Assembly: GCA_000611775.1 (NCBI GenBank)
Contig: KK106981.1
Coordinates: forward strand, 1 to 64,000
Reading direction: 5' to 3'
DNA from: Umbilicaria muhlenbergii
Taxonomy: Eukaryota; Ascomycota; Lecanoromycetes; Umbilicariales; Umbilicariaceae
Length of the DNA stretch: 64,000 nucleotides
In this document: positions 1-64,000 of the stretch, piece by piece
Numbering within the stretch: position 1 is the stretch's first letter
Layout of the letters: each line of letters starts with the position of its first letter
The notes under the pieces: model-generated
What the model saw: only the letters and a program-made list of their open reading frames with translations
Told to the model about the DNA's origin: nothing
The model's database searches: none
Translations under genes and position numbers: made by a program

Positions 1-447
1 GGTAGGTGAATTGGGTGTTTTCAAAAGATATGCGGATTCGAGCGTGCGAGAGCGGGCTTTTTGGTCTGGGGCTTTGTGGGGGAGACTCGTGCCGTGGGAG
101 ATGGTTGTTGGGTTGGGGAGACGCGGATGGATTGCGTGCAGATGACTACCGTACTTTGGTACGCCGTGCAGCGCTATCTGACGCACCATGCTTCTATGTG
201 ATTTTTGCTTCCCCCACAAAAATGAGATCTAGGAATTAAATGTCCTTGTACTCAAGCGTCATCTCAGGATTTGGATCCAGAGACCTCGCAGATCTATATA
301 CACCAGTAAGTATTGCATCTGATTGACCGTAGAGAAACGAATTTGCAAACGAATTTGCAGTTTGAGAAATCTGGAGCCGAGGGAACCATATAATAATTCT
401 TTCGAGTTGAATCTGACTCTCGCAGTCGCCACTCCCTTACGACAGCA
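1..447. other. 5' flank of chorismate synthase, no gene seen
   Basis: I see no convincing gene here. The stretch runs up to the ATG at 448 and must hold the promoter and 5' UTR of the chorismate synthase gene. Short open frames on both strands have no recognisable family content. Confidence 0.5.
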
Positions 448-1901
448 ATGTCTTCCTTTGGAAAGCATTTCAGAGTTACAACGTACGTTCCTGACCCCAA
501 GACCAGTCTGCCTTAATTAACTGACACCCATGCACATAGTTATGGTGAAAGTCATTGCCGCTCAGTAGGATGCATCGTCGAGGGCGTCCCGCCCGGTTTA
601 AGGCTCAGCGAGGAGGATATCCAGCCTCAACTTACTCGAAGACGGCCCGGACAGAGTGCCCTTGCAACTCCGCGAGATGAAAAAGACAGGGTTCAGATTC
701 AATCCGGGACGGAGCATGGCTTAACGCTTGGGACGCCCATTGGACTTGTGGTTTTGAATGAGACTCAGAGGCCCCAAGATTATGGAAAAGGTACAATGGA
801 TCTGTACGCTCTTACCTCAATTCTCCTTCTCCTTTTGAAAGTCTTGAATTCTAATTTGGTACCAGTTTCCCAAGGCCTTCCCATGCCGATTTCACCGTAC
901 GTCGCCAGAGACTTCGTCCATCCTACAGCACACATTTGGAAGCTTCTAACCTGGCATATAGTACCAAGAAAAATATGGGATACGAGCGAGTAGCGGAGGA
1001 GGCCGCAGCAGCGCTCGAGAGACTATCGCAAGGGTAGCCGCAGGCGCTATAGCAGAAAAATGCCTCTCCCTCCTATACGGCGTGGAAATCGTGGCCTTTG
1101 TCTCCTCCGTAGGCACCGAGTACCTGTTCCCACCTACCGAGACTCACCCCACCGCTTCAACTAACCCCGTCTTCCTCGATCTCATTGGATCTCTCACTCG
1201 TGCCCAAGTGGACGAATTCTTACCCGTCCGCTGCCCTAACAAAGAGGCTTCGGAGCGAATGGCAAAGACCATTGCCGAATTCAGAGATAAGAAAGATAGC
1301 ATAGGCGGCACGGTGACGTGCGTAATCCGCAACTGCCCCGTCGGCTTAGGCGAGCCAGTCTTCGATAAACTAGAAGCCATGTTGGCGCACGCAATGCTCA
1401 GCATACCGGCCACCAAAGGCTTCGAAATCGGCTCCGGCTTCGGCGGTTGCGAAGTCCCGGGTTCCGTCCACAACGACGCCTTCATTTCCTCAGTCCCTGT
1501 TGCCCCTTCACAATCCGGCGTCGATGCACTCCAGAATGGCAGCGCCTCTCGAACGCCCCGATTGAAAACACGCACGAACAACTCAGGCGGGATCCAAGGC
1601 GGAATCTCAAACGGCGAGCACATTTACTTCCGAGTCGGCTTCAAGCCTCCTGCTACGATTGGGCAAGCACAAGATACGGTTGACTTTAATGGGCAGCCGG
1701 GCATCCTGGAAGCCAAAGGACGTCACGATCCCTGCGTTGTTCCAAGAGCGTTACCCATAGTAAGGACCCTTGGGAAGCATTTGTCCGTGTCCGGCCACTG
1801 ATGGTAGATAGGTCGAAGCCATGAGCGCGCTCGTGCTCATAGATCTGCTACATGAGCAGCTGGGGAGGCAGGCTATGTTCAGTCAACTTCCAAAGAGGTA
1901 A
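448..1901 (+). CDS. aroC/ARO2: Chorismate synthase, five exons
   Basis: Chorismate synthase converts 5-enolpyruvylshikimate-3-phosphate to chorismate, the last common step of the shikimate pathway; the fungal enzyme also carries its own NADPH:flavin reductase activity. Exons as I read them: 448-482, 540-803, 866-896, 962-1759 and 1812-1901, giving 405 aa, close to the usual fungal length. Family signatures follow in the right order: [14 protein letters not shown] near the N terminus, [43 protein letters not shown] and [10 protein letters not shown]. The last exon supplies the expected [16 protein letters not shown]-terminal helix. Introns are 52-65 nt with GT-AG ends, and every junction keeps frame. 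I see no stop or frameshift, so the gene looks functional. Sequence alone does not say whether it is the housekeeping copy or a paralogue; its position against a repeat island makes the latter possible. Confidence 0.93.
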
Positions 1902-2382
1902 AAATTGGTATATCTTCCATTGTTTTAACTGGTCGAGGCGATACTCCACGTTTCAACAGATTTATCGTGGGAGAGTAGTTGAATGACGACTGAAAAGTCT
2001 CAACACCTTTTGGTCTCGGGCACTGAAACAAGGGTTCTTTCAGGTAGGCTGTTACAGCTTCATCTGCTAGCAGGAGCACTAAATGGTTTTAGCCATTGAT
2101 TGGGAGAACCAGTCATGTATAAACATCTTGCTGCTTCGCAGTAAGTTCAAAACCTGCGTCTTCGCTTTAATGCTGCGGTGCATCCCTTGGTGCCTATTGA
2201 TTACTGTTACCCAACAGATAGTCCTCTTGATTCCCATAAAATCCTTCAATACCGCCAATAGGCTCATCATTTTCCTCAAAGCTCAGTCCAATGGCCTTCC
2301 TATCATTGTCGACCGTTGGACCGCGCTTGGTGTCGTCCTTCAATGTGTCTACAAACTTGTCATCATCCGGACTACGACTTCC
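1902..2382. other. Intergenic stretch, no gene seen
   Basis: This lies between the chorismate synthase stop and a Copia-type remnant. Open frames of up to about 100 codons occur on both strands but show no family resemblance, so I call nothing. Confidence 0.4.
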
Positions 2383-2904
2383 TGTTGATTGTTGGTACAG
2401 GCATCATGGGTCTACCATACGAGGCTACTATATAGGCGACGACATGGGTTACGACGCCAGCTACGTATACGACAGGGAGTGCCTATTTGTCAGCTACTGA
2501 ATCAGCAATATGACACGTCATCTAATGGGAAATTGCATTACGTCTTCTGTTGCTATCTATTTGCTATATATTGCTCGTTAGATAGCCTTTACATAGAATA
2601 ATATATGCGTTCTCCATCTTCTGCTAAATACTTTCTCAATAGGTTATGAGCCCGGTTGACATAGGAGAAATAGGGGTATTATAACCTCACTTACGCCGCT
2701 ACCTACACGCACGCAGAACTTCACTATATTCCTCATTAAATGGATGTTGACCTGAAGGACAAAGGAGTCCAACAAGTCAGTCAATCCAGTGAGAACACCC
2801 CCCGTGACAAACCAGATGACGGCGTCATTAGGCCTCGCGAAGAAACGCAGTCATGAATCATGAAGGAAGAAGTGAAGGAGAAATACACACTTCCTAGGTG
2901 ACAG
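2383..2904 (+). mobile_element. Copia-type LTR retrotransposon remnant (LTR, primer site, gag start)
   Basis: A TGTTGA... sequence of about 255 bp ends beside GGTTATGAGCCCGG at 2642. The complete Copia element at 26 kb carries the same word directly after its 5' LTR, where it matches the complement of the anticodon region of initiator tRNA-Met, the half-tRNA primer site known in Copia elements. A short gag-like reading start follows at about 2740. The piece stops at a Gypsy LTR beginning at 2905. This is an old, broken fragment; the exact left edge is uncertain. Confidence 0.5.
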
Positions 2905-3191
2905 TGTTATGACTTAGTCAGGTCAGTACTTAGAAGTACGCACACACGGCGAACAGCTGGTACCGATCGAAGTGATCGAGGCGAGCGAGGGCTCGAACGC
3001 CTCGATCACCTCGATCGCACGAGTCTCCTATAGTCTATATAAGCACAGGTAGATCCATAGTTAGGAGCTCGTGCTCAACTCATGTATCGAAACCAATCTA
3101 CTAGTTATACAACCTATACCTAGTATCGTACATGACCTTCAGTTTGTGCCGTGACAGTACTACTCCGGTCACTACGACACCACCCGTTACA
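2905..3191 (+). mobile_element. Gypsy-family LTR, inverted relative to the internal sequence beside it
   Basis: This 287 bp sequence is bounded by TGTTATG and CGTTACA. It is the reverse complement of the LTR family seen at 16610-17005 and 22706-23101: they share the TATATAG box region, the GATCGAGG-rich block, GGTACC and AGTACTTAGAAGTACG. It is shorter than those 396 bp copies. It retains many CpG sites, so it was mutated little. The sequence after it matches the Gypsy interior in the opposite orientation to that expected. Confidence 0.75.
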
Positions 3192-4130
3192 CTAGATTGC
3201 GCAGTTTTCTATCCGTCGCTCCCGCTTGGCCGATCGTATCACCAGTTTTGGGAGTGCTGCTATGCGACCTTGTCGTCGCTGCGTCACCGGGGGTCGTGAG
3301 TGCTTTACGTCTCCAGAGTCCGACCGTTGTAGTTCTTGCGTCCGGTCGGGTGTTGCTTGCGACCTTGCGATTTCTCCAGCCGAACTGGATCGCGTCGGGG
3401 AGGAGCTCCTTCGTTTACGAAAGGAAAAGGCAGATGTTTCTGCTAGGAAGCGAGAGTTAAAGGTGAAGAAAGAGAGGCTTCACAAACAGATTACTCTCCT
3501 CAAGAAGCGACTGACGGATTTGATCCATACTGAGCTTCAGAACATCGAAGAACTGGAGCAGGAGGAGTTGGCTCAGGAACAAGCTAACAACCCTCTTCCT
3601 GACCTCTTCAAACCCTTCATCGTCCCTGACGACTGGCTGATGGCGGGTTCCTCTGGTGGAACTGGCGTAGCTTCACTGAACAATGAGTAAGGTTTTCTTC
3701 TGGTTCTCAAGTGTTCCCTGCCGTGTCATATCCTTTTCATTTGATCAAGTAGTGAGGCTTGCTGCTAACTTCTTGCTGGTCTAGGATTTCTTCTACTTTG
3801 AACTCAGCGTCTTGACTTTCAGGATCAATCTCAGGTGGATTGTCTTGTAACAGTGTTTCTGGATCTGCTGGTTCAAGTAGAGACACATGAAATACTGAAT
3901 GTATTCACATAACTGGTGAAAGTTCAAGTTCATAGTTGACGCTTTCCTTCTTCTTTGCAATATGAAAAGGTCTCAACTTCTTGTGGTTCAATTTATTGCT
4001 TGGTCACTTCATCTTGATGTTGTGATGTAGAAGGTATACTTTATCCCTCTCTTCAAGAGTAGGTCCTTTATCTCTCTTCTTATTATGATATACCACTGAC
4101 CTTTCTGAGTGTAAGAGGCTGGTCTACGAC
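3192..4130 (-). mobile_element. Fragment of a Gypsy element (3' end of the interior)
   Basis: From about 3200 to 4120 this aligns base for base, allowing for C-to-T changes, with 17080-17985 of the complete Gypsy element, in the same orientation. In that element pol is read on the minus strand, so this is the region next to its 3' LTR. The fragment carries an intact accessory open frame on the opposite strand (see 3226-3690). It is truncated and has no partner LTR that I can find. Confidence 0.7.
3226..3690 (+). CDS. Accessory antisense ORF of a Gypsy element: Cys-rich plus coiled-coil protein
   Basis: A whole 154-aa frame. Residues 13-50 hold a cysteine-rich block with CRRC at 15-18 and CSSC at 35-38, followed by GVACDL, resembling a zinc-binding cluster. 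Residues 55-115 are rich in K, E, R and L with heptad spacing, so probably a coiled coil (KVKKERLHKQITLLKKRL). An acidic stretch EELEQEELAQEQ follows, then a short C-terminal tail. The same sequence lies, badly mutated, at about 17110-17575 in the complete Gypsy element, on the strand opposite to gag-pol and between pol and the 3' LTR. It is therefore an element-borne antisense frame rather than a host gene. Function is unknown; nucleic-acid or protein binding is a guess from composition. Confidence 0.6.
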   Translation: MADRITSFGSAAMRPCRRCVTGGRECFTSPESDRCSSCVRSGVACDLAISPAELDRVGEELLRLRKEKADVSARKRELKVKKERLHKQITLLKKRLTDLIHTELQNIEELEQEELAQEQANNPLPDLFKPFIVPDDWLMAGSSGGTGVASLNNE

Positions 4131-4319
4131 GTGGGGTCGTATAGGTGTTGAATGGGGTGTCATAGGCAATATAATCATGATAGAGTCAATGCAGTGGTAT
4201 ATGTGTCTTCTATTAAGTGGCAAAACTGATCACTGAGGAAGCAGGTTTCTGAACCTCCTTGTGAAGAGTTTTCACTTGATGTCAAGGCGCTACTCGCTGA
4301 GTCATCATATAGGTGAGTC

Positions 4320-4376
4320 ATAGTAACATACTGTCATACTGTCATACTGTCATACTGTCGTACTGTCATACTATTA
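4320..4376. repeat. Microsatellite-like repeat of ACTGTCAT
   Basis: The 8-bp word ACTGTCAT, with one ACTGTCGT variant, is repeated about five to six times in tandem, just upstream of a possible small gene. Confidence 0.85.
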
Positions 4377-4411
4377 TATATGGCGGCTCTGACACAGCAT
4401 TCCCCTTCCCT

Positions 4412-4809
4412 ATGGCGCCGTCCCCGGTGCCAATTGACTCTGAATTCATCATCATAGACATCACCATGATAGTCTGATAGGTGGTTGCAGTGGCCATGTA
4501 GGGTGAGTGTGTGAAATCATGCTAAGGTAAGGCACTGACACCCTTCACGCCCCCCGCAGCCGCTCCTCAACGTGAGTCTCATGACTTTCATAATGAGGTG
4601 ACTAATGTTAATTCAGTAGTCCTGAGGAACTCATTCAGGCTCTTGCTGTCTTGCTGAAGAGTCATGCTCATGCTCTCTGCGTCCTCAACGCTCATCAATC
4701 TCATTATCACCAGGAGTATATCAGACTCCGTGAGCAGCATCATGTTGAGGAGATGAGGTCAGAGGCCTCATCAGACAGTGAAAAAGAATATGAGACAGCA
4801 GATGACTAA
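4412..4809 (+). pseudogene. Possible small three-exon gene or remnant, unknown product
   Basis: Two canonical introns are visible: GTGAGT at 4502 to CCCCCGCAG at 4558, and GTGAGT at 4571 to ATTCAG at about 4615 with a good TGACTAAT branch point. The last exon reads SPEELIQALAVLLKSH, then a His- and Glu-rich stretch, and ends EKEYETADD with a TAA at 4807-4809. The candidate start is ATG at 4412 (MAPSPVPIDSEFIII), but that frame stops before the first donor, so the gene is broken or my first exon is wrong. I do not recognise the family; the C terminus looks like short hypothetical fungal proteins common in repeat regions. Less AT-biased than its surroundings. Confidence 0.3.
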
Positions 4810-5202
4810 ATAGTAATGAAATTGCAGCAGTAATGATATTGTCTTTTCTCCTTCACTTTACTGATGAGTCATCTTTCTTAGTGAACTTGTCACTCTTGAC
4901 CCTTGCTGTAGATCACCTATAAGGCCTTGATAAAACCTGTAAAACCTCTTGAGGAAAATCAGGAAAGAGTGTTCTTATGACACTAATTAAGTCCTGTTTG
5001 AACCATTTAGATTGTTCAGCATGTTCAATGTCTCACGTGCATGTGTTTATGATGACAGGAGGGGTGATGACATATTATAAGTCTGTCTTTTCTACTCCCC
5101 TTTCATTTTTGTTTAGTACAACAAAATGTTGTAGTAATTGTCGTACTTTTGTTATACTCATGTATATTCATTGTATTGATATATTCATCACGGCTTGCTT
5201 CT
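4810..5202. other. AT-rich intergenic sequence, nothing recognised
   Basis: Mutated AT-rich sequence with no coding or repeat structure that I can defend. Confidence 0.4.
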
Positions 5203-5449
5203 CTTTCTGAGTTCTTAAGATAAAAAGACAGGCAGAACTGCATATTTAAGAACTCAGACTGCTTTATAACTTTCTTCTTTCAAGCTTCTTTATTCAACCT
5301 CTCTGTCAAAAGTTAAGGTTGGGTATAAATATTTACCGGGGGTTGAGTACCATAAGGCTGAAATGACTGAGAAGTACTGAGACTGTGATATAATGTACTC
5401 TGTCAGCCTTATGGTACCCAGCTGGGTACCAGGTGAGAATTAAGGTTAG
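5203..5449 (+). repeat. 247-bp unclassified palindromic element, copy A
   Basis: The first of four copies, all exactly 247 bp. It starts CTTTCTGAGTTCTTAAG and ends GAATTAAGGTTAG. An inner inverted repeat pairs CTGAGTTCTTAA with TTAAGAACTCAG. A stronger one pairs GTACCATAAGGCTGA with TCAGCCTTATGGTAC, flanked by further GGTACC words. It differs from copies B-D mainly at the GGTACC/GGTACA positions, and both hairpin arms change together. I see no obvious target-site duplication and no coding capacity. Confidence 0.8.
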
Positions 5450-6600
5450 GATCAACAAACTGAGCTGATGACTCAACAACATTAATGCAGTGAGTGAGAT
5501 GACAAGCACATGTTCAGCTGACTGTTGCATTGTTGACAGGAGGGGAGTGATAACAGGAATTTAAGAGACTTTATGATTAAATAAAGCACAAGCCTTCATC
5601 ACTGTCAGTGAGAAAGAGTATCATCAGGTTGCTTGCATCAAACAAACCTGAAGTGAGCCTGCCCTTCAACCAGTAGCATTATGAGATTGAATCAAAGAAC
5701 ATGATCAAGTCAGCCTCATGTAGTATCAGTTTATGAAACTGAATCAGAGTCACTGCAGCAGTTCTGATGTGTATTTTTATTTCAATCTTGCACCTGATGA
5801 TATGATATGACTGCAGATTTCTGTGTCACAATTTTCAGAGGCTAACTGCATTATATTAAATATTTAAATATTTCTGCTTCAGACTCTGTTTCACACCGCT
5901 CTGCAAAGTGTTCAGTGAGTAGTCAGGTAGTCAGGTAGTCACATGCACAAAAAAGTTAATTGCAGTCAACTACTCTCTCAAAGCTTCTTTACATTTGATG
6001 ATGTGAAATCCTTCATTGCTTGAGTGAAAAGTTGAGGCTGAGGGGATGTCAAGCCACTCTGAAAATTAAACTGCAGTCAATCAGAGCTGTGAAAAAGTGT
6101 TACATGCATAAAAATTTTTTAAATAACTCTCTCTGCCTCTTTCTGAAATCATGATCTTCTCAAAATCACACCTCAACAGCACCTGAATGATTAAATTCTG
6201 TCAGAGGTAAACTGTGCAGGAGGTTGACAGCAGTCAACTTCTTAACAAGCTGCTTCACACTGATGATGTGCATGAGGTTGAGCAGTTTTTGAGGAGGAGA
6301 AGCCTGCTGATTCTCACTTAAGAAGATAATAAATCACAAATGATGAGCACGCAGATAATCAGAGTCACAGAAAGATGTTATGTGCATGAGGATTTCTTTT
6401 CACACTGAAGTCATGATCACTTCAAGGCCCGCACTGCTGCAATGCTGAAGGGTGATTAAATTCTCAAGAGAGCAAACTGTGCAGAAGCTTGACAGCAGTC
6501 AACTTCTTCTTGCAAGCTGCTCTGCATCAGTGATGCATGCACACTGAAGTGATTGAAGAAGAAGAGGGGGAGGGGAGAGAGAAGATGATAAATCACAAAC
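5450..6600. other. AT-rich mutated repeat-island sequence
   Basis: No gene is visible. Isolated, diverged versions of the CTGTGAAAA-GTGTTACATGCAT unit seen in the array at 6613 occur around 6085 and 6361, so this is probably decayed flank of that array. CpG is almost absent. Confidence 0.4.
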
Positions 6601-6612
6601 AAATGAGAAAGT

Positions 6613-6880
6613 CACAGGCGCGGTCAATCAGAACTGTGAAAAGATGTTATGTGCATAAAAATATTTCTTTTCCACAGGCGCGGCCAATCAGAGCTGTGAA
6701 AAGGTGTTACATGCATGAACATTTCTTTCCCACGGGCGTGGCCAATCAGAGCCGTGGAAAGGTGTTATGTGCATGAACATTTCTTTCCACGGGCGCGGTC
6801 AATCAGAGTCATGAAAAGGTGTTACATGCATGAACATTTCTTTCTCACAGGCGCAATTGATCAGAGCTGTGAAAATGCTT
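6613..6880 (+). repeat. Tandem array of 58-60 bp units with an internal stem
   Basis: Five units start near 6613, 6673, 6731, 6788 and 6846. Each has the form CACAGGCGCGGCCAATCAG, AGCTGTG, then a GTGTTACATGCATGAACATTTCTTT tail with variations. The ends of the first block can pair (CACAG with CTGTG). In the third unit both sides change together (CCACGG with CCGTGG). Each unit keeps a CCAAT or TCAAT core and CpG-rich bases, unlike the surrounding AT-rich DNA. Confidence 0.8.
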
Positions 6881-6914
6881 TAAACTTTGCAGAAGAAAAT
6901 CAACATTCTTTTGC

Positions 6915-7180
6915 TTACTTACTTATTTACTTGCTTGCTTGCTTGCTTATTTACTTACTGGCCGCCGGCGTGCGCCTGCTGAAGGTGAGGATGGTGGTGG
7001 TGGTGATGATTTTTTAATTTTGGTTTTTTTTTCATCAAGTTCTTCATGCACAGTTCACCTTAACCTTAACATGTGCATCTGTACAATCTCATCCTCATCC
7101 TCATCCTCATCCTCATCTTCACCCTTACTTTAACCTTCACTCTCACTCTCACTCTCACTCTCTCACTCTCACATCTGAAA
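6915..7180 (+). repeat. Cluster of microsatellites (CTTG/CTTA, CATCCT, CTCACT)
   Basis: Three short tandem repeats in succession: TTAC/TTGC tetranucleotides at 6915-6958, CTCATC repeats at about 7088-7118 and CTCACT repeats at about 7138-7172. Open frames across them are low-complexity artefacts. Confidence 0.85.
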
Positions 7181-7600
7181 ACCTCTCACTTAAACAACTA
7201 TACACTCATATTTTAAATACTTTTACTGAAACTTTCACACTTTAAATACAACTCTTAAATACTCACTCTTTAAATACTAACACTTAAATACTAACACTTA
7301 AACTTTCATACACTTATATCAAAAATATTAACACTTAAACTTTCACATCAAAATCAAAATACTCACTCTGAAAATACTAACATTTAAACACAAATACAAC
7401 AAATACTAACACTTAAATATGAATATTTTAATTCTTTTTACTCAATCACTTACACAACAAAACTTTTACAACAAAACTCACACTTCATATTAACACTTTA
7501 TATACTCACTTTATTATCACTATTTTAAAATAAAAAAAACTAAAATTCTTTAACTTTAAACTTAATTAAAACATTTAATAACTCACATATATCTTATACA
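7181..7600. other. Low-complexity AAATACTCACAC-type sequence
   Basis: Irregular repetition of words such as AACACTTAAATACTCAC. No gene is visible. Confidence 0.5.
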
Positions 7601-7604
7601 GAAC

Positions 7605-8475
7605 CTCAAGAAGAACATTAATATTTTTAAAGCAGAAAAATTAATATTTTGTGCAACAATGAATTTTATAATTATAATAATACTTTCAATCTATGAACTG
7701 CTCAATTTATTAATATTTACAATTCTCTCATATAATATCTTATCATAACTGCTGACATGTTAACATTTTATGTATGTGTATCTTCAACTTTTTGCTATCA
7801 CTGTACTGTACATAAGAAAGAACATCAACATTTTTAAAGCAAAAAACTTCTCTTTTTTGTACAGCAATGAGTTTTATAATTATAATAAAATTTTCAGTCT
7901 ATGAACTATACAGCTTAATGAGCTTTATAAATCTCTCATAAAAACTTTTATCATAATTGTGTCTTATAACTCACAATTACTCCGCTCACTGTACTGCAAC
8001 TAAGGCAGAACATCAACATTTTTAAAGTAAAAAATTGTCTTTTTTGTATAACAGTGAACTTTATAATACTGATAATACTTTCAATGTAAAAACTGCTCAG
8101 TTTAATGACCTCTACAATTCTCTCATATAATATTTTGTCATAACTGCTGACCTGTCAAAGTTCTATGTGTGTATATGTTTAACTTTTTGCCATCGCTGTA
8201 CTGTACATAAGGAAGAACATCAACATTTTTAAAGCAAGAACTTGTGTTTTTTGTGCAGCAGTGAATGTCATAATTATGATAATACTTTCAGTGTATGAAC
8301 TGCTCAGTTTAATGAGTTCTAAAAGTCTCTCATATAACATTTTATCAAAACTGCTGAGGTGTCAATGTTATGTGTGTTGAAAGTGTGTATATACTCAACT
8401 TTTTTGCGACCGCTGTACTGTATAAAGGGTAGAACATCAACATTTTCAAAGCACAAACTTGCCTTTTTTGTACAG
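7605..8475 (+). repeat. Satellite array, about 205-bp units
   Basis: The landmark AGAACATCAACATTTTTAAA recurs near 7611, 7818, 8007, 8214 and 8431, giving spacings of about 190-217 bp. Each unit also shares TGTACAGCAGTGA, TACTTTCAGTGTATGAACTG, CTCTCATATAA and CATAACTGCTGA. Units are diverged from one another, mostly by C-to-T type changes. The array runs straight into the 466-bp composite repeat. Confidence 0.8.
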
Positions 8476-9873
8476 CAGTGAGTTCTTCAGATATGACAAT
8501 ACTTTCAGTGTAAGAACTACTCAGTTTATTGATCTCTACAATTCTCTCATATAACATTTTGTCATAACTGCTGAGGTGTTAAAGTTCTATGTGTTGTAAG
8601 ACTTTAAGTGTGAAGTTCTGACTCTGAATAGTGAGAAGACCCTGAAAATCAAGACAGAACATCAAAACTTGAGATTTATTTACATAATTAATAACTTTCT
8701 GAGTTCTTAAGATAAAAAGACAGGCAGAACTGCATATTTAAGAACTCAGACTGCTTTATAACTTTCTTCTTTCAAGCTTCTTTATTCAACATCTCTGTCA
8801 AAAGTTAAGGTTGAGTACAAGCAATTACAGGGGGTTGGGTACAGTAAGGCTGAAATGGCTGAGAAGTACTGAGACTGTGATATAATATACTCTGTCAGCC
8901 TTACTGTACCCACCTGGGTACAGGGTGAGAATTAAGGTTAGTAATGACTTCTATAGTTATGACAATTCTTTCAGTGTAAGAACTACTCAGTTTATTGATC
9001 TCTACAATTCTCTCATATAACATTTTGTCATAACTGCTGAGGTGTTAAAGTTCTATGTGTTGTAAGACTTTAAGTGTGAAGTTCTGACTCTGAATAGTGA
9101 GAAGACCCTGAAAATCAAGACAGAACATCAAAACTTGAGACTTATTTACATAATTAATAACTTTCTGAGTTCTTAAGATAAAAAGACAGGCAGAACTGCA
9201 TATTTAAGAACTCAGACTGCTTTATAACTTTCTTCTTTCAAGCTTCTTTATTCAACATCTCTGTCAACAGTTAAGGTTGGGTACAAGCAATTACAGGGGG
9301 TTGGGTACAGTAAGGCTGAAATGGCTGAGAAGTACTGAGACTGTGATTTAATATACTCTGTCAGCCTTACTGTACCCACCTGGGTACAGGGTGAGAATTA
9401 AGGTTAGTAATGACTTCTATAGTTATGACAATTCTTTCAGTGTAAGAACTACTCAGTTTATTGATCTCTACAATTCTCTCAAATAACATTTTGTCATAAC
9501 TGCTGAGGTGTTAAAGTTCTATGTGTTGTAAGACTTTAAGTGCGAAGTTCTGACTCTGAATAGTGAGAAGACCCTGAAAATCAAGACAGAACATCAAAAC
9601 TTGAGACTTATTTACATAATTAATAACTTTCTGAGTTCTTAAGATAAAAAGACAGGCAGAACTGCATATTTAAGAACTCAGACTGCTTTATAACTTTCTT
9701 CTTTCAAGCTTCTTTATTCAACATCTCTGTCAAAAGTTAAGGTTGGGTACAAGCAATTACAGGGGGTTGAGTACAGTAAGGCTGAAATGGCTGAGAAGTA
9801 CTGAGACTGTGATATAATATACTCTGTCAGCCTTACTGTACCCACCTGAGTACAGGGTGAGAATTAAGGTTAG
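8476..9873 (+). repeat. Composite tandem repeat: three 466-bp units (219-bp satellite spacer plus 247-bp element)
   Basis: Copies B (8695-8941), C (9161-9407) and D (9627-9873) of the 247-bp element are each preceded by a 219-bp spacer related to the satellite array upstream. The repeat period is exactly 466 bp. The three units are almost identical, much closer to each other than to copy A at 5203-5449. This means one element entered a satellite unit and the composite was then duplicated in tandem, relatively recently. Confidence 0.85.
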
Positions 9874-10688
9874 AACTAATGCAGTCTGCTCATCAGTTTA
9901 TGAATGAAAGGCAGTGCTCAATCAGCAGTTAATCTTCAATATAAACATCAAGTTGACTCAGAGTCATGAGATAAAATCAGATTCATGATCTGAAATTAAA
10001 GCTTAAGTGACTTCATGCAGTTTAATAATCTCTTTAATAAAGATCTTCATGAGTTAATCAGCAATTCAATCCTTTCTGACTGAAATATAATATGTCATTT
10101 TTGAGAATTTACACATCATCATCAGTATGACATTGTACACACCCTCATAAGCATGACTCTTTGAAAGATTAATTATAAAGTTTAAAGTGAGTACCTCTCA
10201 GAGTCTCTTCAGAATAAGTATGAGTTGTAATAATTTAAATTATCTTCTGTGAATGACTCTGACTTCTTGACAGATAAGATAAGAATTACAGTATTCTTAA
10301 ATTTGCTTCTGCATGTTCAATCAGTAGTACTTTGCATGTATCAGAGTAAAGATTTTCTCTGTCATGAGGTGATTTGCAAGTAACTCATCATGATGCTTCT
10401 TAATAATCCTCAGTCATAATGACTCTGCATGAACTATATAAAGCATTGAGTTAAAGTATAAAAGATCATCTTTTCATGATCAGAGTAAATGAGAACCTGA
10501 CATTTTTAAATTAACTTCATGAGCAGTGATTTGTTTCAGCATATGCTTCATGAGAGGATCAATTCACAAAAATTCAAGTAACATTTTAATGAAAGAGATG
10601 TCAACCTCCTCATAAGATTCTTCATTCAAAACAGCCTCAGAGGCCTGTTTTCATTAATTTCACTGTCAGAGACTTATTGTGTCTGCAA
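9874..10688. other. AT-rich mutated sequence, nothing recognised
   Basis: CpG-depleted and TCATGA-rich sequence typical of the mutated repeats here. No domain could be read. Confidence 0.4.
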
Positions 10689-10696
10689 TTAATACC

Positions 10697-11272
10697 TACG
10701 CTGCACCATGGGTTGGGTTTTACCCAGTGGGTTTGGGTTTGAGTTGGGTTTGGGTTGGGTTTTGGGGTGGGTTATACGTGTTAAAACTCAACCCAGAAAA
10801 AACCCAACCCATTTAACTCAAACTCAGAAAATTCTGGGTTAACCCAGTACATACAAATAGTTATGGTAGTCTTTATGGTAGTCAAGAAAGTCAGCTCAAA
10901 AGGCACCTTCTTAAGTCATTTTTGAGGCCATTTTTTGAGGCCGTCGTTGAAGTCATTTTGAAAGCTGTTTTGGAAGTCGCTTTGGAAGCTGTTTTTTGAG
11001 GCCGTTTTGGAAGCCGTTTTGAAAGCTGTTGTTCGAGGCCGTCATCGAAGCCGTTTTGGAAGCCGTTTTCCAAGGCCGTTTTCCAAGGCCGTTTTTCAAG
11101 GCCCTCGTCAAAGCCGTTTTGGAAGCTGTTTTGGAAGCTGTTTGAATGAGTCATATACGTGAACTTGAACTGGGTTACCCAGTGAAAACCCAACCCAAAC
11201 CCAAAAAAACCCAACTCAGTGTGACCCAACCCAAAAAAAACCCAACCCAAACCCAACTCATGGTGCAGCGTA
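10697..11272. mobile_element. hAT-like non-autonomous element (MITE), 576 bp, 8-bp TSD
   Basis: Terminal inverted repeats TACGCTGCACCATGGGTTGG and, at the other end, CAACTCATGGTGCAGCGTA. Direct 8-bp duplication TTAATACC at 10689-10696 and 11273-11280, the size made by hAT transposases. Subterminal blocks are rich in GGGTTTGGGTTGGG on the left and its complement on the right. The middle (about 10905-11150) is a minisatellite of a 16-19 bp unit like GAGGCCGTTTTGGAAGCCG. There is no transposase. The element keeps its CpG sites although its surroundings are stripped of them, so it landed after the neighbourhood was mutated, or escaped. Confidence 0.8.
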
Positions 11273-11280
11273 TTAATACC

Positions 11281-14000
11281 TTATGAAGATGTACCTTCTG
11301 AGTTAATAAGTCATCTTTAAACTCAATTGAAATTAAAGTTACTGTCAGGAACAGCATCTGTTGCAATATTAAAACATTCTCAGTCTGATCCTCTTGTTTC
11401 ACTTCATGTTGATGATCAGATCTTCATGAAGAGTTGTCAGCAAAGTTCAGATTTCCTTTTTAATAAATGATAACAAAATCATAAGTTGATAAAGTCAACA
11501 CTCATTAAATCTGTCTTCATGAGAGCTTATAAGTAGTCATGAAGCTTCACAAGCTTAAATGATTTAATAACACCTCAACTGAATGAGTGAATCCTTTTAA
11601 ATAATGTCATCAATGATGAAAACTCTTGACTATCATGAGCAGCTCTTCATCATGAGTTTTATATTTTCATTTCATGAGTATCATCTTTCATGAGAAATAA
11701 GCTGTAACTCTTCACTCATTAAAGTGCTTTTGTGAAAAAATGCTTGAGATCACATACCCTGAAGCATTCATTTCAAGCTGTATTAATAATGTGATGTTGA
11801 AATGCTGCAGGAATGAAGTGATAATGAAAGTCTGCACAAGAATTTTAAAGACAGTTTGTGTCTTTAAAGACAGAAAGCCTGCCCTTCATGAGATTAACTT
11901 TTTATTTAATTTTGCATTAAATCCTTTAGTGATCTCTGTGAGAGGTGCAGTGATACATGTGAAGCTCTGTATGAATCTCTGATAAAAGTTCATGAAGCTC
12001 AGAAATGTTTACACTTCATGCATACTTTTTGACTCTGATCAGTTGACAATGATGAATATGTGATTCATCTTCATTTCAACCTCTGTATCTGTGATAACAT
12101 ATCTCAAGAAGGGCACATGCTTCACATTAAATAAATATTTAAAAAGCTTTATGAACAACTCTGCTGTGAGCAAAGCTTTTAAAATAATTTAAACATGCTG
12201 TTTATGCTGACTCTCTTCTATTGAGTAAATCAGTATATCATTCAGAAATATAATCATGAAGATGTTTAAGTGTTCATGAAGAACTTCATGAATATAAGAC
12301 TGAAAACTCACAAGAGTATTGATAAGCTTAAAAAGTATAATTAAGTATTCATACAGCTTGTACTTAGTATGAAATGCTGTCTTTTACTCATCACCCTCAT
12401 GTATGTGAATGTGATAATAAGTGTTTTTGACATCAATCTTCATAAAGATTTAAGCATCACAGACACAGTTCATGATCTTATTAATTAATGATAAAAAATA
12501 TCAGTTCTTTTAAATAATAACATTTAACATCTGATAAATCATGCAGAGCTGCAAGTCTTCATCATTTTTAAATACAAAAAGCACTGACACTTCTGTAGAA
12601 AATCATGACAGCTGAATAAATTCATTCATGAAGTTAATATTTAAATACTTTCATAATACAGTCAACTTCTTCATGAAAAGATTATATATAAAGTTAAAAG
12701 ATGATGTTGTTTTCTTCAACAGATCAATTGAGTGATCTTTTTTGTAATGAGGAAATAAAGTTTTCATTTAAGTTTCTGAAAAAATCTTCATGAGGCTTTT
12801 ATAAGCTTCAGAAATTAAGTTCATGAAGTTCTTTAATTCATTAAAATTTATCACCTGTAATCTCTGCATCATGTAGTTCATTTTAAAGTCTTTAAGTTTT
12901 CTCATGAGGCCTTTTATGATGATCTTTTTCAGCAGTGAAGTTATTAAAAAGTTCTTTGCATCTGATCTTCACTGTACTGTAAGATTGATGAAGTCAACCT
13001 TCAGATTATTTTGTTGTAATCATGATAATTTTAAGATCACTGACATCTTTAAGTCAGCAGAGGTAAAAAGTTGATGAGTTTATTTTTAAACTTCAAAAGA
13101 GTCCTGAACCTCTACTACTTCATGATAAATAAAATAAGTTCACAAGGTATCTTCTTCAGCATGATGAAGTAATAATGTCTTAAAGATTAAAGATAAGCTC
13201 TCTGCAATATTCTTGTGAAGAAGATTAAGGTTATTAGCATTATTAAAAACAGTTGAAAGTGATTTTTCTGCAAGACATACTGTGAATCATAATCATGTCT
13301 TCATTTTAAATGATGCACTCTTTTTTAATCTTAACTTCACAGTGACCTTCATGATAACCTCTGAGGTTATCATGACATGATTATTACTGTTAACTGAACT
13401 GATTGACAGAGTTTTATTCACAGTGTTGTTTAACTTCTTCTTAAGACAGTTCAGTTCTTTATGTCTGTGTTTATTATAATAATTGCAGTCTCTGTCAAAG
13501 AACATTTCTCATGAAGGTTTTGAATCATGTGATGTAATGATGATGAATGTTATAAGTTTGTGATTCTTCTGCTTCATGAAGTTCACAGAGATGCTTTCAC
13601 TGAAATCACTGTTCACAGTTATTACTCACAAGTGAGTTTCAGTCTTGATGCTGAGATGAAGTTTCTTCATGAGTGTAATTAAATCTTTGTGAGAATTTAA
13701 AAACACAGAGTGTTCATGAATCTTCTGCTTCATGATGTGATTCAAGCTCTTAAAGAAGATCATTAATTAAATTTAATGATAATTCTTCACTTCATTTTTT
13801 ATTTAAATCAGAAGTTTATCTGACTTGTAAAGATATTCATCATCAGATTCACTGTTTAACTTGTGATAATTTATTTAATTCATTCATGTGTTATACATTT
13901 AATTATCATCATTTTTTAAAAAAGACTTTAAAAAGTTCTTCTGACTTTCTCAGGTATCTTTCAAGCTCTTTTCTTCATGATGTGTAACTCATCACTTTGT
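11281..14000 (-). mobile_element. Relic of a Gypsy-family LTR retrotransposon (pol part)
   Basis: On the minus strand, about 12235-12480 reads as the Gypsy reverse-transcriptase core, with a recognisable block leading to the catalytic signature region near 12240. The RNase H side should lie at lower coordinates and the protease/gag side at higher ones. The element is old and heavily broken (very many breaks) and CpG-depleted. I could not find its LTRs, so the limits given are approximate. Confidence 0.55.
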
Positions 14001-14640
14001 AATTTTGTAGTTCAGATATTAATCTGACTCTTTAAAGCAGAGCTTCACAGGAAGGTGCTTAATTTAATATATATACTGCTGAAAGTGAGAGTAGTCCTTC
14101 ATACAGTAAAGGTTCTCATCTTTGATTCACTTTTTATAACAGATGTGTTTTGAAGTTGAAGATAAATCTGATGTAAACTGTTTATGAGTTTTAAGCTTAA
14201 TCTGCTTAGTACATTCCTTTTCACTTATGAGTTGAATCTTCACAAGTTGAATTTTAATATTCATCATGATGAACTCCTCAGAGAATGTAGAAGTGACATG
14301 TCATGATTGAAAGTCAAAAATGATAAAATCATCATTAATTGTTACTTGTGAAGTTTCTGAAGTGATTTGTAGAACTGTTGTGAAGGTTGATTAAGAAACT
14401 TATGAGTTTTCAATCATTCTTGCTGAACAGCATTCTTATAATGAATCAGAGCAATAAAACTGTAAGTGTATTAAAATGAAGTAATATCTTAACTAAGGAA
14501 TTATGAAGTTATGTGACAATAATGACTTAAACTTATAGTTGATGATTCACAATAGTATGATATTGCTAATAAGTAGAGAATTATTGTTAAGAAAGAAAGT
14601 GAAACATGCTTTAACCTCATAATATATCTCTTCTGAAGTT
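14001..14640. other. AT-rich mutated sequence, probably element-derived
   Basis: No readable domain. The composition matches the neighbouring Gypsy relic, to which it may belong. Confidence 0.35.
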
Positions 14641-14659
14641 AATCAGTTTAAGAAAGATC

Positions 14660-15180
14660 TCACAAAGCAGTTATTTTAATGAAGTTGTCTTCATGAGATA
14701 TTTATTATTAAATCACACCTTCATGAGGTATCATCAATGATGTTAACTTCTTTAATCACTTTCATAAAGTGTTGAGAGTGATATTCATTAATTGAGTTTC
14801 CTTGTGAGGTTAATTCACATAAAGCAGTCACCTCAATGAAGTTGTCTTCACAAGATGCTCATTACTGAATCACATTTTCATGAGATGTCATCAATGATGT
14901 CAACTCCTTTAATCATTTTCATGAAGTGTTGAGAGTGATATTCATTAACTGAGTTTTCTTGCAAGGTTGATTCATGTGAAGCAGTCACCTCAATGAAGCT
15001 GTCTTCACAAGATGTTCATTATTGAATCACATCTTCACAAGATGTTCATTATTGAATCACATTTTCACAAGATGTCATTAATGATATTGACTTCTTTAAT
15101 CACTTTTGTGAAGTGTCAAGAGTAATGTTTATGACTGAGTTTCCTCATGAGGTTGATTCATTAATGAAAGTTATCTTCAT
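14660..15180. repeat. Tandem repeat, about 158-bp unit, three copies
   Basis: Units begin with GAAGTTGTCTTCATGAGAT or a close variant near 14680, 14838 and 14995. They share ATTGAATCACA, TCATCAATGATGT, CTTTAATCACTTTC, GTGTTGAGAGTGATATTCATT and a CCTCAATGAAG ending. The third copy contains an internal duplication of about 33 bp (TTCACAAGATGTTCATTATT). Confidence 0.7.
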
Positions 15181-16609
15181 AAGGTTGCATCATTATTAAA
15201 TATAATTTTTTCTATTCTGAACTAGCACTTGATGAGTTTCATACATTGAATGCTCACATCAACATTCATCATTTGAACTCATTCAGCAAGGATTCAGCTT
15301 ATGAGGATGTTTAAAGAAAGAAATGTTAAACAGTGCTTATTATCATAAAAGATTAAACTTTTACAATGAAGACTGCTTAAGTTGCTGCAGTTTATAACAC
15401 ATGAAAGTGAATGATTCTGCTAAATGTTAATTTTGAACAAACTAAACAGAGGATATATTTATATTTAATTTATAATGAGAGTGTTGACTCTTGCATTAAC
15501 TCAGTCACAGGAGCTTGCACTCTGAGTTGTGTAATTAACACATTTAATGCAATCCTCATAAATCACATAAAAATAAGATTGAGTTACACAGTCTGAGCAC
15601 TTATTACCTGCTGAGAAGAACATACTGAGCTCACTTAATATGTTTTTTGTAAATTAATGATGCTTCAAGTCATCCTGAGATCTTGAACTTGCTCAGTCAA
15701 GCATCACATCTGAGATCACTGCAGTAAAAACTCACTTTCACTTGCCTTTTCCCTTGAAGATTTAAGATGTAAGAGGCTCAAGAGCTTTTTTTATCATCAT
15801 AATGATGTCACTCTTCTTCTTTTTATCATCTGCATCAAGCAGCATGATCTTGTCAGCAGGCAAGTTACTCTTATTGTTGTAAAAAAAAAAGAGAGAAGAA
15901 GCACTGTCAGATGTCATCATTAAGTGAAGCATCACTGAAGTGTTGATAAACTACATCTTGTTAACTTATACTCACAAGCAGGACAGTGAGCAAAAAAAAG
16001 CAGTAACAGTAAAGACAGCAACAGTAAAAACAGCAACAGCAAAAACAGCAACAATAAAAACAATAATAACAAAAGCAGCAACAACAAAGACAGCAACAGC
16101 AGAGACAACAGCAGTGAAAACAACAACAGCAACAATAACAATGACAGTGACAACAGAAGTGAAGATGATGAAGATGACAATGATGAAGATGACATTAATG
16201 AAGACAGACAGTGAAAGCAGGCAGCAGAATGAGATTATAATTTATTATAAAAAACATCATGTTTTTGATATATAATGTAGTATGATGTTTGATGATTTAA
16301 AAACATGTGTTTTTAAATAAACATTAAACACTCTGTTCAGGGAGCTAGCTGCTTTAAAGTTAACACTACTTGAAAATATTTCATCAAAAATTGAATTTAA
16401 ATATCATGAGGCTACAATTTACATATTTATTTAAAATCTCTATTAAGTAAACCTGAAACATATAATATAAATGAAAATCAGCCCCTGAGGTTGATATATA
16501 ATGATGTTTAGCAGGAATAATATTAAAGCTGATAAAGTTATGACCTGCATGTGATTTTTTTCTCACTTTTGCTTAATCATGTAAATTGATGCCTCAAGTG
16601 AGAGGTCCC
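15181..16609. other. AT-rich sequence with an AACAGCAACAGTAAA simple repeat
   Basis: No gene is visible. About 15995-16170 is an imperfect AACAGCAACAGTAAAAACAG repeat, followed by GATGAAGATGACAATGATG repeats to about 16200. Open frames across these are low-complexity. Confidence 0.5.
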
Positions 16610-19600
16610 TGTAACAGGTGATGTCATAATGATTGAAGTAATACTGTCATTCAATGAACTACAGGTACAGTTCAATGAACTAGATAAGATTCAATGAATT
16701 ATATGATCTTAAAGTTAAGATCAAGTGAGGGAATTAATAATCATAAACTTAAGAGATTGCATTTAATACATGAGTTGAGCATGAGCTTTTACTTATGAAT
16801 CTACCTGTGATTATATAAACTCTAGAAGACTCATGTGATTGAGGTGATTATAATGATTAAATTCTTGATCACTCTGAACAGTTTAATCATCTTAATTGAG
16901 GTGATTAAGATGCTTGAGCTCTTACTCATCTTGATCACTTCAATCAGTATCTACTGTTCACTGCAAGCACATACTTTTAAGTACTGTTCTGATTAAGTCA
17001 TAACATTAACTCCCCTCACAAGGTTTTTGTCCTCAGAAATTAAAGCCTCTCATGTTTTTCTCTGATGACAGAAAAATTACTCAATCCTTAATCTGCTGCT
17101 TTCACTTGATTGATCATATCATTAACTTCAGAAATCTTGTCATGTGATCTTGTCATCACTGTGTCTTCAGTGACTGTGAGTGTTTCATGTTTTTAAAATC
17201 TGACTGTTGCAGTTCTTGTGTTCAGTCAGATGTTGCTTATGACCTTGTGATTTCTTCAGTTGAGCTGAATCATGTTGAGGAGGAACTTCTTTGTTTATGA
17301 AAGAAAAAAGCAGACATTTCTGCTAAAAAGTGAGAGTTGAAGATGAAGAAAGAGAGACTTCACAAACAAATTACTCTCCTCAAGAAGTGACAGATGAATT
17401 TAATTCATACTGAGCTTTAAAACATCAAAGAACTAAAGCAGGAGGAATTAATTTAAAGTTAAATTACTGATTCTCTCTCTGACTTCTTTGAACTCTTCAT
17501 CATTTTTAATAACTGATTGACAGCAGGTTCCTCTGATGAAACTGATGTAACTTTATTAAATAATGAGTAAGGTTCTCCTCTGATTCTCATGTGTTCTCTG
17601 TCATGTCATAATCTTTTCATTTGATCAGATAGTGAGGCTCATCATTTATTTCTTGTTGATTTAAAATCTTCTTTACTTTGAACTCAACATCTTGACTCTC
17701 AGGGTTGATTTTAGGTGAATTGTCTTATAACAGTGTTTTCAGATCTGCTGATTCAAGTAAAGATATGTGAAATACTGAGTGTATTCACATGACTGATGAA
17801 AGTTTAAGTTCATAGTTGATACTTTCTTTCTTCTTTAAAATATGAAACAGTCTCAGCTTCTTGTGATTCAACTTGTTACTTAATCACTTCATCTTGATGT
17901 TGTGATGCAGGAGGTATACTTTATCTCTTTTTTTAAAAGTAAATTCTTTATCCCTTTTCTTATTATGATATACTGCTGATCTTTTTAAGATAAACTTTAT
18001 GTTTCACTGAAGTTCTTGATGAAGATTCTTTAAGTGATTCACTCATACTTTTGCTTTCTGTGCTATTGTTATCAACCCTCTTGCCTCATTTGTTGATGAG
18101 TTGAACTTATAATTAATGTAAAATGATAACACTCCTGTCAACTCTGTTGTTGTTGTATTATAAGTTAACTGAGCTACTGATAAGAGTTCTACTCAGTTGA
18201 TTTGTTGATAATTGACATAACAGCATAAGTACTGTTTTAAGATTTAATTTAAGTGTTCAGTCTGTTCATCTGTTTGAGGATGATATGCAGTGAACAGCTT
18301 GTGATGAATTCTCAGCTGATTCATTAATGATTTTCAAAACTTGAAGGTGAAGAGTTTATCTCTGTCTGAGATTATTTCTTCTGATAGCTCATGATTGATG
18401 ATTATAATTCTTAAAAATGTGTATACTAGTTCTTCTGCTGATGATGACTCTTTATATGACAGGAAGTATTCATACTTCATGAATTAATTTATTATAATCA
18501 GTATTGCATCATATAATACTTTCATCAGGGGTTCTCTTGATTTTAATAATTTTATCACAAAATCTAGTGTGATGCTTGATCATGATTATGATGATGTTGA
18601 TGATGATTTTAATAATCTGTATGACCTGTGATGTTCTGTTTTATTCTTTCAGCAGGTGTTGCACTTTTAAATGATTTCTTCAACTTTCTTCCTCAACTGT
18701 GAGAAGTAGTATGTTTGTGTGAATCATTTCACTGTCTTTTCAACTCCTTGATGTTCATTTACTTTGCTGAAATGACATTCTTCTATCAGCGTCTCTCATA
18801 GACTGACTGATACATAAATTAAGTCTTAAAAAAGTAAGAGGCCTTCTTGCTTTTTAAAGCTTTCATGATCATCAATATTTTAAAGAACTTGTTGCATTAA
18901 CTTGTTATTCTTCAACACTTTTTGAACTCAACTTTTGAAAATGTTATTCTCAACTTTTATCATAAAGTTGACTTCTTTATTGTATGTTATGCTCTTTTGC
19001 TCATCCTTTCAAAGGATGACTTGATTCATGATTAACTTTTTCTGCAGATAATCAGCTCATCTGTTAAAAGTCTTCACTTTAACATTTTCTGATCCTTTTC
19101 AGTAATGAATTTTAAAATTATACTGTGATAATTCTTCTGATTAATGAACTTGTCTTCAGTTCAGGACCTTCATTGTCATAAAGTATAACAGATTCTTATG
19201 ATCTGAATATATTTAAACCTCATGCTTTGGTCCTTCAAGATATACATGTCATTGTTTAAATATGTTAACAATAATTAACAGCTCCTTGTCATGTATCTTG
19301 TAACTCTGTTCAGCACTTAAAAGCTTTCATGAGTAGTAAACTACTGATCACAGATGTCTCTTATCATTTAATTAATTAATGCACACTTTTATAACTTCAT
19401 CTGACGTGTTCATCTTGAGCATAATAGGTTTCTCAGGGTCAAAACTCATGAGAATTAATTATGATGTGAAGTGCTTCTTCAGCTCTTCAAAGGATTTCTG
19501 TGCTTCAGTAGATTAAATAAACTTTCAGTTTTTCTTCATCAACTCTGTTAAAGGTGTTGTGATCTTAAAATATTTCTTGATAAACTTTTTATAGAAGTTT

Positions 19601-22600
19601 GCAAAGTTTAAGAAAGATTGTACTTCCTTAACACTTGTCAGAACTGATCATTCAATCATGAAATTAATTTTTTTCAGATTCATCTGTAGATCTTTCAGTG
19701 TGATGATAAATCTGAGGAATTGAACTTCCTTGACATGAAAAAGATTTTTCTCAAACTTAACTCACAAGTCAGTGTCCTTTAGCGCTTGTAAGATTTTCTG
19801 AACATGTTTGATGTGTTGCTCTTTCATTTTTGAGTACATCAGTATGTCATTGAGGTAGATGATCATGAATTGATTTAAATACTGTCATAAAATGTTGTTG
19901 ATGAAAGCCTGAAAAGTTACAGGGGCGTTGATTAATCTGAACAGCATTATTAAGTACTCATATAACTCTGAGTGTGTTTGAAATGCTGTTTTTCATTCAT
20001 CATCTTCTTTTATTCATATCTGATTGAATGCCTCTGAGATGTTAAACTTCATAAATCATTATATTTCCTGAAATCTGTCCTGCAGTTCTGACATGAGCAG
20101 TAGTGAGTAACTGTTCTTTATCATTATGTTGTTTAGTGCTCTGTAGTCAACACATAACCTCAATGATTCATCAGATTTTAAGACAAACAATATCAGATAT
20201 CCTGCTGAAGACTGAGATTCTTGAATGAATCCTTTTCATAAGTTCTCCTTTAAATATTCTCACAATGCATTTAACTTCTGAGGTGACAATGAGTATATGA
20301 GTTGCTTCATCAGTTTGCACTTTTTCATGATCTTGATTTCATGATTTTATTTTTAATGTTTCAGTAAAACGTCCTATTCCTTTACTGCTGTAAATAATTC
20401 TTTGAGATCTTTGTATTCTTTAGGGATAAATAACTTGATAATAAGATCTCAGTCATCATTGACTCACTTAATTCACAGTATCTTTGTGTTAAAATTCTTT
20501 AACTCCTCATGTGTCTCTTCTGCTGTTATAGTGAAGACTTTCACTCCTTCAGATGAGTGTAGAACTGAATATAACTTCATAAAGATACTGCCTTTAATGA
20601 AGTATATCTCATTCTCAGCTCAATTAATCATCAGATTAACCTGCTGAAGTTAAGATATGCTTAAAACTATGTCACTTCTTGACTACTTTATAATGTTGAA
20701 ACTGATTTTCTCTCAGTGTTGATTTATTCATATCAGTGTTGAAATAATTTCTTCATTCACATGATCATTGTTGTGTTTCATAAGGGTTTCATCAAACCCT
20801 TGAAGTGAATAAGGATTTCACTTTTTCTGAATTTTTATCTCATTCATCTTTGTGAATCATGAATTCAAGAAATTCCCTGTACAGTCACTGTTGATTAACA
20901 GTCTGACTGAGTGACTTTTTACTTTAATTTAAACATGAAAGTTGCTTGTGTCTTCTGTGACAGTAATTTCTTTAGCAATCACCTCTTCTGAAGACTTTAA
21001 TTCAGGCATCTTCAGAGGCCTCTGACTTGAAGGACTCTTTAATTTTTTAAATTAAATGAGAGGAATCTCAGATTCTCTTTTACATACTTAAAGTTCTTTG
21101 AATTAACTTTCTTGTTCAGGTACTGTATCAGGTTTAACTTTAAATATTCACTTTGAAGTTCTCAAACTTTTATGTGTAGTTTTCTTAAGATGTGTGCTTC
21201 ATCAAAGGTAATGTACCCTCCTTTCATGATGAACTTTAAATCTTTCAGTGATGTTTCTCTGAGTATATTTTGATAATTCATATCCTTGGTTTCACCTTTT
21301 TGAGTGAATGCATTCTTAATTGTTCACAGGATTCATTCCTGCAATTGATTTACATGATTTTCATAATTCTCAGGAGATCCTTTCAACATTTTAAATACTT
21401 TTTTATAAGTTTTCAATCACTGTTCTTCATGAGTGAATGCTCAAATATCATCATCCTTCTTGATGAGTTCTTCAGAGTCATCAGAGTTTATTACTTTCAT
21501 GAAGTCTTTCTCCTCACTAAAAGAGAGCATTGTTTCATCACTGTTAATATAATTGTCTTCTTGATTGAATTAATCTCATCAAGTTTGCTGTCTCTTCAAG
21601 TCTGCAACTTGACTCAGGTGAGAGGTAGTGATGTATTCTCTTATACTCTTAAGTTAACATGAAAATCATTCAGAGCTGTCTTTGTCACTCTGATGTGTGT
21701 AATAATCATCATCATAACATGCTGTTCAAGACATAATATTATGATTATCTTTACCTTTCACTTCTTGCATGACAGCATATGTCTTCTTTGATTAAGCAGT
21801 CTTTTCAGAGTTTCAACAGTCTCAGGTGAAGTGTCCTGATTTTTTACAATTATAATAATTGTTTTCATGAGACTTTCTTTTTTTTCCTGGATTTTTCCCA
21901 GGTCCTTTCCCTCACTGAAATCAATTCACTCAAGTAACAGCATTGATTTTCATGAGTTGAGGTTCATAATAAAGTTAATTATTGTACTGACGCTTGTGGT
22001 TCTTCTCAGCCCTTTGAGGTACAAGAATCTTATGACTTTTTTTTAAACTTTATTCATAAGCTCAGTTGTTGATGATGATTGATTATTTAATCATCTTTGA
22101 GAGCATGACAGGATGTTCTGCTTTAAAGATTTCATCTTTCATCACATCCTTCAGTCCCTTATAATATTGCGCTGTCAAAGCAATATCATCTTAATTCATA
22201 TGTGAGGTGAGTCTCTGAAAGTTTACTGCATAAGTAGCAGCTGCTTCTTTCTGTTGAATGATGTAAATCTCTTACTCTGCTGTTCTCTTTTCATTAACTG
22301 TTTTAAACATTATCCTTATCTGCTTCTTGAATTCCTTCAACACATGAAAAATCTCATTAATCAGGTCATCCTGATCTTCACTCTTGTTATCAAAGTAATC
22401 TTGAAGGATAGGTTCAAATCAGTTCAAAGCATTTAACCTCAGGAATGAGAAAGCAAACAAGACTTTCTCTGATTCTGAAATGAATAAAGTCTTGTTGAAT
22501 CACAGGTACATGTCAAGCTGAGTGAAGAATAAATTTAACAATCTTCTCTCATCAAGAAACTTATCTGATAATGAGATCTTAACTCAGACTACTTTGTCAG

Positions 22601-23101
22601 AGGAATGTTCAGTGACTGATTCTTCTTTATCAGAGGATTTAAACATCTTGAGACTGATGAGTCAGTTTGTTGCATGACTGATACCTCATAAGTTGGTGCT
22701 CAAAGTGTAACAGGTGATGTCATAATGACTGAAGTAATACTGTTGTTCAGTGAACTACAGGTACAGTTCAATGAATGAGACAAGGTTCAATGAACTATAT
22801 GACCTTAAGGTTAAGATCAAGTGAGGGAACTAGTAGTCATAGACCTAAGAGATTGCATTTGATACATGAGTTGAGCATGAGCTCCTAACTATGAATCTAC
22901 CTGTGGTTATATAGACTCTAGGAGACTCATGTGATTGAGGTGATCATAGTGATTGAACCCTCAATCGCTCTGAACAGCTCGATCACCCTGATTGAGGTGA
23001 TCAAGGTGCTTGAGCCCTCACTCGCCTCGATCACTTCGATCGGTACCAACTGTTCGCCGCAAGCGCGTACTTCTAAGTACTGTCCTGGCTAAGCCATAAC
23101 A
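16610..23101 (-). mobile_element. Complete but broken Gypsy-family LTR retrotransposon
   Basis: LTRs of 396 bp each lie at 16610-17005 and 22706-23101 (TGTAACAGG... to ...CATAACA), with target duplication GTCCC at 16605-16609 and 23102-23106. The coding strand is minus: a gag zinc-knuckle region near 21800, protease around 21000, reverse transcriptase around 19800-20150, integrase around 18000-18700, and a purine tract beside the left LTR. An antisense accessory frame, also decayed, lies at about 17110-17575. Heavily broken, with many breaks throughout. The left LTR is saturated with C-to-T/G-to-A changes while the outer half of the right LTR is nearly clean. It is old by mutation load, but a mutation process inflates that, so LTR divergence cannot be used as a clock. 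Confidence 0.88.
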
Positions 23102-23124
23102 GTCCCCTCACGGTGGATCATTTT

Positions 23125-23238
23125 ATGCTTTGGTTTCTACGAAAGAATGCTTTCTTCTACACGTTCATTTATATCAATTCGGGCGATATTTAGCTAGATA
23201 CAATACATTTATTTGGCTTCTATATCATCCATCGCAAC
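23125..23238 (+). mobile_element. Copia-family LTR remnant (3' end)
   Basis: About 115 bp aligns with the 3' half of the Copia LTR at 26303-26425: TTTCTACGAA, CTTCTACACGTTCATTTATA, GATATTTAGCTAGATACAAT, ATTTGGC and a CGCAAC end. It ends immediately before the ATG at 23239, and so forms the present promoter or leader of the next gene. Confidence 0.7.
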
Positions 23239-24963
23239 ATGACAGAGGCAAAAAGTGGTGGCCTTCAGACTCTACCTTCTCCGCGCAAGTATGGAGTCTT
23301 CGCAGTTCTGATCGTTACCACCATGATATCTTCCTTGCTCGTAGCTAGTGCCGGAAGCAAATGGACCGTTTCAGGCGCTACGTATATCTCGCTCCAAACA
23401 GGACGCGCGTCAGTGCAGATAGCTGTTCAGATTGTCTCAGCAATACTCAGCTACTTTCAGTTGAGCATTGTATGCTGTCTCATCAACTACAGCACGAGAT
23501 TACGGTTCAACAGAACGCCACAAACGTTGGACACAATCCTTGCGTGGAGCAACCTGACTGCAAGAAACATCTCTTGGAGTCTTCAAGCCTGATATCTGGT
23601 TCCGATCGCTGTCTTCGTCTTGATTTCACAAATACCCTCCGCGCTTTGGGCTGGTGCGGTGACTCCAGTATCAGCTGCAACGGAAAAGCCCGCGAATATA
23701 TCCGTACCTCAATTCAAGGACATATCCAATATCAGAGAATGGCCCTCGGAAATTGGGCACAGCGGACCCCTTGTTCGCAACACTTTGGGGCTTTTCACCT
23801 ATTCTCCAGGTATTAAATTGCTTGGTTCTCTGTTAGCTTCAGCGGCGTCCGCAACACCCGTGGATGGTCGAATCCGTCAGCATGCGAAATTAGACAATAC
23901 ACGTTTCACGTACAACGGTCGCTCGTATGGTGCCGGTGCGTCTGTGGGGCTTGCCGACGCATTCGCCTCGAACGACGCCGTGGCAATAGCCTACTCATAC
24001 CAAGAAAATGCGCTTCGCGCAGGTGTTGACTGTAGCTACAACTACAGCTCTGCATTCGTCATAGAAGCTGAGTCCGATCCCAACATCTTCCCAGTTAGCG
24101 GGTACCTTCCGAATAGTGGGGATCTTGAGGAATATTCAGAATATTACGCCCATCAAGGTGGGGTCATAGTAGCCATCGGCGTCTCCAGAAACATTGACTC
24201 TCCCCAGCGCATACTTGGAATTGCATCCGGCCAGAACTACAGCGCCTTGAATTCGACTCAGTGTACGGTCAACTTCGTTCCAAAGCTCTTCAATGTCTTC
24301 GTCGACCTCATGGACCGGTCGATCAATGTCACCGAAGTATCAAACGGCACCGATTTTGTGGGTAGCCAAAACCTTACCTACATAACTCTACGACAATTTG
24401 AATTAATATCGAACGACCAAACGAGCCTTTATGTGTCCCTACTGGGGGACTCCTTTAATATCAGTATTGCGGATTACAACAGCTCCATTGCCGTTTCCAA
24501 TACCTCTTTGACACCGACAGAAGCATCAGCATCTCTCGCTGGCCTGGCAAATTCAGTCACAGCAATGCTCGACGACATTCTTGTAGCATACGCCAGCGCT
24601 CAGCTCATGGTCGCGAACGACACGATTTTGACGCCCGCCACATTTCATGTACACGCTTTTGTGTTTGGCTCCAACGTTTACATCTACGCCGTTTTCATAA
24701 TAAACACCTTGATAATTTTATTCCTTATCGAGAAGATACTGAGAACGCGGGGCTGGAAGGGTCTCTCTTACTTTGACTATATGGATCCCCGGAGTTTGAT
24801 CATTAGTAGCTCTATGGGGGGCAAAGCTGTAGCAGACAAGGTCGCCAGAGTGGCGCGTGGTCGGAGGGATTCTATATACACCTTTGATTCAAAGGGCATC
24901 GGCGAGGTTAGAGTTGCGCTACAAGAGACGACAATGTCCTCTCGTGACGTATCAATACAGTGA
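23239..24963 (+). pseudogene. Multi-pass membrane glycoprotein gene, fungal family of unknown function, interrupted by one stop
   Basis: One frame of about 574 codons from ATG 23239 to TGA 24961-24963, interrupted only by a TGA at 23590-23592. An intron there is not needed, because frame and family resemblance continue across it. N terminus: hydrophobic segments near residues 16-35 and 50-80 (QIAVQIVSAILSYFQLSIVC), then the motif RTPQTLDTILAWSNL. After the stop comes a third hydrophobic segment ending IPSALWAGAVTPV, and a large presumably outside domain with many N-x-S/T sites (NYSS, NVTE, NGTD, NLTY). A last membrane segment at YIYAVFIINTLIILFLI precedes a basic cytosolic tail. This layout matches a family of uncharacterised ascomycete membrane proteins. 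The TGA could be a CGA deamination, making this a young pseudogene; readthrough or a sequencing error are alternatives. The start codon abuts an LTR remnant, so the original 5' end may be lost. Confidence 0.6.
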
Positions 24964-25469
24964 GAAAAGGATACCCCTGTCATGAACAAGAGTCAAGCTA
25001 GATTACCTTAGAGCTCCATGTTGTAATAGTCTTTGACTACCAACCTGCGGTTTCAACACTGGAGCTGCATTTGCAGTCAATTACCTTGTCACTTACCAGA
25101 CAATGGCTCTGATGGATAACCTAGGGTTACACCTCAGCTGTACCAAGCCAAAGAGCCGCGTTAGGCGGGGGTGATGGCACGCGAGAAGCCAGCGTTAGTA
25201 GATCACCCACAAGAGCATAGCAATGAATGGAGGGAAGCAGAGCATATCCTTTCACTGGTATTATCCAGATCAAGTTCAACGGTATCTCTCAGAACGATCC
25301 CTGCCGAAGCAAGTCTCGAACACCCGTTATGCTTATGCTACGATACTCACGCAAAAGGTACTCACCCAATCTTAGAGTTCCATCATCAAAAGGCCTCACA
25401 TCAAGCGCTGACTACCTCTCACATGGCTCTTCCACCTTCCCGGCAGTTCTTAAAGTATAGCACACCTGC
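24964..25469. other. Intergenic, no gene seen
   Basis: This lies between the membrane protein stop and the 3' end of the split permease. Open frames here have no recognisable content. Confidence 0.45.
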
Positions 25470-26158
25470 TCATTCATCCTTGTACAACGGCGCAGGCGGT
25501 CCAGGTACATCTTCAGCAAGCCTAGTAGTGCTAGTGCCGATATCCTTCAAGTTCTCAAACCACACCTTCCGAGATTTCCGCCACCATTCCTCGAGGGCAA
25601 TGACCGTAACCCCAGCCATGATCACAATAGTGTAATTGAGGTAGCTCACGTCCTTGTCGACATAGCTGTTACCGTATTGCGGTGCGCATAGGACGGCGAA
25701 AGAAAAGCCGTTCCATACGAAGGTGATGAAGGCGAAGAAAGTGCCCAGCTTTCCCAGGTCGAAGAAGCTTGGGATGAAGCTGTCGCGGGTGATGAAGGCC
25801 CGACCGAAGCCCACAAGTCCGTAGGCAGCGATGGATCCTGCCGCGGATGTCGATGTTAAGCTGTAGAAAGCGACTGATGAAGCCAATTGGGTACACAATA
25901 GAAGCGCAGCAATTGTTGCGATGAATATGACTGCATTATGAGGCTGTTTGCTTTTAGACACCCGGCAGAGAACATCGCTGTAGGGGAAGATAGAGTCTCT
26001 TGCAATGGCAAAGACAAGCCATGAAACTGCAACCATGGAAATAGAGGTGTTAAGGACCGCTCCAATCATAGATATGATGGTGGCCACAACGTGCGCATGC
26101 GGTCCCAGGGCAAGCGCATACATGTTGATGAACGGCTGGGGGGCGGTGGTGTCATAAA

Positions 26159-29100
26159 TGTTGCATGTGGAAAATCGTTCGTCCGCCCCGCCCTGCAGCA
26201 GCCAATATATGCCCGTAGCAGGCATCATGCCTACATGCGCTCGGCCCGACTATAGGCGCTCGGTCAATGTAGGCGAGCACCGAGAAAGCTGATATGGGGG
26301 GTTATTTAATGTGCCCTGATTTCTACGAAGACTGCTTGCTTCTACACGTTCATTTATATCAATTGGAGCGGTATTTAGCTAGATACAATACATCTATTTG
26401 GCCTCTATATCGCCCCATTGCAACAGGTTATGAGCCCGGTCAGTGCATAACTACCGCCTGTTGTCGTTGCTTTGCCCTACTACCCTACTCTGCCCTAACC
26501 CTCGCCGACGAACCCTCGACCCGATTAGGCAATCGAAAGCCTACCACGCAAGCGGACGATATAAACGTCCATTTCCAGACGATAAAACATCGGTTTATCG
26601 CTCGAACCAAAGAGGTCAAAAAACTTCAAAAATCCACACCCCCTACCTTCGAACCGTTATCCACGCCGCCGCAGACGCAGGAGCAGTCATATGGACTTGA
26701 AAGAGCATGAAATATGATGGACTGAAGGGCACGACGGCCCTAAAGCTCAACGAGAGCAATTATATGGCATGGGCTGAGTCCGTGCAGGCATATTTGGTGG
26801 CATGAGACCACTGAGACGTCGTTGAAGGGGCGTACGCCAAGCCAGAAAAGGTGTTAGTGGATGAGAAAGAGACGCAGGGATCACAAGAGGAGATCAAGAA
26901 GTGAGTAAGGGCGGACAGGAAAGCCTGATATGATATAAAATCATTTTGCAACCAGGCTGACGCAACCTTCTATAAACCGGAGACTGCCAAGGAGCTTTGG
27001 GACCACCTAAAGGAGATGAAGAAGCTTATAGGAACCACCTACTACCTGTTTCAAATCAGAGCTTTCTCCAATTATAAGCAAGGATCAAAGGAGACGGCGG
27101 AGCAAGTTTTATACACCTTGCAGAAAATTCAAGCTGAAATTCAGGTTTTAAGTCCTGATACTCCTATATATGATAACATGCTTCAAGAAGTCTTCCTTGA
27201 ATCTTTATGAGAGGACTCATACAGCCCAATGATCTTTCAAATTCAAAATGAGGTGATAGAGTCATCTATTGCCAATGTCCTACGCCAACTAAAGGAGAAG
27301 GAAATGGAAGACGCCTTGAATAAGATGGTCAAGAACGCCACCGCCAATGCTGTCAAGGCAGGAAGCCAGACAGGGAGTCAGCAGTCATTCAGCAAGGATG
27401 ACAAGGACAGCAAATGAGGGAAAACCTGCTTTCAGTGTCAGAAAAAGGGACATTTCGCCGTGAACTGCTACGCTACTCATACAAAAGACGGGGAAGAATT
27501 ACCTCTGAATGGTGTTAAACCACCCCTGAAATCAAAGGCCAATGCAAGGCAAGCCTCTGAAAGTTCAGGGGGGTCAGAAACTTCAAAAAAATTGAACAAT
27601 CAGGATCACAAACCCAGCGATGACAGCAGAGCGTGAAGAGCGTCAGTCATGAAAGTCATAGCCAGCCTGGAATTACCCCCCGGCTGCTGGATAGTCAACT
27701 TCAGAGCAAGTCATCATATGACCCTGGATAGGAGCTTTTTCACCAAAATTCAAGATTACTCTATGAACGTTTGCTTGGCCAATGGAAAGTTGATAAAGGC
27801 GACGGGAATTGGCAAGGTGGAAGTTTCTTTTGAGGGCAAAATACTCACCCTAAAGGACGTCCTTTATGTCTCAGAATTGGACAGGAATTTGCTGTTGATC
27901 AGAGCAGTCAGTAAGAATGGGATAACTGTGAAATTTGAACTCAAATGAGTGCTTTTTAAGCGCCAAGGAAATGTCATTGCCATGGCAAGCCAGCACGGTT
28001 CAGTTTATATACTGAAATTGACAAATGAGAAAGTGACCTTTAAGGTTCAGACCTACCAAAAATCGATGAACGGCCTGGCCGCTTCAGTGACAGCAGGGGG
28101 AGCACCACCTATATTAAAGCTCACTCTGAAGCCAGTGGGAGCAGGTCCAGAGCAGGCGGGTGGCTCATATGAAGCCTCTGCCCCGGGGGAGGTTTTGAGG
28201 CCAATTACCCCGGAAACTTTCAAAATTTCAAACCAGTCACAAACTGAGTACTGGAAGTGGCATCAGAGGTTCAGTCATGCAGGGGCATATCACCTGCAAC
28301 GCCTAAAATCATGTGTGAAGGGTATAACCCGCGATTTACGCCCTACCGAAGTGGAAAAGGACTGCTCAGCATGTCTACACAGTAAAATGATACAGGTTCA
28401 GAACAAGGCTTCAATACTCAGAGCTTAAAAGCCTTTGAAATGAGTCTTTTCCGACATTTGAGGACCATACCAGATTGATAGTCTAGATGGAAACTGATAT
28501 TTCACTACATTTTCAGATGAATATTCCTGTTATGGTGATGTTTACCTACTTCAGGCGAGGACGGATCTTTATACAACATTTGAAATATGAAAGTTAAAGG
28601 CAGAGAAAGAAACTGAAAAGAAGCTCCTGGTCTTTTGATGTGATAATGGCAGAGAATATGGCAAATTGGTCAGCATTTGAACGCCTAAGGGGGTAGAATT
28701 CAAATTTACCACCCCATATACACTGGAACAAAACGGTTACGCTGAACGCCTAAACCGTATGATTACAGAGGCCATTCAGAGCATGCTTTATGACTCTTAA
28801 TTGCCATCAGAATTTTGGGGTGAAGCCGCCAAAACCGCCGCCTACCTATGAAATCAACTCTCATTGGGGGGTAACCATGAGGCAAAGACCTCATATGAAT
28901 TATATACAGGGTCTAAACCCTCCGTTGAACATCTATGACCATTTGAGTGCGTCATCCATTGCCACATATCAAAGGAAAAACGGGCGAAATTGGAAGACAC
29001 CTCTTATAAGGGGGTTTTCATTGGTTATTGCAAGAGCAACCAGCAATTTCAGGTCTGAAATCCTTTGAAAAACCTGATAGAAATTCATACTCATGTTCTC

Positions 29101-31733
29101 TTCCTTGAGAAAGAGAAAGGAGGAAGTTTGTTGACAAATTCAAGCCTTTATAAGAATGGCTGAGAAAACCCTATCAACCCTGACATCATTGATGACGACG
29201 ACACACTGATCTTGACGCCTCAGGAGCTTGCTCAGAGGCGCAATGAAAGTGAGGGAGCATTATCTTCAGGCTTTGAGCTCACTGAAGCAGTGAGAGATTT
29301 ATCAGAGCTTCTGACGTTGATTCAGGGGCTCAAAAATCAAACCGGAAATTTTGAAGAAAATTCAAACGATAACGATACACATTCAGACCAAGCTGAAGAA
29401 AATGAGGAAGATTCTTCTGGCTCTGAAGAAGCCTTCAGAATCATACATTTGACACCTGAATCAGCTGCTGAAAATCTGAAGGAGCAAGAAAGAATTCCAG
29501 GCTGGTCACTGAGTTCAACGCCATTATATACTCAAAGTGGTCGATTATCGAAGCTGAATACATGATATATGTTCAATATGGCTATTCAGGAGCAGGTTCA
29601 TGAGCCTTTCACCTACAAGGAAGCAGTCTGAAGCCCTACTCATCACCGTCAATGAACTCAAGCCATAGACGAAGAATTAAATTCGCTGGCGGCCAACAGC
29701 ACATGGGAACTGGTTGAACTGCCTAAGGGGCGTCAACCAATCAGTTCTAAATGAGTATTTAAGGTAAAGTACACTCTGAGCGGCTTAATTAAGCGTTTCA
29801 AAGCCCGCCTGGTTGCTAGAGGATTTTCCCAGCAATATGAAGTGGACTATGAAGAAACCTTTGCCTCAACCTTACATTTCAACTCACTCCGCATGCTTCT
29901 GGCTATTGCAGCGTACGAAGACCTGCATATACACCAAATGAACGTCATCAGCGCATACCTCGCCGGTGAGCTCAAAGAAGAAATCTATATGAAGCCCTCA
30001 GAGGGTTTGCTCTACAACCGGTCTAAAAGAATGGCCTGTCAATTAATCAAGGGCTTATACAGCTTAAAGCAGTCTGAACAGGTTTGAAATAACACCTTCT
30101 GAGCCACTTTAACATCCCTCAGATTTATGAGGCTTTCAGGAGACAATTCCGTTTTTTTAAATCAGAATTCAGGGGTAATTATTGCCCTTTACGTCAACGA
30201 CCTGCTTATTTTCTCAAAGGAACTTAAGGCAATTCTGAACGTCAAAACAGAGCTCTGAAAGATGTACAATATGAAGGATTTGAGCGAGGCAAACGTCTGC
30301 TTAGGAATTCAAATTCAACGAAATCAAAAAAATTGAACCCTTATGATTGATCAATATGCTTATACAAGCAAGGTTCTTAAGGAGTTCTCTATGAAGAATT
30401 CAAAGGCCGTTTATACACCAATTGACGGCTACGAATACATAAAACCGGCCTTAGACGGTGAGCCAATGGCGGACCAATTGGAATACCAAAAGGCGGTTGA
30501 AAGCCTTATGTACGCCATGACTGCTACTCACCCAGATTTGGCCTTCGCTGTGGGCAAATTTAGTCAGTTTTGCCACTCCCCCACTGCCCGACATCGAGCA
30601 GGCCTCCAGCGAGTGTTTCGTTACCTGCAAGGGACGAAAAACATGAAAATTACCTATTCAGGGGCTAAACCTATGGGTGTTTTTGGGTATTCAGACTCAG
30701 ACTACGCCGGAGATACTTTGGACTGCAAATTCACCCACGGACACGTCTTTACTCTGGCTGAGGGAGCCATATCATGGTTTAGCAAGAAGCAGAAGACCAC
30801 TTCCACGTCAATCACAGAGGCTGAATACGTTGAATTATGCAGCGCCGCTAAGACAGCAGCTTGAATTACTGAGTGGCTTAAAGGAGCCAATTTGAAGAGG
30901 TTTTTAAACCACAAATCAGTTCAATTATATGGAGACAACCAGTTGAGCATACGCCTCGTCAAAAACCCTGAATTTCACACCTGGACGAAGCATATCGACG
31001 TGCAGTACCACTACGTAAGGGAAGCTCTAGAAGACGGCCTTATCAACTTATCTTACATTTCCACCATCGATATGGCAGCTGACTGCCTAACCAAACCCCT
31101 TACTAAGGACAAACTTCAAGCTGGACTTTCCTTGCTCGGCCTTGACACTTAGGATTTTACGGGACGGCCTTTTACAGACAAACCAGTAAGGCCATTTGAA
31201 AGGGCGTACCAAATTGCCCCTCCGACGAAGTCGTTAGGTCTTTGGAGGACGTGGTTGTCAACCCATGATTTTATTTTGATTCTATTTGAGCCATTTTCGG
31301 CCATTTTTCACCCACGACTTACAGAGGCCGAATAAGACGCTCACTAACATTGATTTAAGCTTTGTTTATGCGTTTTATGTTTCAGATTTACCCCTGAGAT
31401 CGGCCAATTGCCATTATGCTTATAGGACTCAATAGCAGGCTTCAGGTCACGGCGACGAAGTGGGAGTGTTGCATGTGGAAAATCATTCGTCCGCCCCGCC
31501 CTGCAGCAGCCAATATATGCCCGTAGCAGGCATCATGCCTACATGCGCTCGGCCCGACTATAGGCGCTCGGTCAATGTAGGCGAGCACCGAGAAAGCAGA
31601 TATGGGGGGTTATTTAATGTGCCCTGATTTCTACGAAGACTGCTTGCTTCTACACGTTCATTTATATCAATTGGAGCGGTATTTAGCTAGATAAAATACA
31701 TCTATTTGGCCTCTATATCGCCCCATTGCAACA
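26159..31733 (+). mobile_element. Copia-family LTR retrotransposon, complete in layout, broken
   Basis: LTRs of 267 bp at 26159-26425 and 31467-31733 differ at about three positions (roughly 1%). The target duplication is ATAAA on both sides. Directly after the 5' LTR, GGTTATGAGCCCGG matches the half initiator tRNA-Met primer site used by Copia elements. Parts in Copia order on the plus strand: gag (about 26700-27420), a CCHC zinc knuckle (about 27430-27475), protease (27650-27950), integrase (about 28200-29100), reverse transcriptase (about 29650-30350) and RNase H (30400-31150). Broken, by more than ten breaks. LTR similarity says it is young. It is inserted in the host permease gene. Confidence 0.92.
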
Positions 31734-31936
31734 ATAAAATGTCTCAATGGGCGGCATACAGAACAGGAAGAGGATGATGATGGGAAACCCGCAGAGCGCT
31801 GAGACGACTGTAGCCCAGAAAACACCCTTCGCAGCAGCTTTCTTAGCAGACAAGGTCTCCTCAGCAACATGTCCTGAAGCGTCCTCGCCAACAAGACAGC
31901 TGAAGACCAGAAACCAGGAGAGAATCTAGTTAAGAC

Positions 31937-32186
31937 TGTTGAATTTCGCCGATTCGCCGCCAAGCAGACGTCATTGGGGCAGGGGTTCTAGCGTGGAAAG
32001 CAGTCACGTCATAGGTGTACGTACGTTTAGGCTTAGCGAAAAGCTCCTAAACATGTATATTAACGGCCTTGAAAGCCTCGAGTTTCTGCTTCCTTCCTTA
32101 CGTTCATTTATTCAATATCGGAGCGATATTTAGCAAGTGCAATAATATATTTATTTGGCCTTCTAAATAATCGTCCCATTACAACA
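31937..32186 (+). mobile_element. Solo LTR, Copia-related, TSD AAGAC
   Basis: A 250-bp TGTTGAATTT...CATTACAACA sequence is flanked by AAGAC at 31932-31936 and 32187-32191. Its last 100 bp resembles the Copia LTR next door (ACGTTCATTTAT, GGAGCGATATTTAGC, TTATTTGGCC). The 5' part differs, so it belongs to a related subfamily. It remains after recombination between the LTRs of a former full element, inside the permease gene. Confidence 0.85.
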
Positions 32187-32984
32187 AAGACTTGGGTTTG
32201 TCTCCCCTCCGTTATAAGTCGAAGTGAAGACGAATTTCGCTGACTGGAAGCCATATGTTTTCGAAACACCAATCGGAAGCCAGATCATGTTGAGAACGAT
32301 GTCAACCGCGATCACGATGACCCCGGCCCGGAACACCCAGGCATACGTCTTGAGCGGCAGGAAGTTCAATGACGTCGCAACGCCCAAGAACAGCAGCGAA
32401 AAAGCCCAGGCCACAGCGCGCGCCCTTACATTCTCAGCGCCGTGCGGAAAGATCGTATTAGGGGTAAAGACCACAACCTCCGATACGAGATAATTCGCCA
32501 CCCCGAACGAATCCGCAGCCAGGAACGCGGTCCAAGCAACCAGCGTCCACGCCGCCACCAAGAACGATACAAACCGCCCCACCCTCCCGCCTCCCCACGA
32601 CCGAAACGCCCAATAGTATATCGATCCTGCGGCAGGATAGGCCGAGCAAGCCTCCGCCAGTGTCGCAGCCGTGATGATGGAGAGAATGCTGCCGGAGATC
32701 CAGGAGCTCCACATAGCCGCAGGGCCGCCGGCGCTGAGCGCAATGCTGAAAAGCACGCGGATGCCGCCGATGCAGTAGAGAGCGGAGAAGGAGCAGGCGA
32801 AGTTGTCGAAGCTGCCCCAGCCGCGCGCAAGGACGGATTTGTAGCCCAATTTCTCAAGGTCAAGGTTGTCTTGCTGAGACAAGTGACAGTCGGGGGCGAG
32901 GGCATTTCTGTTGGATTTCTCGGTGATTGAGGCGCCTTGCGATGCAGCCATTCTTTGCTCGGTGGAGACTTGTAAATCAGCCAT

Positions 32985-33245
32985 AATCTGTTGCGACTGC
33001 GGCTGCGACAGTGGGTTTTGGTTGATTGATTTAGGAAGCTAGAAGAAGCTAATAAATTTTCTCTCAACGAAAATACAGGAAACCTAAAAACTTTGTGAGG
33101 TGATAAGATAAGAACAATCTGACTACAGTTGCTGCTATTAGCTCGAGAAATGCTCAATGTTACGAGTACTTGCGAACGAAAAACCAAATTTGATACAACA
33201 GGAAGCTCATTGTACCATACAGTTGTTGGGGTGAAGTCCCTTTCA
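32985..33245. other. Promoter region of the dead permease
   Basis: Upstream of the permease ATG and ending at the 9-bp duplication left by the Mutator-like insertion. No other feature is seen. Confidence 0.4.
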
Positions 33246-33254
33246 CAAGTTCAA

Positions 33255-36200
33255 CGGCGATTTGCTAATATATACCCCGAAAAGTTTTAAAATGTTACTT
33301 TCTCCCCCAAACTCAATTATTTTTTAGTTTATACCCCCTTTCCGACTTTAGGCGTTTAGTCTATCTGTTTCAGGCTTAGACGTCCTTGGAAGCTCCGTTT
33401 TCGGCTGTTTTAACACATAAGCCAACTACGGGGCAATGACAACATATCGGAGCCTTAGCAAGGCCATGCCGGCCACAGCAAGTCATTCTATTTTATGTTT
33501 CAGGTTTACCCCTGAACCAAATAGATCCTACAATCTATTTGAAGCTCCTCTGTGGCTGTTTTCTTTGCGGACTCTGGACTAATTGTGTTATAGACTCAAG
33601 TCTGGCCCTCCGCCTCTGTCTCACTGGCACTGCTGCCGCCGCCGCCCTCAGCCCCTACCTACCCTGCAAGACCTCCTCCCACATGCTGCTGGGGTCTTGC
33701 ATCTTCAACTTCCAAATCTCTGGCTTCCTGCCCTTCCTCGCCCGCTTTGTCGCTGCCGCCACCGCCGCCACCTTGATTGTTGGCCTCACCACCCTCCCAG
33801 ACCGAGTCCGCTGTGGGGAAGGGGCTTTGAGGGGTGGAGAAGCAGTAGAAAGAGGTGGATTGATGATGTCAGAGGTGAAATTTGTGGCCTTCCCGGCCTG
33901 CAGAGAGGTGCTGCCAGTCTGCTGATGAATTGAATCCTGGAGAAGAGTGTCCTGGAGGCGTGAGTGAGTTGACAAAGGGGGGTTGGCCGCCCCTACCCTG
34001 GCCTGTCTGAAAGGGTCCCAAAGCATGCTATAGCTGGGAATGTTCTTGAAGATCCCCTGATTTGCAGGCAAGAGAGGTTCAGGTGGTCTTTAAGTATAAC
34101 TCATGACTTTATTGAACTGTTCTTGAGAGAGGAGGACCTTCCCCTTCTTTGCATAAACTCTTCATCATCAGTCAGCCTCAGCAGCCGCTGCGACAGGGTT
34201 CAGAGCCTTGAATGCTCAATGGCTCTCAAGGCGCTTCTCGTACAGGCCAGTAGCACGATCATCAATACGACCGCTAAAGTCAGTGCTGACTCTCAAGAGT
34301 ATAACAAGATGTTCCTCCTCTGAATCCTCTGCTAGGGCAAGGTGTGCAGCCTCTGGTGCCTCTTCTTTGTCTTGTTCCTCATCTGCTGCATCCAGGGCAG
34401 CATCAATTCAAGCTTGTTCTTGTCATTCTTTTTCCTGCTGTTCCTTCTCTTGCTCAGCTTGTTTCTGTTCTCTTTCTTCATCCATTCAGTTGAGCTCACT
34501 GAGCAATCACTGTGTTTCAGGGGTAAATGAATGGATCTTAGCAGGTCCTTCTTGATCTGAAAAGCCGGTGAAACTGAAGGCATCAGAGGCTTTGAAGGCT
34601 TCTTCAGAGGCAGTGAAGAAGCCCCTGAACTCATCTGTGAAGTAGCTGAAGGAGGAGGATGCCCCTGGGGCAGCTTCAGAGGAGGAGTCAGCAGAGTTCA
34701 GAGGAGGAATCATTAAGGGATTCCTTCACAAGCTGCTCCTGTGCTCAAGGGCCTGATTCCTCTTGACAGCAGCATCTGTCGTGCCCTGTACCTTCACAAT
34801 AGGAGCAATGCTTGAGTCTTTTCTCCTGCTGATAGAGGTCCTCCCGCCGAATCTGGTTCTTCTTCAGCGGAAGTTCAGCCGCCCTCATTTGGCTTGACAA
34901 GGGGGTGCTAGACAGTTGTCTGAGGACTCAATAGAGAGGTCTTCAAGGCGTACAGGATTCATACCAAGCTTTTAAGTTGCCCTATACCAATCTGTTGAAT
35001 AAATCTGGTCGAAAAAGTCCTCAGCGTCTAGATTTAGCTCTCAGCAGACTGCTAATGCATGCTTACAGGGTAATAGCTTCTCCTGGAACTCACCACATGT
35101 GCACTGCTTTGAGGCAAGCTTCACAATGTGGTGGCTGCCTGCCGGAGTGACCACCATGGCCGTCAAATCATGGGAGCCCTGCACGGAATATCGTCGTGAG
35201 TCTTGATATGCCTTGTCGAGCAAGTCCTTTGCATAGTCAGTAATTCTTTGTGATCTCTGTGGCTTGTGACTGCGAGTGTACCGTTTGGCCATGGTCTTTA
35301 GCCATATTTCATTCAACAAATTGAGTGCTGGTTTTTCTCGTTCGGCCTTCCAATGTTGGTTCGTTGACTCCGAAATATTGGACGTTAGGTGATCATATTG
35401 AGGCCGTTCAACAGCATATGTGACCCACAGAGTAGGTCAAATTCCTTAGAGGTAAGTTACACATTCAGGTTTCTCCTTTTCAATTTCCAGCATGATTTCT
35501 TCAAAGACCTTTTCAGTTTTGGCGTACGCTGCTTTCCAGAAGAGTTTCTTGCAGGCAGACCATGGAAAAGCCGCTCCTACGTTGTCCGCCAAGTGCTGAC
35601 AGCACATGGTGTGTACAATTTCCAGAAATGCTCACTGAACCCCGTTTTTCAACCCTTTATCTCTATCACTGATAGCCACGGCGTCTGGCAAAAGTAAACT
35701 GAAGAAGTCGAAGCTAATATCATCTAGAAATCATATCCAATTCTTGTTATTCTCGACCGGAACAAGGGCCCATGCCAGGGGTAAGGTTTTGTTGTTTCCG
35801 TCAATTGTGACTATGGAAAGGAGGGTTAGACGGTGCCTGGCCTTGATAAAGGTGCCGTCAAGGGCTACAAGGTTTCAACTATGCTGCTTCGCTCATATGG
35901 AGGCGTTTGGAAGAACCCAGCATCGAAAGAATTGATTTGTATCCAGATTGAGCTTCAATTGGAATTTTCTGTTGCCGTTAGAGGTTTGGGCTTGAAGCAA
36001 GGCAGGTATGTATTGAAAGCTCATTTCCTCATCTTCATATTGGGCTCTTAGAATGGCTTCTTTGACTCTTCAGCCTGCATGATAGTTGAAATTGTTTCCT
36101 TCATACGTTTGACCAATTTTTTGGAGCTCACTCAGCGTAACTGACTGGTTTCTAACGACAGCAGCGACGAGGTGCTTGTTGGCAGCAAGGTAGGTGGTGG

Positions 36201-36806
36201 AATGTGCAGTCCGGAAGCCTTGATGAGTCGATATTGAGCATATATGTGGTATAAGGATGGTTATTTCCCAAGTTTCAGTCTCCTTTTTTCGGTGAATTTG
36301 AATTTGAAAGTCGCAATTCTCGCTGTCTCTGCATATGTAAACCCAGGCAACTTTCTTATCACTTTTATGGATTGCATAGGACTCCCCTCAGCGAACTACA
36401 TAATGTAGGACTGCCATTTTGGCCTCCTCAAGAGACATGAAAGAATCCCCGACGGCGAGTTCAGGCATGACGGCAGTGATGTCAAAGATATTAACAATGG
36501 GAGGTTTGGGGGAGCTTTTTAGGTGTCAAAGGAACGTCCGACAAGAAGGGGAAGACTCAATTGCAAGAAGAAGTGCTTGAGAAAAGGGGGGGTGGCTTGG
36601 TGACTACACGTGGCAGGCTCCAAGGTTTTCAAGAAAAAGTTAGATTTTGTATGACGCCGGCGAGGTGGAGATTGAGACCTTGTTATTGATCTATTCTATG
36701 CTTCTAAACGTTAATTACATGGTGGGGGTATAACTAAAAAATAATTGAGTTTGGGGGAGAAAGTAACATTTTAAAACTTTTCGGGGTATATATTAGCAAA
36801 TCGCCG
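33255..36806 (-). mobile_element. Mutator-like DNA transposon (MULE), 3552 bp, 9-bp TSD
   Basis: Terminal inverted repeats of about 85 bp start CGGCGATTTGCTAATATATA and are near-identical at both ends. They are flanked by the direct 9-bp duplication CAAGTTCAA at 33246-33254 and 36807-36815, the hallmark of Mutator-type insertion. The transposase is on the minus strand. At about 35700-35880 it reads LDGTFIKARHRLTLLSI, then DGNNKTLPLAWALVPVEN, the MULE catalytic block containing the first Asp. At 35041-35319 is a SWIM zinc finger (CTCGEFQEKLLPCKHAL). A basic, low-complexity C-terminal piece follows at 33655-34071. Stops interrupt the frame, including one just after VPVENNKNWI where the family usually has Trp, so the copy cannot make its own transposase. 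Confidence 0.9.
35041..35319 (-). pseudogene. MULE transposase fragment with SWIM zinc finger
   Basis: A 92-codon open piece of the transposase. It ends with CTCGEFQEKLLPCKHALAV, the Cys-x-Cys...Cys-x-His SWIM pattern that follows the catalytic domain in MULE transposases. It lies inside the element at 33255-36806 and is continuous with the catalytic block upstream on the same strand apart from stops. Presumed DNA or protein contact role in the family. Confidence 0.8.
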
Positions 36807-36972
36807 CAAGTTCAATGTATCGTGCTATAGACATAATACAAGTATAGGTGGACGGCAACATGGTGAAGCGAGCAACATCCATCTACGTCACCCTTGCTAA
36901 CACACACGGATAATAAAGGCCCTCTTCAGGTAATTTGTGTTTGGACAATCGCTTCAAATAAACCGAATAAAC

Positions 36973-38362
36973 ATGGCGGCAGTCAAACCGTACACTATCT
37001 CAATCCCCCAGTCTGCCCTTGACCAAGTGCAACAAAAGCTCTCCTTCGCCACTTTCCCCGATGAGCTCGACGAAGCTGGCTGGGACTATGGCGCACCCTT
37101 GGCCGATATCAAACGACTGACAGCATACTGGCGCGAGAAATTTGACTGGCGGAAACATGAGAAGCAGCTAAACGAACTGCCGCAGTATATGACCAAAGTT
37201 GAGGTCGATGTTTTCGGAGAGCTGGATATCCATTTTGTGCACCAGTTGAGCCCGATCAAGAATGCAGTACCGCTGTTATTTGTACATGGCTGTGGGAGCA
37301 AACTCGTCTCCACGATGTACAGGACGTGAATGCTAACCGGATTCAAAGGGCCAGGAAGTTTTGTGGAAGTATCAAAGATGCTGCCGCTCCTCGCAAGGAC
37401 CAAAAATGGAGAGCCAGCATTCCATATCGTAGCGCCCTCACTGCTGAACTTCAGATTCTCACAAGGCATCAAAAAGAAGGGCTTCATGCTGCCGCAATAC
37501 GCAGAGTCGTGTCACAAACTAATGCTGAAGCTGGGCTACCCCCAATACGGTAAGGGCCCCCTTCACTATCAGCGACCCACCCCCCAAAATAAACAACCTC
37601 AACGCTGATGCATTGAGTGATCAAGTGACCCAAGGCGGCGACTGGGGCTTCTGGATCACCTGTACCATCTCCCGTCTCTACCCCGCCTCCTGCCTTGCCT
37701 CCCACCTGAACATGATCGTCTCAACCCGCCCCTCCCCCCGCACCTCCCCACTCCTCGCCCTCACGCACGCTCTAACGCCCTACACTGCCGCTGAACGCGC
37801 CGGCCTCGAGCGCTCTCACTGGTTTGAAAAAGAAGGCTCCCACTACAACTTTCTGCAAGCTAGCAAACCGCAAACCCTCGGGTACGCCCTCGCCGACAGC
37901 CCCGTCGCGCTGCTGGCATGGATCTATGAAAAACTGCACGATTGGACTGACAACTACCCGTGGACCGACGACGAAATCCTCACGTGGATATTTCTGTACC
38001 TGTTCTCGACCGCGGGCCCAGCCGCCAGTGTGCGCATCTACTACGAAGCGGTGCACGAAGAAGGCGACAGTTCGGTGAACGCGGCCATGAGGTGGCTGCC
38101 GGGGACGCTGTTGGGGCTGACGCAGTTCCCGATGGACATATACGTTTATCCGAGGGTTTGGGGGAGGGGGCTGGGGAAGGTGGTGCTGGAGCGGGAGAGG
38201 GAGAGTGGCGGGCATTTTGCGGCGTGGGAAAGGCCGGAATGGGTGGCGGGGGATTTGAAGGAGATGTTTGGGAAGGGGGGAGGGGCGTTTGGGGTGGTGG
38301 GGTGGAGGAGTGGGTTGCACACGACACTTTCTAAGCAACTCAAGACCGCATCAGATGGATGA
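36973..38362 (+). CDS. Epoxide hydrolase, alpha/beta-hydrolase fold with EHN domain
   Basis: Hydrolyses epoxides to diols; a soluble or microsomal-type enzyme. Exons 36973-37291, 37349-37549 and 37626-38362 give 418 aa. The N-terminal EHN lid domain is residues 1-110 ([20 protein letters not shown]). The oxyanion-hole motif VHGWPGSF is rebuilt across intron 1. [10 protein letters not shown], with the nucleophile Asp, is rebuilt across intron 2. The C-terminal [12 protein letters not shown] carries the catalytic His. Both introns are 57-76 nt with GT-AG ends. All key residues are present and no stop is seen, so it looks intact. It lies about 160 bp beyond the Mutator-like element. Whether it belongs to the catabolic cluster starting 5 kb downstream is unknown; such enzymes also appear in detoxification and secondary metabolism. 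Confidence 0.88.
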
Positions 38363-38721
38363 TGCAGTCGCCCAGATTTCAGGAATGGATAGTTTCTCCC
38401 AAGTCCTGTATGCTCCTGATCAACGGCAACGGTGCCCAGAACGAGACGATTTCATCCACCGCATTGTTATGCACAGAGATGTTGGAGATGCAGGCCATTT
38501 TTGACTATGCCATCTCAGCCCACTTCTTCTGCTCGCTACATATATCATTGGACGACAAGGTCGAGAATAGCGCAGTTGGCCTGATCAGGAGCTCTATAGT
38601 TCAGCTTCTGTCGCGTGACGTTTCTTGGGACTCGAGCTTCCTCTCAACAGGAGATCTCAAAATCATCACACACGATGATCTGGAAAGCGTCGGCATGCTG
38701 CTCCGGAAGTCGATTGATTAA
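38359..38721 (+). pseudogene. Fragment of a fungal hypothetical ATPase-like protein
   Basis: A 120-codon piece that starts inside the last codons of the epoxide hydrolase frame, so its ATG is probably not a true start. It contains LLINGNGAQ, ISAHFFCSLH and GLIRSSIVQLLSRD. These resemble blocks of a large uncharacterised fungal family with a NACHT/STAND-like look (LLVNGN ... HFFCGLH ... SLIAQLL). Sequence after 38721 shows no clean continuation. I judge it a truncated relic; the family assignment is from memory of the motif pattern only. Confidence 0.4.
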
Positions 38722-40143
38722 CTGCCGAATACGAGCTCTGAAAGGCGGCAGGACTCCTTAAAACTGATTTATAGGTTACTTGGATTAATTGAGGGGCCCA
38801 AGGACGTCGTCATCAAGCCCTTCTCATTTGCCACTGCCAGAGCACATACATCAGGGACGAGTTTGAGGAAGAAGATATACTGACGGTCCCACTCACTATC
38901 GATGACAGTCGTCCATGGTTGAATGAGGGTGCATTCAACATACACCTGGTCAATTGATTGAGGACTTTGCTGGAAGGATTACGATGTCCATAAGGGAATG
39001 GGGGAGGTAATCGTGGTATACTTTTGCAGAGATAGAGGCAAGTGCCGGCGGGTTGAAGGATGGGTAGAGTAAGGGTAAATCAGGTTTGGCCGAATGAGAG
39101 ACTATTTCTCGATCGCCTGCGAAGCGGAGAAAGGCTGGGCAACGAGGTTCTCGCTTGACAAGTATTTTACTTGGGTCCTGAGGGGAGAGCTTATGTACTA
39201 AACTTACAAACGAATGAAAACAAATTTCAAAGGCCGTTCGAGAAGAATCCCAGAGTGGCTGAATGCTCAGGGGTGTTACAGTATCGGCTACTCAGTGGTG
39301 CCTAGCTTCTGGCTAAACAATCTACCTGATGATGTGGCGCTTGATACTTAATATGCAGTCTAGGCTTCCATCTGCTGAAGGCCTGCTTGGCTATGTTCCT
39401 ACATCAAACATAGACTCAGCCGCTGCAATTCAGCTCCCTTGTCACTAGGCGCCACCAAGCGTTTCCACTTTCAAGGTCTATGACGCTTCCATCAATGTGA
39501 CCCATGCTGGAAGGAAAGAACTCGACACACCAACGCGGGAGGCACTGATGGAGCGGGGCCACCTTGGGAATTATAAAGGATGGCTACACAAGCTAGATCA
39601 TTGACGGTAATAGCCAGTCATATGTAAGTAAACAGGCATCTACTCTTCCACGCCGTAAACACGGGCTAGGTTTTACTTAGGGGCATTGTTTCTGTGCAAT
39701 GCACACCTCGGGCAGGTGCAAAGGCTTGTAATCGTTGACGAAAGACCGGGGAACAAGCTAACAGTGATCTCAAAGGACTTGTTCGGCCTCCTCCGCATTA
39801 TTACATCTGCTCTAGGAGCGGCGTAGTTCCTTGCAGATCATCAGTATTCGTCATCTGTATGATTCGCGCTGGTTTGCTATGAACGCAGTTATATCTTTAT
39901 CCCTGCTCACTTGGTCCGCATTTGCCGGTTGATGGGTGTAGAACTCTGCCGCCTGCGCCTTTCATCTTTTATTTGATGCAGCACTCTGTTTAAAATCCGC
40001 TGATCTTGTTTCCCTTACTTTCCTTTTGAATCAGAGGATTTGTCGATGGAAATGGCTACCTTATTAATTCTAAAGTTCGGATAAGGCCTTCAAATTCAGA
40101 GCTTCAGTTTTGAACAATCTGCTCTCACAACCTTTACTGTACA
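38722..40143. other. 1.4 kb without a recognisable gene
   Basis: Downstream decay of the fragment above may extend some way. The final 200 bp must serve as promoter for the SAT4-type gene. No repeats or domains were recognised. Confidence 0.4.
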
Positions 40144-41343
40144 ATGTCTTCCATGGCCCAGTACCCTCCTGAATACTTGAGCGAGTACATTGGCGACAGA
40201 CTTATACTCATATCAGCCATATTCATTGCTTTGGAGAGCATTTTTGTCGTGCTTCGGTATTACGCCCGGACTCTTACTACCTCCTCTACAGGCTGGGACG
40301 ATATCATCATTCCTGTAGCCTGGCTGGCAAATATAGGGATATGCATACTTGGGATAAGTCAGTAACATCACTTCGTTAATATTACCTGCATCTCTCTTAT
40401 TTGTTTTCCAGCGTTTGTCCGCGATGCCGGTGTTGGCCATCACCAAGCTGCAGTCTGGACGCAGTACAACTCTCAGGACATCGTGTCTTTTGGCAAATCC
40501 CTATACGCGTTGGAGTGGCTTTATCTATCGGCTGTCGCACTGCCAAAAATATCAATTCTCTGCGTATACCTACGGATATTCACCAGCCGTGCTGCGCGGT
40601 CCGGATGCTATGTTTTGATAGGAATAATTGCGCTGAATTGGACTGCTTTCATCTTGGTCTCAACATTCGAGTGCTCCCCACCCGCATACAAATGGGACAA
40701 GACCATCGCAGATGGAAGATGCCTCGACCTTGGAAAGATTGCCAAAGTGAGCAGTGCACCAAACATTGCAACAGATATTGCAGTGCTGGTCCTTCCGGTG
40801 TCCACTGTGCGGCGACTGAACGCTTCCTATATTCGTAAGCTTGGGCTGATGGTGGTTTTTATGGCCGGTAGTGTGTTAGTACCGTCTTGCCTTCGTAGAA
40901 GGTATATTAGTTGACTTATAATTTTAGAGGCATTATAGCGTCCTGCGCCCGTATGACGACTTACTGGAGGCCCAACGCCTTTGTGGATCTTACCTGTATG
41001 ATCTCTTCCTATTCAAGCTTTGCAAGCTCTGTTCTTGAGGTACACTCTGATTGAAACTTTGATAGGGGCTTCTGTTTCGCTGGTCAGCTGGTCTATCATC
41101 GAATGTGGCATGTATTTGATTGCAGCCTCTCTCCTAACACTGCGCCCCCTATTCGCACAATTATCGCGGCAGTGGCCGAGGCTTCATCTAAATCAAATCG
41201 GCCTTCGCAAACCGAATATTGGCACGAGTAGTGGTACTAGAAGTCTTTCTCCCCAAAATTTGCCGTCAGCACCGCCCTGTCATGAGTCCGCGGATCTACA
41301 TGATGAAGATGTTGTAGAGCAAGGACTTGGTGTTCAGAAATGA
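40144..41343 (+). CDS. SAT4/rhodopsin-like integral membrane protein
   Basis: Exons 40144-40357, 40412-40874, 40928-40995 and 41066-41343 give 340 aa with four in-frame joins. Seven hydrophobic segments fit the fungal SAT4 (rhodopsin-domain) family. The usual landmarks are present: LRYYARTLTTSSTGWDD after the first span, GVGHH, GKSLYALEWLYLSAVALPKI, the FLDLGKI-like CLDLGKIAKV, LPVSTVRRL, DLTWASVSLVSWSIIE rebuilt over intron 3, and LLTLRPLF. The tail is Ser/Pro-rich and cytosolic. The family is plasma-membrane, of mostly unknown function, often near secondary-metabolism or pathogenicity genes. The third join (intron 40996-41065) is chosen because it restores the W of DLTW; splice details elsewhere are less certain. 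Confidence 0.8.
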
Positions 41344-42106
41344 TTTCCTGGCTGTTGTATCGAATCCTGGCGGAACCAGGTGACTATCCTTGAGTCTTTT
41401 CATTTATCATTATTAAGCAGTCATACTCTTATTCAATGAGACCGCAGAAGAGACGAGGACAGATAGCTCAATACTTCAAACAAATAGCAGCATGAGAGCC
41501 TTTTGCGAATGCAGTTCCCAAACTTCGCCAAGTAAACAAGCCCCGCGTGATGAGCAAGCTCCACAATCTTACCGATCTCAAAGAGAAAGGAACGAGCGGT
41601 GGAAATTTGTCGCTTCGCAACTGTCTATGATTGGAAAGCAAGCAACACGATAAGAAGGGTGCAGGGCTTGATGTAGTGTTGCGGCGTCGAAGAGTTGGCG
41701 AAACACATGGTATCAAGACCGTTGCACCATGATCCCGGCTAAATCCAGTTCTTTGTAGAACGGACGCTTTGCTTTCTATGCCAAGAGACCCGAATACCAA
41801 AGCTCGATGCCTATCCTGGAGCTTCTGGAGTGCATCGAATCATCCTTTGCTGGAGCAACTGCAAACCAATCGAAATCGACGACTCATCGCGATATATTTA
41901 TCGTTGTATTACGGAGTACCGTTCAGCGTTATAGTCCATGCAAGTGCTTACCGATGTGAGTTACCCACAAGGCAGATATCCTTGGAATCTGCAGGTCTTA
42001 AGGTGGTGTGACCCTTTGGGTGGGACGCCTGCCGCAGACTTCTTAATCATAGATCGAAGCTCGAGCAAGACTTGTACTTGGAACAGATATAACCAGACAT
42101 CATCTG
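41344..42106. other. Intergenic, no gene seen
   Basis: About 760 bp with no coding content that I can support. The right end is the promoter of the dead NCS1-type permease. Confidence 0.4.
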
Positions 42107-43145
42107 ATGGACCTCGAGAAGAACAATCACAATGACAGCAGCATCGACAATGCCACCTGGGGTGAAAGTTCCCCGGATGCTACGAAATGGCTCCCCGGCA
42201 GCATTGGATCCCCACACCTCGATGGCGGACAGGTCGTTGATCCGATGGACCATGGTGAGGCCGAAGTGGTCAACATCCGCCAGGGCAACAAGATACTTAG
42301 GTCTCTTCGACACTTGGAGACGTGGTTGGATCGCAAGTTGAACTTCGAAGCCATGGGCGTCGAGCGCATCCCTGAGAACAAGCGCAACCCTCCACAGATC
42401 TTGAATGCAAGCACTCCCACATCCATCGCTGTACTCCCGCCGAATACAAGCTCACTATCATACCTACCAGATGATGTTCCTTTGGTTCTCCTTCTTGTTC
42501 AATCCTTCGCTCATCCCCATCGGAGTTCTTGGTCCGCTCTTTGGTCTTTCCGTGCACACATCTATCATTCTGACCGTCTTCGGAACGCTGGTAGGAACAC
42601 TGGTTCCGTCCTTTTCAGCAACGTTGTGTCCCCCCACAGGCTTTCGACAGATTGCCGTCTCTCGTTACGTGTTTGGGATCTGGGGTGCCAAGTTCTGCGG
42701 TCTCCTCAATATCGTAGTCAACGCTAAATATACTATCATTTCTAGTATATTAGGGGGTCAGTTGCTTTAAGCAATATCTGGCGGAAGTCTTCCGCTTGAA
42801 GTGGGGATTGTGATCATTGTGGCGATTGCATTTGTGATATCGTTCTTCGGGTTTGCCATTATTCATCACTATGAGCGGTATGCTTGGGTTTTTGCTCTTG
42901 TGCTACTTTGCGTGCTTTGGGGCCAGTCCGTCAGATACTTCTCTCCGACTCCTGGTCTTAACAGTCTTATCAGGATGGACTACTCTGGTGCTTGTTTAAG
43001 TTACTTTGCCGTGATGTTTGGCACTAATTGTTCCTGGTGTACTATCGCGGGTGACTACTACGTCCACTATCCTGTAAACACTAACAAATGGTTGATCTTT
43101 GGATTGACGTATGCTGGAGTGTCTATTCCGACCACTTTAAAGTAG
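42107..43145 (+). pseudogene. NCS1-type (purine/cytosine/allantoin class) permease, truncated and with a stop
   Basis: Starts MDLEKNNHNDSS. The N-terminal cytosolic region contains FEAMGVERIPENKRNPP, the conserved segment before the first membrane span. A 40-nt intron (42431-42470) or a frameshift leads into WFSFLFNPSLIPIGVLGP, the first span, then LFGLSVHTSII, SRYVFGIWGAKFCGLLNIV and IISSILGGQLL. A TAA at 42768-42770 interrupts the frame between GGQLL and AISGGSLP, which the family joins directly. The frame then continues through HHYERYAWVFAL and AGDYYVHYP before a stop at 43145. The C-terminal half, usually about 200 more residues, is absent, and the convergent decarboxylase ends 40 bp away. 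NCS1 proteins import nucleobases and related small molecules; this copy should not work. Confidence 0.8.
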
Positions 43146-43182
43146 ATCTACAATATACTCATAATTCAAGGTAAGAACTTCA

Positions 43183-44251
43183 TCACAACTTCCTCTTCGC
43201 CAGCAGTTTCTGTGCATTCCCCACCAAAACAGCCCTCCTCGTTTCCTCGTCCGGAAAAAGATCCTTCAAACCCTGCTCCATCTTCCCCACCAGCATCTCC
43301 ACCCCCTTCGCCGGCGTGTACGGATAGTCACTACCATAGAGCAGCCGGTCCGGCCCCACATATCTCAAGACGCCATGGATCTGATCCGGGAAGACAAACC
43401 CCGCCAAATCGAGGTAGAATTGGCGCCGCATGGTTTCCTTGACTATATCGGAATTGAGCTCGAACTCCAGTCCCAGTATCGACGTGGCGAAAGATGTGAA
43501 CCGCTCCACTGTCGGCGGGAGTGCTCCAGCCCCGTGCGAGAGAATAAATGTCACGTTCGGGCAACGCGCGACGGTCCCAGATAGGAAGAGATTGGCCACG
43601 GCGCGGGTGGTGTCGAAGAAGAACTCGAGCATGGGACTGGGGTATTGTTTGAGAGGCAAAGCAGCCTGGGGTCCACTCGGGTGCGCAATGCATGGCCCTG
43701 TCGGGTGGATGAACACAGTCGCCTTCCTACGTTCCAGTTCGGCAAATACAGGGTCGAAGGCCGCGTCGCCAAGATATTTGCCGTGGTGATTCGTCTCGAG
43801 CGCGATGCCGTCGGCGTGGAGCTCGTCCAACGCGTAGGCGACTTCGTCAAGGCTACCAGCAACGTCGGGCAGGGGTAGGGTGGCCCAGAAGCCGAATTGG
43901 GCGGGGCGGCGTGAGGCGACATCGGCAGCAAACTTATTGCAGTCCCGAGTGAGTTTGCGACCGGAGGCGTCGTCGCCGGGGGTGATGTGGGTGCCGGGGG
44001 AGGTGATGCTCAGGATGGACTTGGAGATGGAGAGCTTCTGCATGAGCTCGAGGTGGGTTTCTTCGCTCCATTGCTGCAGGGCGGTGTATCAATTCTGGTT
44101 GCTGTCGTAGAGGGGGCAAACGAGAGGTGTTGATAGATACCGGAATTGCAGGCATCCCATCGGGTTTGCCATGACCTGCTTGCTCGGAGGCGGTCCGCCA
44201 AAATGGTGGCACGAAGTGCGAGTGTGTATCGATTCTCTCTGAAAAGGACAT
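43183..44251 (-). CDS. Amidohydrolase-family decarboxylase, 6-methylsalicylate-decarboxylase-like
   Basis: Exons 44251-44141 and 44073-43183 (intron 67 nt) give 333 aa. It opens with RIDTHSHFVPPFW, carrying the metal-binding His-x-His, and continues GHGKPDGMPAIP then, across the intron, QWSEETHLELMQKL. Further family sites follow: SILSITSPGTHI, VFIHPTGP and LSHGAGALP (metal or catalytic His) and YGSDYPYTP (metal Asp). Layout and wording are those of the ACMSD-type amidohydrolases, closest in my reading to fungal 6-methylsalicylate decarboxylases (PatG/YanB type), which release CO2 from a 2-hydroxybenzoic acid to give a phenol. No polyketide synthase is in the window, so a catabolic role on an imported salicylate-type acid is likelier than biosynthesis. 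It is divergent from the alpha/beta hydrolase. All active-site residues are present. The exact substrate is inferred. Confidence 0.87.
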
Positions 44252-45483
44252 GGTGACGATGTTCAGATTTCTGGGCGAATCGCAGAAGTCGAACAGACCG
44301 CTGCTGGCAGGGCAGGTTAGACGACTGCGAAGATTACATAAGCCATTATCATCCTGCTTCTCCACGGAATGGCCCATTCTCCATCTTTCCCCTCTCCCCG
44401 CACTCGAGAGCGTGCTAGTCCACCGACGGGTGCATGCTCGCCATGATGCCGCCGGACGACAAGATGCGGAGCGGAGAAGTCCTGGCGGGGGCCAGTGAGA
44501 AGTTCCTGGATGTCCCACAGTCCCGCACGCTAGCTCAAGCATACATTCCTACCTTACCTTAGTCAGACCGAGAGCAAATCAAGAGCGCAAGTTCGGTGGG
44601 GATCTTATCGCATAGACTTTCGGTAACCCTTTTGACAAGTGTGGGGGCGAAGATCTTCACGTGGGGCGTCGGAAAAGATGCAGCGTGCCGTGGTACCGGG
44701 CGCCTCAGCCTTACCGGAGGGCTGCCATATTCCAGCCGGCCATGGCCCACGTGCCAGATTCCCTGGGAGCAGCTTGCATGCGTGGCGAACTCACTTCTTT
44801 CCTGATCCATAAAATTACTTCCAGCCTTTCAGTTCAGAGGCGACACAAACTTCATATTCACACCTACTAATTCATCCAACTTGAGCCCCAATGTCGCGTT
44901 AGCTTTTCGTGCATTCGTGGTGGTATTTTCCGTCGAGCTTACTCTCAAGGCGCGCTGATGATAATCCTTACCGAAGTAGACGCACCCCACTGAGCGACAA
45001 CGCGGGATGTGATCAGGCCGTAAACTCCGGAGAATTTATCAGCACCAAGCATCCCCGCACTATCACAATGCGAATCTTCCGACTCCACTTGATCAACACG
45101 CCATCCCGAGAACAAAATCCTTACTGGCATGTTCCCATAGAGTCGACAAACTATGCTGATAGCATGGACCATGGACCATGGCCTTCGTCTTCGTCGCCCC
45201 GCACTCCGCACCCCGCACCAGCCCACACCCGCCCCGTAGGAACTTGGTGGGAATGACAGGGGTAGAGGTCCAATGCTGTTGCTTACTCCCCGGTGCAAAC
45301 TTGTCCCACCCCTCCTCCGCTGAGGTCTATTCCATACGCTGCACCCAGACTTGATTCGATTGGTTATACATATGTGCACGATTGCCACACGCGATCACAT
45401 TCGAACGCACGTCTATCTCCAAACCTCCGTCGCCGATATACCATTCTGAGCTCTGCATCTCCGACCCATCTCCTCTCGCAGTC
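44252..45483. promoter_or_regulatory. Divergent promoter, decarboxylase and alpha/beta hydrolase
   Basis: A 1.2-kb gap between two divergent cluster genes. It holds TGTCCCACAG at 44511-44520, whose complement contains GTGGGACA, the word shared with two other cluster promoters. No gene of its own is seen, although long open frames cross it. Confidence 0.45.
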
Positions 45484-46314
45484 ATGCCTTTCAACGCCAC
45501 CGAGGCCACGGTGGAGAATGAAGGCTGTAACCTCCACTACTGGTACCAAGGCTCCGGACCTCTCTTAATCATGATCCCCGGCGGCAGTGGGCACGCCGCC
45601 CAATTCTTTCCCATCTTCGAATATCTTGACGCTTATTTCACAATCTGCACCTTCGACCGCCGGCAAATGTCCGCCAGCACCGTCAAAGAAAAAACCCAGC
45701 TGAATCCCGCCCAATCCGCCCGCGATGTCATCGCCATAACAAAAGCCCTGGGCAAAGAAAGAACCTCCATATTCGCCAACAGCGGCGGCGGAATCATCGC
45801 CTTCCAATTCGCCGTCAGCTACCCCGAAGCGCTCGACCACGTCATGGTGCACGAAGCCCCCACCACCATCCTCCTCGACGACGCGACCTACCACCTCGAC
45901 CGGGCCTTCATGCTTCTGGAGCTCTACCGCACGCGCGGCGCGCAAGCCGCGCGCGAAGCCTTCGGCACCGAAATGAAAGGCTACGAAGACGGCCCCGCCC
46001 TGGCGCTGCCGGACCCGGAGAACATGGACAACTTCTGGGCGCACGAGTTCATGCAATTCACCATCTACTGCCCGGACCTGCGGAAGATCGTCGCCAACGA
46101 CGTGTCGATCTCGGTGGTGGCGGGCGAGAAGAGTCGGGATGCGTTTTACGCGCGGACGACGTTCCCGCAGTCGGAGATCCTGGGGTGTCCGCGGTATGTG
46201 CTGCCGGGGAACCACAGCGGATATGAACTCGAGCCGGAAGCGTTCGCGCCGGCGTTGCTGAAGGCCTTCAATGATATGGAGAGCCGGAAGAAGATCTGGG
46301 GCCACGAGCTATGA
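45484..46314 (+). CDS. Alpha/beta hydrolase, candidate C-C or ester hydrolase
   Basis: Single exon, 276 aa from ATG 45484; an in-frame ATG at 45382 would add 34 unconvincing residues. Core alpha/beta-hydrolase features: GSGPLLIMIPGGSGHAAQF with the oxyanion-hole glycines, the strand-turn FANSGGGIIAFQFA with the nucleophile Ser in a G/A-N-S-G-G elbow, and VLPGNHSGYELEP with the catalytic His near the C terminus. In bacterial meta-cleavage routes an enzyme of this fold (MhpC, TodF, BphD types) splits the ring-fission product. The neighbouring extradiol dioxygenase makes that role plausible here, but the elbow differs from classic GxSxG, and lactone or ester hydrolysis is an alternative. GC-rich third positions and no breaks, so probably functional. 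Confidence 0.8.
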   Translation: MPFNATEATVENEGCNLHYWYQGSGPLLIMIPGGSGHAAQFFPIFEYLDAYFTICTFDRRQMSASTVKEKTQLNPAQSARDVIAITKALGKERTSIFANSGGGIIAFQFAVSYPEALDHVMVHEAPTTILLDDATYHLDRAFMLLELYRTRGAQAAREAFGTEMKGYEDGPALALPDPENMDNFWAHEFMQFTIYCPDLRKIVANDVSISVVAGEKSRDAFYARTTFPQSEILGCPRYVLPGNHSGYELEPEAFAPALLKAFNDMESRKKIWGHEL

Positions 46315-47165
46315 GTGGGGAGTCGCCGTGAGAAGGAAGGTGGATGTCTGAGGTCTTCGATGACCTGTGGCGAGGTGTTTGGACTTCGTTGTATTAGGTG
46401 AACAAGTGAAAAAGACGCTGGGCTTGGGGCATGATCTGGACGTTGCGAGGCCCAGCGTCATGGCAAGAATGAGACCTTGGTGGCTGTATGAGATCTCGAA
46501 TTTCAGGATTGCAGTTACGCTGCGAGGTCCCTAGGGGATGTTTGTATCGTCTTTGTAGATAGTGATTAACTCTGACTCCTTGGAAAAAGATGAGGTGGTC
46601 AGGTAGATGCTTTGAAGTCAACATTGCGATACTGCAGCTACTGATGACCGCGCCGTATTCCGAAGCAGGCGAATGTTACCATGTCTTTAGTGCAGAAGCA
46701 ATGCGTAGCCTCATGCAAAGGGATAAGGCACATGGCAGTGTTTAGCAAACACACTCTTGACAATATCAATGCTTTCGAAACTGAGCCTGGAGAGATCAAT
46801 GACCTCTATCGCCAGCGGTTGAGGGGATCTTCAAATGTCTTGCCGCTACTCCGCATTGGGTATACTTCAGATTGCTCACTGATCACTTACTAGGACATGC
46901 AGGTTCCTGTCAACCTTTAGGATGTCTAACTCACAGATTTCAGTCTTCTCGACCATGATAGGAAATGTTGCTTCAAGGCAATCAAGTAAGCACGATTCGA
47001 AAATCTATCGTGATCCATTCAGTCTAACTTCTAATAAAGAAAATTGACCGACACTAGATTATAAAATATAATATCCATCAAATGCAGTACCCCAGGTCGT
47101 ACCCGCAGCAATGCAACATTCCACTCCCATGAAACCGGATCCCGTTTACCATGCGTCCCGTCACA
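46315..47165. other. Convergent intergenic region, no gene seen
   Basis: Lies between the 3' ends of the alpha/beta hydrolase and the monooxygenase. Small open frames only; transcription terminators of both genes are expected here but I cannot define them. Confidence 0.4.
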
Positions 47166-49511
47166 TTAGATTTTCATCCTCATCTCAGCCCCCTCCACCC
47201 CCTCAAGCGTGCTCTCCAACAACGAGATAGCCCGCTCCAGCTCCGCCGCGTTCCGACATGCCGCGAAAACAAAACGATCCCATCGAACGATGACGTAAAC
47301 TTTATCGTGGCCCAGGTCTTTTCGGATGCGGTTCGGATCGTAGTACAAGGGCTCCGGGCGGGGGAATTGCTTCTCCAAAGCAGTCTTGGTGTGGCCAGCG
47401 GCAGTATACTCATCCGCGCCCAGCACGCGGATAATGTTCTCGCTAGGGATTTCTTTCCCGAGCAAAGCTGGCGCGTCACTGACGCTGGGGACCTCGCCAT
47501 GGACGATGTATGTAGTTTCTGCAGGGTCGAGAGTGAGCAAGGACTCGGGGTATTGGATGCGGGAGATGTCTGCTCGTGCGGAGTGGAATTGGTCAATGGA
47601 ATCAAGTAGCGCCACGATTTGGAAGATCCCAGTCTTATTCGGCGCGAAGATGGTGTCGTCCGTGAAAGTCGGGATAGGAGGAGCTGGGCCGTCTATAGGG
47701 GCGCTGAAAACCTGAGGGAAAGATTTCCCCCCCAGATACTCGGGCATAAATGGCATTCCCGGGGCGTAGTCGTACTTGGTCATACCCTCCCTCCGGGCGC
47801 CAAGCTGTAACTCATGTTTCCAGGAGGGAATGAGTTGGTACGTCCACAGATACCAATTGCGAATGAAGGCCTTGATGCGCGACGGTTCGTTGCAGAAGTT
47901 GCCGTTCTCGATGGTGGACGCGAGGGAACGTTCCAATTGCTGTTTACGTTCTGCGGCCCATCCTGCCAAGAGAGCTTCGTGTCTGGTAAACCCTGGTCGG
48001 ACTGCGACATTCAAGCGCCAAGCGAGGGATATAGCGTCTCTGAAACCGGAAGCAATGCCTTGGCCGCCAACTAAGTGGTAACAACTGCCTGTCAGAGATA
48101 TTTTCGCACTTATCTAGATATGGCCTGGGAATAGATACTTACAAGGTGGGAAAACATGAGCGGCATCACCGCACAGTACAACCCGGCCAAGGGACCATTT
48201 GTTGCAACTCCGTGCAGAAAAGGAGAAAGGCCTCGACCTTATACAATCGATGCAGTCAGGTGGGAACACCACGTCTTGAGAAAGCCTAATTCATATTAGC
48301 TACAAGGACGCTCTCATCTGGCAATGGCCCAATGGAAGATCTCACCCATATCGACTCCCACGATGTGTCAAGTAGGGGAATATGAGTTTTTGCGTCTCTT
48401 CTGGCGATGCCATCTTTTGGCCGTCTTCACCAGGTTTGATGACGAATTCGAACCGCCAAAGGCGATCTTCAGTCCGACCAAATCGGCCACACACCGCTGG
48501 CCGTGCCGGGTCGCATATGAAGTTAAACTCGCGGGGGAAGAAGAGATCGTAGACTTGTTCTGGAGTGTAGCCGAGTTTCCACAGGGGAAAGTCTGGGTGT
48601 GTCTCGGGCGTGGGCGGCGTAATATGCCAATTCAGAGCCACCCAGACAGCCTCGTAACGAAATCTGTTGTCACACCAGCGGTCAGAAATATGGGCCACTG
48701 GTAATCTCTTCAATCAACCCCGTGATTGCTTGCCTGTTGCTTTTCTCCATGAGAACGCCCCTAGGCTCTAGGTACTTCTTCCTCACGAAGCCTGTCTTGC
48801 CATCCGCGCCGACTAGAAATTTCCCACGAATTCTGCGCTCCTCACCACTATCATCCTTGCAATCGACATAGACATGGTCGGCGTCCTCCGATATGGCAGT
48901 GACTGTGGAGTGTGATCTCAGGGTTCCATATCTCTTGTCGATCTTCGACCGCAAATGTTTTTCCATGGCCGGCTGTTTGTGACACATGAAGCCCACATGG
49001 CCGGTCCCTCCTTCAATCTGTCGAGAACATCACCGGAATTAGTATTTATGATCCCTTTGAAGAGGATTCCTAGGGTGTCCTCACCGTGTTGTAATTGAAT
49101 TGTAGAAAGGGTCGGACATCTAGACCTCTACCTCCCTGGATGAATTGGAAAAAGCCCATCGCTATAGGAAAACGTGTTAGACACTGACTTGCACAAAGCT
49201 TGCATTTGCGTCGTTTCCAGGTGTCCGCAGTGGCTGTCCGCGATCCGCATCGAGTTTGGAGCGAGGGAGGTCCCAGGGAACTCACATTTACCCACGTCCT
49301 TGAACAACGCCTCGTAGATTCCAACGCCCTGCGCTATCCGAATGCCATCCTCGTCCAAAGCGATCCCCCTGGGATCCGTCGTGATATCTGGATCTCTCTC
49401 CAGAATGACATGATTAACGCGCAAGCGGCTCAAGTTGGCCGATAGCAGGGCGCCGGTAGGACCGCAGCCGCAGATGATCACATCAAAGGTATCAGTAGTA
49501 GTCGGAGACAT
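47166..49511 (-). CDS. FAD-dependent aromatic hydroxylase (phenol 2-monooxygenase family)
   Basis: Six exons on the minus strand: 49511-49286, 49161-49085, 49017-48734, 48663-48346, 48285-48143 and 48070-47166, making 650 aa. The dinucleotide motif GCGPTG at residues 15-20 binds the ADP part of FAD. FLVGADGKTGFVRK is the DG motif. LCGDAAHVFPPFGGQG is the GD motif that binds FAD ribityl and marks single-component class A hydroxylases. WVALNWHI, WKLGYTPEQVYDLFF and RPAVCGRFG are typical of the fungal phenol-hydroxylase group. Residues from about 450 on form the thioredoxin-like C-terminal domain of that group. The family adds an OH ortho to an existing phenol OH using NAD(P)H and O2. In this cluster it could turn the decarboxylase product into a catechol. 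Intron 3 (48664-48733) appears to be GC-AG. No stop or shift after splicing. Confidence 0.9.
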
Positions 49512-50525
49512 AGGTACTAGTCGGCGCAAGAAGAGCAGCAACAAGGTCAAGTTAAAGAAATCCTGTTAAAGCGGACACAGCAAAGATTCAAGCGCATCAA
49601 GATCAATTGCGCGGCGAGCGCAATCCAAGATAGTAAGTAAACACGATGCAGACACCCGTCTGGTTAGGCAGCTGGTCCAACTTTGCGGGGAAGTGAGGAC
49701 GAATGTGTCGTCAAGCCCAGTGGACCCATGATCGTTCGGCCTTTGGCGGAGAAGGAGTGACACGACAGGGGCGCTGGGCAGGCCTCTCCGTGCATTGGGG
49801 GCGATCCTGGGCTGGACCCAGAAGTGCGAGATAAGCAGCACGAAAAGCCTCGTGCAGGCGAAGCGCAACCTACAAGGCCTAGTGGCTGCGTATTCGGACT
49901 GCTACAACATCCGAAGAACGAGAACGGGCTCGGCTCTAGTGGGACAAGTTCCAGCAGCAGACTGAAGGCATGAGGTTCCCAATCGACGAAGCGGTACTGT
50001 TCGACCCACCGACTCCAGAAGGTATTTCCGTCCCACCCAGCCAAGAGCGGCGAGGAGAGCTGCTCGGTGTCCAGTGCATGACTAAGCTTTCTGCTCTCAT
50101 CCTCCACGTCCCACATCCCACCAGCCCACACCTTCTCTCCCGAAGGTGGGACATGTGCCACTCATCCAACCTGCGTCGCGCAACGATGGATGGAACATGC
50201 GGAAGACGGTCTGGCCAATCCCGCACCACCCTGCGTGGCAGCGGCCATCCCATTGGTCTCTGTCTTCGCCCTTCTCAGAGGCAGAGCACAAAGCTGCTCT
50301 TCGCACGTGATCCGCAGCGGGCGCCATAGGAGAGTAACCGGATTTAGGCTGTTCCATGCCATGCGTTGGGAGAGCGCACAGCTACAGCGATTATACTGGC
50401 CCACTTTGAATCCTTTGTGCTCTCCTGCTTGATGATACAAGACTCGTAATTTTCTTCCAGGAAATCACCTACTCACAGCTCTTCCCCTCATACAACCTTT
50501 GTGGCCACTCAATTATATCAGCACC
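49512..50525. promoter_or_regulatory. Divergent promoter, monooxygenase and FAH-family enzyme
   Basis: A 1.0-kb gap between divergent genes. It contains GTCCCACAT at 50108-50116 (complement ATGTGGGAC) and GTGGGACAT at 50146-50154, two facing copies of the word found in other cluster promoters. Co-regulation of hydroxylation and later steps is inferred from this. Confidence 0.5.
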
Positions 50526-51615
50526 ATGCCTTCTTGGACACACTTGATCCGCTTTGTCGCCGAGGAGGACAGCCAGCCACACATTGGGCAGCTGGTGGAC
50601 ACGAGCCGTGATGTTGGATTGGACACGTTTGAGGGCAAACCGGTTCGCGCCTACGACATCATCGGAACGATTTTTGATGGAGAGGTTACCAAGACCATCT
50701 TGACCGTCAAATACGTGAGCACTGAACCCAACCATCATCTTCTCCATCAAAGGCTGACTCCGTTTTTGCTTGCAGTTACTGTCACCGGTGGAGAGGGAGA
50801 CTTGCAACTACATTCGTTGCTTGGGACTAAACTACAAAGACCACGCCGAGGTAAAACACTATAATTCCCTCGCAGTAGACAGGTGACCATTGACTGACAT
50901 GGCGCAGGAAGCCAACCTCCCCCTGCCAAAAGCTCCAATTCTGTTCACAAAACCTCGATCCGCGCTTATCGGCCCATACCCTGCAGCCGTCAATATCCCA
51001 AAGTGCGCCCAGGACAACACCAGCGATTACGAGGCTGAGCTTTGTTTGGTGATTGGAAAGACGGGCCGGGATATCTCAGAAGAGGATGCATTGGACTACG
51101 TGCTGGGATATACGGCATCAAACGACGTCTCAGCAAGAACGATGCAACTGATCACTCCACAGTGGAGCTTCTCCAAGGGTCTTGACAGCAGTTGTCCCAT
51201 TGGTGAGCGCATGCGGGGCATCTGGATTTAAGAATTGCAACGCTGAAACCACCCAGGCCCCGTGCTAGTCTCGACGTCTGTCATCCCAGACCCACAGACA
51301 TTGGGAATCAAGGCATTGTACAACGACGCTGTCGTACAGGACGGCCACACCAGGTAGCTATTCTCGAACCCGACAATGATATCAATCCAAGCATATGAGC
51401 TAATGGAGGGCAGTAACATGATCTTCAACATCCGCAAGCAAATCTCATATCTCTCGCAAGGCACGACTCTGGAGGCAGGTACCATCTTCCTGACGGGTAC
51501 GCCAGCCGGCATTGGTTTCTTCCGCAAGCCGGCCGTTGTCCTCGAGGACGGTGGGGACATTCGGGTTCAGATTGACAAGATCGGGACGCTGATCAACATG
51601 GTTCGGTATGAATGA
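50526..51615 (+). CDS. Fumarylacetoacetate-hydrolase-family enzyme (hydratase or acylpyruvase type)
   Basis: Exons 50526-50714, 50776-50850, 50908-51202, 51257-51353 and 51414-51615 give 285 aa. Introns are 54-61 nt and every join is in frame. Family motifs: CLGLNYKDHAE (rebuilt by introns 1 and 2), PILFTKPRSALIGP, DYEAELCLVIGKTGRDI (metal-binding acidic residues), DYVLGYTASNDVSAR, QWSFSKGLDSSCPIGPV, GHTSNMIFNI and LTGTPAGIGF. The family uses Mg2+ and covers fumarylacetoacetate and acylpyruvate hydrolases, oxopent-ene-dioate decarboxylases and the 2-hydroxypentadienoate hydratases of meta-cleavage pathways. Beside an extradiol dioxygenase and an alpha/beta hydrolase, handling of the ring-fission product is the natural guess. 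It sits 0.8 kb upstream of the transcription-factor gene on the same strand. Confidence 0.9.
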
Positions 51616-52414
51616 AGCCTGAGATCATGGCCCCACGGACGTCATTCAGAAGGAGAAAGCAAGCGGGATAGATGGAGTTCGCGGTACTCGTGTTGGATGC
51701 AGAAATGCCAGAGACATTTGCTTGGAGCTGCTGGAGGTCACTATTGTTTGGGAGACCCTGTGTATCAACATGCCACGCGTATAGACCAATCAACCAAACT
51801 GCCATACCGTGCCACCATATAGATGCTACTGGATACACCCACAAGCTGTTCCCCGCGCAGGATGTGCGAGTGAGCGACTGGAGTTGCTCAGATCATACAG
51901 ATGCTCGAGATGGACGCCATGGCTCGCCAGGCTTCCGTGGCTTCCCAGCCGGAGAAACGATGGTCCTCTCCGTGGCCGCGCTGACTAAGCCCCCACATTC
52001 TGCAGCTCCCTGCAGCTGTCGCCCGGCGCTGGGCCTCTCCCCAGCTTCCACATCTCGCCTGTCTTCTTTATTTCCGAGGCCACCTTTTCCAGCCAACCGC
52101 CAGACGCCGGATGCCAGACGCCGGATGCCAGACGCCTCATACCAGACGCCTCATGCCTGACGCCAGACCGACACCTTAGACTCGAGGCCGTCCAGTCACG
52201 CGTCCAAGTCGACTCTTAGCCTCCGACGAGGCTACCGCTACCGCTACCCGAAACTCCTCCAAACCTCTTTGTCGGTACTCGTACTAGCCTTGTATGGTCC
52301 AGGATTCAGATCAAACATCCCAACCTAAGGTACCGGCGATAGTCAATATCTTCGCCCCGATCGACCGCCCTGTCATGGAACTCGGGCTTGGTGTAATAAC
52401 CAACACCTCTACAC
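51616..52414. promoter_or_regulatory. Upstream region of the transcription factor, with a minisatellite
   Basis: About 800 bp without a gene. Near 52101-52165 a GC-rich word of 14-15 bp, CAGACGCCGGATGC, recurs four to five times (variants CAGACGCCTCATAC and CTGACGC), probably in the leader of the regulator gene. I did not see the GTGGGACAT word here. Confidence 0.5.
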
Positions 52415-55222
52415 ATGGCATCGACAACGAGATCCGGCACTAAGCGCAAAAGCTCACGCACACCTCTCGAAAGCGGAGATAGCAATGGCGACGCTGGCGT
52501 CGTCCGTACTACCAAGGAGCGCCGATGCGTCTTTTGCGACAGGTCCTTCACCAAAACAGAGCACCTGCTAAGGCATGAGCGCAGTCACACCAAAGAGAGG
52601 CCATTTCGTTGCACGCTTTGCGGAAAGGTCTATAGTCGACAGTAATGTGCCCTGTTCCATCAAGTGGCTTGGAAGTGCGGCGATCGTTTGCTGACCCTGT
52701 TGCCCTAACCAGTGATACCCTGCTCCGACACTGGAAATCGCATAGTCTAGGAGGTGATCCGCCCAACAAGGGCATGAGTCAGGTTCCGACAATGGATGAT
52801 GCGGGAGGCCTGCCCGCCTTTCACAATGGTGTGGACGGCGAGGGTATTGCTATCACTCCAGCTGTCTCCAACGTCGACCTGGACGGCCAGACGAGTGTTA
52901 CGAATAGCCACCAGTCACACCAATCGCCGACGGATCGGCTTACTACTTCCAATGCTACTCTGAACGGTACTTCGTCGCATGGAGCTTCGCAGAGTCATGA
53001 CATGGTTGCATCGGTAGGGTACCCCATACACGACAACGTCAGCAGCTCGTCTCGAGGTCCCGAACGCGCTATGTTTGGGCAGGATATCACGGTTCAAGGA
53101 CAAAGCCAGCAAACGCAGCTTATTCCGGCCGATTTTTCGATGCCTTTGGGCGACCATAACCACGTATCACCACTTTCCAACGATAATCTCTGGGGAGCTT
53201 CGATTATGTCGCCCGGTCCGTCGTGGCTGATTGGCTACGACTTCGACCTTGAAGCATTGAATTCCGCGTCGACTGTTCCGGCCACAATGGAAATGGGTGA
53301 ACCTCTATTCCAGCCTCACATACCCTTCAATGTTATGCCAAACATACTCGAACCGGACTCATCGAGAAGGACCGGGATGCAAAGGAGGCCAAGGCCTATC
53401 AATGACATAGTGAAGAAATCGTGGTTCAGCCAGACAGAGGACATGGAGGATGAAGAAGACAGTCACAGAGTTGCCGCCACAGGTCAAACAACACCAGCTA
53501 TCGGCGCCAATCAGTATGATGTCGACGATAATTTCCGCACGAGGGTGTCTCTGAAGCTCAAACCGCGCACAAACGACGATCCTTTGCCGTCAAACAACTT
53601 TCTTAACTTGTCTGTGCAGATGTACTTTACAAAGTTTAACACGGTCTTTCCCGTGATCCACGGACAGACGTTTCGCCCAACTCCAAAAAATTCCCTTCTT
53701 CTACTATCAATCTGCTCGGTAGGCAGTCTACTCATTGGCTCCAAAGGAGCCGCCGCTCAAGGCGTAAGGATATTCGAAAGGCTCAACAAAGCGATCCTAG
53801 CTTCTTGGGAAACCACAGTGCTGAGCGATCCTTCTGAGGCCTCGTCGATGATTCAAGCTGCCTTAATCGGACAGACCTTCGGCTTACTTTCCGGTGATGC
53901 GAAGCACCTCGCAATCGTTGAATCCTTCCACGGTACTGTCGTTGCTTGGGCGCGCCGGTGTAACATGTTCAGATACCGCAGCGATATTCCCCAAGTTGAC
54001 GGCCTGACTGGCGCGGAAGTGGATCATGCGTGGAAGGCATGGGCGAGATCTGAAGAGACAGTAAGGTCGGTCGTCCTCTACCCATGACTTATGCAAAGGC
54101 ATCAAGTGACGATGCTATAGGACCGTCCTTGGCCTTTACATACACGACGCTGAACTTGCGAGTATGTTTCATCATGAACCTCTCCTTCGTCACGATGCTG
54201 TCATGGTTTCCGCTGCCGCAGATGACAGCTTGTTCAATGCACCTACTGCAAGCGCTTGGCGTGATCAAGTGCGGCTTCAAGCACATTCAAGACCACTCAT
54301 TCACGAGATCCTCCATGCGAACCTCCGTCTTCACAACTGCTCCAATCCACTCCCTGAAGAGCTTATCTGCAAAGGTAGTCGTTTCACTGCCTATGTCATC
54401 CTGCATGGGATCTCCGCCAGCATCTGTGAGAAGCAACAGATGGGCCATCTCAATCCAGCCTTCACCGACTTTGGTAAGTATTCGGACGCTCTGATGTGCT
54501 GGTATTTCACTTTTGAAGTGAACAGAAGCAACCCGGGTACCAATGAGGTCAATCCTCAATCGGACACCTTCTGCCTCATGATCCTCTGGCATACTGTTTT
54601 CATGAATCTCCTTGCAAACTTTGATACCCTTGAGCGAGCGATCGGACGCGACGGACCAGAGACTACCTCGGCATCCGAAGACATTCGATACGCCATACAA
54701 TGGGCGAAGTCTATCGAAGCGCGGCGTTGTATTTTTCACGCCCACGCCCTTCAAAACGCCCTAGGCACGATGCGGTTGGATACCGAGCCGGCAATCCATA
54801 TCCCGCACTGTCTTTTCCTCGCCGGCATCGCGAGCTACTGCTTCACGCGGTTCCGCCGCTGGCCGTCAATGGACTTGATGTCGCCTCCAGACGCCGCGGC
54901 CGAATCCCAGGTCGAACCGGCCTTGAACTTCCCCGAATTCAGTCTCCGCGGTGCCCACATACCCAAGCATCTCTTCGGTATCACTTCCGACGGCGCGTCT
55001 TTTGCGACGGCGAACAATGCTGGAGGTTACGGCGCAGATGGGGAGCAACAGCAGCAAGGTCGGCAGCGCCCCGGCCGCGTTGTGCCTGTGGGTGCGGGCA
55101 TGCTGTGTACACTTACGGACATGCTACAGCGAGTCGGACACTGGGGCATCGCGCGGAAGTTTGCCGGGACCTTGGGGACTTTGGTACAGGCGGATACGGA
55201 AGAGAAATGGATGCTGGGGTAA
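52415..55222 (+). CDS. C2H2 zinc-finger transcription factor with fungal_trans domain
   Basis: Exons 52415-52641, 52713-54065 (or 54060) and 54121-55222, about 893 aa. Two C2H2 fingers lie near the N terminus: [21 protein letters not shown], then [21 protein letters not shown], the second rebuilt over intron 1. A basic patch TKRKSSR precedes them. A Ser/Asn/Gln-rich linker of about 250 residues follows, then the fungal-specific transcription-factor middle domain starting around [22 protein letters not shown]. It includes the characteristic [22 protein letters not shown], read across intron 2. This two-finger plus fungal_trans layout is common for pathway-specific regulators. Central position in the catabolic cluster suggests it controls these genes, possibly through the GTGGGACAT word. 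The donor of intron 2 is uncertain by five bases. Confidence 0.9.
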
Positions 55223-55584
55223 TGCAAAAGAGCTCAAGGCAAGGAGCATGTTGGCGTTATAGCACCAATGACAGCTTAACGGAATAATGGGTAAAAGGGC
55301 TTTGCTGAGTAATAGAACTCTTATGATACCAAGATGTGAGCAGCATCAATCGTTTTCTAACTCGCTATTCAAATCGGTGTTTACATTGCGACTCAAGTGA
55401 CACAGCACGTAGATGACGCAACTAGAGAAGAGCCGTTGGCTAGGATGCGGTCCAGCTCACTGACGCAGGTTGCTGACGCATTGGTTACACCAGTCGATTG
55501 GAAGACCGCCCAAACTACCTATGGAACAAGCGCATTGCATCAACCTCCGAAATCCAACTCCTCCCCAGACTCGAGCGATCCAAC
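55223..55584. other. Convergent intergenic region
   Basis: Between the 3' ends of the regulator and the dioxygenase. Nothing recognisable; shared terminator space. Confidence 0.5.
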
Positions 55585-57017
55585 CTAATCCAGGAAATCC
55601 AGCGGAAGCTCCGGACCCCACACGGCGAGCGACTCGCTGCCAGCCGGGCCCAATCCAATCGGCGTCTTGTTATTAACCGTATCACCATCCGTATAATGCT
55701 GCCGCAGTCCTCGTCAGCAAGCCCCCTTCCACCTGCGCACCTCCCCAGTCCCCAACGAGGCAACGAACTCACCTCGATCATAAACCCGGTCGGATCCCAC
55801 CAATAGTCAAAGATCTGGGACCCGAGGATATGCCTGCCGACCCCCCAGACGGACTTGTAATTCTTCGACGCCAACCACTTATGCCCGAGCAACTGGGTAT
55901 CAAAGTCGTGGATCTCAAACGACGAATGATGCACATGGCTCGTCGGCGCCTTCCCCATGAAGAAAGAATGATGATCCACGTATTCCTCCCCGCGATCCAC
56001 GTGCGCGAAAAACGCGACCTCCTCCTTCCCGCCCTCCTCCCCTTCCTTATCCACGCGCATGAAATCCGAGGGCACGAGATTGAAAGTCCGCGTATACCAC
56101 CTGATCTGCTCCTGTATATCGGAAACGCACAGCCCGTAATGGCCGAGTTTATGGACGGCGGCGGGGCCGTCGTGGAAGCGTTGGAAGGCGCCTTCGCGGA
56201 TTTTCTCCTTTTCGGTGTTGTAGACGAGTTTTTGGGGGAGCTTGCCGGTTTCGGCGGGGGTTTGGCCAAAGATTAGGTTGACGGGGAAGCCTTCGGGGTC
56301 GGTGAGGGTGAGGCGGTAGCCGCCGCCGGGGGCGTCGGTGAGTTCTTCGATGGGGCCGGCGTTAGGGAGTTTGGTTGCTCTGCGGGGAGGGGGGCGGGGG
56401 AGTCAGTTCCGTGGTAAGTGCGTAGGGATGTAGGAGGTTCCTTGTCCACGCGTGGGGACGTGTTGAGGAGGACACTTTGACGGGGATACTTTGACGTGGA
56501 CACATTTCGACAGGAAGACGTTCGACGGGAAGACTTACTTCTCCAACTCCTCGTAGCTCTCGACCGTCCACGCGCCACCCAGGAACTTCTTCTCCGGTCC
56601 CTTCTCCACAACGTAGACGTATGGCTCGGAGCTATAGCCTCTAAACCAGATTTTATCGTCGGTCCTCTTGGCAATGTGCATGCCAAAGTCGAGGAGGAAT
56701 TGGGTGATGGCGTTGAGATCCGGGTGGACGTATCGCATGTGGCTTAGACGCAGCAGCCGGATCTGCTTGCTCTCGTCGATTTGCTCGCGTTTCTTCCAGT
56801 CGTCGATGGCAAGACGGTCCCAGCCGGCCATCTTCATGGCTTCGGGGGCATCGAGTGAGTAGCCCTCGTTGGGGGTCGCTCCGGCGATGGTGGAGGCGAT
56901 CGACTGGGGTTGGTGCGCCCATGTTAGCTATGAGGACGACGCTTGGGGTAAAGGATGGTCTGATGTCGAGATAGGTGCTCCAGGCATCATGGCACAGAAT
57001 CGAGGTGAGCTTACCAT
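55585..57017 (-). CDS. Type I extradiol (catechol 2,3-type) dioxygenase, VOC superfamily
   Basis: Minus strand. Exons 57017-57015 (ATG only), 56903-56539, 56379-55773 and 55698-55585 give 362 aa. Two glyoxalase/VOC domains: the N-terminal non-catalytic one begins IRLLRLSHMRYVHPDL; the C-terminal one begins VHKLGHYGLCVSD. The iron ligands of type I extradiol enzymes are in place: His in LGHYGL, His in SHVHHSSFEI, and Glu in FMIEH, the last split between exons 3 and 4. GRHILGSQIFDYWWDPTG corresponds to the conserved GRHxxxxxxFxYxxDPxG run. The C terminus, DTVNNKTPIG...LAVWGPELP, is typical of fungal members. It would open a catechol ring beside the two OH groups, using Fe(II) and O2. The ATG-only first exon rests on a good donor (ATG/GTAAGC) and acceptor (CCCCAG); a start at 56837 is the alternative. 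It shares a promoter with the MFS gene. Confidence 0.9.
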
Positions 57018-58091
57018 GGTGAGGTCGTTCAGTAGAGCAGTATGAGTAAGGTACGGTAGATTGTCAGAGGTGTTGCAACAGTGCTGGCCTGTTCAATGGA
57101 GCGTCGCGGTGTATATTGCTACGCTCCTCGAACATGAGCACGAGCATGATGGCAATCATGATCAATCATGATAATCACACAGAGGCAAGCCTCGAGGAAG
57201 GCCGGAGCGATGCAGCCAATCAGGCCTTGCTGCCCCGCTCCGCAAGTCTGGCATGTCTCGTGCTTGCAGCGACTCGGACTAATACGAAGAGTGGCGCAAG
57301 CGGGGGGGTGCCACTGGCGCCAAGTGGTGTGAGCAGAGCCCCTTCCCGCCGACCCCATTCGCCCCGACCCTGCATCCCACTACGCCGGGCCCGACCCCAC
57401 GCCCGTCACCCCCCACCCCACCCGAGCCAGCACTCTCCCGCCCTCCCCATGCGAGTCGAGCATTCGACATCGCACTTGCATGAACGCGTACTTGCAGGTA
57501 TGAAAGAAGAATAAGACCCTCGCTTATTGGAACGTTACCCATCTCGATCACGACTGCTTAACTTGTCCCGGTGGAAACTTCTGCATTCGATGGAACTGAC
57601 CACGTACGAGGCACCCCTCAAGACCAGTGCTCACCCACGCTGCTTCGAGCATGTGGGACATTGGATGTGGGACCCCAAATGCGCAATGCGGGCCCTCGGC
57701 GCTGGGCATCAAACGCTACTCTACCGAGTAAACAAAAACATCCTTTGAGATGTGGGACGTCGGCGATGGAGCAGCTAGAAAGCTTTGAAGCCGCCTCATT
57801 AAGGTTTATCCATCGGAAGCCTCATTGTGGGGAAATGGAGACATCCCCGGCGCGATCAAGATCGGACGTGGCTCCAGACTCTCCAATCTCTCGCATGCAC
57901 CTACCCCGTACCCCAGACCCCATGGAGTCAAGCTCGAAAGGAGGCCTGCCAAAGAGCAACAGATAACTTGCAGGCCTCCCTGCACGAGAAGACAACCATC
58001 CACGGAAATCTCAGCGGGCCTACACCCTCCCACTCATCCTTCTCTGTCCCTTGTCCATCTCTATCTCCACGAGCACGTCGACCCCGTGACC
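57018..58091. promoter_or_regulatory. Divergent promoter, dioxygenase and MFS transporter, with three ATGTGGGAC words
   Basis: 1.07 kb between divergent genes. ATGTGGGAC occurs at 57651-57659, 57665-57673 and 57750-57758, all on the plus strand, the first two 14 bp apart. The same word or its complement lies in the other two divergent promoters of the cluster. No gene of its own. Confidence 0.55.
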
Positions 58092-59768
58092 ATGAACGAC
58101 AGGGACATCAAGATGGCGCCTTCTAACCATATCGAGCAGACGGACATCACCAACATCCAAACCCACGAGGATGGCGTCGATCCCGCCAAGATGAAAGCCA
58201 CGGGCTACATGATGTTCTTCTGTGCCTGGATTTCCTTTGCCGCATGGATCGCCAACTTCGACTCCGGTTACGGCGGTATCGTTCTGATCATGCCTTCGTA
58301 CAACAAGGCATTTGGCCATTGTGGCATGGCCCCGAACCCGGAAACAGGCGAACTGACGATGATGTGCCAACTCACCGCAACGCAGCAGTCGCTCATCAGC
58401 GTCGGTTCTCTTTTCATGGCTCTCGGGGGTGCCCTCGCCGGTGTCACGGGTAACTACTTCGGCCGTCGAGGTACCATCCAATTTGCGTGTGTCCTCCTGA
58501 TTGTCGGTGCCGCTGGGATGCTGGGCACGTCCGGTAGCTTCTTGAACTACATGGTCTGCAAGTGCATCAGTGGTGTCGGTATCGGTCAACTGTTGGCCTC
58601 CAGCATCGTATACGGCGCCGAATGCTGTGCCGCCAGCAAGCGAGGCTTGATGATGGGTCTTTACAACGTCGGACTCGCCCTGGGCAACGTGTCTGCTGCG
58701 GCCGTCTGTGCAGGTTCCGGATTAGGGTTCAAGATCACAAACGACTGGCAATGGAAGACTCCCATCATCTGCCAGATCCCTCTTGGTCTTCTCCTCGGCG
58801 TCGGCGTCATGATGTTCCCTGAATCGCCGCGTTGGCTCTTGACAAAAGGCAAGGAAGAAAGCGCGCGCCGGTCCTTTGGAAAGTTCTACAAACTGGATCC
58901 TTATTCTCCGGAGATCACAGCGCAAGTAGTCGACGTACAGACATACATCGAACTCGAAAAAGCCCAGGGAGCAACGACATCATGGACGGAGATTTACCAC
59001 AAGAACGACATCCGCCGCACTCTCGTCTCCGTCATGATCTTGGTCGGACTCGCAATCACGGGTGTCCAATTTGTTGCGCCCTACGCTGCTCTCTTCCTCA
59101 GCCAATCCGGCATTAAAAACCCCTACCTCATCAACGTCATCATCGGCCTGTGCATCTTCGCCGGCGCTTTCCCCGGCCCCTTCATTCTCGAATACGGCGG
59201 TCGACGCTTTGCCATGCTGGTGGGATACTCGCTCATGGCGCTGTGCATGCTGGTTTTTGCCGCCGTCAGCACCGGCCTCGGAGCGACGAACCCGATCGCC
59301 AAGAACGTCCTGGTGGCCTTCCTGTGCATCTGGGCCTTTGTCTTCGGAGGATGCATCGGCTCGAGCGTCTGGCTCGGGTCGGCCGAGATGCACTCGGTCC
59401 GCCTCCGGACCTATGGCCAGGCCAACACGACCTTTTTCTACCAAATCGTCGGCTTCGGCGCCACCTTCTGGACGCCGTACATGCTCAGCAAAGACTACGG
59501 CAACATGGGCACCAATGTCGGGTATTTCTATTTCGGAGTCACCATCGTTGTGCTTATTCTCACATTCCTCTTCGTGCCCGAGACCGCCAGATTGACGCTC
59601 GAGCAAATCGATGACTACTTCACGTCGGGCCGCAAGGCTTGGCAGACTTCTACCCGGCGGAACAAAATGATTGCGAACGGTAATACGTATGATATTTCCC
59701 CGGAAGCGCACGAACGTATGATCCATAATATGGAGGAGAAGACCGGACACCATGTCGGGGCTATGTAA
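58092..59768 (+). CDS. MFS transporter, sugar-porter family
   Basis: Single exon, 558 aa from ATG 58092. The frame is open further upstream, but those residues lack membrane content and run through promoter sequence. Twelve membrane spans fit. Sugar-porter landmarks: NFDSGYGGIVLIMP after span 1, GNYFGRRGTIQFACVLL (the G-R-R signature between spans 2 and 3), SGVGIGQLLASSIVYGAECC, FPESPRWLLTKGKEESAR before the central loop, EYGGRRFAML between spans 8 and 9, and FVPETARLTLEQIDDYF after span 12. Fungal members carry hexoses, quinate or other hydroxylated acids. Divergent from the ring-cleaving dioxygenase with shared promoter words, so uptake of the aromatic substrate or a relative is a fair inference. 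It may replace the dead NCS1-type permease at the other edge of the cluster. Confidence 0.92.
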   Translation: MNDRDIKMAPSNHIEQTDITNIQTHEDGVDPAKMKATGYMMFFCAWISFAAWIANFDSGYGGIVLIMPSYNKAFGHCGMAPNPETGELTMMCQLTATQQSLISVGSLFMALGGALAGVTGNYFGRRGTIQFACVLLIVGAAGMLGTSGSFLNYMVCKCISGVGIGQLLASSIVYGAECCAASKRGLMMGLYNVGLALGNVSAAAVCAGSGLGFKITNDWQWKTPIICQIPLGLLLGVGVMMFPESPRWLLTKGKEESARRSFGKFYKLDPYSPEITAQVVDVQTYIELEKAQGATTSWTEIYHKNDIRRTLVSVMILVGLAITGVQFVAPYAALFLSQSGIKNPYLINVIIGLCIFAGAFPGPFILEYGGRRFAMLVGYSLMALCMLVFAAVSTGLGATNPIAKNVLVAFLCIWAFVFGGCIGSSVWLGSAEMHSVRLRTYGQANTTFFYQIVGFGATFWTPYMLSKDYGNMGTNVGYFYFGVTIVVLILTFLFVPETARLTLEQIDDYFTSGRKAWQTSTRRNKMIANGNTYDISPEAHERMIHNMEEKTGHHVGAM

Positions 59769-60740
59769 GGTTTTGCAATGGGTTCAGGAGCGGCTGGTTG
59801 AAGGGGGATCTTTTGTTTATATGCACTGGGGGCTTTTTTGTGTAAATGGGAAAGAGGTTACTCGGTACATATGTACATAACTTGAACTTGACGTTCAGGC
59901 GTCAATGCCGCAGCTAAAAATCGGCGTTGTAGATAGCAGTGTAGGGGCTGTTATATACTCTGGTATCTGTATGACAATTTTGGGGACCAGCTGTCTATGT
60001 GCTGATGACTCAAATGGATGAGGAATTCTTTTACTCACGCGCGTGAAAGAACATCTAAGCTAATCAAAGCATTCAAGCATATTTTGCGGGAGACTTCTTG
60101 GTACCGTAGAAGTGAGTAGTGAGGTGGCGCATGATAGAAGACTTCATGTAGGTTTAGCCCTGTAAAAAGGGTGCAGGTGGGATTGCAATTGTGTATTAAA
60201 AGAGGTAGATAACAAGCCGGAACAAACGCTATTGAAAAAAGAGGAACTTCAAATATGAAGTATTTCAGAATGTTTCTCGCCCGCTGAATAAACTGAAACA
60301 GACTTCAAAGCAGTGGTGCTGCAATTCTTGGTTCTAAACGAAGCTGAGAGGGTAAAGTATGGTGATAGGCTGGCTATGTAGGGTTGTGCCCCTCGCTAAG
60401 AAGTCTGTCATGTGACTGGCTTATGGCGAAGACGGACGAATCATCCTCTGTGTATAGCACTTATTCGATTAGTATTTGAGGATGTGCGTTTCTTTTTCTG
60501 GGATTTGACGACATCACAAAGGGTAGAGTGCAAGTACACTCGGAATTCCGGTGTACGCAATATTGATTCGTTCCCAGGGTCCGCCAGTCGGGTAGCCAAT
60601 CCATGCCGATTTGCCCTGCGTGCTGGCCCTGCAGTTGATTTCCAATCATGCCGCTCATGTCACCGTGACCTTGCAGCTGGACCCTGAGAGTATCTGTAGA
60701 AAAGTCCCAATGATACCAGAATACTACTACAATAGCTACC
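59769..60740. other. Intergenic, no gene seen
   Basis: 3' end of the MFS gene and promoter of the NmrA-like gene. No recognised repeats; I did not see the GTGGGACAT word. Confidence 0.45.
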
Positions 60741-61811
60741 ATGTTCAAAACAATAACCGTCGTCGGCGCGACTGGCACACAGGGTGGAGGAGTCGTAAAA
60801 GCACTGCTCAAAGAGGGCTCATGGAAGATCCGCGGCATCACCCATAACACCAGTAGCGATAGTGCAAAAGCCCTCGCGTCCCAGGGCGTGGAAATGATAA
60901 GCGCGAACCTCGACGACGCGGAATCGTTGGCCAAAGCCTTCAATGTAAGCATACTGGCGACCCATCCGCCCATCTTCATTAGCGATTAACCACCGTCGCG
61001 AAGGGAGCCCATGCCATCTTCGCCGTGACCAACTTCGGCGACACCCACCCCCCCGACCGCGAAGGCGAGATCGAATACAGCCAAGGCGTCACGATAGCCG
61101 AGGCAGCGGCCTTGACGCCAACCCTGGAGCACTACATTTGGAGCACACTCCCTAGCGGCGAGGTGGCCACAGGAGGGAAGATACGGGTTCCGCATGCGGA
61201 CTTCAAAGCTAGAGTCGACGAGTATATTAGACAGAAGCTGCCGGAGCTGGCGAAGAAAACGACGTTTCTCTGGATGGGGTTTTATGCGACGAATTTGGCA
61301 TATTATCCTCCGCTGAAGCCTACATATCTGGTGAGTGCGGGGGGCATCCGTGTGGCACTCACTTCTTGATGCGGGACTGCTGACGATGTGCCAGGCCACA
61401 GCGAATAAATACATCTGGATGCACCCCTGCTCCCCGCAGACGATACTGCCGATCAATGGGGCACCCAGCACGAATGCCGGGATATATGTCCGCGCCATCC
61501 TCGCTCAACCGCAGGTCACTCTCCCCGCACGTTATGTCTTCATCCAAACCGATCCCTTGAGCATAGCCGACACAATGAAGGTATGGTCCAAGGTCACTGG
61601 CAAAGAGGGTATGTGTGTGGAAGTCTCGCTAGAGGATTGCGATAAGCTTTGGCCGGCATTTGGGAAGGAGTTGGGGCTGCAACTGCAGTTTAACGAGATG
61701 GTGGGGGACTTGAGTAGCACCAGGGAAGGAGTTTTGGGAGCGGTTGATTTGGGCGTGGAGGGGGAGGTGGTGAGGCTTGAGGAGACGCTGGAGGGGATGG
61801 TTTGGGATTGA
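60741..61811 (+). CDS. NmrA-like NAD(P)-binding protein
   Basis: Exons 60741-60944, 61004-61330 and 61395-61811 give 315 aa. N-terminal Rossmann motif ITVVGATGTQGGGVVKALL (G-A-T-G-x-x-G), then WKIRGITHN with the basic residue that favours NADP. GAHAIFAVTNFGD follows, as in NmrA and the related HSCARG redox sensors. LEHYIWSTLPSG corresponds to their conserved middle. The C-terminal half (YVFIQTDPLSIADTMKVWSKVTG) also matches. The catalytic Tyr-x-x-x-Lys of short-chain dehydrogenases is not evident, so it is a sensor or atypical reductase. In Aspergillus NmrA restrains GATA factor AreA; here it might tune the cluster or act as a reductase in it, both unproven. Introns 59 and 64 nt. Confidence 0.88.
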
Positions 61812-62285
61812 ATCTCGTAGCGGACGTCTGGTGGAGTGTCGTAAAGAGCCGATGGTATTTGCAAGAAGGAACTGAATTCCCATTTTGCATTTTGCATTTT
61901 GCATGGTGCCGAGGTTGGATCATCAGATTCGGTTATCAGATTAATTCATCAGATTAGATCCTTAGATCAGATCATCAGCATCAGATTCGTTCCGACCAGG
62001 GTCTCGGTCCAGACCCGGCGATTCCTGGCCTAACAATGGCAGGAGGCAATTCTAGGCTGTCGCACCCTCTCCAGTAAAGGAATTTGCAATGCTCATACCT
62101 GCACAACATTGCGCGCTTGCTAGCTGAATTGTTACACTGCACTCTGCACTCTTCACAGTCCATGATTAGACATTTTCGCAGCATCATGTTTCGATAATCA
62201 GCCTGTTCCTCATAGTCGCGGGGCGACGAAGGGGGCTTGTTGCTGACTCCGCCGACGGGGCATTCCGCCGCTACCACGCGTTGAA
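61812..62285. other. Intergenic with short tandem repeats (TTTTGCA and ATCAGATT)
   Basis: TTTTGCA is repeated three times at about 61882-61903, followed by a loose repetition of ATCAGATT at about 61920-61990. The remainder is promoter of the sensor kinase gene. No gene of its own. Confidence 0.6.
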
Positions 62286-64000
62286 ATGTTCTCAGGATCA
62301 AGCGCAAACCGGAGTCAGCGTGCCCAAGAGCTTAGAAGGTAATTGCCTGCACGGCTGTCTGTCATTACCAGCAGTAACTAACGTATACCGCCTGCCGCAG
62401 GTTCTTTGCACCGTTCGATCCACTCTGTCCCCCTTCAAATGCCCCCAAGGGTGGTTTCAATGCCTCCATCCAAGACGATGGCGCACTCGCGTCACTCGCT
62501 GAGACGGCTGCTTGGCGGCTTGGAGCACAACGGGCAATGGTCAGGTCAGCATAGGCAAGGTTCGAGAACTGGTCATTTGCTGAGGAAGTGGTAGCTTGGT
62601 CGACCGTGATACGCAATACTTCGTAGCAGGTGCCACTCGGGGCGAGATCACTACCGACCAGAAGGGGCTGTGGTATGGACGCTCGAGTGAGCAGATGCCC
62701 GGGAGCCTATGCGAGGTTGCTCTCTGGTCAATGCGAGTGCGATCCATAGCCACTTGAACTGACAATCTCAGCGCACCCTCGCCCTGGAGGATGACTCCCC
62801 CGAGTATTCATGTTTCGTAATCAACGATTTGCGCTCTGACGACCGCTTCTGCCACCTACCGATTGTGGACGGCTCAATAGCAGCGTTCCGCTTCTACGCT
62901 GGGACCCCTATCAGAACCGATCGAGGCGTTTGTATTGGCTCATTTGCCGTCTATGACGATGAGCCACGGCTGGATGGACTGTCGGTACAGCATCAAAAAT
63001 GTTGGTTACTGCTCGCTTTTTCTCGCGTAACTCATCACATAAACGCATAACGGGGTATAGCTAACGCAATCCATTAGTTCTTTGTCAATCGGCGTCACGC
63101 GTTATGCGGTATTTGGAAGTGCAACGAGAGGCAGCAGAGAGACGGCGCGTCGCCCTTATGAGCAAAGGCATCGCCAAGTTTCTTGAAGGGAAATCCTCAG
63201 ACCTTGACGGGAACGAATTGTACGGCGAACCCAAGAGCGTAGAAGCAACCTCAGAGAAAGCAAATGCGCAGAGCAACAGCGACTCAACACACTGGAGATC
63301 TGCGGAACGTTCGAGCATACATACGTCCGAAGCCGACCAGGCGCCGCCCTATCAACCTTCGCACCCTCAAATCACCAGCCTAGTGGAAGACACCTTCGAT
63401 CGCGCCGCAAAGATTCTTCGGGAGTCGCTCGAGATCCACACTGGTGGCGTCATATTTTTCGACACCGCTGTCGGCTTCAGCGAAGCTGGCATTACTGACG
63501 CCTACACGGACCCAAAAACGGACATCGGGGCACAGTTCAAGCATGCTTCATGTACGAACGGTCAGACTCCACAAAAGAACGGAGCCATCCACCGTCCTCA
63601 TAAAAACGCGTACCAAGGCCAGGTACGGAGCTCTGAAGATCAAGGTCAAGCGGTTGGGGCTCTAGCCACCTCTGTGGCAAAGGCTGTAAAATGGGACCCC
63701 GTGGATGGTAGAACTCTCCAATCCCTTCTCAACTCCTACCCTCGGGGAAACGTGTGGTATTACGACGAGGATGGATACTTCTCATCTCTGGAGCAGCTGG
63801 AGCAAGCAATCCCATCTCCCGCCCTAGGCCCTTCGGACTCCCAGCGCTCTACTGCAGAAGACGAAATCAGCAGGAAGAAAGCAGAAGCGCAGATGCTGTT
63901 GCAAAAGTTCAAGCATACCCGCCAGCTCATTTTCCTTCCACTGTGGGACGCCGGTGCAAGTAAGTACTGGTAAAATAATGCTATGGAAACATGAAAGTGG
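62286..64000 (+). CDS. GAF-domain sensor protein, N-terminal part of a probable hybrid histidine kinase (runs off the window)
   Basis: Start ATG 62286 (MFSGSSANRSQRAQELRR). Introns at 62339-62400, about 62546-62591, about 62720-62780 and about 62999-63088. Reading: FFAPFDPLCPPS, then LASLAETAAWRLGAQRAM, SLVDRDTQYFVAGATR, GSLCERTLAL and CFVINDLRSDDRFCHLP, then FYAGTPIRTDRGVCIGSFAV. This is the GAF domain order typical of fungal hybrid histidine kinases. The next exon has VMRYLEVQREAAERRR, a helical linker, then a long Ser/Gln-rich region and LIFLPLWDAG, after which a GTAAGT donor at 63959 leads out of the window. Histidine kinase and receiver domains would lie beyond the end, so the kinase assignment is inferred from the N-terminal family. 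Intron ends other than the first are approximate. Confidence 0.75.

Follow-up and report, generated by a model that had tools for sequence, protein, structure and literature searches.

A fungal gene cluster with a predicted type I extradiol dioxygenase and a recurrent promoter heptamer in Umbilicaria muhlenbergii

Gene content and a shared promoter motif

The window analyzed here is a 64,000-nucleotide stretch of the Umbilicaria muhlenbergii genome (contig KK106981.1, positions 1 to 64,000 of the forward strand). Eight genes, each of which forms a continuous frame once spliced by hand, lie at 43183-61811 and are preceded by the remnant of a permease gene. The genes and the promoters between the divergent pairs are arranged as follows:

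42107-43145, plus strand: remnant of an NCS1-type (cytosine/purine) permease gene, with an in-frame TAA at about 42768 and the 3' half missing
43183-44251, minus strand: AMH, amidohydrolase/ACMSD-superfamily decarboxylase-like protein, 333 aa (exons 44251-44141 and 44073-43183)
44252-45483: divergent AMH/ABH promoter, two GTGGGAC sites
45484-46314, plus strand: ABH, alpha/beta hydrolase, 276 aa, single exon
47166-49511, minus strand: FMO, class A FAD monooxygenase, MhpA-like, 650 aa, six exons, including one GC-AG intron (48733-48664)
49512-50525: divergent FMO/FAH promoter, four GTGGGAC sites
50526-51615, plus strand: FAH, fumarylacetoacetate-hydrolase-family hydrolase, 285 aa, five exons
52415-55222, plus strand: ZNF, regulator with two C2H2 fingers and a Fungal_trans domain, 893 aa, three exons
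55585-57017, minus strand: EDO, two-domain type I (VOC) extradiol dioxygenase by prediction, 370 aa, four exons, exon 1 consisting of the ATG alone
57018-58091: divergent EDO/MFS promoter, three GTGGGAC sites
58092-59768, plus strand: MFS, sugar-porter-family transporter, 558 aa, single exon
60741-61811, plus strand: NmrA-like protein, 315 aa, three exons

Domains were assigned by Pfam: Amidohydro_2 in AMH (1.5e-33), Abhydrolase_1 in ABH (6.9e-11), FAD_binding_3 in FMO (7.9e-36), FAA_hydrolase in FAH (1.3e-62), Glyoxalase/dioxygenase in EDO (2.8e-09), Fungal_trans with zf-C2H2 in ZNF, Sugar_tr in MFS (9.3e-71), and NmrA in the NmrA-like protein (2.2e-46). All genes named in the original prediction are thus present and intact, the paired divergent promoters that it described are found as three pairs (AMH/ABH, FMO/FAH, and EDO/MFS), and the gene cluster as first described is real. 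Its span of 42107-61811 holds for the gene set but begins at the ATG of the broken permease, which had gone unnamed; when the pieces of this remnant were each searched alone, one matched PF02133 (6.5e-11).

The heptamer GTGGGAC occurs at nine sites in the 3.32 kb of the three divergent promoters vs. 22 in 220 kb of this fungus's genome. A 7-mer scan for words present in all three promoters with at least four occurrences ranked GTGGGAC, which had been spotted by eye beforehand, in first place, and among random triples of stretches with a GC content of at least 45%, 1 of the 300 drawn was equally extreme. Since the heptamer is common to the three divergent promoters, the grouping of these genes goes beyond chance, and the three pairs are probably co-regulated, as judged from their promoter sequences. 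A further site lies at 42020, in the promoter of the permease remnant. The motif is absent from the ZNF and NmrA promoters; for this reason, membership of the NmrA-like gene in the cluster is uncertain. The probable driver of the three divergent promoters is ZNF, which would act by binding GTGGGAC.

Assignment of the enzymes

The EDO profile aligns over both type I modules with solved extradiol enzymes, including 3b59 (2e-35), HPCD, HsaC, BphC, and XylE. Residues 59-338 match the HpaD model (1.3e-17; 64 bits, below the equivalog cut-off of 321 bits), and catechol 2,3-dioxygenase models are matched as well. H211, H282, and E333, together with H267/H268, H314, and Y323, are invariant across 38 sequences; by analogy with BphC/HPCD, we take the first three to be the 2-His-1-Glu metal site, i.e., the three iron ligands already pointed out in the original prediction, and the others to be catalytic. 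An AlphaFold model of exon 3 (202 residues, pLDDT 89.8) returned 412 PDB matches, and all 50 of those listed are VOC extradiol enzymes or close relatives. By its modules, its conserved residues, and the modeled fold of its catalytic domain, EDO is predicted to be a type I (VOC) extradiol dioxygenase.

AMH begins with DxHxH and carries the motifs FIHP, SHGAG, and GSDYPY, which we read as the metal-binding HxH, H, H, and D that, with PF04909, define the ACMSD/amidohydrolase decarboxylases. It scores 154 bits against 2f6k, 66 against 5-carboxyvanillate decarboxylase, and 57 against ACMSD vs. 26 against salicylate decarboxylases, and the salicylate-type label first proposed was rejected. The phenol-type assignment of the FAD hydroxylase fell likewise: in FMO, Pfam finds FAD_binding_3 and a sub-threshold Lycopene_cycl only, and the dimerization domain of phenol 2-monooxygenases, PF07976 (Phe_hydrox_dim), is absent. 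Its best family model is the 3-(3-hydroxyphenyl)propionate/MhpA group (208 bits, below the cut-off of 390).

FAH resembles DRhm hydrolase, HpaG, and FAHD1, with H86/E89 within an NYKDHAEE motif. It could not be aligned (E 3.9) with the FAH-family gene adjoining DmpF and DmpG at a Rhodococcus fascians locus (L102), a gene that the record names as FAH family only and that is taken for a hydratase from its place. Given the hydrolase-type relatives of FAH and the lack of detectable similarity to the L102 gene, a hydratase role was rejected. ABH is weakly similar to MCP hydrolases (BphD, 28.7 bits; 4lxg) and lies below the BphD/HsaD family cut-offs (28.7 of 462 bits and 26.5 of 400 bits).

Gene neighborhoods of relatives and a proposed route

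Neighborhoods in genome contigs were compared for the best 80 of at least 593 EDO relatives, one of them fungal (L022) and 79 taken as bacterial. A FAH homolog lies near the EDO relative in 63 of these 80 (within 1 kb in 59, on the same strand in 61) and an FMO homolog in 46, with both present in 42. The main FMO matches share approximately 23-29% identity, and some FMO matches are short or score low (about 47-54 bits). By comparison, 65.7 Mb from ten of the relatives' genomes gave 61 rows for FAH and 37 for FMO, counts that include the EDO loci themselves and may hold one gene twice; as the locus counts come from tblastn at E 1e-5 on 1.45 Mb and the background from other scoring with per-genome E-values, the ratio between them is approximate. 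The top FMO match genome-wide sits in the EDO locus in six of the eight genomes with any match. AMH homologs are near in just four of the best 80 loci, and ABH matches in none. At the fungal locus, found by chance, the EDO relative adjoins two FAD hydroxylases, and FAH and AMH matches are absent across its 21 kb. A scan of bacterial genomes by EDO alone gave 247 pattern hits and zero relatives. Plasmid loci were also compared, 13 for EDO (chosen among 40 rows listed, 127 records overall) and 14 for AMH (12 plus L017 and L018, among 20 listed of 210 records; five of the 12 records are unannotated for the stretch and were searched by tblastn only). AMH homologs (37-47% identity) accompany VOC and FAH genes in six of these 14 loci, and the VOC-FAH pair is lacking in the other eight.

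On account of the concentration of GTGGGAC in the divergent promoters and the linkage of FAH, FMO, and AMH homologs in relatives, the gene set is read as one pathway. The locus is probably a co-regulated fungal catabolic cluster for type I extradiol ring opening finished by hydrolysis, and this much of the earlier interpretation, a clustered and probably co-regulated fungal extradiol pathway, stands; its hydroxylase type, decarboxylase type, and hydratase chemistry do not. We infer the step order and substrate as follows. The MFS carrier would import a hydroxylated aromatic acid, or ABH would release the acid from an ester. AMH would decarboxylate this acid to a phenol, most likely of the resorcinol/orcinol type, and FMO would hydroxylate the phenol to a trihydroxyarene (or a catechol). 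Cleavage by EDO adjacent to the vicinal diol would yield a 2,4-diketo (acylpyruvate-like) acid, which FAH, perhaps with ABH, would hydrolyze to pyruvate and a short acid. Such a finish, for which HcdABC of Pseudomonas mandelii 7HK4 is the model, would dispense with hydratase, aldolase, and acylating aldehyde dehydrogenase.

Alternatively, AMH may act after ring opening in an ACMSD- or LigY-like manner, LigY being an enzyme that cleaves a ring-fission product, so that the carboxyl group would stay on the ring substrate until cleavage. The DxHxH start, the ACMSD and 5-carboxyvanillate decarboxylase scores well over those of salicylate decarboxylases, and the six plasmid loci with VOC and FAH genes are consistent with this order, although gene linkage says nothing on the order of steps and related enzymes decarboxylate aromatic acids too (5-carboxyvanillate and gamma-resorcylate). 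Moreover, a fungal 3-hydroxyanthranilate cluster with ACMSD has another dioxygenase, 3HAO, according to the accessible part of its description (PMC7842363). Late decarboxylation is considered a rather unlikely variant.

Classical catechol meta-cleavage, in which ABH would be the C-C hydrolase, FAH a hydratase, and the aldolase and aldehyde dehydrogenase would be encoded elsewhere, accords with the catechol 2,3-dioxygenase matches of EDO and the weak MCP hydrolase likeness of ABH. It also has a parallel in L102, where the neighbors of an AMH homolog include genes for an FMO, an alpha/beta hydrolase, a VOC protein, and an FAH-family protein as well as DmpF and DmpG, but the VOC protein there is only 19% identical to EDO, and FAH is of the hydrolase type. 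In exon-wise searches of the fungus's own genome, in which controls exceeded the cut-off in 0 of 14 cases for both models, the DmpE-type 2-hydroxypentadienoate hydratase (TIGR03220) had zero matches and the DmpG-type 4-hydroxy-2-oxovalerate aldolase (TIGR03217) four, the best at 48 bits of a 286-bit cut-off; the hydratase and aldolase that mark the classical pathway were thus not found above the cut-off in this genome. Among the best 80 of at least 593 EDO-relative loci, the L102-type hydratase and acylating aldehyde dehydrogenase (sought at the loci only) occur in none and DmpG in one; a non-acylating aldehyde dehydrogenase is near in 12. The original prediction had placed the aldolase outside the window, and none indeed scores above the cut-off genome-wide; given this result, the lack of a hydratase match, and the counts of zero and one at the 80 loci, the aldolase is probably not needed at all. 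The classical scheme is accordingly improbable.

A nitrogen heterocycle or other non-benzenoid diol is a still more doubtful substrate than the classical scheme is a route. It would fit the GTGGGAC site in the promoter of the broken NCS1 permease, the genes labeled 'cytosine permease' at two bacterial loci, and the presence, at one, of molybdenum-hydroxylase-type and RidA genes next to those for VOC and FAH proteins. Against it, a homolog of the permease at the Burkholderia multivorans locus L016 occurs in none of the best 80 of at least 593 EDO loci, and the MhpA-like hydroxylases and homoprotocatechuate-type dioxygenases indicate phenolics. A biosynthetic tailoring cluster comparable to AlfB in allantofuranone is very unlikely: extradiol cleavage is reported in fungal biosynthesis in the accessible part of one source (PMC12105029), but a polyketide or peptide synthase was not seen by eye among the long frames at 38-84 kb, and the FAH hydrolase and sugar-porter MFS suit catabolism better.

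Comparison with known systems

Extradiol ring opening is well known in bacteria and hardly described in fungi. For gentisate, homogentisate, and 3-hydroxyanthranilate, ring opening falls to cupin-type dioxygenases, enzymes of another kind than EDO. The fungal routes through these compounds belong to FAMeDB, which lists eight known fungal central aromatic pathways; like the route proposed here, they serve the catabolism of hydroxylated aromatics with ring opening as the central step, and the terms 'extradiol' and 'meta-cleavage' have zero occurrences in its main text (PMC13094099). CDO3 of the Ceratocystidaceae is, like EDO, a fungal extradiol dioxygenase but belongs to a different family, class III (LigB-type, IPR004183), and a complete meta-cleavage pathway was not found in that study (PMC8896014). 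In the portions of the surveyed literature that were available, including that on orcinol and resorcinol, no comparable fungal route is described. Here, every step of a plausible type I extradiol route is clustered under a shared control element, and the question becomes testable with one gene set. More tentatively, the locus may encode a ninth fungal central aromatic route. In it, the substrate would be decarboxylated and then hydroxylated to a trihydroxyarene, the ring opened by type I extradiol cleavage, and the product hydrolyzed by FAH, all under one C2H2 regulator acting via GTGGGAC and with a dioxygenase probably derived from bacteria.

The dmp/xyl/mhp meta pathways share with this route a hydroxylase-made vicinal diol and its extradiol cleavage; in contrast, this genome has no DmpE-type match or DmpG above the cut-off, and its FAH is hydrolase-type. 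A closer parallel by enzyme class is HcdABC of Pseudomonas mandelii 7HK4, in which, according to the available part of the source, genes for a class A FAD hydroxylase, a type I extradiol dioxygenase, and an FAA-family hydrolase acting on a trihydroxyphenyl ring-fission product are likewise linked (PMC6222606). As described there, HcdABC is a three-gene bacterial operon that lacks a decarboxylase, an alpha/beta hydrolase, and a fungal regulator, and the likeness drawn here is one of enzyme class and gene linkage. In bacterial VOC-FAH-MhpA-like clusters, such as those of B. multivorans (L016), Rhodococcus qingshengii (L013), Microvirga (L007), and Cupriavidus sp. P-10 (L100), homologous dioxygenase, FAH, and FAD-hydroxylase genes lie side by side (EDO identity 24-38% in these four), and L100 carries an AMH homolog too (47%). 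These clusters differ in their bacterial regulators and, in L016, by an acyl-CoA synthetase. For this bacterial family of VOC genes beside FAH genes, the comparison points to a lower pathway other than the textbook one.

Gene set and ring-cleavage enzyme

Eight genes were rebuilt between 43183 and 61811 with splicing by hand, in contig C1 (C1:1-64000) of an assembly of 34.8 Mb in seven contigs whose gene content marks it as fungal, and each has one open frame. Those for the alpha/beta hydrolase (ABH) and the sugar-porter transporter (MFS) are single-exon genes; the gene for the MhpA-like FAD hydroxylase (FMO) has one GC-AG intron (window 48664-48733). The Pfam families named in the original prediction were borne out apart from two labels: the FAD enzyme had been called phenol-type, and a Pfam search did not find the phenol-hydroxylase dimerisation domain; the ACMSD-type amidohydrolase (AMH), formerly labelled salicylate-type, is far closer to 2f6k, 5-carboxyvanillate decarboxylase and ACMSD than to salicylate decarboxylase. 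The start first proposed for the cluster, 42107, coincides with the ATG of a disrupted permease gene, which is probably a lost cluster member:

Window 42107-43145: NCS1-type permease remnant, with an in-frame stop and the 3' half missing; GTGGGAC (site 42020) 87 bases upstream of the ATG

The gene set is real and very probably constitutes one regulated extradiol pathway. By all sequence and fold tests applied, its predicted dioxygenase (EDO) belongs to the type I extradiol enzymes. Both domains are covered by the NCBIfam models for HpaD, catechol 2,3-dioxygenase and biphenyl-2,3-diol dioxygenase, with scores under the equivalog cut-offs. A profile built from EDO and 11 bacterial homologues matched 28 different proteins of solved structure at E 1e-5, including 3b59, homoprotocatechuate 2,3-dioxygenase, HsaC, BphC and catechol 2,3-dioxygenase. 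Across 38 aligned sequences there is no variation at H211, H267, H268, H282, R313, H314, Y323 or E333. When the catalytic exon was modelled with AlphaFold (202 residues, pLDDT 89.8), the top structure matches to the model were solved extradiol enzymes (50 best of 412 matches). A search of the fungus's own genome with EDO gave one match; intradiol dioxygenases were matched at three places, so this fungus also has the usual ring-cleavage route.

Extradiol enzymes are described as rarer in fungi (PMC12388069), and neither "extradiol" nor "meta-cleavage" appears in the main text on FAMeDB, which covers eight fungal central pathways (PMC13094099). In the portions of the literature consulted, gentisate cleavage in fungi is termed extradiol (PMC8283699), catechol 2,3-dioxygenase activity has been assayed in fungal cultures (PMC7247547), a biosynthetic extradiol enzyme, AlfB, is described from fungi (PMC12105029) and Cladophialophora immunda carries a transferred xylJ-like hydratase gene (PMC5595782). 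The novelty therefore lies in a type I enzyme inside a whole linked pathway, not in extradiol cleavage itself; no description of a comparable fungal cluster was found among the open-access papers that the searches listed.

Shared promoter motif and surroundings

GTGGGAC ranked first among the 7-mers common to the three divergent promoters, with two copies in AMH/ABH, four in FMO/FAH (FAH being the FAH-family hydrolase) and three in EDO/MFS. Its count there (9 in 3.32 kb) compares with 22 in a 220-kb portion of the rest of the genome (Poisson P ~1e-10), and 1/300 random triples were as extreme as this count. The whole 64-kb window holds 12 sites, the three outside these promoters lying at 42020, 38886 and 63943; the motif is absent from the promoters of the C2H2/Fungal_trans regulator (ZNF) and the NmrA-like protein. 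The two ZNF fingers carry K/H/R and R/T/R at positions -1/3/6, for which the C2H2 recognition code would give a preferred target of G-N-G-G-G-A/G. This predicted target fits GTGGGA, which offers a lead.

An AT-rich block (~29-40% GC) occupies window 4001-22000, the adjoining sequence having ~45-55% GC, and a frame at 30337-30864 resembles, by eye, a fragment of a copia-type retrotransposon reverse transcriptase. A fungal rhodopsin-domain membrane protein (PF20684, 2.4e-38) lies just upstream of the cluster at 40366-40911. Two stretches just past the cluster may belong to a hybrid histidine kinase: window 63065-63973 (sole match DUF4057, under cut-off) and 1146-2555 of L005 (response-regulator domain, 3.9e-19; weak HATPase match).

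Bacterial counterparts and possible origin

Against plasmids, tblastn of EDO gave 127 records, every one below 60% identity (best ~37%); 13 loci were fetched, from the 40 rows listed. A FAH gene lies within 9 kb of the EDO homologue in 11/11 annotated loci (L007-L013, L016-L019), and tblastn found a FAH match in both others (L014, L015); an FAD hydroxylase adjoins the VOC-FAH pair in L007, L013, L016 and L019. Among genome contigs, the best 80 of at least 593 EDO relatives were compared (loci totalling 1.45 Mb). FAH homologues occur in 63 of these 80 loci (59 of them no more than 1 kb away, 61 on the same strand), FMO homologues in 46 and AMH homologues in four; ABH, MFS and NmrA had no match in any of the 80. 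In the 55 of them that reach 20 kb, FAH was found in 47, FMO in 36 and neither in five (L022, L032, L035, L048, L081). Ten of the same genomes (65.7 Mb) gave 61 FAH and 37 FMO match rows as background, so that ~1.4 FAH and ~0.8 FMO matches would be expected in 1.45 Mb of loci. With best-match positions compared with the EDO loci by hand, the genome-wide top FMO match fell inside an EDO locus in 6/8 genomes having any match, and the top FAH match in 3/10 (L021, L024 and L026, the closest EDO relatives among the ten).

AMH homologues were also inspected in 14 plasmid loci (37-47% identity). VOC and FAH genes accompany them in six (L017, L018, L100, L102, L104, L109), and no VOC-FAH pair was found in the other eight. 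FAH, EDO, FMO and AMH homologues are consecutive on one strand in L100, from Cupriavidus sp. P-10; EDO identity in L100 and L018 is 23-28%, and the VOC protein of L102, L104 and L109 is remote from EDO. In L111 (Bosea sp. Tri-49; 9249-14210), NmrA-family and MFS genes accompany an AMH homologue, and no VOC dioxygenase is annotated.

Contig L022 (NYXK01000232.1) is filed in a deltaproteobacterial MAG yet looks fungal from its sequence, having a Zn2Cys6/Fungal_trans gene and spliced genes. Its spliced EDO homologue adjoins two FAD aromatic hydroxylases; FAH and AMH had no match within its 21 kb, so this locus does not preserve the complete set. In a tree rooted on one distant VOC protein, with two fungal sequences and with intron sequence included in the aligned L022, the L022 and window enzymes pair with support 1.0. 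This pair joins a Pseudomonas/Azoarcus/Cupriavidus group at 0.609, and that group joins two Microcystis sequences at 0.925, which hints at a bacterial origin of EDO.

Lower pathway

Lower-pathway queries came from L102 (Rhodococcus fascians): a FAH-family gene beside DmpF, which we take as a hydratase, acylating acetaldehyde dehydrogenase and DmpG aldolase. Among the best 80 of at least 593 relatives, the first two were found in no locus and DmpG in one; acyl-CoA synthetase was matched in 33 and another aldehyde dehydrogenase in 12. A malonic-semialdehyde-reductase-like gene occurs in eight of these 80 (L020, L021, L023-L028), all among the closest EDO relatives, suggesting malonic semialdehyde as a product of the bacterial pathway. 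Two modest tests were run on the fungus's own genome, where introns split matches: the DmpE model gave zero matches (its control matched in 1/14 genomes, under cut-off), and the DmpG model four, all far under cut-off (best 48 vs 286 bits; control in 14/14 genomes, under cut-off). The window FAH aligns with hydrolases and HpaG and gave no alignment with the L102 FAH-family gene.

Extradiol cleavage of a 1,2,4-type trihydroxyarene yields a 2,4-diketo acid, which an acylpyruvate hydrolase can split into pyruvate plus either an acid or malonic semialdehyde. Such chemistry would account for the FAH linkage as well as for the reductase-like gene. The pathway is likely to be hydrolytic rather than to run through a hydratase and an aldolase; a substrate of the resorcinol/orcinol type is a reasoned but tentative guess. 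In the sections consulted of a study on P. mandelii, HcdB converts a trihydroxyphenyl acid to 2,4-dihydroxy-6-oxonona-2,4-dienedioate, which HcdC, of the FAA family, reportedly hydrolyzes in a reaction whose exact course the study leaves open (PMC6222606). HcdABC provides an experimentally studied case of such extradiol and FAA-family hydrolase chemistry (PMC6222606).
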